Shown here piece after piece: positions 1-64,000 of a DNA stretch of 64,000 nucleotides (position 1 is the stretch's first letter; every line of letters starts with the position of its first letter). This DNA comes from Odiellus spinosus (Eukaryota > Arthropoda > Arachnida > Opiliones > Phalangiidae): assembly GCA_963920705.1 (NCBI GenBank), contig OY987232.1:2604001-2668000 (forward strand), given 5' to 3'. The translations under genes were made by a program, and so were the position numbers. The notes under the pieces were generated by a model. That model ran no database searches and was not told the origin of the DNA. It saw only the letters and a program-made list of their open reading frames with translations.

Positions 1-921
1 TTAGGGAATTTGTGAATCTATACTTGGAAAATTTGTGAATCTATACTTGGAAAATTTGTGAATCTATACTTGGGAAATTTGTGAATATATACTAGGAAAA
101 TTTGTGAATCTATACTAGGAAAATTTTGAATCTATACTTGGAAAATTTGTGAATCTATACTTGGGAAATTTGTGGATCTATACTTGGGAAATTTGTGGAT
201 CTATACTTGGGAAATTTGTGGATCTCTACTTGGAAAATTTGTGAATCTATACTTGGGAAATTTGTGGATCTATACTTGGGAAATTTGTAGATCTATACTT
301 GGGAAATTTGTGGATCTATACTTGGGAAATTTGTGGATCTATACTTGGGAAATTTGTGGATCTCTACTTGGAAAATTTGTGAATCTATACTTTTAAAATT
401 TGTGAATCTATACTTAGGAAATTTGTGAGTCTATACTTGGGAAATTTGTTAATCTATACTTGGGAAATTTGTGAATCTATATTTGGGAAATTTGTGAATC
501 TATACTTGGGAAATTTGTGGATCTATACTTGGGAAATTTGTGGATCTATACTTAGGGAATTTGTGAATCTACACTTGGGAAATTTGTGAATTTATACTTG
601 GGAAATTTGTGCATCTATACTTGGGAAATTTGTGGATCTATACTTGGGAAATTTGTGAATCTATACTTGGAAAATTTGTGAATCTATCCTTATGAAATTT
701 GTGAATCTATACTTGGGAAATTTGTGAGTCTATACTTGGGAAATATGTGAATCTATATTTGGAAAATTTGTGAATCTATATTTGGGAAATTTGTGAATCT
801 ATACTTGGGAAATTTGTGAATCTATACTTGGGAAATTTGTGGATCTATACTTGGGAAATTTGTGAATTTATACTTGGGAAATTTGTGCATCTATACTTGG
901 GAAATTTGTGGATCTATACTT
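1..921 (+). repeat. Mixed satellite monomers left of the first HOR
   Basis: This stretch holds about 40 monomers with no long tandem copy inside the window. Variants present include GTGGATCT runs (172-240, 265-382), a CTCTAC monomer followed by a TTTTAA monomer (about 363-404), GTGAGTCT then GTTAATCT (about 426-455), and a CTATCC/TTATGA monomer near 685. The same variant sequence reappears as a cassette further right at 4126 and later, so it looks like a truncated or older relative of that HOR family. No gene or other element is visible. Confidence 0.85.
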
Positions 922-2507
922 GGGAAATTTGTGGATCTATACTAGGGAAATTTGTGGATCTATACTTAGGGAATTTGTGAATCTACACTTGGGAAATTTG
1001 TGAATTTATACTTGGGAAATTTGTGCATCTATACTTGGGAAATTTGTGGATCTATACTTGGGAAATTTGTGGATCTATACTTGGGAAATTTGTGGATCTA
1101 TACTTGGGAAATTTGTGGATCTATACTTGGGAAATTTGTGGATCTATACTTAGGGAATTTGTGAATCTATACTTGGGAAATTTGTGGATCTATACTTGGG
1201 AAATTTGTGAATTTATACTTGGGAAATTTGTGCATCTATACTTGGGAAATTTGTGGATCTATACTTGGGAAATTTGTGGATCTATACTAGGGAAATTTGT
1301 GGATCTATACTTAGGGAATTTGTGAATCTACACTTGGGAAATTTGTGAATTTATACTTGGGAAATTTGTGCATCTATACTTGGGAAATTTGTGGATCTAT
1401 ACTTGGGAAATTTGTGGATCTATACTTGGGAAATTTGTGGATCTATACTTGGGAAATTTGTGGATCTATACTTGGGAAATTTGTGGATCTATACTTAGGG
1501 AATTTGTGAATCTATACTTGGGGAATTTGTGAATCTATACTTGGGAAATTTGTGAATCTATACTTAGGGAATTTGTGAATCTATACTTGGGGAATTTGTG
1601 AATCTATACTTGGGAAATTTGTGAATCTATACTTGGGAAATTTTTGAATTTATACTTGGGAAATTTGTGCATCTATACTTGGGAAATTTGTGGATCTATG
1701 CTTGGGAAATTTGTGGATTTATACTTATGGAATTTGTGAATCTATACTTAGAAAATTTGTGAATCTATACTTGGAAAATTTGCGAATCTATACTTGGAAA
1801 ATTTGTGAATCTATCCTTGGAAAATTTGTGAATATATACTAGTAAAATTTGTGAATCTATACTTGGTAAATTTTGAATCTATACTTGGAAAATTTGTGGA
1901 TCTATACTTGGGAAATTTGTGAATCTATACTTGGAAAATTTGTGAATCTATCCTTATGAAATTTGTGAATCTATACTTGGGAAATTTGTGAGTCTATACT
2001 TGGGAAATTTGTGAATCTATATTTGGAAAATTTGTGATTCTATATTTGGGAAATTTGTGAATCTATACTTGGGAAATTTGTGAATCTATACTAGGAAAAT
2101 TTGTGAATCTATACTTGGGAAATTTGTGGATCTATACTTGGGAAATTTGTGGATCTATACTTGGGAAATTTGTGGATCTATACTTGGGAAATTTGTGGAT
2201 CTCTACTTGGGAAATTTGTGGATCTATACTTGGGAAATTTGTGAATCTATACTTGGAAAATTTGTGAATCTATCCTTATGAAATTTGTGAATCTATACTT
2301 GGGGAATTTGTGAGTCTATACTTGGGAAATTTGTGAATCTATATTTGGAAAATTTGTGAATCTATATTTGGGAAATTTGTGAATCTATCCTTATGAAATT
2401 TGTGAATCTATACTTGGGAAATTTGTGAGTCTATACTTGGGAAATTTGTGAATCTATATTTGGAAAATTTGTGAATCTATATTTGGGAAATTTGTGAATC
2501 TATACTT
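922..2507 (+). repeat. 1,586-bp higher-order repeat, copy 1
   Basis: The segment is repeated directly at 2508-4112 with a constant offset of 1,586 bp. Shared rare features include two monomers ending CTAGGG (near 950 and 1285), a TTATGG monomer (near 1727), a TTTGCG junction (near 1781) and a 22-bp monomer at about 1870 (GGTAAATTTTGAATC). The period is 69 monomers less one base, which that single 22-bp monomer explains. To the left of 922 the two copies differ at once (GGATCT against GAATCT), which fixes the boundary. In the stretches I compared I saw no mismatch between the copies, implying recent duplication. Confidence 0.9.
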
Positions 2508-4112
2508 GGGAAATTTGTGGATCTATACTAGGGAAATTTGTGGATCTATACTTAGGGAATTTGTGAATCTACACTTGGGAAATTTGTGAATTTATACTTG
2601 GGAAATTTGTGCATCTATACTTGGGAAATTTGTGGATCTATACTTGGGAAATTTGTGGATCTATACTTGGGAAATTTGTGGATCTATACTTGGGAAATTT
2701 GTGGATCTATACTTGGGAAATTTGTGGATCTATACTTAGGGAATTTGTGAATCTATACTTGGGAAATTTGTGGATCTATACTTGGGAAATTTGTGAATTT
2801 ATACTTGGGAAATTTGTGCATCTATACTTGGGAAATTTGTGGATCTATACTTGGGAAATTTGTGGATCTATACTAGGGAAATTTGTGGATCTATACTTAG
2901 GGAATTTGTGAATCTACACTTGGGAAATTTGTGAATTTATACTTGGGAAATTTGTGCATCTATACTTGGGAAATTTGTGGATCTATACTTGGGAAATTTG
3001 TGGATCTATACTTGGGAAATTTGTGGATCTATACTTGGGAAATTTGTGGATCTATACTTGGGAAATTTGTGGATCTATACTTAGGGAATTTGTGAATCTA
3101 TACTTGGGGAATTTGTGAATCTATACTTGGGAAATTTGTGAATCTATACTTAGGGAATTTGTGAATCTATACTTGGGGAATTTGTGAATCTATACTTGGG
3201 AAATTTGTGAATCTATACTTGGGAAATTTTTGAATTTATACTTGGGAAATTTGTGCATCTATACTTGGGAAATTTGTGGATCTATGCTTGGGAAATTTGT
3301 GGATTTATACTTATGGAATTTGTGAATCTATACTTAGAAAATTTGTGAATCTATACTTGGAAAATTTGCGAATCTATACTTGGAAAATTTGTGAATCTAT
3401 CCTTGGAAAATTTGTGAATATATACTAGTAAAATTTGTGAATCTATACTTGGTAAATTTTGAATCTATACTTGGAAAATTTGTGGATCTATACTTGGGAA
3501 ATTTGTGAATCTATACTTGGAAAATTTGTGAATCTATCCTTATGAAATTTGTGAATCTATACTTGGGAAATTTGTGAGTCTATACTTGGGAAATTTGTGA
3601 ATCTATATTTGGAAAATTTGTGATTCTATATTTGGGAAATTTGTGAATCTATACTTGGGAAATTTGTGAATCTATACTAGGAAAATTTGTGAATCTATAC
3701 TTGGGAAATTTGTGGATCTATACTTGGGAAATTTGTGGATCTATACTTGGGAAATTTGTGGATCTATACTTGGGAAATTTGTGGATCTCTACTTGGGAAA
3801 TTTGTGGATCTATACTTGGGAAATTTGTGAATCTATACTTGGAAAATTTGTGAATCTATCCTTATGAAATTTGTGAATCTATACTTGGGGAATTTGTGAG
3901 TCTATACTTGGGAAATTTGTGAATCTATATTTGGAAAATTTGTGAATCTATATTTGGGAAATTTGTGAATCTATCCTTATGAAATTTGTGAATCTATACT
4001 TGGGAAATTTGTGAGTCTATACTTGGGAAATTTGTGAATCTATATTTGGAAAATTTGTGAATCTATATTTGGGAAATTTGTGAATCTATACTTGGGAAAT
4101 TTGTGGATCTAT
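2508..4112 (+). repeat. 1,586-bp higher-order repeat, copy 2
   Basis: This is the tandem copy of 922-2507, starting immediately after it. It continues the match to about 4112, where copy 1's continuation has CTAGGG and this copy has TTGGGA followed by GTGGGTCT. The copy therefore overshoots the 1,586-bp period by about 19 bases before the next family begins. Within the unit there is also a shorter periodicity: the CTATCC-TTATGA, GTGAGTCT, CTATAT series occurs twice in succession at its right end (about 3857-3960 and 3972-4080). Confidence 0.9.
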
Positions 4113-5183
4113 ACTTGGGAAATTTGTGGGTCTATACTTAGGGAATTTGTGAATCTACACTTGGGAAATTTGTGAATTTATACTTGGAAAATTTTTGAAT
4201 CTATACTTTTAAAATTTGTGAATCTATACTTAGGAAATTTGTGAGTCTATACTTGGGAAATTTGTTAATCTATACTTGGGAAATTTTTAAATCTATATTT
4301 GGGAAATTTGTGAATTTATACTTGGGAAATTTGTGCATCTATACTTGGGAAATTTGTGGATCTATACTTGGGAAATTTGTGAATCTATCCTTATGAAATT
4401 TGTGAATCTATACTTGGGGAATTTGTGAGTCTATACTTGGGAAATTTGTGAATCTATATTTGGAAAATTTGTGAATCTATATTTGGGAAATTTGTGAATC
4501 TATACTTGGGAAATTTGTGAATCTATACTTGGGAAATTTGTGGATCTATACTTAGGGAATTTGTGAATCTATACTTGGAGAATTTGTGAATCTATACTTG
4601 GGAAATTTGTGAATCTATACTTGGAAAATTTGTGAATCTATATTTGGGAAATTTGTGAATCTATACTTGGGAAATTTGTGGATCTATACTTGGGAAATTT
4701 GTGGATCTATACTTAGGGAATTTGTGAATCTATACTTTTAGAATTTGTGAATCTATACTTGGGAAATTTGTGAATCTATACTTGGGAAATTTGTGAATTT
4801 ATACTTGGGAAATTTGTGCATCTATACTTGGGAAATTTGTGGATCTATACTTGGGAAATTTGTGGATCTATACTTGGGAAATTTGTGGATCTATACTTAC
4901 GGAATTTGTGAATCTACACTTGGGAAATTTGTGAATTTATACTTGGGAAATTTGTGCATCTATACTTGGGAAATTTGTGAATCTATACTTGGAAAATTTG
5001 TGAATCTATCCTTATGAAATTTGTGAATCTATATTTGGAAAATTTGTGAATCTATATTTGGGAAATTTGTGAATCTATACTTGGGAAATTTGTGCTTCTA
5101 TACTTGGGAAATTTATGAATCTATACTAGGAAAATTTGTAAATCTATTCTTGGGAAATTTGTGGATCTATACTTGGGAAATTT

Positions 5184-5204
5184 GGATCTATACTTGGGAA
5201 ATTT
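5184..5204 (+). repeat. 21-bp short monomer
   Basis: The monomer starting at 5184 lacks the leading GT, so GGATCT directly follows the preceding TTT, and the next normal monomer starts at 5205. It is the only 21-bp monomer I noticed. It accounts for the 1,516-bp rather than 1,518-bp spacing of the surrounding cassette. Confidence 0.9.
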
Positions 5205-7112
5205 GTGGATCTATACTTGGGAAATTTGTGGATCTCTACTTGGGAAATTTGTGGATCTATACTTGGGAAATTTGTGAATCTATACTTGGAAAATTTATGA
5301 ATCTATCCTTATGAAATTTGTGAATCTATACTTGGGGAATTTGTGAGTCTATACTTGGGAAATTTGTGAATCTATATTTGGAAAATTTGTGAATCTATAT
5401 TTGGGAAATTTGTGAATCTATCCTTATGAAATTTGTGAATCTATACTTGGGAAATTTGTGAGTCTATACTTAGGAAATTTGTGAATCTATATTTGGAAAA
5501 TTTGTGAATCTATATTTGGGAAATTTGTGAATCTATACTTGGGAAATTTGTGAATCTATACTTGGGAAATTTATGAATCTATACTAGGAAAATTTGTGAA
5601 TCTATACTTGGGAAATTTGTGAATCTATACTTGGGAAATTTGTGGGTCTATACTTAGGGAATTTGTGAATCTACACTTGGGAAATTTGTGAATTTATACT
5701 TGGAAAATTTGTGAATCTATACTTTTAAAATTTGTGAGTCTATACTTGGGAAATTTGTTAATCTATACTTGGGAAATTTGTGAATCTATATTTGGGAAAT
5801 TTGTGAATTTATACTTGGGAAATTTGTGCATCTATACTTGGGAAATTTGTGGATCTATACTTGGGAAATTTGTGAATCTATACTTGGAAAATTTGTGAAT
5901 CTATCCTTATGAAATTTGTGAATCTATACTTGGGGAATTTGTGAGTCTATACTTGGGAAATTTGTGAATCTATATTTGGAAAATTTGTGAATCTATATTT
6001 GGGAAATTTGTGAATCTATACTTGGGAAATTTGTGAATCTATACTTGGGAAATTTGTGGATCTATACTTGGGAAATTTGTGGATCTATACTTAGGGAATT
6101 TGTGAATCTATACTTGGAGAATTTGTGAATCTATACTTGGGAAATTTGTGAATCTATACTTGGGAAATTTTTGAATTTATACTTGGGAAATTTGTGCATC
6201 TATACTTGGGAAATTTGTGGATCTATACTTGGGAAATTTGTGGATCTATACTTGGGAAATTTGTGGATCTATACTTAGGGAATTTGTGAATCTACACTTG
6301 GGAAATTTGTGAATTTATACTTGGGAAATTTGTGCATCTATACTTGGGAAATTTGTGGATCTATACTTGGGAAATTTGTGGATCTATACTTGGGAAATTT
6401 GTGGATCTATACTTGGGAAATTTGTGGATCTATACTTGGGAAATTTGTGGATCTATACTAAGGGAATTTGTGAATCTATACTTGGGGAATTTGTGAATCT
6501 ATACTTGGGAAATTTGTGAATCTATACTTGGGAAATTTTTGAATTTATATTTGGGAAATTTGTGCATCTATACTTGGGAAATTTGTGGATCTATACTTGG
6601 GAAATTTGTGGATTTATACTTGGGAAATTTGTGGATTTATACTTAGGGAATTTGTGAATCTATACTTGGAAAATTTGTGAATCTATACTTGGAAAATTTG
6701 TGAATATATACTAGGAAAATTTGTGAATCTATACTAGGAAAATTTTGAATCTATACTTGGAAAATTTGTGAATCTATACTTGGGAAATTTATGAATCTAT
6801 ACTAGGAAAATTTATGAATCTATACTAGGAAAATTTGTGAATCGATACTTGGGAAATTTGTGGATCTATACTTGGGAAATTTGTGGATCTATACTTGGGA
6901 AATTTGTGGGTCTATACTTGGGGAATTTGTGAATCTACACTTGGGAAATTTGTGAATTTATACTTGGAAAATTTGTGAATCTATGCTTTTAAAATTTGTG
7001 AATCTATACTTAGGAAATTTGTGAGTCTATACTTGGGAAATTTGTTAATCTATACTTGGGAAATTTGTGAATCTATATTTGGGAAATTTGTGAATTTATA
7101 CTTGGGAAATTT

Positions 7113-7136
7113 GTGCATCTATACTTGGGGAAATTT
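7113..7136 (+). repeat. 24-bp long monomer with TTGGGGAAA
   Basis: This GTGCATCT-type monomer has four G followed by three A, one base more than the reference. It explains the +1 in the 967-bp spacing between the cassettes at 6906 and 7873. The corresponding monomers in neighbouring HOR copies have the normal length, so the insertion is private to this copy. Confidence 0.85.
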
Positions 7137-7603
7137 GTGGATCTATACTTGGGAAATTTGTGAATCTATACTTGGAAAATTTGTGAATCTATCCTTATGA
7201 AATTTGTGAATCTATACTTGGGGAATTTGTGAGTCTATACTTGGGAAATTTGTGAATCTATATTTGGAAAATTTGTGAATCTATATTTGGGAAATTTGTG
7301 AATCTATACTTGGGAAATTTGTGAATCTATACTTGGGAAATTTGTGGATCTATACTTGGGAAATTTGTGGATCTATACTTAGGGAATTTGTGAATCTATA
7401 CTTGGAGAATTTGTGAGTCTATACTTGGGAAATTTGTTAATCTATACTTGGAAAATTTGTGAATCTATATTTGGAAAATTTGTGAATCTATACTTGGGAA
7501 ATTTGTGGATCTATACTTGAGAAATTTGTGGATCTCTACTTGGGAAATTTGTGGATCTATACTTAGGGAATTTGTGAATCTACACTTGGGAAATTTGTGA
7601 ATT

Positions 7604-9121
7604 TATACTTGGGAAATTTGTGAATCTATACTTGGGAAATTTTTGAATTTATATTTGGGAAATTTATGCATCTATACTTGGGAAATTTGTGGATCTATAC
7701 TTGGGAAATTTGTGGATTTATACTTGGGAAATTTGTGGATTTATACTTAGGGAATTTGTGAATCTATACTTGGAAAATTTGTGAATCTATACTTGGAAAA
7801 CTTGTGAATATATACTAGGAAAATTTGTGAATCTATACTTGGGAAATTTGTGGATCTATACTTGGGAAATTTGTGGGTCTATACTTAGGGAATTTGTGAA
7901 TCTACACTTGGGAAATTTGTGAATTTATACTTGGAAAATTTGTGAATCTATACTTTTAAAATTTGTGAATCTATACTTAGGAAATTTGTGAGTCTATACT
8001 TGGGAAATTTGTTAATCTATACTTGGGAAATTTGTGAATCTATATTTGGGAAATTTGTGAATTTATACTTGGGAAATTTGTGCATCTATACTTGGGAAAT
8101 TTGTGGATCTATACTTGGGAAATTTGTGAATCTATACTTGGAAAATTTGTGAATCTATCCTTATGAAATTTGTGAATCTATACTTGGGGAATTTGTGAGT
8201 CTATACTTGGGAAATTTGTGAATCTATATTTGGAAAATTTGTGAATCTATATTTGGGAAATTTGTGAATCTATACTTGGGAAATTTGTGAATCTATACTT
8301 GGGAAATTTGTGGATCTATACTTGGGAAATTTGTGGATCTATACTTAGGGAATTTGTGAATCTATACTTGGAGAATTTGTGAATCTATACTTGGGAAATT
8401 TGTGAATCTATACTTGGGAAATTTTTGAATTTATACTTGGGAAATTTGTGCATCTATACTTGGGAAATTTGTGGATCTATACTTGGGAAATTTGTGAATC
8501 TATACTTGGAAAATTTGTGAATCTATCCTTATGAAATTTGTGAATCTATACTTGGGGAATTTGTGAGTCTATACTTGGGAAATTTGTGAATCTATATTTG
8601 GAAAATTTGTGAATCTATATTTGGGAAATTTGTGAATCTATACTTGGGAAATTTGTGAATCTATACTTGGGAAATTTGTGGATCTATACTTGGGAAATTT
8701 GTGGATCTATACTTAGGGAATTTGTGAATCTATACTTGGAGAATTTGTGTATCTATACTTGGGAAATTTGTGAATCTATACTTGGGAAATTTTTGAATTT
8801 ATACTTGGGAAATTTGTGCATCTATACTTGGGAAATTTGTGGATCTATACTTGGGAAATTTGTGGATCTATACTTGGGAAATTTGTGGATCTATACTTAG
8901 GGAATTTGTGAATCTACACTTGGGAAATTTGTGAATTTATACTTGGGAAATTTGTGCATCTATACTTGGGAAATTTGTGGATCTATACTTGGGAAATTTG
9001 TGGATCTATACTTGGGAAATTTGTGGATCTATACTTGGGAAATTTGTGGATCTATACTTGGGAAATTTGTGGATCTATACTAAGGGAATTTGTGAATCTA
9101 TACTTGGGGAATTTGTGAATC
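7604..9121 (+). repeat. 1,518-bp higher-order repeat, copy 1
   Basis: The period of exactly 66 monomers is set by private variants found in both copies: TTTATGCATC at about 7663 and 9181, AAAACTTGTG at about 7797 and 9315, and GTGGGTCT at 7873 and 9391. The match to the second copy holds from 7604 to about 8486. The remainder holds a second, internal copy of a 368-bp (16-monomer) stretch of the same unit, about 8487-8854 against 8119-8486, containing a private GTGTATCT monomer near 8748. Confidence 0.85.
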
Positions 9122-10004
9122 TATACTTGGGAAATTTGTGAATCTATACTTGGGAAATTTTTGAATTTATATTTGGGAAATTTATGCATCTATACTTGGG
9201 AAATTTGTGGATCTATACTTGGGAAATTTGTGGATTTATACTTGGGAAATTTGTGGATTTATACTTAGGGAATTTGTGAATCTATACTTGGAAAATTTGT
9301 GAATCTATACTTGGAAAACTTGTGAATATATACTAGGAAAATTTGTGAATCTATACTTGGGAAATTTGTGGATCTATACTTGGGAAATTTGTGGGTCTAT
9401 ACTTAGGGAATTTGTGAATCTACACTTGGGAAATTTGTGAATTTATACTTGGAAAATTTGTGAATCTATACTTTTAAAATTTGTGAATCTATACTTAGGA
9501 AATTTGTGAGTCTATACTTGGGAAATTTGTTAATCTATACTTGGGAAATTTGTGAATCTATATTTGGGAAATTTGTGAATTTATACTTGGGAAATTTGTG
9601 CATCTATACTTGGGAAATTTGTGGATCTATACTTGGGAAATTTGTGAATCTATACTTGGAAAATTTGTGAATCTATCCTTATGAAATTTGTGAATCTATA
9701 CTTGGGGAATTTGTGAGTCTATACTTGGGAAATTTGTGAATCTATATTTGGAAAATTTGTGAATCTATATTTGGGAAATTTGTGAATCTATACTTGGGAA
9801 ATTTGTGAATCTATACTTGGGAAATTTGTGGATCTATACTTGGGAAATTTGTGGATCTATACTTAGGGAATTTGTGAATCTATACTTGGAGAATTTGTGA
9901 ATCTATACTTGGGAAATTTGTGAATCTATACTTGGGAAATTTTTGAATTTATACTTGGGAAATTTGTGCATCTATACTTGGGAAATTTGTGGATCTATAC
10001 TTGG
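9122..10004 (+). repeat. 1,518-bp higher-order repeat, copy 2 (partial)
   Basis: This segment copies 7604-8486 at an offset of 1,518 bp, including the rare TTTATGCATC and AAAACTTGTG variants. It ends where this copy continues with GTGGATCT while the first copy goes on to GTGAATCT and the internal 368-bp duplication. The left boundary is sharp: position 7603 is T and position 9121 is C in otherwise aligned monomers. Confidence 0.85.
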
Positions 10005-11518
10005 GAAATTTGTGGATCTATACTTGGGAAATTTGTGGATCTATACTTGGGAAATTTGTGGATCTATACTTAGGGAATTTGTGAATCTACACTTGGGAAA
10101 TTTGTGAATTTATACTTGGGAAATTTGTGCATCTATACTTGGGAAATTTGTGGATCTATACTTGGGAAATTTGTGGATCTATACTTGGGAAATTTGTGGA
10201 TCTATACTTGGGAAATTTGTGGATCTATACTAAGGGAATTTGTGAATCTATACTTGGGGAATTTGTGAATCTATACTTGGGAAATTTGCGAATCTATACT
10301 TGGGAAATTTTTGAATTTATATTTGGGAAATTTGTGCATCTATACTTGGGAAATTTGTGGATCTATACTTGGGAAATTTGTGGATTTATACTTGGGAAAT
10401 TTGTGGATTTATACTTAGGGAATTTGTGAATCTATACTTGGAAAATTTGTGAATCTATACTTGGAAAATTTGTGAATATATACTAGGAAAATTTGTGAAT
10501 CTATACTAGGAAAATTTTGAATCTATACTTGGAAAATTTGTGAATCTATACTTGGGAAATTTATGAATCTAAACTAGGAAAATTTATGAATCTATACTAG
10601 GAAAATTTGTGAATCGATACTTGGGAAATTTGTGGATCTATACTTGGGAAATTTGTGGATCTATACTTGGGAAATTTGTGGATCTATACTTAGGGAATTT
10701 GTGAATCTATACTTGGAGAATTTGTGAATCTATACTTGGGAAATTTGTGAATCTATACTTGGGAAATTTTTGAATTTATACTTGGGAAATTTGTGCATCT
10801 ATACTTGGGAAATTTGTGGATCTATACTTGGGAAATTTGTGGATCTATACTTGGGAAATTTGTGGATCTATACTTAGGGAATTTGTGAATCTACACTTGG
10901 GAAATTTGTGAATTTATACTTGGGAAATTTGTGCATCTATACTTGGGAAATTTGTGGATCTATACTTGGGAAATTTGTGGATCTATACTTGGGAAATTTG
11001 TGGATCTATACTTGGGAAATTTGTGGATCTATACTAAGGGAATTTGTGAATCTATACTAAGGGAATTTGTGAATCTATACTTGGGGAATTTGTGAATCTA
11101 TACTTGGGAAATTTGTGAATCTATACTTGGGAAATTTTTGAATTTATATTTGGGAAATTTGTGCATCTATACTTGGGAAATTTGTGGATCTATACTTGGG
11201 AAATTTGTGGATTTATACTTGGGAAATTTGTGGATTTATACTTAGGGAATTTGTGAATCTATACTTGGAAAATTTGTGAATCTATACTTGGAAAATTTGT
11301 GAATATATACTAGGAAAATTTGTGAATCTATACTAGGAAAATTTTGAATCTATACTTGGAAAATTTGTGAATCTATACTTGGGAAATTTATGAATCTATA
11401 CTAGGAAAATTTATGAATCTATACTAGGAAAATTTGTGAATCGATACTTGGGAAATTTGTGGATCTATACTTGGGAAATTTGTGGATCTATACTTGGGAA
11501 ATTTGTGGATCTATACTT
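9807..11518 (+). repeat. 827-bp higher-order repeat, two tandem copies
   Basis: Copy 1 is about 9807-10633 and copy 2 about 10634-11460, with the match running on to 11518. Period marker: GAATCGATAC, whose ATCG falls at 10613 and 11440. The period is 36 monomers less one base, explained by one 22-bp monomer (AAAATTTTGAATC) per copy near 10510 and 11335. Copy 2 has two successive CTAAGG monomers near 11033 and 11057 where copy 1 has one, balanced by one fewer GTGGATCT. Confidence 0.8.
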
Positions 11519-11941
11519 GGGAAATTTGTGGGTCTATACTTAGGGAATTTGTGAATCTACACTTGGGAAATTTGTGAATTTATACTTGGAAAATTTGTGA
11601 ATCTATACTTTTAAAATTTGTGAATCTATACTTAGGAAATTTGTGAGTCTATACTTGGGAAATTTGTTAATCTATACTTGGGAAATTTGTGAATCTATAT
11701 TTGGGAAATTTGTGAATTTATACTTGGGAAATTTGTGCATCTATACTTGGGAAATTTGTGGATCTATACTTGGGAAATTTGTGAATCTATACTTGGAAAA
11801 TTTGTGAATCTATCCTTATGAAATTTGTGAATCTATACTTGGGGAATTTGTGAGTCTATACTTGGGAAATTTGTGAATCTATATTTGGAAAATTTGTGAA
11901 TCTATATTTGGGAAATTTGTGAATCTATACTTGGGAAATTT

Positions 11942-12828
11942 GTGGATCTATACTTGGGAAATTTGTGGATCTATACTTAGGGAATTTGTGAATCTATACT
12001 TGGAGAATTTGTGAATCTATACTTGGGAAATTTGTGAATCTATACTTGGGAAATTTTTGAATTTATACTTGGGAAATTTGTGCATCTATACTTGGGAAAT
12101 TTGTGGATCTATACTTGGGAAATTTGTGGATCTATACTTGGGAAATTTGTGGATCTATACTTAGGGAATTTGTGAATCTACACTTGGGAAATTTGTGAAT
12201 ATATACTTGGGAAATTTGTGCATCTATACTTGGGAAATTTGTGGATCTATACTTGGGAAATTTGTGGATCTATACTTGGGAAATTTGTGGATCTATACTT
12301 GGGAAATTTGTGGATCTATACTTGGGAAATTTGTGGATCTATACTAAGGGAATTTGTGAATCTATACTTGGGGAATTTGTGAATCTATACTTGGGAAATT
12401 TGTGAATCTATACTTGGGAAATTTTTGAATTTATATTTGGGAAATTTGTGGATCTATACTTGGGAAATTTGTGGATTTATACTTGGGAAATTTGTGGATT
12501 TATACTTGGGAAATTTGTGGATTTATACTTAGGGAATTTGTGAATCTATACTTGGAAAATTTGTGAATCTATACTTGGAAAATTTGTGAATATATACTAG
12601 GAAAATTTGTGAATCTATACTAGGAAAATTTTGAATCTATACTTGGAAAATTTGTGAATCTATACTTGGGAAATTTATGAATCTATACTAGGAAAATTTA
12701 TGAATCTATACTAGGAAAATTTGTGAGTCGATACTTGGGAAATTTGTGGATCTATACTTGGGAAATTTGTGGATCTATACTTGGGAAATTTGTGGATCTA
12801 TACTTGGGAAATTTGTGGATCTATACTA
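11942..12828 (+). repeat. Third relative of the 827-bp HOR
   Basis: This segment matches the 10655-11541 unit at an offset of 1,287 bp (56 monomers less one). It carries the same GATAC marker, here as GAGTCGATAC near 12725. It is separated from copy 2 by about 420 bp (11519-11941) that contains the GTGGGTCT cassette at 11528. Its GTGCATCT monomer near 12447 has been replaced by a GTGGATCT type. Boundaries are approximate. Confidence 0.7.
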
Positions 12829-13125
12829 AGGGAATTTGTGAATCTATACTTGGGGAATTTGTGAATCTATACTTGAGAAATTTGTGAATCTATACTTGGG
12901 AAATTTTTGAATTTATATTTGGGAAATTTGTGCATCTATACTTGGGAAATTTGTGGATTTATACTTAGGGAATTTGTGAATCTATACTTGGAAAATTTGT
13001 GAATCTATACTTGGAAAATTTGTGAATATATATTAGGAAAATTTGTGAATCTATACTAGGAAAATTTGTGAATCTATACTTGGGAAATTTGTGAGTCTAT
13101 ACTTGGGAAATTTGTTAATCTATAC

Positions 13126-14503
13126 TTGGAAAATTTGTGAATCTATATTTGGAAAATTTGTGAATCTATACTTGGGAAATTTGTGGATCTATACTTGAGA
13201 AATTTGTGGATCTATACTTGGGAAATTTGTGGATCTATACTTAGGGAATTTGTGAATCTACACTTGGGAAATTTGTGAATTTATACTTGGGAAATTTGTG
13301 CATCTATACTTGGGAAATTTGTGGATCTATACTTGGGAAATTTGTGAATCTATACTTGGAAAATTTGTGAATCTATCCTTATGAAATTTGTGAATCTATA
13401 CTTGGGAAATTTGTGAGTCTATACTTGGGAAATTTGGGAATCTATATTTGGAAAATTTGTGAATCTATATTTGGGAAATTTGTGCATCTATACTTGGGAA
13501 ATTTGTGGATCTATACTTGGGAAATTTGTGGATCTATACTTGGGAAATTTGTGGATTTATACTTGGGAAATTTGTGGATTTATACTTAGGGAATTTGTGA
13601 ATCTATACTTGGAAAATTTGTGAATCTATACTTGGAAAATTTGTGAATATATACTAGGAAAATTTGTGAATCTATACTAGGAAAATTTTGAATCTATACT
13701 TGGAAAATTTGTGAATCTATACTTGGGAAATTTATGAATCTATACTAAGAAAATTTATGAATCTATACTAGGAAAATTTGTGAATCGATACTTGGGAAAT
13801 TTGTGGATCTATACTTAGGAAATTTGTGGATCTATACTTGGGAAATTTGTGGATCTATACTAAGGGAATTTGTGAATCTATACTTGGGGAATTTGTGAAT
13901 CTATACTTGAGAAATTTGTGAATCTATACTTGGGAAATTTTTAATTTATATTTGGGAAATTTGTGCATCTATACTTGGGAAATTTGTGGTTCTATACTTG
14001 GGAAATTTGTGGATTTATACTTAGGGAATTTGTGAATCTATACTTGGAAAATTTGTGAATCTATACTTGGAAAATTTGTGAATATATATTAGGAAAATTT
14101 GTGAATCTATACTAGGAAAATTTGTGAATCTATACTTGGGAAATTTGTGAGTCTATACTTGGGAAATTTGTTAATCTATACTTGGGAAATTTGTGAATCT
14201 ATATTTGGAAAATTTGTGAATCTATACTTGGGAAATTTGTGGATCTATACTTGAGAAATTTGTGGATCTATACTTGGGAAATTTGTGGATCTATACTTAG
14301 GGAATTTGTGAATCTACACTTGGGAAATTTGTGAATTTATACTTGGGAAATTTGTGCATCTATACTTGGGAAATTTGTGGATCTATACTTGGGAAATTTG
14401 TGAATCTATACTTGGAAAATTTGTGAATCTATCCTTATGAAATTTGTGAATCTATACTTGGGAAATTTGTGAGTCTATACTTGGGAAATTTGTGAATCTA
14501 TAT
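13126..14503 (+). repeat. 1,378-bp higher-order repeat, unit 1
   Basis: The period of 1,378 bp is shown by several private markers: AAATTTGGGAATC at about 13431 and 14809, TTTTTAATTTATA at about 13941 and 15319, TTGAGA followed by GTGAATCT at 13906 and 15284, and GAATCGATAC at 13784 and 15162. The length is 60 monomers less two bases, matching two 22-bp monomers per unit (AAAATTTTGAATC and AAATTTTTAATTT). Confidence 0.85.
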
Positions 14504-15881
14504 TTGGAAAATTTGTGAATCTATATTTGGAAAATTTGTGAATCTATACTTGGGAAATTTGTGGATCTATACTTGAGAAATTTGTGGATCTATACTTGGG
14601 AAATTTGTGGATCTATACTTAGGGAATTTGTGAATCTACACTTGGGAAATTTGTGAATTTATACTTGGGAAATTTGTGCATCTATACTTGGGAAATTTGT
14701 GGATCTATACTTGGGAAATTTGTGAATCTATACTTGGAAAATTTGTGAATCTATCCTTATGAAATTTGTGAATCTATACTTGGGAAATTTGTGAGTCTAT
14801 ACTTGGGAAATTTGGGAATCTATATTTGGAAAATTTGTGAATCTATATTTGGGAAATTTGTGCATCTATACTTGGGAAATTTGTGGATCTATACTTGGGA
14901 AATTTGTGGATCTATACTTGGGAAATTTGTGGATTTATACTTGGGAAATTTGTGGATTTATACTTAGGGAATTTGTGAATCTATACTTGGAAAATTTGTG
15001 AATCTATACTTGGAAAATTTGTGAATATATACTAGGAAAATTTGTGAATCTATACTAGGAAAATTTTGAATCTATACTTGGAAAATTTGTGAATCTATAC
15101 TTGGGAAATTTATGAATCTATACTAAGAAAATTTATGAATCTATACTAGGAAAATTTGTGAATCGATACTTGGGAAATTTGTGGATCTATACTTAGGAAA
15201 TTTGTGGATCTATACTTGGGAAATTTGTGGATCTATACTAAGGGAATTTGTGAATCTATACTTGGGGAATTTGTGAATCTATACTTGAGAAATTTGTGAA
15301 TCTATACTTGGGAAATTTTTAATTTATATTTGGGAAATTTGTGCATCTATACTTGGGAAATTTGTGGTTCTATACTTGGGAAATTTGTGGATTTATACTT
15401 AGGGAATTTGTGAATCTATACTTGGAAAATTTGTGAATCTATACTTGGAAAATTTGTGAATATATATTAGGAAAATTTGTGAATCTATACTAGGAAAATT
15501 TGTGAATCTATACTTGGGAAATTTGTGAGTCTATACTTGGGAAATTTGTTAATCTATACTTGGGAAATTTGTGAATCTATATTTGGAAAATTTGTGAATC
15601 TATACTTGGGAAATTTGTGGATCTATACTTGAGAAATTTGTGGATCTATACTTGGGAAATTTGTGGATCTATACTTAGGGAATTTGTGAATCTACACTTG
15701 GGAAATTTGTGAATTTATACTTGGGAAATTTGTGCATCTATACTTGGGAAATTTGTGGATCTATACTTGGGAAATTTGTGAATCTATACTTGGAAAATTT
15801 GTGAATCTATCCTTATGAAATTTGTGAATCTATACTTGGGAAATTTGTGAGTCTATACTTGGGAAATTTGTGAATCTATAT
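14504..15881 (+). repeat. 1,378-bp higher-order repeat, unit 2
   Basis: This is the second tandem unit, with all markers displaced by 1,378 bp from unit 1. It contains the AAATTTGGGAATC monomer (14809) that is otherwise seen only in units 1 and 4. The GTTAATCT-containing submodule and the following submodule share an internal 322-bp (14-monomer) near-repeat around 14200-14560. That suggests how units of different length could arise by slipped pairing. Confidence 0.85.
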
Positions 15882-16891
15882 TTGGAAAATTTGTGAATCT
15901 ATATTTGGGAAATTTGTGCATCTATACTTGGGAAATTTGTGGATCTATACTTGGGAAATTTGTGGATCTATACTTGGGAAATTTGTGGATTTATACTTGG
16001 GAAATTTGTGGATTTATACTTAGGGAATTTGTGAATCTATACTTGGAAAATTTGTGAATCTATACTTGGAAAATTTGTGAATATATACTAGGAAAATTTG
16101 TGAATCTATACTAGGAAAATTTTGAATCTATACTTGGAAAATTTGTGAATCTATACTTGGGAAATTTATGAATCTATACTAAGAAAATTTATGAATCTAT
16201 ACTAGGAAAATTTGTGAATCGATACTTGGGAAATTTGTGGATCTATACTAAGGGAATTTGTGAATCTATACTTGGGGAATTTGTGAATCTATACTTGAGA
16301 AATTTGTGAATCTATACTTGGGAAATTTTTAATTTATATTTGGGAAATTTGTGCATCTATACTTGGGAAATTTGTGGTTCTATACTTGGGAAATTTGTGG
16401 ATTTATACTTAGGGAATTTGTGAATCTATACTTGGAAAATTTGTGAATCTATACTTGGAAAATTTGTGAATATATATTAGGAAAATTTGTGAATCTATAC
16501 TAGGAAAATTTGTGAATCTATACTTGGGAAATTTGTGAGTCTATACTTGGGAAATTTGTTAATCTATACTTGGGAAATTTGTGAATCTATATTTGGAAAA
16601 TTTGTGAATCTATACTTGGGAAATTTGTGGATCTATACTTGAGAAATTTGTGGATCTATACTTGGGAAATTTGTGGATCTATACTTAGGGAATTTGTGAA
16701 TCTACACTTGGGAAATTTGTGAATTTATACTTGGGAAATTTGTGCATCTATACTTGGGAAATTTGTGGATCTATACTTGGGAAATTTGTGAATCTATACT
16801 TGGAAAATTTGTGAATCTATCCTTATGAAATTTGTGAATCTATACTTGGGAAATTTGTGAGTCTATACTTGGGAAATTTGTGAATCTATAT
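15882..16891 (+). repeat. Shortened 1,010-bp HOR unit 3
   Basis: Markers here sit 1,010 bp, not 1,378 bp, from those in unit 2: TTTTTAATTTATA at 16331 minus 15321, GTTAATCT at 16558 minus 15548. The missing 368 bp equals exactly 16 monomers, so the reading register of the satellite is kept. The AAATTTGGGAATC marker and the two GTGGATCT monomers after GAATCGATAC (compare 15162 and 16218) are among the lost sequence. Confidence 0.8.
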
Positions 16892-18350
16892 TTGGAAAAT
16901 TTGTGAATCTATATTTGGAAAATTTGTGAATCTATACTTGGGAAATTTGTGGATCTATACTTGAGAAATTTGTGGATCTATACTTGGGAAATTTGTGGAT
17001 CTATACTTAGGGAATTTGTGAATCTACACTTGGGAAATTTGTGAATTTATACTTGGGAAATTTGTGCATCTATACTTGGGAAATTTGTGGATCTATACTT
17101 GGGAAATTTGTGAATCTATACTTGGAAAATTTGTGAATCTATCCTTATGAAATTTGTGAATCTATACTTGGGAAATTTGTGAGTCTATACTTGGGAAATT
17201 TGGGAATCTATATTTGGAAAATTTGTGAATCTATATTTGGGAAATTTGTGCATCTATACTTGGGAAATTTGTGGATCTATACTTGGGAAATTTGTGGATC
17301 TATACTTGGGAAATTTGTGGATTTATACTTGGGAAATTTGTGGATTTATACTTAGGGAATTTGTGAATCTATACTTGGAAAATTTGTGAATCTATACTTG
17401 GAAAATTTGTGAATATATACTAGGAAAATTTGTGAATCTATACTAGGAAAATTTTGAATCTATACTTGGAAAATTTGTGAATCTATACTTGGGAAATTTA
17501 TGAATCTATACTAAGAAAATTTATGAATCTATACTAGGAAAATTTGTGAATCGATACTTGGGAAATTTGTGGATCTATACTTAGGAAATTTGTGGATCTA
17601 TACTTGGGAAATTTGTGGATCTATACTAAGGGAATTTGTGAATCTATACTTGGGGAATTTGTGAATCTATACTTGAGAAATTTGTGAATCTATACTTGGG
17701 AAATTTTTAATTTATATTTGGGAAATTTGTGCATCTATACTTGGGAAATTTGTGGTTCTATACTTGGGAAATTTGTGGATTTATACTTAGGGAATTTGTG
17801 AATTTATACTTGGAAAATTTGTGAATCTATACTTGGAAAATTTGTGAATATATATTAGGAAAATTTGTGAATCTATACTAGGAAAATTTGTGAATCTATA
17901 CTTGGGAAATTTGTGAGTCTATACTTGGGAAATTTGTTAATCTATACTTGGGAAATTTGTGAATCTATATTTGGAAAATTTGTGAATCTATACTTGGGAA
18001 ATTTGTGGATCTATACTTGAGAAATTTGTGGATCTATACTTGGGAAATTTGTGGATCTATACTTAGGGAATTTGTGAATCTACACTTGGGAAATTTGTGA
18101 ATTTATACTTGGGAAATTTGTGCATCTATACTTGGGAAATTTGTGGATCTATACTTGGGAAATTTGTGAATCTATACTTGGAAAATTTGTGAATCTATCC
18201 TTATGAAATTTGTGAATCTATACTTGGGAAATTTGTGAGTCTATACTTGGGAAATTTGTGAATCTATATTTGGAAAATTTGTGAATCTATATTTGGGAAA
18301 TTTGTGCATCTATACTTGGGAAATTTGTGGATCTATACTTGGGAAATTTG
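16892..18350 (+). repeat. 1,378-bp higher-order repeat, unit 4
   Basis: The full-length pattern returns: AAATTTGGGAATC at about 17197, 2,388 bp after the unit 2 copy, which is 1,378 plus 1,010. GAATCGATAC falls at 17550 and TTTTTAATTT at 17709. The right end is approximate, where a run of GTGGATCT monomers is shorter than in the preceding unit and the GTAGATG-marked family begins. Confidence 0.8.
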
Positions 18351-20209
18351 TGGATTTATACTTAGGGAATTTGTGAATCTATACTTGGAAAATTTGTGAA
18401 TCTATACTTGGAAAATTTGTGAATATATACTAGGAAAATTTGTGAATCTATACTTGGAAAATTTGTGAATCTATACTTGGAAAATTTGTGAATCTATACT
18501 TGGGAAATTTATGAATCTATACTAGGAAAATTTGTGAATCTATACTTGGGAAATTTGTGGATCTATACTTGGGAAATTTGTAGATGTATACTTGGGAAAT
18601 TTGTGAATTTATACTTGGGAAATTTGTGCATCTATACTTGGGAAATTTGTGGATCTATACTTGGGAAATTTGTGAATCTATACTTGGAAAATTTGTGAAT
18701 CTATCCTTATGAAATTTGTGAATCTATACTTGGGAAATTTGTGAGTCTATACTTGGGAAATTTGTGAATCTATACTTGGGAAATTTGTGGATCTATACTT
18801 GGGAAATTTGTGGATTTATACTTGGGAAATTTGTGGATTTATACTTAGGGAATTTGTGAATCTATACTTGGAAAATTTGTGAATCTATACTTGGAAAATT
18901 TGTGAATCTATACTAGGAAAATTTGTGAATCTATACTTGGGAAATTTGTGAGTCTATACTTGGGAAATTTGTTAATCTATACTTGGGAAATTTGTGAATC
19001 TATATTTGGAAAATTTGTGAATCTATACTTGGGAAATTTGTGGATCTATACTTGAGAAATTTGTGGATCTATACTTGGGAAATTTGTGGATCTATACTTA
19101 GGGAATTTGTGAATCTACACTTGGGAAATTTGTGAATTTATACTTGGGAAATTTGTGCATCTATACTTGGGAAATTTGTGGATCTATACTTGGGAAATTT
19201 GTGAATCTATACTTGGAAAATTTGTGAATCTATCCTTATGAAATTTGTGAATCTATACTTGGGAAATTTGTGAATCTATATTTGGAAAATTTGTGAATCT
19301 ATATTTGGGAAATTTTGCATCTATACTTGGGAAATTTGTGGATCTATACTTGGGAAATTTGTGGATTTATACTTGGGAAATTTGTGGATTTATACTTAGG
19401 GAATTTGTGAATCTATACTTGGAAAATTTGTGAATCTATACTTGGAAAATTTGTGAATATATACTAGGAAAATTTGTGAATCTATACTAGGAAAATTTTG
19501 AATCTATACTTGGAAAATTTGTGAATCTATACTTGGGAAATTTATGAATCTATACTAGGAAAATTTGTGAATCTATACTTGGGAAATTTGTGGATCTATA
19601 CTTGGGAAATTTGTAGATGTATACTTGGGAAATTTGTGGAAATATACTTGGGAAATTTGTGGATCTATACTTGGGAAATTTGTGAATCTATACTTGGAAA
19701 ATTTGTGAATCTATCCTTATGAAATTTGTGAATCTATACTTGGGAAATTTGTGAGTCTATACTTGGGAAATTTGTGAATCTATATTTGGAAAATTTGTGA
19801 ATCTATATTTGGGAAATTTGTGAATCTATACTTGGGAAATTTGTGAATCTATACTTGGGAAATTTGTGGATCTATACTTGGGAAATTTGTGGATCTATTC
19901 TTGGGAAATTTGTGGATCTATACTTAGGGAATTTGTGAATCTATACTTGGAGAATTTGTGAATCTATACTTGGGAAATTTGTGAATCTATACTTGGGAAA
20001 TTTGTGAATTTATACTTGGGAAATTTGTGCATCTATACTTGGGAAATTTGTGGATCTATACTTGGGAAATTTGTGGATCTATACTTGGGAAATTTGTGGA
20101 TCTATACTTAGGGAATTTGTGAATTTATACTTGGGAAATTTGTGCATCTATACTTGGGAAATTTGTGGATCTATACTTGGGAAATTTGTGGATCTATACT
20201 TGGGAAATT
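18351..20209 (+). repeat. GTAGATG-marked HOR family, first part
   Basis: A monomer reading GTAGATGTATAC (two substitutions from the reference) appears at 18580 and 19613, 1,033 bp apart (45 monomers less two). It does not occur in the first 18.5 kb and marks a new family that returns at 42.2 kb. Other content is the familiar order TTAGGG, CTACAC, GTGAATTT, GTGCATCT, CTATCC-TTATGA. A GTGGAAATATAC monomer near 19636 is private. Confidence 0.75.
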
Positions 20210-22416
20210 TGTGGATCTATACTTGGGAAATTTGTGGATCTATACTTGGGAAATTTGTGGATCTATACTTGGGAAATTTGTGGATCTATACTAAGGGAAT
20301 TTGTGAATCTATACTTGGGGAATTGGTGAATCTATACTTGGGAAATTTGTGAATCTATACTTGGGAAATTTTTGAATTTATATTTGGGAAATTTGTGCAT
20401 CTATACTTGGGAAATTTGTGGATCTATACTTGGGAAATTTGTGGATTTATACTTAGGGAATTTGTGAATCTATACTTGGAAAATTTGTGAATCTATACTT
20501 GGAAAATTTGTGAATATATACGAGGAAAATTTGTGAATCTATACTAGGAAAATTTTGAATCTATACTTGGAAAATTTGTGAATCTATACTTGGGAAATTT
20601 ATGAATCTATACTAGGAAAATTTGTGAATCTATACTTGGGAAATTTGTGGATCTATACTTGGGAAATTTGTAGATGTATACTTGGGAAATTTGTGGATCT
20701 ATACTTGGGAAATTTGTGGATCTCTACTTGGAAAATTTGTGAATCTATACTTTTAAAATTTGTGAATCTATCCTTATGAAATTTGTGAATCTATACTTGG
20801 GAAATTTGTGAGTCTATACTTGGGAAATTTGTTAATCTATACTTGGGAAATTTGTGAATCTATATTTGGAAAATTTGTGAATCTATACTTGGGAAATTTG
20901 TGGATCTATACTTGGGAAATTTGTGGATCTATACTTGGGAAATTTGTGGATCTATACTTAAGGAATTTGTGAATCTACACTTGGGAAATTTGTGAATTTA
21001 TACTTGGGAAATTTGTGCATCTATACTTGGGAAATTTGTGAATCTATACTTGGAAAATTTGTGAATCTATCCTTATGAAATTTGTGAATCTATACTTGGG
21101 AAATTTGTGAATCTATATTTGGAAAATTTGTGAGTCTATACTTGGGAAATTTGTTAATCTATACTTGAGAAATTTGTGAATCTATACTTGGAAAATTTGT
21201 GAATCTATACATGGGAAATTTGTGGATCTATACTTGGGAAATTTGTGGATCTATACTTGGGAAATTTGTGGATCTATACTTAGGGAATTTGTGAATCTAC
21301 ACTTGGGAAATTTGTGAATTTATACTTGGGAAATTTGTGCATCTATACTTGGGAAATTTGTGGATCTATACTTGGGAAATTTGTGAATCTATACTTGGAA
21401 AATTTGTGAATCTATCCTTATGAAATTTGTGAATCTATACTTGGGAAATTTGTGAGTCTATACTTGGGAAATTTGTGAATCTAAATTTGGAAAATTTGTG
21501 CATCTATACTTGGGAAATTTGTGGATCTATACTTGGGAAATTTGTGGATCTATACTTGGGAAATTTGTGGATTTATACTTAGGGAATTTGTGAATCTATA
21601 CTTGGAAAATTTGTGAATCTATACTTGGAAAATTTGTGAATATATACTAGGAAAATTTGTGAATCTATACTAGGAAAATTTTGAATCTATACTTGGAAAA
21701 TTTGTGAATCTATACTTGGGAAATTTATGAATCTATACTAGGAAAATTTGTGAATCTATACTTGGGAAATTTGTGGATCTATACTTGGGAAATTTGTAGA
21801 TGTATACTTGGGAAATTTGTGGATCTATACTTGGGAAATTTTGTGGATCTATACTTGGGAAATTTGTGGATCTCTACTTGGAAAATTTGTGAATCTATAC
21901 TTTTAAAATTTGTGAATTTATCCTTATGAAATTTGTGAGTCTATACTTGGGAAATTTGTTAATCTATACTTGGGAAATTTGTGAATCTATATTTGGAAAA
22001 TTTGTGAATCTATACTCGGGAAATTTGTGGATCTATACTTGGGAAATTTGTGGATCTATACTTGGGAAATTTGTGGATCTATACTTGGGAAATTTGTGGA
22101 TCTATACTTGGGAAATTTGTGGATCTATACTTAGGGAATTTGTGAATCTATACTTGGAGAATTTGTGAATCTATACTTGGGAAATTTGTGAATCTATACT
22201 TGGGAAATTTGTGCATCTATACTTGGGAAATTTGTGCATCTATACTTGGGAAATTTGTGGATCTATACTTGGGAAATTTGTGGATCTATACTTGGGAAAT
22301 TTGTGGATCTATACTTGGGAAATTTGTGGATCTATACTTGGGAAATTTGTGGATTTATACTTAGGGAATTTGTGAATCTATACTTGGAAAATTTGTGAAT
22401 CTATACTTGGAAAATT
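20210..22416 (+). repeat. 2,207-bp higher-order repeat, copy 1
   Basis: Left-part markers, a TTGGGG monomer ending AATTGGTG near 20321 and ATATACGAGG near 20517, recur 2,207 bp downstream. Right-part markers recur only 1,885 bp downstream: CTAAATTT at 21481, GTAGATG at 21796, TACTCGGG near 22013 and a 24-bp monomer near 21830. So the unit is 2,207 bp (96 monomers less one), and the next copy has lost 322 bp from its middle. Confidence 0.85.
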
Positions 22417-24301
22417 TGTGGATCTATACTTGGGAAATTTGTGGATCTATACTTGGGAAATTTGTGGATCTATACTTGGGAAATTTGTGGATCTATACTA
22501 AGGGAATTTGTGAATCTATACTTGGGGAATTGGTGAATATATACTTGGGAAATTTGTGAATCTATACTTGGGAAATTTTTGAATTTATATTTGGGAAATT
22601 TGTGCATCTATACTTGGGAAATTTGTGGATCTATACTTGGGAAATTTGTGGATTTATACTTAGGGAATTTGTGAATCTATACTTGGAAAATTTGTGAATC
22701 TATACTTGGAAAATTTGTGAATATATACGAGGAAAATTTGTGAATCTATACTAGGAAAATTTTGAATCTATACTTGGAAAATTTGTGAATCTATACTTGG
22801 GAAATTTATGAATCTATACTAGGAAAATTTGTGAATCTATACTTGGGAAATTTGTGGATCTATACTTGGGAAATTTGTAGATGTATACTTGGGAAATTTG
22901 TGGATCTATACTTGGGAAATTTGTGGATCTCTACTTGGAAAATTTGTGAATCTATACTTTTAAAATTTGTGAATCTATCCTTATGAAATTTGTGAATCTA
23001 TACTTGGGAAATTTGTGAGTCTATACTTGGGAAATTTGTTAATCTATACTTGGGAAATTTGTGAATCTATATTTGGAAAATTTGTGAATCTATACTTGGG
23101 AAATTTGTGGATCTATACTTGGGAAATTTGTGGATCTATACTTGGGAAATTTGTGGATCTATACTTAAGGAATTTGTGAATCTACACTTGGGAAATTTGT
23201 GAATTTATACTTGGGAAATTTGTGAGTCTATACTTGGGAAATTTGTTAATCTATACTTGGGAAATTTGTGAATCTATACTTGGAAAATTTGTGAATCTAT
23301 CCTTATGAAATTTGTGAATCTATACTTGGGAAATTTGTGAGTCTATACTTGGGAAATTTGTGAATCTAAATTTGGAAAATTTGTGCATCTATACTTGGGA
23401 AATTTGTGGATCTATACTTGGGAAATTTGTGGATCTATACTTGGGAAATTTGTGGATTTATACTTAGGGAATTTGTGAATCTATACTTGGAAAATTTGTG
23501 AATCTATACTTGGAAAATTTGTGAATATATACTAGGAAAATTTGTGAATCTATACTAGGAAAATTTTGAATCTATACTTGGAAAATTTGTGAATCTATAC
23601 TTGGGAAATTTATGAATCTATACTAGGAAAATTTGTGAATCTATACTTGGGAAATTTGTGGATCTATACTTGGGAAATTTGTAGATGTATACTTGGGAAA
23701 TTTGTGGATCTATACTTGGGAAATTTTGTGGATCTATACTTGGGAAATTTGTGGATCTCTACTTGGAAAATTTGTGAATCTATACTTTTAAAATTTGTGA
23801 ATTTATCCTTATGAAATTTGTGAGTCTATACTTGGGAAATTTGTTAATCTATACTTGGGAAATTTGTGAATCTATATTTGGAAAATTTGTGAATCTATAC
23901 TCGGGAAATTTGTGGATCTATACTTGGGAAATTTGTGGATCTATACTTGGGAAATTTGTGGATCTATACTTGGGAAATTTGTGGATCTATACTTGGGAAA
24001 TTTGTGGATCTATACTTAGGGAATTTGTGAATCTATACTTGGAGAATTTGTGAATCTATACTTGGGAAATTTGTGAATCTATACTTGGGAAATTTGTGCA
24101 TCTATACTTGGGAAATTTGTGCATCTATACTTGGGAAATTTGTGGATCTATACTTGGGAAATTTGTGGATCTATACTTGGGAAATTTGTGGATCTATACT
24201 TGGGAAATTTGTGGATCTATACTTGGGAAATTTGTGGATTTATACTTAGGGAATTTGTGAATCTATACTTGGAAAATTTGTGAATCTATACTTGGAAAAT
24301 T
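22417..24301 (+). repeat. 2,207-bp HOR, copy 2 with a 322-bp deletion
   Basis: 22417-23225 copies 20210-21018 and 23249-24301 copies 21364-22416. The copy is therefore 1,885 bp, shorter by 322 bp or exactly 14 monomers. The junction lies in the GTGAGTCT, GTTAATCT pair around 23225-23248, which resembles the pair at about 21131-21160 inside the lost region. That fits deletion by pairing of similar monomers. Confidence 0.85.
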
Positions 24302-25904
24302 TGCGAATCTATACTTGGAAAATTTGTGAATCTATACTTGGAAAATTTGTGAATATATACTAGGAAAATTTGTGAATCTATACTTGGAAAATTTGTGAAT
24401 CTATACTTGGAAAATTTGCGAATCTATACTTGGAAAATTTGTGAATCTATACTTGGAAAATTTGTGAATATATACTAGGAAAATTTGTGAATCTATACTT
24501 GGTAAGTTTTGAATCTATACTTTTAAAATTTGTGAATCTATACTAGGAAAATTTGTGAATCTATACTTGGGAAATTTGTGGATCTATACTTGGGAAATTT
24601 GTGGATCTATACTTGGGAAATTTGTGGATCTATACTTAGGGAATTTGTGAATCTATACTTAGGGAATTTGTGAATCTACATTTGGGAAATTTGTGAATTT
24701 ATACTTGGGAAATTTGTGCATCTATACTTGGGAAATTTGTGGATCTATACTTGGGAAATTTGTGGATCTATACTTGGGAAATTTGTGGATCTATACTTGG
24801 GAAATTTGTGGATCTATACTTGGGAAATTTGTGGATTTATACTTAGGGAATTTGTGAATCTATACTTGGAAAATTTGTGAATCTATACTTGGAAAATTTT
24901 GAATCTATACTTGGAAAATTTGTGAATCTATACTTGGGAAATTTATGAATCTATACTAGGAAAATTTGTGAATCTATACTTGGGAAATTTGTGGATCTAT
25001 ACTTGGGAAATTTGTGGATCTATACTTGGGAAATTTGTGGATCTATACTTAGGGAATTTGTGAATCTACACTTGGGAAATTTGTGAATTTATACTTGGGA
25101 AATTTGTGAATCTATACTTGGGAAATTTTTGAATTTATATTTGGGAAATTTGTGCATCTATACTTGGGAAATTTGTGGGTCTATACTTGGGAAATTTGAG
25201 GATCTATACTTGGGAAATTTGTGGATTTATACTTAGGGAATTTGTGAATCTATACTTGGAAAATTTGTGAATCTATACTTGGAAAATTTGTGAATCTATA
25301 CTTGGGAAATTTGTGGATCTCTACTTGGAAAATTTGTGAATATATACTTTTAAAATTTGTGAATCTATCCTTAAGAAAATTTTGAATATATACTTGGGAA
25401 ATTTGTGAATCTATACTTTGGAAATTTATGAATCTATACTAGGAAAATTTGTGAATCTATACTTGGGAAATTTGTGGATCTATACTTGGGAAATTTGTGG
25501 ATCTATACTTGGGAAATTTGTGGATCTATACTTGGGAAATTTTGTGGATCTATACTTGGGAAATTTGAGGATCTATACTTGGGAAATTTGTGGATCTCTT
25601 CTTGGAAACTTTGTGAATCTATACTTTTAAAATTTGTGAATCTATCCTTATGAAATTTGTGAATCTATACTTGGGAAATTTGTGAGTCTATACTTGGGGA
25701 ATTTGTTAATCTATACTTGGGAAATTTGTTAATCTATACTTGGGAAATTTGTGAATCTATATTTGGAAAATTTGTGAATCTATACTTGGGAAATTCGTGG
25801 ATCTATACTTGGGAAATTTGTGGATCTATACTCAGGGAATTTGTGAATCTATACTTGAAGAATTTGTGAATCTATACTTGGGAAATTTGTGAATTTATAC
25901 TTGG
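24146..25904 (+). repeat. 1,839-bp higher-order repeat, copy 1
   Basis: Markers TTTGCG (24301), GGTAAGTTTTG (24501), CTACAT (near 24675), TTTGAGGATC (near 25196), ATCTCTTCTTGG (near 25593) and TTCGTGG (near 25794) all recur 1,839 bp downstream. The period is 80 monomers less one base, which equals two 22-bp monomers and one 24-bp monomer per unit. The left edge overlaps the preceding HOR because both end in GTGGATCT runs. Confidence 0.85.
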
Positions 25905-25984
25905 AGAATTTGTGAATCTATACTTGGGAAATTTGTGAATCTATACTTGGGAAATTTGTGCATCTATACTTGGGAAATTTGTGC

Positions 25985-27743
25985 ATCTATACTTGGGAAA
26001 TTTGTGGATCTATACTTGGGAAATTTGTGGATCTATACTTGGGAAATTTGTGGATCTATACTTGGGAAATTTGTGGATTTATACTTAGGGAATTTGTGAA
26101 TCTATACTTGGAAAATTTGTGAATCTATACTTGGAAAATTTGCGAATCTATACTTGGAAAATTTGTGAATCTATACTTGGAAAATTTGTGAATATATACT
26201 AGGAAAATTTGTGAATCTATACTTGGAAAATTTGTGAATCTATACTTGGAAAATTTGCGAATCTATACTTGGAAAATTTGTGAATCTATACTTGGAAAAT
26301 TTGTGAATATATACTAGGAAAATTTGTGAATCTATACTTGGTAAGTTTTGAATCTATACTTTTAAAATTTGTGAATCTATACTAGGAAAATTTGTGAATC
26401 TATACTTGGGAAATTTGTGGATCTATACTTGGGAAATTTGTGGATCTATACTTGGGAAATTTGTGGATCTATACTTAGGGAATTTGTGAATCTATACTTA
26501 GGGAATTTGTGAATCTACATTTGGGAAATTTGTGAATTTATACTTGGGAAATTTGTGCATCTATACTTGGGAAATTTGTGGATCTATACTTGGGAAATTT
26601 GTGGATCTATACTTGGGAAATTTGTGGATCTATACTTGGGAAATTTGTGGATCTATACTTGGGAAATTTGTGGATTTATACTTAGGGAATTTGTGAATCT
26701 ATACTTGGAAAATTTGTGAATCTATACTTGGAAAATTTTGAATCTATACTTGGAAAATTTGTGAATCTATACTTGGGAAATTTATGAATCTATACTAGGA
26801 AAATTTGTGAATCTATACTTGGGAAATTTGTGGATCTATACTTGGGAAATTTGTGGATCTATACTTGGGAAATTTGTGGATCTATACTTAGGGAATTTGT
26901 GAATCTACACTTGGGAAATTTGTGAATTTATACTTGGGAAATTTGTGAATCTATACTTGGGAAATTTTTGAATTTATATTTGGGAAATTTGTGCATCTAT
27001 ACTTGGGAAATTTGTGGGTCTATACTTGGGAAATTTGAGGATCTATACTTGGGAAATTTGTGGATTTATACTTAGGGAATTTGTGAATCTATACTTGGAA
27101 AATTTGTGAATCTATACTTGGAAAATTTGTGAATCTATACTTGGGAAATTTGTGGATCTCTACTTGGAAAATTTGTGAATATATACTTTTAAAATTTGTG
27201 AATCTATCCTTAAGAAAATTTTGAATATATACTTGGGAAATTTGTGAATCTATACTTTGGAAATTTATGAATCTATACTAGGAAAATTTGTGAATCTATA
27301 CTTGGGAAATTTGTGGATCTATACTTGGGAAATTTGTGGATCTATACTTGGGAAATTTGTGGATCTATACTTGGGAAATTTTGTGGATCTATACTTGGGA
27401 AATTTGAGGATCTATACTTGGGAAATTTGTGGATCTCTTCTTGGAAACTTTGTGAATCTATACTTTTAAAATTTGTGAATCTATCCTTATGAAATTTGTG
27501 AATCTATACTTGGGAAATTTGTGAGTCTATACTTGGGGAATTTGTTAATCTATACTTGGGAAATTTGTTAATCTATACTTGGGAAATTTGTGAATCTATA
27601 TTTGGAAAATTTGTGAATCTATACTTGGGAAATTCGTGGATCTATACTTGGGAAATTTGTGGATCTATACTCAGGGAATTTGTGAATCTATACTTGAAGA
27701 ATTTGTGAATCTATACTTGGGAAATTTGTGAATTTATACTTGG
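25985..27743 (+). repeat. 1,839-bp higher-order repeat, copy 2
   Basis: This is the direct copy of 24146-25904, separated from it by about 80 bp of ordinary monomers (25905-25984). It begins after a GTGCATCT monomer where copy 1 has GTGGATCT, and ends where copy 1 has TTGGAG and this copy TTGGGA. Its right half is also the template of the following 1,496-bp duplication, so the 25.4-25.9 kb sequence exists three times in a row by 29.2 kb. Confidence 0.85.
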
Positions 27744-28306
27744 GAAATTTGTGAATTTATACTTGGGAAATTTGTGCATCTATACTTGGGAAATTTGTGG
27801 ATCTATACTTGGGAAATTTGTGGATCTATACTTGGGAAATTTGTGGATCTATACTTAGGGAATTTGTGAATCTATACTTGGAGAATTTGTGAATCTATAC
27901 TTGGGAAATTTGTGAATCTATACTTGGGAAATTTGTGAATTTATACTTGGGAAATTTGTGCATCTATACTTGGGAAATTTGTGAATCTATACTTGGAAAA
28001 TTTGTGAATCTATCCTTATGAAATTTGTGAATCTATACTTGGGAAATTTTTGAGTCTATACTTGGGAAATTTGTGAATCTATATTTGGAAAATTTGTGAA
28101 TCTATATTTGGAAAATTTGTGAATCTATACTTGGGAAATTTGTGAATCTATACTTGGGAAATTTGTGGATCTATACTTGGGAAATTTTTGGATCTATACT
28201 TGGGAAATTTGTGGATCTATACTTAGGGAATATGTGAATCTATACTTGGGAAATTTGTGAATCTATACTTGGGAAATTTGTGAATTTATACTTGGGAAAT
28301 TTGTGC
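26811..28306 (+). repeat. 1,496-bp higher-order repeat, copy 1
   Basis: The period of 65 monomers plus one base is explained by one 24-bp monomer (AAATTTTGTGG near 27377). Markers shared with copy 2 are ATCTCTTCTTGG (near 27433), TACTCAGGG (near 27668), TTGAAG (near 27694) and GGGAATATGTG (near 28226). It starts inside the second 1,839-bp copy, so this duplication is younger than, or independent of, that one. Confidence 0.85.
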
Positions 28307-29881
28307 ATCTATACTTGGGAAATTTGTGGATCTATACTTGGGAAATTTGTGGATCTATACTTGGGAAATTTGTGGATCTATACTTAGGGAATTTGTGAAT
28401 CTACACTTGGGAAATTTGTGAATTTATACTTGGGAAATTTGTGAATCTATACTTGGGAAATTTTTGAATTTATATTTGGGAAATTTGTGCATCTATACTT
28501 GGGAAATTTGTGGGTCTATACTTGGGAAATTTGAGGATCTATACTTGGGAAATTTGTGGATTTATACTTAGGGAATTTGTGAATCTATACTTGGAAAATT
28601 TGTGAATCTATACTTGGAAAATTTGTGAATCTATACTTGGGAAATTTGTGGATCTCTACTTGGAAAATTTGTGAATATATACTTTTAAAATTTGTGAATC
28701 TATCCTTAAGAAAATTTTGAATATATACTTGGGAAATTTGTGAATCTATACTTTGGAAATTTATGAATCTATACTAGGAAAATTTGTGAATCTATACTTG
28801 GGAAATTTGTGGATCTATACTTGGGAAATTTGTGGATCTATACTTGGGAAATTTGTGGATCTATACTTGGGAAATTTTGTGGATCTATACTTGGGAAATT
28901 TGAGGATCTATACTTGGGAAATTTGTGGATCTCTTCTTGGAAACTTTGTGAATCTATACTTTTAAAATTTGTGAATCTATCCTTATGAAATTTGTGAATC
29001 TATACTTGGGAAATTTGTGAGTCTATACTTGGGGAATTTGTTAATCTATACTTGGGAAATTTGTTAATCTATACTTGGGAAATTTGTGAATCTATATTTG
29101 GAAAATTTGTGAATCTATACTTGGGAAATTCGTGGATCTATACTTGGGAAATTTGTGGATCTATACTCAGGGAATTTGTGAATCTATACTTGAAGAATTT
29201 GTGAATCTATACTTGGGAAATTTGTGAATTTATACTTGGGAAATTTGTGAATTTATACTTGGGAAATTTGTGCATCTATACTTGGGAAATTTGTGGATCT
29301 ATACTTGGGAAATTTGTGGATCTATACTTGGGAAATTTGTGGATCTATACTTAGGGAATTTGTGAATCTATACTTGGAGAATTTGTGAATCTATACTTGG
29401 GAAATTTGTGAATCTATACTTGGGAAATTTGTGAATTTATACTTGGGAAATTTGTGCATCTATACTTGGGAAATTTGTGAATCTATACTTGGAAAATTTG
29501 TGAATCTATCCTTATGAAATTTGTGAATCTATACTTGGGAAATTTTTGAGTCTATACTTGGGAAATTTGTGAATCTATATTTGGAAAATTTGTGAATCTA
29601 TATTTGGAAAATTTGTGAATCTATACTTGGGAAATTTGTGAATCTATACTTGGGAAATTTGTGGATCTATACTTGGGAAATTTTTGGATCTATACTTGGG
29701 AAATTTGTGGATCTATACTTAGGGAATATGTGAATCTATACTTGGGAAATTTGTGAATCTATACTTGGGAAATTTGTGAATTTATACTTGGGAAATTTGT
29801 GCATCTATACTTGGGAAATTTGTGGATCTATACTTGGGAAATTTGTGGATCTATACTTGGGAAATTTGTGGATCTATACTT
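28307..29881 (+). repeat. 1,496-bp higher-order repeat, copy 2
   Basis: This tandem copy directly follows copy 1, and its match runs 79 bases past one period to 29881. Copy 1 switches to TTAGGG after the third GTGGATCT, whereas this copy has six GTGGATCT monomers before TTAGGG. The end is followed by a distinctive 24-bp monomer (CTTTGGGGAA, near 29948) and a CTAAAC monomer. Confidence 0.85.
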
Positions 29882-30856
29882 GGGAAATTTGTGGATCTAT
29901 ACTTGGGAAATTTGTGGATCTATACTTAGGGAATTTGTGAATCTATACTTTGGGGAATTTGTGAATCTAAACTTGGGAAATTTGTGAATCTATACTTGGG
30001 AAATTTTTGAATTTATATTTGGGAAATTTGTGCATCTATACTTGGTAAATTTTGAATCTATACTTTTAAAATTTGTGAATCTATACTAGGAAAATTTGTG
30101 AATCTATACTTGGGAAATTTGTGGATCTATACTTGGGAAATTTGTGGATTTATACTTGGGAAATTTGTGGATCTATACTTGGGAAATTTGTGGATCTATA
30201 CTTGGGAAATTTGTGGATCTATACTTGGGAAATTTGTGGATTTATACTTAGGGAATTTGTGAATCTATACTTAGAAAATTTGTGAATCTATACTTGGAAA
30301 ATTTGTGAATCTATACTTGGAAAATTTGTGAATCTATACTTGGAAAATTTGTGAATATATACTAGGAAAATTTGTGAATCTATACTTGGTAAATTTTGAA
30401 TCTATACTTGGAAAATTTGTGAATCTATACTTGGGAAATTTATGAATCTATACTAGGAAAATTTGTGAATCTATACTTGGGAAATTTGTGGATCTATACT
30501 TGGGAAATTTGTGGATCTATACTTGGGAAATTTGTGGATCTATACTTAGGGAATTTGTGAATCTACACTTGGGAAATTTTTGAATTTATATTTGGGAAAT
30601 TTGTGCATCTATACTTGGGAAATTTGTGGGTCTATACTTGGGAAATTCGAGGATCTATACTTGGGAAATTTGTGGATTTATACTTAGGGAATTTGTGAAT
30701 CTATACTTGGAAAATTTTTGAATTTATATTTGGGAAATTTGTGCATCTATACTTGGGAAATTTGTGGGTCTATACTTGGGAAATTCGAGGATCTATACTT
30801 GGGAAATTTGTGGATTTATACTTAGGGAATTTGTGAATCTATACTTGGAAAATTTG
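29882..30856 (+). repeat. Linker between the 1,496-bp and 1,014-bp HORs
   Basis: The linker holds one copy of the GGTAAATTTTG, TTTTAA, CTAGGA series (30044) and a run of seven successive GTGGATCT or GTGGATTT monomers (about 30119-30250). A second GGTAAATTTTG monomer lies near 30388, followed by the 138-bp duplication. Compared with the related segments at 33378 and 52601, it lacks the TTAGGG, CTACAT, GTGAATTT, GTGCATCT stretch, a multiple-monomer deletion. Confidence 0.7.
30564..30842 (+). repeat. 138-bp tandem duplication (6 monomers)
   Basis: The series TTTTTGAATTTATAT, GTGCATCT, GTGGGTCT, TTCGAGGATC, GTGGATTT, TTAGGG occurs twice in a row, at about 30577 and 30715. It is present once at the related places near 34100, 34860, 53300 and 59325. 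This is the smallest clean duplication I can delimit and looks recent. Confidence 0.85.
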
Positions 30857-32720
30857 TGAATCTATACTTGGGAAATTTGTGGATCTCTACTTGGAAAATT
30901 TGTGAATATATACTTTTAAAATTTGTGAATCTATCCTTAAGAAAATTTTGAATATATACTTGGGAAATTTGTGAATCTATACTTGGGAAATTTATGAATC
31001 TATACTAGGAAAATTTGTGAATCTATACTTGGGAAATTTGTGGATCTATACTTGGGAAATTTGTGGATCTATACTTGGGAAATTTGTGGATCTATACTTG
31101 GGAAATTTTGTGGATCTATACTTGGGAAATTTGAGGATCTATACTTGGGAAATTTGTGGATCTCTACTTGGAAACTTTGTGAATCTATACTTTTAAAATT
31201 TGTGAATCTATCCTTATGAAATTTGTGAGTCTATACTTGGGGAATTTGTTAATCTATACTTGGGAAATTTGTTAATCTATACTTGGGAAATTTGTGAATC
31301 TATATTTGGAAAATTTGTGAATCTATACTTGGGAAATTCGTGGATCTATACTTGGGAAATTTGTGGATCTATACTCAGGGAATTTGTGAATCTATACTTG
31401 AAGAATTTGTGAATCTATACTTGGGAAATTTGTGAATTTATACTTGGGAAATTTGTGAATTTATACTTGGGAAATTTGTGCATCTATACTTGGGAAATTT
31501 GTGGATCTATACTTGGGAAATTTGTGAATCTATACTTGGAGAATTTGTGAATCTATCCTTATGAAATTTGTGAATCTATACTTGGGAAATTTTTGAGTCT
31601 ATACTTGGGAAATTTGTGAATCTATATTTGGAAAATTTGTGAATCTATATTTGGAAAATTTGTGAATCTATACTTGGGAAATTTGTGAATCTATACTTGG
31701 GAAATTTGTGGATCTATACTTGGGAAATTTGTGGATCTATACTTGGGAAATTTGTGGATCTATACTTGGGAAATTTGTGGATCTATACTTGGGAAATTTT
31801 GTGGATCTATACTTGGGAAATTTGTGGATTTATGCTTAGGGAATTTGTGAATCTATACTTGGAAAATTGGTGAATCTATACTTGGGAAATTTGTGGATCT
31901 CTACTTGGAAAATTTGTGAATATATACTTTTAAAATTTGTGAATCTATCCTTAAGAAAATTTTGAATATATACTTGGGAAATTTGTGAATCTATACTTGG
32001 GAAATTTATGAATCTATACTAGGAAAATTTGTGAATCTATACTTGGGAAATTTGTGGATCTATACTTGGGAAATTTGTGGATCTATACTTGGGAAATTTG
32101 TGGATCTATACTTGGGAAATTTTGTGGATCTATACTTGTGAAATTTGAGGATCTATACTTGGGAAATTTGTGGATCTCTACTTGGAGACTTTGTGAATCT
32201 ATACTTTTAAAATTTGTGAATCTATCCTTATGAAATTTGTGAATCTATACTTGGGAAATTTGTGAGTCTATACTTGGGGAATTTGTTAATCTATACTTGG
32301 GAAATTTGTTAATCTATACTTGGGAAATTTGTGAATCTATATTTGGAAAATTTGTGAATCTATACTTGGGAAATTCGTGGATCTATACTTGGGAAATTTG
32401 TGGATCTATACTCAGGGAATTTGTGAATCTATACTTGAAGAATTTGTGAATCTATACTTGGGAAATTTGTGAATTTATACTTGGGAAATTTGTGCATCTA
32501 TACTTGGGAAATTTGTGGATCTATACTTGGGAAATTTGTGAATCTATACTTGGAGAATTTGTGAATCTATCCTTATGAAATTTGTGAATCTATACTTGGG
32601 AAATTTTTGAGTCTATACTTGGGAAATTTGTGAATCTATATTTGGAAAATTTGTGAATCTATATTTGGAAAATTTGTGAATCTATACTTGGGAAATTTGT
32701 GAATCTATACTTGGGAAATT
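30857..32720 (+). repeat. 1,014-bp higher-order repeat, two copies
   Basis: Copy 1 is about 30857-31870 and copy 2 about 31871-32720 (partial). GAGGATCT falls at 31133 and 32147, 1,014 bp apart, which is 44 monomers plus two for the two 24-bp monomers in the unit. A monomer ending AAAATTGGTG near 31862 marks the end of copy 1. The same unit is present three times at 55094-57977. Confidence 0.8.
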
Positions 32721-33001
32721 TTTGGATCTATACTTGGGAAATTTGTGGATCTATACTTGGGAAATTTGTGAATTTATACTTGGGAAATTTGTGCACCTAT
32801 ATTTGGGAAATTTGTGAATCTATACTTGGAAAATTTGTGAATCTATCCTTATGAAATTTGTGAATCTATACTTGGGAAATTTTTGAGTCTATACTTGGGA
32901 AATTTGTGAATCTATATTTGGAAAATTTGTGAATCTATATTTGGAAAATTTGTGAATCTATACTTGGGAAATTTGTGAATCTATACTTGGGAAATTTGTG
33001 G

Positions 33002-36000
33002 ATCTATACTTGGGAAATTTTTGGATCTATACTTGGGAAATTTGTGGATCTATACTTAGGGAATATGTGAATCTATACTTGGGAAATTTGTGAATCTATA
33101 CTTGGGAAATTTGTGAATTTATACTTGGGAAATTTGTGCATCTATACTTGGGAAATTTGTGGATCTATACTTGGGAAATTTGTGGATCTATACTTGGGAA
33201 ATTTGTGGATCTATACTTGGGAAATTTGTGGATCTATACTTGGGAAATTTGTGGATCTATACTTAGGGAATTTGTGAATCTATACTTTGGGGAATTTGTG
33301 AATCTAAACTTGGGAAATTTGTGAATCTATACTTGGGAAATTTTTGAATTTATATTTGGGAAATTTGTGCATCTATACTTGGTAAATTTTGAATCTATAC
33401 TTTTAAAATTTGTGAATCTATACTAGGAAAATTTGTGAATCTATACTTGGGAAATTTGTGGATCTATACTTGGGAAATTTGTGGATCTATACTTGGGAAA
33501 TTTGTGGATCTATACTTAGGGAATTTGTGAATCTACATTTGGGAAATTTGTGAATTTATACTTGGGAAATTTGTGCATCTATACTTGGGAAATTTGTGGA
33601 TCTATACTTGGGAAATTTGTGGATTTATACTTGGGAAATTTGTGGATCTATACTTGGGAAATTTGTGGATCTATACTTGGGAAATTTGTGGATCTATACT
33701 TGGGAAATTTGTGGATTTATACTTAGGGAATTTGTGAATCTATACTTAGAAAATTTGTGAATCTATACTTGGAAAATTTGTGAATCTATACTTGGAAAAT
33801 TTGTGGATCTATACTTGGAAAATTTGTGAATATATACTAGGAAAATTTGTGAATCTATACTTGGTAAATTTTGAATCTATACTTGGAAAATTTGTGAATC
33901 TATACTTGGGAAATTTATGAATCTATACTAGGAAAATTTGTGAATCTATACTTGGGAAATTTGTGGATCTATACTTGGGAAATTTGTGGATCTATACTTG
34001 GGAAATTTGTGGATCTATACTTAGGGAATTTGTGAATCTACACTTGGGAAATTTGTGAATTTATACTTGTGAAATTTGTGAATATATACTTGGGAAATTT
34101 TTGAATTTATATTTGGGAAATTTGTGCATCTATACTTGGGAAATTTGTGGGTCTATACTTGGGAAATTCGAGGATCTATACTTGGGAAATTTGTGGATTT
34201 ATACTTAGGGAATTTGTGAATCTATACTTGGAAAATTTGTGAATCTATACTTGGGAAATTTGTGGATCTCTACTTGGAAAATTTGTGAATATATACTTTT
34301 AAAATTTGTGAATCTATCCTTAAGAAAATTTTGAATATATACTTGGGAAATTTGTGGATCTATACTTGGGAAATTTGTGGATTTATACTTGGGAAATTTG
34401 TGGATCTATACTTGGGAAATTTGTGGATCTATACTTGGGAAATTTGTGGATCTATACTTGGGAAATTTGTGGATTTATACTTAGGGAATTTGTGAATCTA
34501 TACTTAGAAAATTTGTGAATCTATACTTGGAAAATTTGTGAATCTATACTTGGAAAATTTGTGAATCTATACTTGGAAAATTTGTGAATATATACTAGGA
34601 AAATATGTGAATCTATACTTGGTAAATTTTGAATCTATACTTGGAAAATTTGTGAATCTATACTTGGGAAATTTATGAATCTATACTAGGAAAATTTGTG
34701 AATCTATACTTGGGAAATTTGTGGATCTATACTTGGGAAATTTGTGGATCTATACTTGGGAAATTTGTGGATCTATACTTAGGGAATTTGTGAATCTACA
34801 CTTGGGAAATTTGTGAATTTATACTTGTGAAATTTGTGAATATATACTTGGGAAATTTTTGAATTTATATTTGGGAAATTTGTGCATCTATACTTGGGAA
34901 ATTTGTGGGTCTATACTTGGGAAATTCGAGGATCTATACTTGGGAAATTTGTGGATTTATACTTAGGGAATTTGTGAATCTATACTTGGAAAATTTGTGA
35001 ATCTATACTTGGGAAATTTGTGGATCTCTACTTGGAAAATTTGTGAATATATACTTTTAAAATTTGTGAATCTATCCTTAAGAAAATTTTGAATATATAC
35101 TTGGGAAATTTGTGAATCTATACTTGGGAAATTTATGAATCTATACTAGGAAAATTTGTGAATCTATACTTGGGAAATTTGTTGATCTATACTTGGGAAA
35201 TTTGTGGATCTATACTTGGGAAATTTGTGGATCTATACTTGGGAAATTTTGTGGATCTATACTTGGGAAATTTGAGGATCTATACTTGGGAAATTTGTGG
35301 ATCCTACTTGGAAACTTTGTGAATCTATACTTTTAAAATTTGTGAATCTATCCTTATGAAATTTGTGAGTCTATACTTGGGGAATTTGTTAATCTATACT
35401 TGGGAAATTTGTTAATCTATACTTGGGAAATTTGTGAATCTATATTTGGAAAATTTGTGAATCTATACTTGGGAAATTCGTGGATCTATACTTGGGAAAT
35501 TTGTGGATCTATACTCAGGGAATTTGTGAATCTATACTTGAAGAATTTGTGAATCTATACTTGGGAAATTTGTGAATTTATACTTGGGAAATTTGTGAAT
35601 TTATACTTGGGAAATTTGTGCATCTATACTTGGGAAATTTGTGGATCTATACTTGGGAAATTTGTGAATCTATACTTGGAGAATTTGTGAATCTATCCTT
35701 ATGAAATTTGTGAATCTATACTTGGGAAATTTTTGAGTCTATACTTGGGAAATTTGTGAATCTATATTTGGAAAATTTGTGAATCTATATTTGGAAAATT
35801 TGTGAATCTATACTTGGGAAATTTGTGAATCTATACTTGGGAAATTTGTGGATCTATACTTGGGAAATTTGTGGATCTATACTTGGGAAATTTGTGGATC
35901 TATACTTGGGAAATTTGTGGATCTATACTTGGGAAATTTTGTGGATCTATACTTGGGAAATTTGTGGATTTATGCTTAGGGAATTTGTGAATCTATACTT

Positions 36001-37544
36001 GGAAAATTTGTGAATCTATACTTGGGAAATTTGTGGATCTCTACTTGGAAAATTTGTGAATATATACTTTTAAAATTTGTGAATCTATCCTTAAGAAAAT
36101 TTTGAATATATACTTGGGAAATTTGTGAATCTATACTTGGGAAATTTATGAATCTATACTAGGAAAATTTGTGAATCTATACTTGGGAAATTTGTGGATC
36201 TATACTTGGGAAATTTGTGGATCTATACTTGGGAAATTTGTGGATCTATACTTGGGAAATTTGAGGATCTATACTTGGGAAATTTGTGGATCTCTACTTG
36301 GAAACTTTGTGAATCTATACTTTTAAAATTTGTGAATCTATCCTTATGAAATTTGTGAATCTATACTTGGGAAATTTGTGAGTCTATACTTGGGGAATTT
36401 GTTAATCTATACTTGGGAAATTTGTTAATCTATACTTGGGAAATTTGTGAATCTATATTTGGAAAATTTGTGAATCTATACTTGGGAAATTCGTGGATCT
36501 ATAATTGGGAAATTTGTGGATCTATACTCAGGGAATTTGTGAATCTATACTTGAAGAATTTGTGCATCTATACTTGGGAAATTTGTGGATCTATACTTGG
36601 GAAATTTGTGAATCTATACTTGGAGAATTTGTGAATCTATCCTTATGAAATTTTTGAGTCTATACTTGGGAAATTTGTGAATCTATATTTGGAAAATTTG
36701 TGAATCTATATTTGGAAAATTTGTGAATCTATACTTGGGAAATTTGTGAATCTATACTTGGGAAATTTGTGGATCTATACTTGGGAAATTTGTGGATCTA
36801 TACTTGGGAAATTTGTGGATCTATACTTGGGAAATTTGTGAATTTATACTTGGGAAATTTGTGCACCTATATTTGGAAAATTTGTGAATCTATACTTGGA
36901 AAATTTGTGAATCTATCCTTATGAAATTTGTGAATCTATACTTGGGAAATTTTTGAGTCTATACTTGGAAAATTTGTGAATCTATATTTGGAAAATTTGT
37001 GAATCTATACTTGGGAAATTTGTGAATCTATACTTGGGAAATTTGTGGATCTATACTTGGGAAATTTGTGGATCTATACTTGGGAAATTTGTGGATCTAT
37101 ACTTAGGGAATTTGTGAATCTATACTTGGAGAATTTGTGAATCTATACTTGGGAAATTTGTGAATCTATACTTGGGAAATTTGTGAATTTATACTTGGGA
37201 AATTTGTGCATCTATACTTGGGAAATTTGTGGATCTATACTTGGGAAATTTGTGGATCTATACTTGGGAAATTTGTGGATCTATACTTGGGAAATTTGTG
37301 GATCTATACTTGGGAAATTTGTGGATCTATACTTAGGGAATTTGTGAATCTATACTTTGGGGAATTTGTGAATCTAAACTTGGGAAATTTGTAAATCTAT
37401 ACTTGGTAAATTTTTGAATTTATATTTGAGAAATTTGTGCATCTATACTTGGGAAATTTGTGCATCTATACTTGGGAAATTTGTGGATCTATGTTTGGGA
37501 AATTTGTGGATTTATACTTAGGGAATTTGTGAATCTATACTTGG
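33002..37544 (+). repeat. 4.5-kb higher-order repeat, copy 1
   Basis: The left part (GGGAATATGTG at 33061, the CTTTGGGGAA monomer near 33286) recurs 4,531 bp downstream. From about 33.7 kb rightward the offset is 4,439 bp (ATCCTACTTGG at 35301, ATAATTGGG at 36501). 4,439 is exactly 193 monomers and 4,531 is 197. The unit itself contains a 758-bp tandem duplication (about 33600-35090) marked by two GAATATATAC monomers at 34080 and 34838. Sharp mismatches at both ends set the limits. Confidence 0.88.
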
Positions 37545-40500
37545 GAAATTTTTGGATCTATACTTGGGAAATTTGTGGATCTATACTTAGGGAATATGTG
37601 AATCTATACTTGGGAAATTTGTGAATCTATACTTGGGAAATTTGTGAATTTATACTTGGGAAATTTGTGCATCTATACTTGGGAAATTTGTGGATCTATA
37701 CTTGGGAAATTTGTGGATCTATACTTGGGAAATTTGTGGATCTATACTTGGGAAATTTGTGGATCTATACTTGGGAAATTTGTGGATCTATACTTAGGGA
37801 ATTTGTGAATCTATACTTTGGGGAATTTGTGAATCTAAACTTGGGAAATTTGTGAATCTATACTTGGGAAATTTTTGAATTTATATTTGGGAAATTTGTG
37901 CATCTATACTTGGTAAATTTTGAATCTATACTTTTAAAATTTGTGAATCTATACTAGGAAAATTTGTGAATCTATACTTGGGAAATTTGTGGATCTATAC
38001 TTGGGAAATTTGTGGATCTATACTTGGGAAATTTGTGGATCTATACTTAGGGAATTTGTGAATCTACATTTGGGAAATTTGTGAATTTATACTTGGGAAA
38101 TTTGTGGATCTATACTTGGGAAATTTGTGGATCTATACTTGGGAAATTTGTGGATTTATACTTAGGGAATTTGTGAATCTATACTTAGAAAATTTGTGAA
38201 TCTATACTTGGAAAATTTGTGAATCTATACTTGGAAAATTTGTGGATCTATACTTGGAAAATTTGTGAATATATACTAGGAAAATTTGTGAATCTATACT
38301 TGGTAAATTTTGAATCTATACTTGGAAAATTTGTGAATCTATACTTGGGAAATTTATGAATCTATACTAGGAAAATTTGTGAATCTATACTTGGGAAATT
38401 TGTGGATCTATACTTGGGAAATTTGTGGATCTATACTTGGGAAATTTGTGGATCTATACTTAGGGAATTTGTGAATCTACACTTGGGAAATTTGTGAATT
38501 TATACTTGTGAAATTTGTGAATATATACTTGGGAAATTTTTGAATTTATATTTGGGAAATTTGTGCATCTATACTTGGGAAATTTGTGGGTCTATACTTG
38601 GGAAATTCGAGGATCTATACTTGGGAAATTTGTGGATTTATACTTAGGGAATTTGTGAATCTATACTTGGAAAATTTGTGAATCTATACTTGGGAAATTT
38701 GTGGATCTCTACTTGGAAAATTTGTGAATATATACTTTTAAAATTTGTGAATCTATCCTTAAGAAAATTTTGAATATATACTTGGGAAATTTGTGGATCT
38801 ATACTTGGGAAATTTGTGGATTTATACTTGGGAAATTTGTGGATCTATACTTGGGAAATTTGTGGATCTATACTTGGGAAATTTGTGGATCTATACTTGG
38901 GAAATTTGTGGATTTATACTTAGGGAATTTGTGAATCTATACTTAGAAAATTTGTGAATCTATACTTGGAAAATTTGTGAATCTATACTTGGAAAATTTG
39001 TGAATCTATACTTGGAAAATTTGTGAATATATACTAGGAAAATATGTGAATCTATACTTGGTAAATTTTGAATCTATACTTGGAAAATTTGTGAATCTAT
39101 ACTTGGGAAATTTATGAATCTATACTAGGAAAATTTGTGAATCTATACTTGGGAAATTTGTGGATCTATACTTGGGAAATTTGTGGATCTATACTTGGGA
39201 AATTTGTGGATCTATACTTAGGGAATTTGTGAATCTACACTTGGGAAATTTGTGAATTTATACTTGTGAAATTTGTGAATATATACTTGGGAAATTTTTG
39301 AATTTATATTTGGGAAATTTGTGCATCTATACTTGGGAAATTTGTGGGTCTATACTTGGGAAATTCGAGGATCTATACTTGGGAAATTTGTGGATTTATA
39401 CTTAGGGAATTTGTGAATCTATACTTGGAAAATTTGTGAATCTATACTTGGGAAATTTGTGGATCTCTACTTGGAAAATTTGTGAATATATACTTTTAAA
39501 ATTTGTGAATCTATCCTTAAGAAAATTTTGAATATATACTTGGGAAATTTGTGAATCTATACTTGGGAAATTTATGAATCTATACTAGGAAAATTTGTGA
39601 ATCTATACTTGGGAAATTTGTTGATCTATACTTGGGAAATTTGTGGATCTATACTTGGGAAATTTGTGGATCTATACTTGGGAAATTTTGTGGATCTATA
39701 CTTGGGAAATTTGAGGATCTATACTTGGGAAATTTGTGGATCCTACTTGGAAACTTTGTGAATCTATACTTTTAAAATTTGTGAATCTATCCTTATGAAA
39801 TTTGTGAGTCTATACTTGGGGAATTTGTTAATCTATACTTGGGAAATTTGTTAATCTATACTTGGGAAATTTGTGAATCTATATTTGGAAAATTTGTGAA
39901 TCTATACTTGGGAAATTCGTGGATCTATACTTGGGAAATTTGTGGATCTATACTCAGGGAATTTGTGAATCTATACTTGAAGAATTTGTGAATCTATACT
40001 TGGGAAATTTGTGAATTTATACTTGGGAAATTTGTGAATTTATACTTGGGAAATTTGTGCATCTATACTTGGGAAATTTGTGGATCTATACTTGGGAAAT
40101 TTGTGAATCTATACTTGGAGAATTTGTGAATCTATCCTTATGAAATTTGTGAATCTATACTTGGGAAATTTTTGAGTCTATACTTGGGAAATTTGTGAAT
40201 CTATATTTGGAAAATTTGTGAATCTATATTTGGAAAATTTGTGAATCTATACTTGGGAAATTTGTGAATCTATACTTGGGAAATTTGTGGATCTATACTT
40301 GGGAAATTTGTGGATCTATACTTGGGAAATTTGTGGATCTATACTTGGGAAATTTGTGGATCTATACTTGGGAAATTTTGTGGATCTATACTTGGGAAAT
40401 TTGTGGATTTATGCTTAGGGAATTTGTGAATCTATACTTGGAAAATTTGTGAATCTATACTTGGGAAATTTGTGGATCTCTACTTGGAAAATTTGTGAAT

Positions 40501-41983
40501 ATATACTTTTAAAATTTGTGAATCTATCCTTAAGAAAATTTTGAATATATACTTGGGAAATTTGTGAATCTATACTTGGGAAATTTATGAATCTATACTA
40601 GGAAAATTTGTGAATCTATACTTGGGAAATTTGTGGATCTATACTTGGGAAATTTGTGGATCTATACTTGGGAAATTTGTGGATCTATACTTGGGAAATT
40701 TGAGGATCTATACTTGGGAAATTTGTGGATCTCTACTTGGAAACTTTGTGAATCTATACTTTTAAAATTTGTGAATCTATCCTTATGAAATTTGTGAATC
40801 TATACTTGGGAAATTTGTGAGTCTATACTTGGGGAATTTGTTAATCTATACTTGGGAAATTTGTTAATCTATACTTGGGAAATTTGTGAATCTATATTTG
40901 GAAAATTTGTGAATCTATACTTGGGAAATTCGTGGATCTATAATTGGGAAATTTGTGGATCTATACTCAGGGAATTTGTGAATCTATACTTGAAGAATTT
41001 GTGCATCTATACTTGGGAAATTTGTGGATCTATACTTGGGAAATTTGTGAATCTATACTTGGAGAATTTGTGAATCTATCCTTATGAAATTTTTGAGTCT
41101 ATACTTGGGAAATTTGTGAATCTATATTTGGAAAATTTGTGAATCTATATTTGGAAAATTTGTGAATCTATACTTGGGAAATTTGTGAATCTATACTTGG
41201 GAAATTTGTGGATCTATACTTGGGAAATTTGTGGATCTATACTTGGGAAATTTGTGGATCTATACTTGGGAAATTTGTGAATTTATACTTGGGAAATTTG
41301 TGCACCTATATTTGGAAAATTTGTGAATCTATACTTGGAAAATTTGTGAATCTATCCTTATGAAATTTGTGAATCTATACTTGGGAAATTTTTGAGTCTA
41401 TACTTGGAAAATTTGTGAATCTATATTTGGAAAATTTGTGAATCTATACTTGGGAAATTTGTGAATCTATACTTGGGAAATTTGTGGATCTATACTTGGG
41501 AAATTTGTGGATCTATACTTGGGAAATTTGTGGATCTATACTTAGGGAATTTGTGAATCTATACTTGGAGAATTTGTGAATCTATACTTGGGAAATTTGT
41601 GAATCTATACTTGGGAAATTTGTGAATTTATACTTGGGAAATTTGTGCATCTATACTTGGGAAATTTGTGGATCTATACTTGGGAAATTTGTGGATCTAT
41701 ACTTGGGAAATTTGTGGATCTATACTTGGGAAATTTGTGGATCTATACTTGGGAAATTTGTGGATCTATACTTAGGGAATTTGTGAATCTATACTTTGGG
41801 GAATTTGTGAATCTAAACTTGGGAAATTTGTAAATCTATACTTGGTAAATTTTTGAATTTATATTTGAGAAATTTGTGCATCTATACTTGGGAAATTTGT
41901 GCATCTATACTTGGGAAATTTGTGGATCTATGTTTGGGAAATTTGTGGATTTATACTTAGGGAATTTGTGAATCTATACTTGG
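37533..41983 (+). repeat. 4.5-kb higher-order repeat, copy 2 lacking 92 bp
   Basis: This copy starts within a dozen bases of the end of copy 1, so the two are truly tandem. It lacks four consecutive monomers (92 bp) from the GTGCATCT, GTGGATCT, GTGGATTT run that copy 1 has at about 33567-33720, and is otherwise co-linear to 41983. Beyond that, copy 1's continuation has TTGGGA and this copy TTGGAA. All checked rare variants are shared (ATCCTACTTGG 39740, ATAATTGGG 40940, GTGCACCT near 41302). Confidence 0.88.
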
Positions 41984-42968
41984 AAAATTTGTGAATCTAT
42001 ACTTGGAAAATTTGCGAATCTATACTTGGAAAATTTGTGAATATATACTAGGAAAATTTGTGAATCTATACTTGGTAAATTTTGAATCTATACTTGGGAA
42101 ATTTGTGAATCTATACTTGGGAAATTTATGAATCTATACTAGGAAAATTTGTGAATCTATACTTGGGAAATTTGTGGATCTATACTTGGGAAATTTGTAG
42201 ATGTATACTTGGGAAATTTGTGGATCTATACTTGGGAAATTTGTGGATCTATACTTGGGAAATTTGTGGATCTCTACTTGGAAAATTTGTGAATCTATAC
42301 TTTTAAAATTTGTGAATCTATCCTTATGAAATTTGTGAATCTATACTTGGGAAATTTGTGAGTCTATACTTGGGAAATTTGTTAATCTATACTTGGGAAA
42401 TTTGTGAATCTATATTTGGAAAATTTGTGAATCTATACTTGGGAAATTTGTGGATCTATACTTGGGAAATTTGTGGATCTATACTTGGGAAATTTGTGGA
42501 TCTATACTTAGGGAATTTGTGAATCTACACTTGGGAAATTTGTGAATTTATACTTGGGAAATTTGTGCATCTATACTTGGGAAATTTGTGAATCTATACT
42601 TGGAAAATTTGTGAATCTATCCTTATGAAATTTGTGAATCTATACTTGGGAAATTTGTGAATCTATATTTGGAAAATTTGTGAATCTATATTTGGAAAAT
42701 TTGTGCATCTATACTTGGGAAATTTGTGGATCTATACTTGGGAAATTTGTGGATCTATACTTGGGAAATTTGTGGATTTATACTTAGGGAATTTGTGAAT
42801 CTATACTTGGAAAATTTGTGAATCTATACTTGGAAAATTTGTGAATATATACTAGGAAAATTTGTGAATCTATACTAGGAAAATTTTGAATCTATACTTG
42901 GAAAATTTGTGGATCTATACTTGGGAAATTTATGAATCTATACTAGGAAAATTTGTGAATCTATACTT
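41984..42968 (+). repeat. Return of the GTAGATG-marked HOR family
   Basis: Immediately right of the 4.5-kb copies the variant set changes back to the type seen at 18.4-24 kb: GTAGATGTATAC at 42197 and the TTTGCG monomer near 42014. 804 bp separate GTAGATG at 42197 and 43001, the same spacing as between 22877 and 23681. This junction marks the start of the second large super-block. Confidence 0.75.
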
Positions 42969-44761
42969 GGGAAATTTGTGGATCTATACTTGGGATATTT
43001 GTAGATGTATACTTGGGAAATTTGTGGATCTATACTTGGGAAATTTTGTGGATCTATACTTGGGAAATTTGTGGATCTATACTTGGGAAATTTGTGGATC
43101 TCTACTTGGAAAATTTGTGAACCTATACTTTTAAAATTTGTGAATTTATCCTTATGAAATTTGTGAGTCTATACTTGGGAAATTTGTTAATCTATACTTG
43201 GGAAATTTGTGAATCTATATTTGGAAAATTTGTGAATCTATACTCGGGAAATTTGTGGATCTATACTTGGGAAATTTGTGGATCTATACTTGGGAAATTT
43301 GTGGATCTATACTTAGGGAATTTGTGAATCTATACTTGGAGAATTTGTGAATCTATACTTGGGAAATTTGTGAATCTATACTTGGGAAATTTGTGAATTT
43401 ATACTTGGGAAATTTGTGCATCTATACTTGGGAAATTTGTGGATCTATACTTGGGAAATTTGTGGATCTATACTTGGGAAATTTGTGGATCTATACTTGG
43501 GAAATTTGTGGATCTATACTTGGGAAATTTGTGGATCTATACTAAGGGAATTTGTGAATCTATACTTGGGGAATTTGTGAATCTATACTTGGGAAATTTG
43601 TGAATCTATACTTGGGAAATTTTTGAATTTATATTTGGGAAATTTGTGCATCTATACTTGGGAAATTTGTGGATCTATACTTGGGAAATTTGTGGATTTA
43701 TACTTAGGGAATTTGTGAATCTATACTTGGAAAATTTGTGAATCTATACTTGGAAAATTTGTGAATATATACTAGGAAAATTTGTGAATCTATACTAGGA
43801 AAATTTTGAATCTATACTTGGAAAATTTGTGAATCTATACTTGGGAAATTTATGAATCTATACTAGGAAAATTTGTGAATCTATACTTGGGAAATTTGTG
43901 GATCTATACTTGGGAAATTTGTGGATCTATACTTGGGAAATTTGTAGATGTATACTTGGAAAATTTGTGAATCTATACTTGGGAAATTTGTAGATGTATA
44001 CTTGGGAAATTTGTGGATCTATACTTGGGAAATTTGTGGATCTCTACTTGGAAAATTTGTGAATCTATACTTTTAAAATTTGTGAATCTATCCTTATGAA
44101 ATTTGTGAATCTATACTTGGGAAATTTGTGAGTCTATACTTGGGAAATTTGTTAATCTATACTTGGGAAATTTGTGAATCTATACTTGGAAAATTTGTGA
44201 ATCTATACATGGGAAATTTGTGGATCTATACTTGGGAAATTTGTGGATCTATACTTGGGAAATTTGTGGATCTATACTTAGGGAATTTGTGAATCTATAC
44301 TTGGGAAATTTGTGAATTTATACTTGGGAAATTTGTGCATCTATACTTGGGAAATTTGTGGATCTATACTTGGGAAATTTGTGAATCTATACTTGGAAAA
44401 TTTGTGAATCTATACTTATGAAATTTGTGAATCTATACTTGGGAAATTTGTGAGTCTATACTTGGGAAATTTGTGAATCTAAATTTGGAAAATTTGTGAA
44501 TCTATATTTGGGAAATTTGTGCATCTATACTTGGGAAATTTGTGGATCTATACTTGGGAAATTTGTGGATCTATACTTGGGAAATTTGTGGATTTATACT
44601 TAGGGAATTTGTGAATCTATACTTGGAAAATTTGTGAATCTATACTTGGAAAATTTGTGAATATATACTAGGAAAATTTGTGAATCTATACTAGGAAAAT
44701 TTTGAATCTATACTTGGAAAATTTGTGAATCTATACTTGGGAAATTTATGAATCTATACTA
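42969..44761 (+). repeat. 1,793-bp higher-order repeat, copy 1
   Basis: Private markers GGGATATTTG (near 42993), GTGAACCTATAC (near 43119), TACTCGGG (43241) and CATGGG (near 44208) recur 1,793 bp downstream. The period is 78 monomers less one base, consistent with two 22-bp monomers and one 24-bp monomer. The left edge is set by TTGGGA against AGGGAA in the two copies. Confidence 0.85.
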
Positions 44762-46343
44762 GGGAAATTTGTGGATCTATACTTGGGATATTTGTAGATG
44801 TATACTTGGGAAATTTGTGGATCTATACTTGGGAAATTTTGTGGATCTATACTTGGGAAATTTGTGGATCTATACTTGGGAAATTTGTGGATCTCTACTT
44901 GGAAAATTTGTGAACCTATACTTTTAAAATTTGTGAATTTATCCTTATGAAATTTGTGAGTCTATACTTGGGAAATTTGTTAATCTATACTTGGGAAATT
45001 TGTGAATCTATATTTGGAAAATTTGTGAATCTATACTCGGGAAATTTGTGGATCTATACTTGGGAAATTTGTGGATCTATACTTGGGAAATTTGTGGATC
45101 TATACTTAGGGAATTTGTGAATCTATACTTGGAGAATTTGTGAATCTATACTTGGGAAATTTGTGAATCTATACTTGGGAAATTTGTGAATTTATACTTG
45201 GGAAATTTGTGCATCTATACTTGGGAAATTTGTGGATCTATACTTGGGAAATTTGTGGATCTATACTTGGGAAATTTGTGGATCTATACTTGGGAAATTT
45301 GTGGATCTATACTTGGGAAATTTGTGGATCTATACTAAGGGAATTTGTGAATCTATACTTGGGGAATTTGTGAATCTATACTTGGGAAATTTGTGAATCT
45401 ATACTTGGGAAATTTTTGAATTTATATTTGGGAAATTTGTGCATCTATACTTGGGAAATTTGTGGATCTATACTTGGGAAATTTGTGGATTTATACTTAG
45501 GGAATTTGTGAATCTATACTTGGAAAATTTGTGAATCTATACTTGGAAAATTTGTGAATATATACTAGGAAAATTTGTGAATCTATACTAGGAAAATTTT
45601 GAATCTATACTTGGAAAATTTGTGAATCTATACTTGGGAAATTTATGAATCTATACTAGGAAAATTTGTGAATCTATACTTGGGAAATTTGTGGATCTAT
45701 ACTTGGGAAATTTGTGGATCTATACTTGGGAAATTTGTAGATGTATACTTGGAAAATTTGTGAATCTATACTTGGGAAATTTGTAGATGTATACTTGGGA
45801 AATTTGTGGATCTATACTTGGGAAATTTGTGGATCTCTACTTGGAAAATTTGTGAATCTATACTTTTAAAATTTGTGAATCTATCCTTATGAAATTTGTG
45901 AATCTATACTTGGGAAATTTGTGAGTCTATACTTGGGAAATTTGTTAATCTATACTTGGGAAATTTGTGAATCTATACTTGGAAAATTTGTGAATCTATA
46001 CATGGGAAATTTGTGGATCTATACTTGGGAAATTTGTGGATCTATACTTGGGAAATTTGTGGATCTATACTTAGGGAATTTGTGAATCTATACTTGGGAA
46101 ATTTGTGAATTTATACTTGGGAAATTTGTGCATCTATACTTGGGAAATTTGTGGATCTATACTTGGGAAATTTGTGAATCTATACTTGGAAAATTTGTGA
46201 ATCTATACTTATGAAATTTGTGAATCTATACTTGGGAAATTTGTGAGTCTATACTTGGGAAATTTGTGAATCTAAATTTGGAAAATTTGTGAATCTATAT
46301 TTGGGAAATTTGTGCATCTATACTTGGGAAATTTGTGGATTTA
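44762..46343 (+). repeat. 1,793-bp higher-order repeat, copy 2
   Basis: This is the tandem copy of 42969-44550, ending where a GTGGATTT monomer replaces GTGGATCT. It carries the CTATACTTATGA monomer (near 46201), a partly reverted form of the usual CTATCCTTATGA, shared with copy 1 near 44404 and with the next segment. Confidence 0.85.
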
Positions 46344-47660
46344 TACTTAGGGAATTTGTGAATCTATACTTGGAAAATTTGTGAATCTATACTTGGAAAA
46401 TTTGTGGATCTATACTTGGGAAATTTGTGGATCTATACTTGGAAAATTTGTGAATCTATACATGGGAAATTTGTGGATCTATACTTGGGAAATTTGTGGA
46501 TCTATACTTGGGAAATTTGTGGATCTATACTTAGGGAATTTGTGAATCTATACTTGGGAAATTTGTGAATTTATACTTGGGAAATTTGTGCATCTATACT
46601 TGGGAAATTTGTGGATCTATACTTGGGAAATTTGTGAATCTATACTTGGAAAATTTGTGAATCTATACTTATGAAATTTGTGAATCTATACTTGGGAAAT
46701 TTGTGAGTCTATACTTGGGAAATTTGTGAATCTAAATTTGGAAAATTTGTGAATCTATATTTGGGAAATTTGTGCATCTATACTTGGGAAATTTGTGGAT
46801 CTATACTTGGGAAATTTGTGGATCTATACTTGGGAAATTTGTGGATTTATACTTAGGGAATTTGTGAATCTATACTTGGAAAATTTGTGAATCTATACTT
46901 GGAAAATTTGTGAATATATACTAGGAAAATTTGTGAATCTATACTAGGAAAATTTTGAATCTATACTTGGAAAATTTGTGAATCTATACTTGGGAAATTT
47001 ATGAATCTATACTAGGAAAATTTGTGAATCTATACTTGGGAAATTTGTGGATCTATACTTGGGAAATTTGTGGATCTATACTTGGGAAATTTGTAGATGT
47101 ATACTTGGAAAATTTGTGAATCTATACTTGGGAAATTTGTAGATGTATACTTGGGAAATTTGTGGATCTATACTTGGGAAATTTGTGGATCTCTACTTGG
47201 AAAATTTGTGAATCTATACTTTTAAAATTTGTGAATCTATCCTTATGAAATTTGTGAATCTATACTTGGGAAATTTGTGAGTCTATACTTGGGAAATTTG
47301 TTAATCTATACTTGGGAAATTTGTGAATCTATACTTGGAAAATTTGTGAATCTATACATGGGAAATTTGTGGATCTATACTTGGGAAATTTGTGGATCTA
47401 TACTTGGGAAATTTGTGGATCTATACTTAGGGAATTTGTGAATCTATACTTGGGAAATTTGTGAATTTATACTTGGGAAATTTGTGCATCTATACTTGGG
47501 AAATTTGTGGATCTATACTTGGGAAATTTGTGAATCTATACTTGGAAAATTTGTGAATCTATACTTATGAAATTTGTGAATCTATACTTGGGAAATTTGT
47601 GAGTCTATACTTGGGAAATTTGTGAATCTAAATTTGGAAAATTTGTGAATCTATATTTGG
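46344..47660 (+). repeat. Further partial copies of the 1,793-bp HOR
   Basis: The CATGGG monomer occurs again at about 46460 and 47356, that is 460 bp (20 monomers) and then 896 bp (39 monomers less one) after the previous one at 46000. The paired GTAGATG monomers separated by one or two monomers (43947/43991, 45739/45790) recur near 47093/47142. So this stretch holds a short extra piece and then another copy of the same unit. Confidence 0.75.
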
Positions 47661-49246
47661 GAAATTTGTGCATCTATACTTGGGAAATTTGTGGATCTAT
47701 ACTTGGGAAATTTGTGGATCTATACTTGGGAAATTTGTGGATTTATACTTAGGGAATTTGTGAATCTATACTTGGAAAATTTGTGAATCTATACTTGGAA
47801 AATTTGTGAATATATACTAGGAAAATTTGTGAATCTATACTAGGAAAATTTTGAATCTATACTTGGAAAATTTGTGAATCTATACTTGGGAAATTTATGA
47901 ATCTATACTAGGAAAATTTGTGAATCTATACTTGGGAAATTTGTGGATCTATACTTGGGAAATTTGTAGATGTATACTTGGGAAATTTGTGGATCTATAC
48001 TTGGGAAATTTTGTGGATCTATACTTGGGAAATTTGTGGATCTCTACTTGGAAAATTTGTGAATCCATACTTTTAAAATTTGTGAATTTATCCTTATGAA
48101 ATTTGTGAGTCTATACTTGGGAAATTTGTTAATCTATACTTGGGAAATTTGTGAATCTATATTTGGAAAATTTGTGAATCTATACTCGGGAAATTTGTGG
48201 ATCTATACTTGGGAAATTTGTGGATCTATACTTGGGAAATTTGTGGATCTATACTTGGGAAATTTGTGGATCTATACTTGGGAAATTTGTGGATCTATAC
48301 TTAGGGAATTTGTGAATCTATACTTGGAGAATTTGTGAATCTATACTTGGGAAATTTGTGAATCTATACTTGGGAAATTTGTGCATCTATACTTGGGAAA
48401 TTTGTGCATCTATACTTGGGAAATTTGTGGATCTATACTTGGGAAATTTGTGGATCTATACTTGGGAAATTTGTGGATCTATACTTGGGAAATTTGTGGA
48501 TCTATACTTGGGAAATTTGTGGATTTATACTTAGGGAATTTGTGAATCTATACTTGGAAAATTTGTGAATCTATACTTGGAAAATTTGCGAATCTATACT
48601 TGGAAAATTTGTGAATCTATACTTGGAAAATTTGTGAATATATACTAGGAAAATTTGTGAATCTATACTTGGAAAATTTGCGAATCTATACTTGGAAAAT
48701 TTGTGAATCTATACTTGGAAAATTTGTGAATATATACTAGGAAAATTTGTGAATCTATACTTGGTAAGTTTTGAATCTATACTTTTAAAATTTGTGAATC
48801 TATACTAGGAAAATTTGTGAATCTATACTTGGGAAATTTGTGGATCTATACTTGGGAAATTTGTGGATCTATACTTGGGAAATTTGTGGATCTATACTTA
48901 GGGAATTTGTGAATCTATACTTAGGGAATTTGTGAATCTACATTTGGGAAATTTGTGAATTTATACTAAGGAAATTTGTGCATCTATACTTGGGAAATTT
49001 GTGGATCTATACTTGGGAAATTTGTGGATCTATACTTGGGAAATTTGTGGATCTATACTTGGGAAATTTGTGGATCTATACTTGGGAAATTTGTGGATTT
49101 ATACTTAGGGAATTTGTGAATCTATACTTGGAAAATTTGTGAATCTATACTTGGAAAATTTTGAATCTATACTTGGAAAATTTGTGAATCTATACTTGGG
49201 AAATTTATGAATCTATACTAGGAAAATTTGTGAATCTATACTTGGG
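47661..49246 (+). repeat. Super-block copy matching 23376-24985
   Basis: The order of variants from 47661 follows that from 23376 at an offset of 24,285 bp: GTAGATG, the 24-bp AAATTTTGTGG monomer, TACTCGGG near 48184, TTTGCG at 48586. After one monomer is lost the offset is 24,262 bp (GGTAAGTTTTG at 48763 against 24501). A few single-base differences (CCATAC near 48065, TAAGGA near 48965) separate the copies. The match ends near 49246, where GTGCATCT replaces GTGGATCT. Confidence 0.8.
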
Positions 49247-50400
49247 AAATTTGTGCATCTATACTTGGGAAATTTGTGCATCTATACTTGGGAAATTTGT
49301 GCATCTATACTTGGGAAATTTGTGGATCTATACTTGGGAAATTTGTGGATCTATACTTGGGAAATTTGTGGATCTATACTTGGGAAATTTGTGGATCTAT
49401 ACTTGGGAAATTTGTGGATTTATACTTAGGGAATTTGTGAATCTATACTTGGAAAATTTGTGAATCTATACTTGGAAAATTTGCGAATCTATACTTGGAA
49501 AATTTGTGAATCTATACTTGGAAAATTTGTGAATATATACTAGGAAAATTTGTGAATCTATACTTGGAAAATTTGCGAATCTATACTTGGAAAATTTGTG
49601 AATCTATACTTGGAAAATTTGTGAATATATACTAGGAAAATTTGTGAATCTATACTTGGTAAGTTTTGAATCTATACTTTTAAAATTTGTGAATCTATAC
49701 TAGGAAAATTTGTGAATCTATACTTGGGAAATTTGTGGATCTATACTTGGGAAATTTGTGGATCTATACTTGGGAAATTTGTGGATCTATACTTAGGGAA
49801 TTTGTGAATCTATACTTAGGGAATTTGTGAATCTACATTTGGGAAATTTGTGAATTTATACTTGGGAAATTTGTGCATCTATACTTGGGAAATTTGTGGA
49901 TCTATACTTGGGAAATTTGTGGATCTATACTTGGGAAATTTGTGAATCTATACTTGGGAAATTTGTGAATCTATACTTGGGAAATTTGTGCATCTATACT
50001 TGGGAAATTTGTGCATCTATACTTGGGAAATTTGTGGATCTATACTTGGGAAATTTGTGGATCTATACTTGGGAAATTTGTGGATCTATACTTGGGAAAT
50101 TTGTGGATCTATACTTGGGAAATTTGTGGATTTATACTTAGGGAATTTGTGAATCTATACTTGGAAAATTTGTGAATCTATACTTGGAAAATTTGCGAAT
50201 CTATACTTGGAAAATTTGTGAATCTATACTTGGAAAATTTGTGAATATATACTAGGAAAATTTGTGAATCTATACTTGGAAAATTTGCGAATCTATACTT
50301 GGAAAATTTGTGAATCTATACTTGGAAAATTTGTGAATATATACTAGGAAAATTTGTGAATCTATACTTGGTAAGTTTTGAATCTATACTTTTAAAATTT
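48587..50400 (+). repeat. Triplicated TTTGCG/GGTAAG module
   Basis: The series TTTGCG, ATATAC-TAGGAA, TTTGCG, ATATAC-TAGGAA, GGTAAGTTTTG, TTTTAA appears three times, with GGTAAG at 48763, 49658 and 50370. Spacings are 895 bp (39 monomers less two) and 712 bp (31 monomers less one). The corresponding interval near 24.3-26.4 kb has only two copies, 1,839 bp apart. A run of GTGCATCT monomers at 49253-49320 is unusual, since this variant normally occurs singly or in pairs. Confidence 0.8.
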
Positions 50401-52280
50401 GTGAATCTATACTAGGAAAATTTGTGAATCTATACTTGGGAAATTTGTGGATCTATACTTGGGAAATTTGTGGATCTATACTTGGGAAATTTGTGGATCT
50501 ATACTTAGGGAATTTGTGAATCTATACTTAGGGAATTTGTGAATCTATATTTGGGAAATTTGTGAATTTATACTTGGGAAATTTGTGCATCTATACTTGG
50601 GAAATTTGTGGATCTATACTTGGGAAATTTGTGGATCTATACTTGGGAAATTTGTGGATCTATACTTGGGAAATTTGTGGATCTATACTTGGGAAATTTG
50701 TGGATTTATACTTAGGGAATTTGTGAATCTATACTTGGAAAATTTGTGAATCTATACTTGGAAAATTTTGAATCTATACTTGGAAAATTTGTGAATCTAT
50801 ACTTGGGAAATTTATGAATCTATACTAGGAAAATTTGTGAATCTATACTTGGGAAATTTGTGGATCTATACTTGGGAAATTTGTGGATCTATACTTGGGA
50901 AATTTGTGGATCTATACTTAGGGAATTTGTGAATCTACACTTGGGAAATTTGTGAATTTATACTTGGGAAATTTGTGAATCTATACTTGGGAAATTTTTG
51001 AATTTATATTTGGGAAATTTGTGCATCTATACTTGGGAAATTTGTGGGTCTATACTTGGGAAATTTGAGGATCTATACTTGGGAAATTTGTGGATTTATA
51101 CTTAGGGAATTTGTGAATCTATACTTGGAAAATTTGTGAATCTATACTTGGAAAATTTGTGAATCTATACTTGGGAAATTTGTGGATCTCTACTTGGAAA
51201 ATTTGTGAATATATACTTTTAAAATTTGTGAATCTATCCTTAAGAAAATTTTGAATATATACTTGGGAAATTTGTGAATCTATACTTTGGAAATTTATGA
51301 ATCTATACTAGGAAAATTTGTGAATCTATACTTGGGAAATTTGTGGATCTATACTTGGGAAATTTGTGGATCTATACTTGGGAAATTTGTGGATCTATAC
51401 TTGGGAAATTTTGTGGATCTATACTTGGGAAATTTGAGGATCTATACTTGGGAAATTTGTGGATCTCTTCTTGGAAACTTTGTGAATCTATACTTTTAAA
51501 ATTTGTGAATCTATCCTTATGAAATTTGTGAATCTATACTTGGGAAATTTGTGAGTCTATACTTGGGGAATTTGTTAATCTATACTTGGGAAATTTGTTA
51601 ATCTATACTTGGGAAATTTGTGAATCTATATTTGGAAAATTTGTGAATCTATACTTGGGAAATTCGTGGATCTATACTTGGGAAATTTGTGGATCTATAC
51701 TCAGGGAATTTGTGAATCTATACTTGAAGAATTTGTGAATCTATACTTGGGAAATTTGTGAATTTATACTTGGGAAATTTGTGAATTTATACTTGGGAAA
51801 TTTGTGCATCTATACTTGGGAAATTTGTGGATCTATACTTGGGAAATTTGTGGATCTATACTTGGGAAATTTGTGGATCTATACTTGGGAAATTTGTGGA
51901 TCTATACTTAGGGAATTTGTGAATCTATACTTGGAGAATTTGTGAATCTATACTTGGGAAATTTGTGAATCTATACTTGGGAAATTTGTGAATTTATACT
52001 TGGGAAATTTGTGCATCTATACTTGGGAAATTTGTGCATCTATACTTGGGAAATTTGTGAATCTATACTTATGAAATTTGTGAATCTATACTTGGGAAAT
52101 TTTTGAGTCTATACTTGGGAAATTTGTGAATCTATATTTGGAAAATTTGTGAATCTATATTTGGAAAATTTGTGAATCTATACTTGGGAAATTTGTGAAT
52201 CTATACTTGGGAAATTTGTGGATCTATACTTGGGAAATTTTTGGATCTATACTTGGGAAATTTGTGGATCTATACTTAGG
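50150..52280 (+). repeat. Super-block copy matching 26.1-28.2 kb
   Basis: The offset is 24,030 bp: GGTAAG at 50370 against 26340, ATCTCTTCTTGG near 51464 against 27434. It increases by one monomer to about 24,053 bp at the GGGAATATGTG monomer (52284 against 28231). Only one copy of the 1,496-bp unit is present here, whereas two are present at 26811-29881. Confidence 0.8.
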
Positions 52281-53919
52281 GAATATGTGAATCTATACTT
52301 GGGAAATTTGTGAATCTATACTTGGGAAATTTGTGAATTTATACTTGGGAAATTTGTGCATCTATACTTGGGAAATTTGTGGATCTATACTTGGGAAATT
52401 TGTGGATCTATACTTGGGAAATTTGTGGATCTATACTTGGGAAATTTGTGGATCTATACTTGGGAAATTTGTGGATCTATACTTAGGGAATTTGTGAATC
52501 TATACTTTGGGGAATTTGTGAATCTAAACTTGGGAAATTTGTGAATCTATACTTGGGAAATTTTTGAATTTATATTTGGGAAGTTTGTGCATCTATACTT
52601 GGTAAATTTTGAATCTATACTTTTAAAATTTGTGAATCTATACTAGGAAAATTTGTGAATCTATACTTGGGAAATTTGTGGATCTATACTTGGGAAATTT
52701 GTGGATCTATACTTGGGAAATTTGTGGATCTATACTTAGGGAATTTGTGAATCTACATTTGGGAAATTTGTGAATTTATACTTGGGAAATTTGTGCATCT
52801 ATACTTGGGAAATTTGTGGATCTATACTTGGGAAATTTGTGGATTTATACTTGGGAAATTTGTGGATCTATACTTGGGAAATTTGTGGATCTATACTTGG
52901 GAAATTTGTGGATCTATACTTGGGAAATTTGTGGATTTATACTTAGGGAATTTGTGAATCTATACTTGGAAAATTTGTGAATCTATACTTGGAAAATTTG
53001 TGAATCTATACTTGGAAAATTTGTGAATATATACTAGGAAAATTTGTGAATCTATACTTGGTAAATTTTGAATCTATACTTGGAAAATTTGTGAATCTAT
53101 ACTTGGGAAATTTATGAATCTATACTAGGAAAATTTGTGAATCTATACTTGGGAAATTTGTGGATCTATACTTGGGAAATTTGTGGATCTATACTTGGGA
53201 AATTTGTGGATCTATACTTAGGGAATTTGTGAATCTACACTTGGGAAATTTGTGAATTTATACTTGTGAAATTTGTGAATCTATACTTGGGAAATTTTTG
53301 AATTTATATTTGGGAAATTTGTGCATCTATACTTGGGAAATTTGTGGGTCTATACTTGGGAAATTCGAGGATCTATACTTGGGAAATTTGTGGATTTATA
53401 CTTAGGGAATTTGTGAATCTATACTTGGAAAATTTGTGAATCTATACTTGGGAAATTTGTGGATCTCTACTTGGAAAATTTGTGAATATATACTTTTAAA
53501 ATTTGTGAATCTATCCTTAAGAAAATTTTGAATATATACTTGGGAAATTTGTGAATCTATACTTGGGAAATTTATGAATCTATACTAGGAAAATTTGTGA
53601 ATCTATACTTGGGAAATTTGTGGATCTATACTTGGGAAATTTGTGTATCTATACTTGGGAAATTTGTGGATCTATACTTGGGAAATTTTGTGGATCTATA
53701 CTTGGGAAATTTGAGGATCTATACTTGGGAAATTTGTGGATCTCTACTTGGAAACTTTGTGAATCTATACTTTTAAAATTTGTGAATCTATCCTTATGAA
53801 ATTTGTGAGTCTATACTTGGGGAATTTGTTAATCTATACTTGGGAAATTTGTTAATCTATACTTGGGAAATTTGTGAATCTATATTTGGAAAATTTGTGA
53901 ATCTATACTTGGGAAATTT
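52190..53919 (+). repeat. 1,656/1,702-bp higher-order repeat, copy 1
   Basis: The GGGAATATGTG monomer at 52284 recurs 1,702 bp downstream. After a two-monomer (46-bp) loss in the second copy the offset becomes 1,656 bp, exactly 72 monomers, as shown by GGGAAGTTTGTGC at 52581 and 54237 and GTGTATCT at 53643 and 55299. GGGAAGTTTG is a private mutation seen only in these two copies. Confidence 0.85.
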
Positions 53920-55575
53920 GTGGATCTATACTTGGGAAATTTTTGGATCTATACTTGGGAAATTTGTGGATCTATACTTAGGGAATATGTGAATCTATAC
54001 TTGGGAAATTTGTGAATCTATACTTGGGAAATTTGTGAATTTATACTTGGGAAATTTGTGCATCTATACTTGGGAAATTTGTGGATCTATACTTGGGAAA
54101 TTTGTGGATCTATACTTGGGAAATTTGTGGATCTATACTTGGGAAATTTGTGGATCTATACTTGGGAAATTTGTGGATCTATACTTAGGGAATTTGTGAA
54201 TCTATACTTTGGGGAATTTGTGAATCTAAACTTGGGAAGTTTGTGCATCTATACTTGGTAAATTTTGAATCTATACTTTTAAAATTTGTGAATCTATACT
54301 AGGAAAATTTGTGAATCTATACTTGGGAAATTTGTGGATCTATACTTGGGAAATTTGTGGATCTATACTTGGGAAATTTGTGGATCTATACTTAGGGAAT
54401 TTGTGAATCTACATTTGGGAAATTTGTGAATTTATACTTGGGAAATTTGTGCATCTATACTTGGGAAATTTGTGGATCTATACTTGGGAAATTTGTGGAT
54501 TTATACTTGGGAAATTTGTGGATCTATACTTGGGAAATTTGTGGATCTATACTTGGGAAATTTGTGGATCTATACTTGGGAAATTTGTGGATTTATACTT
54601 AGGGAATTTGTGAATCTATACTTGGAAAATTTGTGAATCTATACTTGGAAAATTTGTGAATCTATACTTGGAAAATTTGTGAATATATACTAGGAAAATT
54701 TGTGAATCTATACTTGGTAAATTTTGAATCTATACTTGGAAAATTTGTGAATCTATACTTGGGAAATTTATGAATCTATACTAGGAAAATTTGTGAATCT
54801 ATACTTGGGAAATTTGTGGATCTATACTTGGGAAATTTGTGGATCTATACTTGGGAAATTTGTGGATCTATACTTAGGGAATTTGTGAATCTACACTTGG
54901 GAAATTTGTGAATTTATACTTGTGAAATTTGTGAATCTATACTTGGGAAATTTTTGAATTTATATTTGGGAAATTTGTGCATCTATACTTGGGAAATTTG
55001 TGGGTCTATACTTGGGAAATTCGAGGATCTATACTTGGGAAATTTGTGGATTTATACTTAGGGAATTTGTGAATCTATACTTGGAAAATTTGTGAATCTA
55101 TACTTGGGAAATTTGTGGATCTCTACTTGGAAAATTTGTGAATATATACTTTTAAAATTTGTGAATCTATCCTTAAGAAAATTTTGAATATATACTTGGG
55201 AAATTTGTGAATCTATACTTGGGAAATTTATGAATCTATACTAGGAAAATTTGTGAATCTATACTTGGGAAATTTGTGGATCTATACTTGGGAAATTTGT
55301 GTATCTATACTTGGGAAATTTGTGGATCTATACTTGGGAAATTTTGTGGATCTATACTTGGGAAATTTGAGGATCTATACTTGGGAAATTTGTGGATCTC
55401 TACTTGGAAACTTTGTGAATCTATACTTTTAAAATTTGTGAATCTATCCTTATGAAATTTGTGAGTCTATACTTGGGGAATTTGTTAATCTATACTTGGG
55501 AAATTTGTTAATCTATACTTGGGAAATTTGTGAATCTATATTTGGAAAATTTGTGAATCTATACTTGGGAAATTC
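53920..55575 (+). repeat. 1,656-bp higher-order repeat, copy 2
   Basis: This copy lacks two monomers between the CTAAAC monomer and the GGGAAGTTTG monomer (near 54225-54240). It is otherwise co-linear with copy 1 up to about 55575, where it continues with TTCGTGG and copy 1 with TTTGTGG. Its last 480 bases double as the start of the 1,014-bp HOR. Confidence 0.85.
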
Positions 55576-57977
55576 GTGGATCTATACTTGGGAAATTTGT
55601 GGATCTATACTCAGGGAATTTGTGAATCTATACTTGAAGAATTTGTGAATCTATACTTGGGAAATTTGTGAATTTATACTTGGGAAATTTGTGAATTTAT
55701 ACTTGGGAAATTTGTGCATCTATACTTGGGAAATTTGTGGATCTATACTTGGGAAATTTGTGAATCTATACTTGGAGAATTTGTGAATCTATTCTTATGA
55801 AATTTGTGAATCTATACTTGGGAAATTTTTGAGTCTATACTTGGGAAATTTGTGAATCTATATTTGGAAAATTTGTGAATCTATATTTGGAAAATTTGTG
55901 AATCTATACTTGGGAAATTTGTGAATCTATACTTGGGAAATTTGTGGATCTATACTTGGGAAATTTGTGGATCTATACTTGGGAAATTAGTGGATCTATA
56001 CTTGGGAAATTTGTGGATCTATACTTGGGAAATTTTGTGGATCTATACTTGGGAAATTTGTGGATTTATGCTTAGGGAATTTGTGAATCTATACTTGGAA
56101 AATTGGTGAATCTATACTTGGGAAATTTGTGGATCTCTACTTGGAAAATTTGTGAATATATACTTTTAAAATTTGTGAATCTATCCTTAAGAAAATTTTG
56201 AATATATACTTGGGAAATTTGTGAATCTATACTTGGGAAATTTATGAATCTATACTAGGAAAATTTGTGAATCTATACTTGGGAAATTTGTGGATCTATA
56301 CTTGGGAAATTTGTGTATCTATACTTGGGAAATTTGTGGATCTATACTTGGGAAATTTTGTGGATCTATACTTGGGAAATTTGAGGATCTATACTTGGGA
56401 AATTTGTGGATCTCTACTTGGAAACTTTGTGAATCTATACTTTTAAAATTTGTGAATCTATCCTTATGAAATTTGTGAGTCTATACTTGGGGAATTTGTT
56501 AATCTATACTTGGGAAATTTGTTAATCTATACTTGGGAAATTTGTGAATCTATATTTGGAAAATTTGTGAATCTATACTTGGGAAATTCGTGGATCTATA
56601 CTTGGGAAATTTGTGGATCTATACTCAGGGAATTTGTGAATCTATACTTGAAGAATTTGTGAATCTATACTTGGGAAATTTGTGAATTTATACTTGGGAA
56701 ATTTGTGAATTTATACTTGGGAAATTTGTGCATCTATACTTGGGAAATTTGTGGATCTATACTTGGGAAATTTGTGAATCTATACTTGGAGAATTTGTGA
56801 ATCTATTCTTATGAAATTTGTGAATCTATACTTGGGAAATTTTTGAGTCTATACTTGGGAAATTTGTGAATCTATATTTGGAAAATTTGTGAATCTATAT
56901 TTGGAAAATTTGTGAATCTATACTTGGGAAATTTGTGAATCTATACTTGGGAAATTTGTGGATCTATACTTGGGAAATTTGTGGATCTATACTTGGGAAA
57001 TTAGTGGATCTATACTTGGGAAATTTGTGGATCTATACTTGGGAAATTTTGTGGATCTATACTTGGGAAATTTGTGGATTTATGCTTAGGGAATTTGTGA
57101 ATCTATACTTGGAAAATTGGTGAATCTATACTTGGGAAATTTGTGGATCTCTACTTGGAAAATTTGTGAATATATACTTTTAAAATTTGTGAATCTATCC
57201 TTAAGAAAATTTTGAATATATACTTGGGAAATTTGTGAATCTATACTTGGGAAATTTATGAATCTATACTAGGAAAATTTGTGAATCTATACTTGGGAAA
57301 TTTGTGGATCTATACTTGGGAAATTTGTGGATCTATACTTGGGAAATTTGTGGATCTATACTTGGGAAATTTTGTGGATCTATACTTGGGAAATTTGAGG
57401 ATCTATACTTGGGAAATTTGTGGATCTCTACTTGGAAACTTTGTGAATCTATACTTTTAAAATTTGTGAATCTATCCTTATGAAATTTGTGAATCTATAC
57501 TTGGGAAATTTGTGAGTCTATACTTGGGGAATTTGTTAATCTATACTTGGGAAATTTGTTAATCTATACTTGGGAAATTTGTGAATCTATATTTGGAAAA
57601 TTTGTGAATCTATACTTGGGAAATTCGTGGATCTATACTTGGGAAATTTGTGGATCTATACTCAGGGAATTTGTGAATCTATACTTGAAGAATTTGTGAA
57701 TCTATACTTGGGAAATTTGTGAATTTATACTTGGGAAATTTGTGCATCTATACTTGGGAAATTTGTGGATCTATACTTGGGAAATTTGTGAATCTATACT
57801 TGGAGAATTTGTGAATCTATCCTTATGAAATTTGTGAATCTATACTTGGGAAATTTTTGAGTCTATACTTGGGAAATTTGTGAATCTATATTTGGAAAAT
57901 TTGTGAATCTATATTTGGAAAATTTATGAATCTATACTTGGGAAATTTGTGAATCTATACTTGGGAAATTTTTGGAT
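55094..57977 (+). repeat. 1,014-bp higher-order repeat, three copies
   Basis: Copies are about 55094-56107, 56108-57121 and 57122-57977 (partial), with GAGGATCT at 55369, 56383 and 57397. The first two share private changes AAATTAGTGG (55986, 57000), CTATTCTTATGA (near 55792, 56806) and GTGTATCT (55299, 56313), which are absent from the third copy and from the related 30857-32720 segment. The first two are therefore the most recent pair. Confidence 0.85.
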
Positions 57978-58601
57978 CTATACTTGGGAAATTTGTGGAT
58001 CTATACTTGGGAAATTTGTGAATTTATACTTGGGAAATTTGTGCACCTATATTTGGGAAATTTGTGAATCTATACTTGGAAAATTTGTGAATCTATACTT
58101 GGGAAATTTGTGAATCTATACTTGGGAAATTTTTGAGTCTATACTTGGGAAATTTGTGAATCTATATTTGGAAAATTTGTGAATCTATATTTGGAAAATT
58201 TGTGAATCTATACTTGGGAAATTTGTGAATCTATACTTGGGAAATTTGTGGATCTATACTTGGGAAATTTTTGGATCTATACTTGGGAAATTTGTGGATC
58301 TATACTTAGGGAATATGTGAATCTATACTTGGGAAATTTGTGAATCTATACTTGGGAAATTTGTGAATTTATACTTGGGAAATTTGTGCATCTATACTTG
58401 GGAAATTTGTGGATCTATACTTGGGAAATTTGTGGATCTATACTTGGGAAATTTGTGGATCTATACTTGGGAAATTTGTGGATCTATACTTGGGAAATTT
58501 GTGGATCTATACTTAGGGAATTTGTGAATCTATACTTTGGGGAATTTGTGAATCTAAACTTGGGAAATTTGTGAATCTATACTTGGGAAATTTTTGAATT
58601 T
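57978..58601 (+). repeat. Super-block copy matching 32.7-33.35 kb
   Basis: The offset to the earlier region is 25,250 bp, shown by GTGCACCT (near 58043 against 32793), GGGAATATGTG (near 58311 against 33061), and the CTTTGGGGAA and CTAAAC monomers. One monomer differs: 58088-58110 has TTGGGA where the earlier copy has the CTATCC-TTATGA type. Confidence 0.8.
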
Positions 58602-61015
58602 ATATTTGGGAAATTTGTGCATCTATACTTGGTAAATTTTGAATCTATACTTTTAAAATTTGTGAATCTATACTAGGAAAATTTGTGAATCTATACTTGG
58701 GAAATTTGTGAATCTATACTTGGGAAATTTGTGGATCTATACTTAGGGAATTTGTGAATCTACATTTGGGAAATTTGTGAATTTATACTTGGGAAATTTG
58801 TGCATCTATACTTGGGAAATTTGTGGATCTATACTTGGGAAATTTGTGGATTTATACTTGGGAAATTTGTGGATCTATACTTGGGAAATTTGTGGATCTA
58901 TACTTGGGAAATTTGTGGATCTATACTTGGGAAATTTGTGGATTTATACTTAGGGAATTTGTGAATCTATACTTAGAAAATTTGTGAATCTATACTTGGA
59001 AAATTTGTGAATCTATACTTGGAAAATTTGTGAATCTATACTTGGAAAATTTGTGAATATATACTAGGAAAATTTGTGAATCTATACTTGGTAAATTTTG
59101 AATCTATACTTGGAAAATTTGTGAATCTATACTTGGGAAATTTATGAATCTATACTAGGAAAATTTGTGAATCTATACTTGGGAAATTTGTGGATCTATA
59201 CTTGGGAAATTTGTGGATCTATACTTGGGAAATTTGTGGATCTATACTTAGGGAATTTGTGAATCTACACTTGGGAAATTTGTGAATTTATACTTGTGAA
59301 ATTTGTGAATCTATACTTGGGAAATTTTTGAATTTATATTTGGGAAATTTGTGCATCTATACTTGGGAAATTTGTGGGTCTATACTTGGGAAATTCGAGG
59401 ATCTATACTTGGGAAATTTGTGGATTTATACTTAGGGAATTTGTGAATCTATACTTGGAAAATTTGTGAATCTATACTTGGGAAATTTGTGGATCTCTAC
59501 TTGGAAAATTTGTGAATATATACTTTTAAAATTTGTGAATCTATCCTTAAGAAAATTTTGAATATATACTTGGGAAATTTGTGAATCTATACTTGGGAAA
59601 TTTATGAATCTATACTAGGAAAATTTGTGAATCTATACTTGGGAAATTTGTGGATCTATACTTGGGAAATTTGTGGATCTATACTTGGGAAATTTGTGGA
59701 TCTATACTTGGGAAATTTTGTGGATCTATACTTGGGAAATTTGAGGATCTATACTTGGGAAATTTGTGGATCCTACTTGGAAACTTTGTGAATCTATACT
59801 TTTAAAATTTGTGAATCTATCCTTATGAAATTTGTGAGTCTATACTTGGGGAATTTGTTAATCTATACTTGGGAAATTTGTTAATCTATACTTGGGAAAT
59901 TTGTGAATCTATATTTGGAAAATTTGTGAATCTATACTTGGGAAATTCGTGGATCTATACTTGGGAAATTTGTGGATCTATACTCAGGGAATTTGTGAAT
60001 CTATACTTGAAGAATTTGTGAATCTATACTTGGGAAATTTGTGAATTTATACTTGGGAAATTTGTGAATTTATACTTGGGAAATTTGTGCATCTATACTT
60101 GGGAAATTTGTGGATCTATACTTGGGAAATTTGTGAATCTATACTTGGAGAATTTGTGAATCTATCCTTATGAAATTTGTGAATCTATACTTGGGAAATT
60201 TTTGAGTCTATACTTGGGAAATTTGTGAATCTATATTTGGAAAATTTGTGAATCTATATTTGGAAAATTTGTGAATCTATACTTGGGAAATTTGTGAATC
60301 TATACTTGGGAAATTTGTGGATCTATACTTGGGAAATTTTGTGGATCTATACTTGGGAAATTTGTGGATTTATGCTTAGGGAATTTGTGAATCTATACTT
60401 GGAAAATTTGTGAATCTATACTTGGGAAATTTGTGGATCTCTACTTGGAAAATTTGTGAATATATACTTTTAAAATTTGTGAATCTATCCTTAAGAAAAT
60501 TTTGAATATATACTTGGGAAATTTGTGAATCTATACTTGGGAAATTTATGAATCTATACTAGGAAAATTTGTGAATCTATACTTGGGAAATTTGTGGATC
60601 TATACTTGGGAAATTTGTGGATCTATACTTGGGAAATTTGTGGATCTATACTTGGGAAATTTTGTGGATCTATACTTGGGAAATTTGAGGATCTATACTT
60701 GGGAAATTTGTGGATCTCTACTTGGAAACTTTGTGAATCTATACTTTTAAAATTTGTGAATCTATCCTTATGAAATTTGTGAATCTATACTTGGGAAATT
60801 TGTGAGTCTATACTTGGGGAATTTGTTAATCTATACTTGGGAAATTTGTTAATCTATACTTGGGAAATTTGTGAATCTATATTTGGAAAATTTGTGAATC
60901 TATACTTGGGAAATTCGTGGATCTATAATTGGGAAATTTGTGGATCTATACTCAGGGAATTTGTGAATCTATACTTGAAGAATTTGTGAATCTATACTTG
61001 GGAAATTTGTGAATT
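58602..61015 (+). repeat. 2,438-bp higher-order repeat, copy 1
   Basis: Markers ATCCTACTTGG (59770) and ATAATTGGG (60925) recur 2,438 bp downstream, exactly 106 monomers. The first GGTAAATTTTG (58631) recurs only 2,415 bp downstream because copy 2 has one extra GTGGATCT monomer near 61142. The same marker order at 33.4-36.6 kb shows this unit derives from the 4.5-kb family in condensed form. Confidence 0.85.
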
Positions 61016-63453
61016 TATATTTGGGAAATTTGTGCATCTATACTTGGTAAATTTTGAATCTATACTTTTAAAATTTGTGAATCTATACTAGGAAAATTTG
61101 TGAATCTATACTTGGGAAATTTGTGAATCTATACTTGGGAAATTTGTGGATCTATACTTGGGAAATTTGTGGATCTATACTTAGGGAATTTGTGAATCTA
61201 CATTTGGGAAATTTGTGAATTTATACTTGGGAAATTTGTGCATCTATACTTGGGAAATTTGTGGATCTATACTTGGGAAATTTGTGGATTTATACTTGGG
61301 AAATTTGTGGATCTATACTTGGGAAATTTGTGGATCTATACTTGGGAAATTTGTGGATCTATACTTGGGAAATTTGTGGATTTATACTTAGGGAATTTGT
61401 GAATCTATACTTAGAAAATTTGTGAATCTATACTTGGAAAATTTGTGAATCTATACTTGGAAAATTTGTGAATCTATACTTGGAAAATTTGTGAATATAT
61501 ACTAGGAAAATTTGTGAATCTATACTTGGTAAATTTTGAATCTATACTTGGAAAATTTGTGAATCTATACTTGGGAAATTTATGAATCTATACTAGGAAA
61601 ATTTGTGAATCTATACTTGGGAAATTTGTGGATCTATACTTGGGAAATTTGTGGATCTATACTTGGGAAATTTGTGGATCTATACTTAGGGAATTTGTGA
61701 ATCTACACTTGGGAAATTTGTGAATTTATACTTGTGAAATTTGTGAATCTATACTTGGGAAATTTTTGAATTTATATTTGGGAAATTTGTGCATCTATAC
61801 TTGGGAAATTTGTGGGTCTATACTTGGGAAATTCGAGGATCTATACTTGGGAAATTTGTGGATTTATACTTAGGGAATTTGTGAATCTATACTTGGAAAA
61901 TTTGTGAATCTATACTTGGGAAATTTGTGGATCTCTACTTGGAAAATTTGTGAATATATACTTTTAAAATTTGTGAATCTATCCTTAAGAAAATTTTGAA
62001 TATATACTTGGGAAATTTGTGAATCTATACTTGGGAAATTTATGAATCTATACTAGGAAAATTTGTGAATCTATACTTGGGAAATTTGTGGATCTATACT
62101 TGGGAAATTTGTGGATCTATACTTGGGAAATTTGTGGATCTATACTTGGGAAATTTTGTGGATCTATACTTGGGAAATTTGAGGATCTATACTTGGGAAA
62201 TTTGTGGATCCTACTTGGAAACTTTGTGAATCTATACTTTTAAAATTTGTGAATCTATCCTTATGAAATTTGTGAGTCTATACTTGGGGAATTTGTTAAT
62301 CTATACTTGGGAAATTTGTTAATCTATACTTGGGAAATTTGTGAATCTATATTTGGAAAATTTGTGAATCTATACTTGGGAAATTCGTGAATCTATACTT
62401 GGGAAATTTGTGGATCTATACTCAGGGAATTTGTGAATCTATACTTGAAGAATTTGTGAATCTATACTTGGGAAATTTGTGAATTTATACTTGGGAAATT
62501 TGTGAATTTATACTTGGGAAATTTGTGCATCTATACTTGGGAAATTTGTGGATCTATACTTGGGAAATTTGTGAATCTATACTTGGAGAATTTGTGAATC
62601 TATCCTTATGAAATTTGTGAATCTATACTTGGGAAATTTTTGAGTCTATACTTGGGAAATTTGTGAATCTATATTTGGAAAATTTGTGAATCTATATTTG
62701 GAAAATTTGTGAATCTATACTTGGGAAATTTGTGAATCTATACTTGGGAAATTTGTGGATCTATACTTGGGAAATTTTGTGGATCTATACTTGGGAAATT
62801 TGTGGATTTATGCTTAGGGAATTTGTGAATCTATACTTGGAAAATTTGTGAATCTATACTTGGGAAATTTGTGGATCTCTACTTGGAAAATTTGTGAATA
62901 TATACTTTTAAAATTTGTGAATCTATCCTTAAGAAAATTTTGAATATATACTTGGGAAATTTGTGAATCTATACTTGGGAAATTTATGAATCTATACTAG
63001 GAAAATTTGTGAATCTATACTTGGGAAATTTGTGGATCTATACTTGGGAAATTTGTGGATCTATACTTGGGAAATTTGTGGATCTATACTTGGGAAATTT
63101 TGTGGATCTATACTTGGGAAATTTGAGGATCTATACTTGGGAAATTTGTGGATCTCTACTTGGAAACTTTGTGAATCTATACTTTTAAAATTTGTGAATC
63201 TATCCTTATGAAATTTGTGAATCTATACTTGGGAAATTTGTGAGTCTATACTTGGGGAATTTGTTAATCTATACTTGGGAAATTTGTTAATCTATACTTG
63301 GGAAATTTGTGAATCTATATTTGGAAAATTTGTGAATCTATACTTGGGAAATTCGTGGATCTATAATTGGGAAATTTGTGGATCTATACTCAGGGAATTT
63401 GTGAATCTATACTTGAAGAATTTGTGAATCTATACTTGGGAAATTTGTGAATT
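61016..63453 (+). repeat. 2,438-bp higher-order repeat, copy 2
   Basis: This tandem copy directly follows copy 1, with ATCCTACTTGG at 62208 and ATAATTGGG at 63363. It differs from copy 1 by one additional monomer and by a TTCGTGAATC in place of TTCGTGGATC near 62385. The end is where copy 1 returns to GTGAATTTATAT and this copy continues with GTGAATTTATAC. Confidence 0.85.
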
Positions 63454-64000
63454 TATACTTGGGAAATTTGTGAATTTATACTTGGGAAATTTGTGCATCT
63501 ATACTTGGGAAATTTGTGGATCTATACTTGGGAAATTTGTGAGTCTATACTTGGAGAATTTGTGAATCTATCCTTATTAAATTTGTGAATCTATACTTGG
63601 GAAATTTTTGAGTCTATACTTGGGAAATTTGTGAATCTATATTTGGAAAATTTGTGAATCTATATTTGGAAAATTTGTGAATCTATACTTGGGAAATTTG
63701 TGAATCTATACTTGGGAAATTTGTGGATCTATACTTGGGAAATTTGTGGATCTATACTTGGGAAATTTGTGGATCTATACTTGGGAAATTTGTGAATTTA
63801 TACTTGGGAAATTTGTGCACCTAAATTTGGAAAATTTGTGAATCTATACTTGGAAAATTTGTGAATCTATCCTTATGAAATTTGTGAATCTATACTTGGG
63901 AAATTTTTGAGTCTATACTTGGAAAATTTGTGAATCTATATTTGGAAAATTTGTGAATCTATATTTGGAAAATTTGTGAATCTATATTTGGAAAATTTGT
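63454..64000 (+). repeat. Partial HOR cut by the window end
   Basis: The variant order here (GTGCATCT, TTGGAG, CTATCC, TTTTTGAGTC, CTATAT, GTGCACCT) follows that at 36.6-37.0 kb and 41.0-41.4 kb. It carries private changes CTATCCTTATTAAA (near 63570) and GTGCACCTAAAT (near 63817). The array continues beyond base 64000, with successive TTTGGAA monomers at the very end. Confidence 0.8.

Follow-up and report, generated by a model that had tools for sequence, protein, structure and literature searches.

The window, the whole 64,000-nucleotide stretch of DNA that was analyzed, is an array of a 23-bp satellite (Table 1). Cutting the array yielded 2,785 monomers of 144 types, with 2,782 pieces measuring 22-24 bp and the remaining ones 21, 9, and 4 bp. 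The sequence contains no Ns, no interruption was met on monomer cutting, and positive GC skew in 16 of 16 4-kb bins indicates a single orientation throughout. GC skew, monomer cutting, and TRF thus agree on the short monomer and long head-to-tail arrangement of HOR satellites. Furthermore, multi-monomer units are far more alike than single monomers, with 0 to about 3% mismatches at local offsets (among the 70 longest segments listed) versus 90% matches of monomers to the consensus.

The array is probably eukaryotic and heterochromatic. No ORFs of at least 150 amino acids (ATG/GTG/TTG starts, table 11), no Rfam matches at gathering thresholds, and no tRNAs were found in the window. Searches for a prokaryotic or viral origin gave nothing in its favor: exact matches of two monomer patterns were absent from the viral contigs, and exact matches of two were likewise absent from the genome contigs. 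A blastn search of phages and plasmids with the 2-kb stretch at 24,001-26,000 gave no matches, although the low-complexity filter may mask such a query. Six words of 16-18 bases, drawn from the consensus and its G variant and sought on both strands, were absent from the literature searched, in which phrases for a 23-bp satellite, monomer, or tandem repeat led to three papers with unrelated titles. Dyad symmetry in two monomer forms, with loops of 0-8 bases, showed no excess over shuffled monomers.

Along the array, A-type segments precede and separate two copies of a block, B1 and B2. The borders at 18.4 and 42.3 kb were set by hand, as were the alignment scoring and gap costs. The block starts were taken as 24.0 and 47.7 kb in some computations, including that of B-specific monomer types, and as 23,377 and 47,662 elsewhere. 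The first-pass annotation had noted a GTAGATG family ahead of each copy, and all 16 occurrences of this motif are indeed confined to 18,580-23,681 (6) and 42,197-47,966 (10). Four monomer types are confined to the B blocks, with 11 occurrences in B1, 9 in B2, and none in the three A segments. No copy of B lies within 1-18.4 kb, where the A1/B1 alignment scores 40 against shuffle means of 40-42 and at most 3% of A1 windows have a partner in B1 or B2 (at most 2 mismatches per 230 bp). Because B is absent from these first 18.4 kb, two copies of the block are seen in the window, which stops at 64,000 inside B2.

Table 1. Features of the 64-kb window.
Feature	Position	Strand	Evidence
23-bp satellite array, consensus AATTTGTGAATCTATACTTGGGA	7..64000	+	TRF: 2783 copies, 90% matches
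A1, A-type array without B block	1..18400	+	A1/B1 alignment at shuffle level; right border by eye
A2, GTAGATG-bearing, ahead of first copy	18400..23376	+	Markers, A2/A3 alignment; left border by eye
B1, first copy of duplicated block	23377..42300	+	Chain, shuffle controls, sharp left edge; right border by eye
A3, GTAGATG-bearing, ahead of second copy	42300..47661	+	Markers, A2/A3 alignment
B2, second block copy, cut by window end	47662..64000	+	Chain, shuffle controls, sharp left edge
B1 local duplication, offset 4,439 bp	33649..41983 (33,649-37,544 and 38,088-41,983)	+	0/3,896 mismatches
B1 local duplication, offset 1,839 bp	24068..27856	+	8/1,950 mismatches
B1 local duplication, offset 1,496 bp	26811..29881	+	0/1,575 mismatches
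B2 local duplication, offset 2,438 bp	58679..63457	+	2/2,341 mismatches
B2 local duplication, offset 1,656 bp	52576..55762	+	11/1,531 mismatches
B2 local duplication, offset 1,014 bp	55025..57492	+	3/1,454 mismatches

The order of HORs is repeated between blocks about 24 kb apart, as had been proposed. Information-weighted alignment of the monomer strings from 18.0-42.3 and 42.3-64 kb yields one forward chain with a score of 2296, in which 678 of 735 monomer pairs are identical. When the second part was shuffled in chunks of 1, 15, 44, 65, 130, or 220 monomers, none of 60 shuffles at any size reached this score (means 16 to 1567, highest 2181). The core delimited by the first-pass annotation (23,376-37,500 versus 47,661-61,015) scores 1607, which was likewise never attained with three chunk sizes and 60 shuffles per size (highest 1546). 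Since none of the 100 shuffles inside B run with each of three chunk sizes reaches the B1/B2 score either, a compartment effect alone, in which two families alternate without conserved order, is rejected for B. Of the 276 comparisons between 10-kb windows separated by 10 kb or more, the best 15 all involve spacings of 20-28 kb, and the mean score is maximal at 24 kb. The order is still kept after tandem duplicates are collapsed, with three settings giving 1917, 1817, and 1548 versus highest values of 1340, 1351, and 1172 in 100 shuffles each. The collapse script cut redundancy only partly, reducing B1 from 822 to 617 monomers and B2 from 710 to 505 at the loosest setting.

Spacing is a separate matter. 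All seven marker pairs that gave rise to the proposal of a 24-kb super-repeat are real, with 99-100% identity over the surrounding 100 bp and exact matches extending over 123-687 bp. The TTTGCG pair among them had been placed one base off (its actual positions are 24,300 and 48,585), and the pair at 30,044/52,601 is a genuine match that lies off the best chain, which instead joins 30.0 kb to 54.2 kb. The offsets had been described as drifting in monomer-sized steps, but this mostly does not hold, as successive changes amount to 23, 232, 1473, 2693, 781, and 45 bp. Along the chain, the offsets range from about 22.4 to 25.3 kb, shifting in HOR-sized steps. Beyond 5 kb, no diagonal is stronger than the one near 24 kb, which is nevertheless weaker than those at 1-4 kb. 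Specifically, exact matches of at least 150 bp cover 274 bases per available kb in the 24-kb bin, versus 435, 294, 344, and 301 in the 1-, 2-, 3-, and 4-kb bins; at 9-18 kb the values are 49-107. A chain of 40-mers occurring exactly twice, suggested as a check, is a weak test here, with 52 of 1084 such words spaced 23-26 kb and 981 spaced 1-5 kb.

The two colinear blocks have diverged little, with 38 edits over the 13,385 aligned bp of the B1/B2 chain. Ungapped cross-copy segments include mismatches of 0/1046, 3/1533, 3/1070, 12/2706, and 15/1950, and poorer diagonals show 27/1114 at offset 24,262 and 23/1987 at 25,869. This near-identity begins at a sharp left edge (23,377 and 47,662) and takes in the GTAGATG motifs at 23,681 and 47,966. 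Because the match at the edge passes through GTAGATG-bearing A-type sequence, the copied piece includes some A. Segments A2 and A3 are related, yet they resemble each other less than the B blocks do, with 130 of 152 aligned monomers identical versus 548 of 582 for B1/B2 (Fisher p = 0.0009). Shuffles reached the A2/A3 score in 0, 0, and 4 of 100 trials at 15-, 44-, and 65-monomer chunks, which weakly supports a conserved order of these segments.

Within each block, local duplications are largely specific to that copy. Many of the local duplicates match cross-copy closeness or exceed it (0/3896, 0/1575, and 2/2341 mismatches), and some others within B are older than the cross-copy matches, with 32/1797 mismatches at offset 6030 and 11/1531 at 1656. 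Partners in the other copy exist for 75% of B1 windows and 84% of B2 windows at a cut-off of at most 2 mismatches per 230 bp, at which the distinct sequence amounts to 8.2 kb in B1 and 7.2 kb in B2. With no mismatches allowed, these lengths become 10.1 and 9.6 kb, and with 4 allowed, 6.9 and 6.3 kb. A fixed 24-kb unit is ruled out because the offsets slip by HOR-sized amounts and distinct sequence makes up only about 7-10 kb of each block. Given that sequence content and the largely different local duplications, the 24-kb spacing is probably in part accidental. Thus, of the third level of organization that had been claimed, the two colinear blocks stand; the fixed unit and the repeating level are not supported, as B1 and B2 represent one duplication, and two copies do not demonstrate a repeating third level.

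Four modules, with coordinates hand-picked from the listed ungapped segments, bear on the order of events. Module M1 (34,338/38,777 and 58,807/61,245) shows 0 differences within a copy and 3/966 between copies, and M2 shows 0-1 within a copy and 2-4 of 959 between copies. In contrast, a history of block duplication first and local duplication later does not fit M3, part of M1, or M4. The M3 sequences at 26,811, 28,307, and 50,841 are identical over 1046 bp and 24,972 differs from them by 6, the M1 sequences at 52,777/54,433 stand 11-14 differences off the other four, and M4 has a mixed pattern. These misfits call either for conversion at a later stage or for internal duplications that are older and were accompanied by loss.

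The most probable history, in which we place reasonable confidence, is one segmental duplication within the satellite array followed by mostly independent local expansion. B, perhaps 7-10 kb long at that time and possibly with adjoining GTAGATG sequence, might have been duplicated once within the array when out-of-register repeats recombined, either in an unequal exchange between sister chromatids or through break-induced replication. Subsequently, both copies would have enlarged mostly separately through shorter duplications of about 0.8-4.4 kb, and the present spacing of about 24 kb would be an accident of those gains. Such separate local growth would keep module order and leave module copy numbers different. 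We infer the recombination mechanism, the ancestral length, and, where modules disagree, the order of events. The length is uncertain because the collapse script left part of the redundancy.

It is unlikely, though conceivable, that the window is instead the edge of a long superHOR array, in which an A+B unit of about 24 kb is amplified many times rightward while local copy number varies within units. The GTAGATG sequence ahead of both B copies, an A2/A3 alignment that beats most shuffles, and a window that ends inside B2, where a third unit could follow, are all consistent with this arrangement. However, B is absent from 1-18.4 kb, the blocks are of unequal length, and their offsets slip. Moreover, one-step copying of the whole A+B unit would give the A and B pairs one age; A2/A3 are the more diverged pair, which would seem to count against it.

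Rather improbable, too, is an assembly artefact that concatenated two haplotypes of one locus, or two array regions resembling each other. Little base divergence together with unlike local copy numbers would also be expected of two alleles in a rapidly evolving array, and exact repeats of up to 3.9 kb hamper assembly. Yet A2 and A3, which would then also be alleles, are more diverged than B1 and B2, and near-identity sets in at a sharp edge. The absence of Ns and the uninterrupted monomer cutting also speak against a misjoin, although one would be compatible with both. Finally, we doubt that B entered an A-type array twice or was copied elsewhere, by gene conversion, break-induced copying, or extrachromosomal-circle reinsertion without in-place tandem duplication. 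Its specific monomer types, its sharp edge, and the poorer agreement between the flanking A segments favor such an origin; against it stand an edge match that carries some A along and a B2 right edge beyond the window.

A single segmental duplication of B is in line both with the superHOR concept (PMC8336445, PMC12428378) and with segmental duplications already reported for satellite arrays (PMC10027222); long superHORs and array duplications are thus already on record. CentromereArchitect, working on human alpha satellite, defines superHORs by HORs whose succession recurs, however many tandem copies each HOR has, and its default MinCount of 2 makes two occurrences enough (PMC8336445). The HORs of this window likewise recur in order, degrees ignored, twice, as judged by an equivalent order test rather than HORDecomposer. 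Unlike the human case, the monomer is 23 bp and the HORs are long and imperfect. The cascading 58mer superHOR of the orangutan Y shares with our window a very long unit, monomer types recurring inside it, and divergence below 1%, but it comprises 67 HOR copies, whereas the window has two block copies of unequal length (PMC12428378). Segmental duplications of satellite arrays are described for pea CEN6, which differs in having other satellites in another genome (PMC10027222).

The Chio1/Chio2 centromeric satellites of Chionographis japonica also have a 23-bp monomer (the window's by TRF), long arrays, and a reported higher-order repeat cluster (PMC10264360). That source describes a 28-bp variant, an 8-bp dyad pairing neighboring monomers, and centromere units that average 1.89 Mb and mix forward and reverse arrays. 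The window is far smaller and has one orientation, no 28-bp variant is present among its monomers, and self-complementary words in the consensus array reach no more than 6 bp (AAATTT). Among window variants, 11 of 722 8-mers are present on both strands. Identity with the Chio satellites is rejected on the 28-bp variant and the consensus dyad.

A duplicated block that is reshaped differently in each copy is an ordinary growth route for such repeat arrays. The present case cautions that two blocks can show a similar offset without there being a fixed repeat unit. If further copies were to lie outside the window, the unit would be a very long one for a 23-bp satellite. The window offers a countable case of multi-scale growth in a short-monomer satellite, in which a multi-kilobase block would have been copied and then mostly copy-specific shorter duplications would have followed.

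Nearly all of the 64 kb is a head-to-tail array of a 23-bp monomer (positions 7-64,000, 2783 copies, 90% matches by TRF). Wrap-around alignment of the whole window gave 2,785 monomer pieces of 144 types, 2,688 of them 23 bp long, 57 of 22 bp, 37 of 24 bp and the remaining three of 21, 9 and 4 bp. GC skew is positive in 16 of 16 4-kb bins, so on the 4-kb scale the array keeps one orientation. Searches of the window for genes, RNA families and tRNAs were negative at the thresholds applied; exact monomer-pattern searches of viral and genome contigs gave no match, nor did blastn of 24,001-26,000 against phages and plasmids. Judged from its form, the array is probably a eukaryotic satellite. CpG is almost missing from the window (57 sites in 1-64000, observed/expected 0.05), which tells little about methylation because the monomer consensus has only two C residues, each preceding T.

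Two kinds of sequence, A and B, alternate along the array. A 1-kb dot plot, limited to exact matches that span 150 bp or more, puts A at 0-24 kb, B at 24-42, A at 42-48 and B at 48-64 kb. The distribution of monomer types agrees with this alternation: B1 has 11 and B2 has 9 occurrences of four types that are missing from A1, A2 and A3. The monomer-trigram Jaccard index is 0.50 for B1/B2, 0.35 for A2/A3, and 0.07-0.14 for A versus B blocks and likewise for A1 versus the other A blocks. Two of the borders, 18.4 and 42.3 kb, were placed by eye.

Blocks, duplicates and modules in the array
Feature	Coordinates	Description
A1	1-18,400	
A2	18,400-23,376	bears GTAGATG
B1	23,377-42,300	first copy of block B
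A3	42,300-47,661	bears GTAGATG
B2	47,662-64,000	second copy, cut by window end
Exact duplicate in B1	33649-37544 and 38088-41983	3,896 bp, offset 4,439; longest exact repeat of the window
Local copies, A3	42969-47912	mostly exact; offsets 1,793, 3,149, 1,356 bp; 0 mismatches over 898-1,579 bp
Module M1	34,338/38,777 and 58,807/61,245	0 differences inside each copy of B, 3/966 between copies
Identical modules in B2	52777-53742 and 54433-55398	11-14/966 bp from four other compared members (both B copies)

The first-pass annotation had described a super-repeat of about 24 kb in which the order of higher-order repeats (HORs) occurs twice; all of its named markers were found, and their pairing is correct. 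When monomer strings were aligned with more weight on rare types, the best forward chain joined 18.9-41.4 kb to 42.4-63.9 kb through 735 monomer pairs, 678 of them identical (score 2296). No chunk shuffle reached this score (0/60 at each of six sizes, 1 to 220 monomers); the top shuffle, at 2181, came from 220-monomer chunks, in which order mostly survives, and reversing chunk order gave 941-1277. B1 and B2 alone scored 1999, whereas their shuffles averaged 593-1284 and peaked at 1606 (0/100 at each of three sizes). Order is weaker between A2 and A3 (336 versus means of 144-268; reached by 0, 0 and 4 of 100 shuffles), and the A1/B1 score of 40 was reached by 61, 90 and 94 of 100. That the 24-kb diagonal is stronger than others holds at long range but not at short range, as judged from exact-match bins and 10-kb window pairs. 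Counting only exact matches that reach 150 bp, there are 274 matched bases per available kb in the 24-kb bin, 49-107 in the 9-18 kb bins, and 435, 294, 344 and 301 in the 1-, 2-, 3- and 4-kb bins of short-range HORs; the best 15 of 276 window pairs separated by at least 10 kb all lie 20-28 kb apart.

The left edge of the block is sharp. At offset 24,285, mismatches per 92 bp drop from 8-11 to 0 at 23,377/47,662. A second edge (offset 26,170, from 5-10 to 0 at 21,492/47,662) exists because 21.1-22.4 kb locally duplicates 23.0-24.3 kb. A2 and A3 are related, yet less alike than the B copies: 130/152 aligned monomers left of the edge are identical versus 548/582 in B (Fisher p = 0.0009), with 27/3,493 versus 38/13,385 edits per aligned base. 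The median best match of ungapped 460-bp windows at 20-28 kb has 17 mismatches in A2 and 20 in A3 versus 3 in each of B1 and B2, a measure into which single-monomer shifts also enter. The A2/A3 difference makes concatenation of haplotypes during assembly a less likely, though still conceivable, source of the two copies.

Within the B portion of the chain, cross-copy offsets range from about 22.4 to 25.3 kb in largely HOR-sized shifts. Local duplications in B1 (offsets 1839, 1496 and 4439 bp) differ from those in B2 (1607, 1656, 1014 and 2438 bp). At no more than 2 mismatches in 230 bp, distinct sequence amounts to 8.2 kb of the 18.9 kb of B1 and 7.2 kb of the 16.3 kb of B2 (10.1 and 9.6 kb if no mismatch is allowed, 6.9 and 6.3 kb if 4 are), and 75% of B1 and 84% of B2 windows have a partner in the other copy. 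We infer that the homologous entity is perhaps a block of ~7-10 kb; the 24-kb distance would then be made up of unequal gains and the A3 spacer. This spacer consists largely of exact local copies and therefore looks freshly amplified. The longest exact duplicate, in B1, is either a very recent local duplication or a spot sensitive to assembly.

A 460-bp window most often has its best partner nearby. A local partner is strictly the best for 88/155 B1 and 68/138 B2 windows, and one 20-28 kb away for 18/155 and 36/138, the remainder being ties or other distances; median mismatches to the best partner within 8 kb are 0 in B1 and 1 in B2, versus 3 at 20-28 kb. Among modules hand-picked from ungapped segments, M1 and M2 (0-1 differences inside copies, 2-4/959 between) are closer within than between copies, supporting an order in which the block would have been copied first and expanded locally afterwards. 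This simple order is not matched by M3, M4 or the M1 members at 52,777/54,433, the last being an older module lineage, and older local pairs (e.g., 32/1797 mismatches at offset 6030) are also at odds with it. Such misfits point to earlier internal duplications or conversion. A study in human cells found RAD52 and PIF1 to be needed for extensive array change and suggests break-induced replication (PMC11034957).

CentromereArchitect defines a superHOR as a recurring HOR string, degrees ignored, that by default must occur at least twice (PMC8336445), and by an equivalent test B1 and B2 form one. Segmental duplication of large parts of satellite arrays is reported for pea CEN6 (PMC10027222), and layered expansion is described as a mode of change in human arrays (PMC12046899). 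Chionographis japonica has a 23-bp centromeric satellite, whose 28-bp variant and consensus dyad were not found in the window (PMC10264360). A full-text literature search with consensus words of the monomer gave no match. Because the superHOR definition fits, array duplications are published and that search turned up no copy of the monomer sequence, we file the array of O. spinosus as a further instance of a kind already in print, that of superHORs and segmental duplications of arrays.
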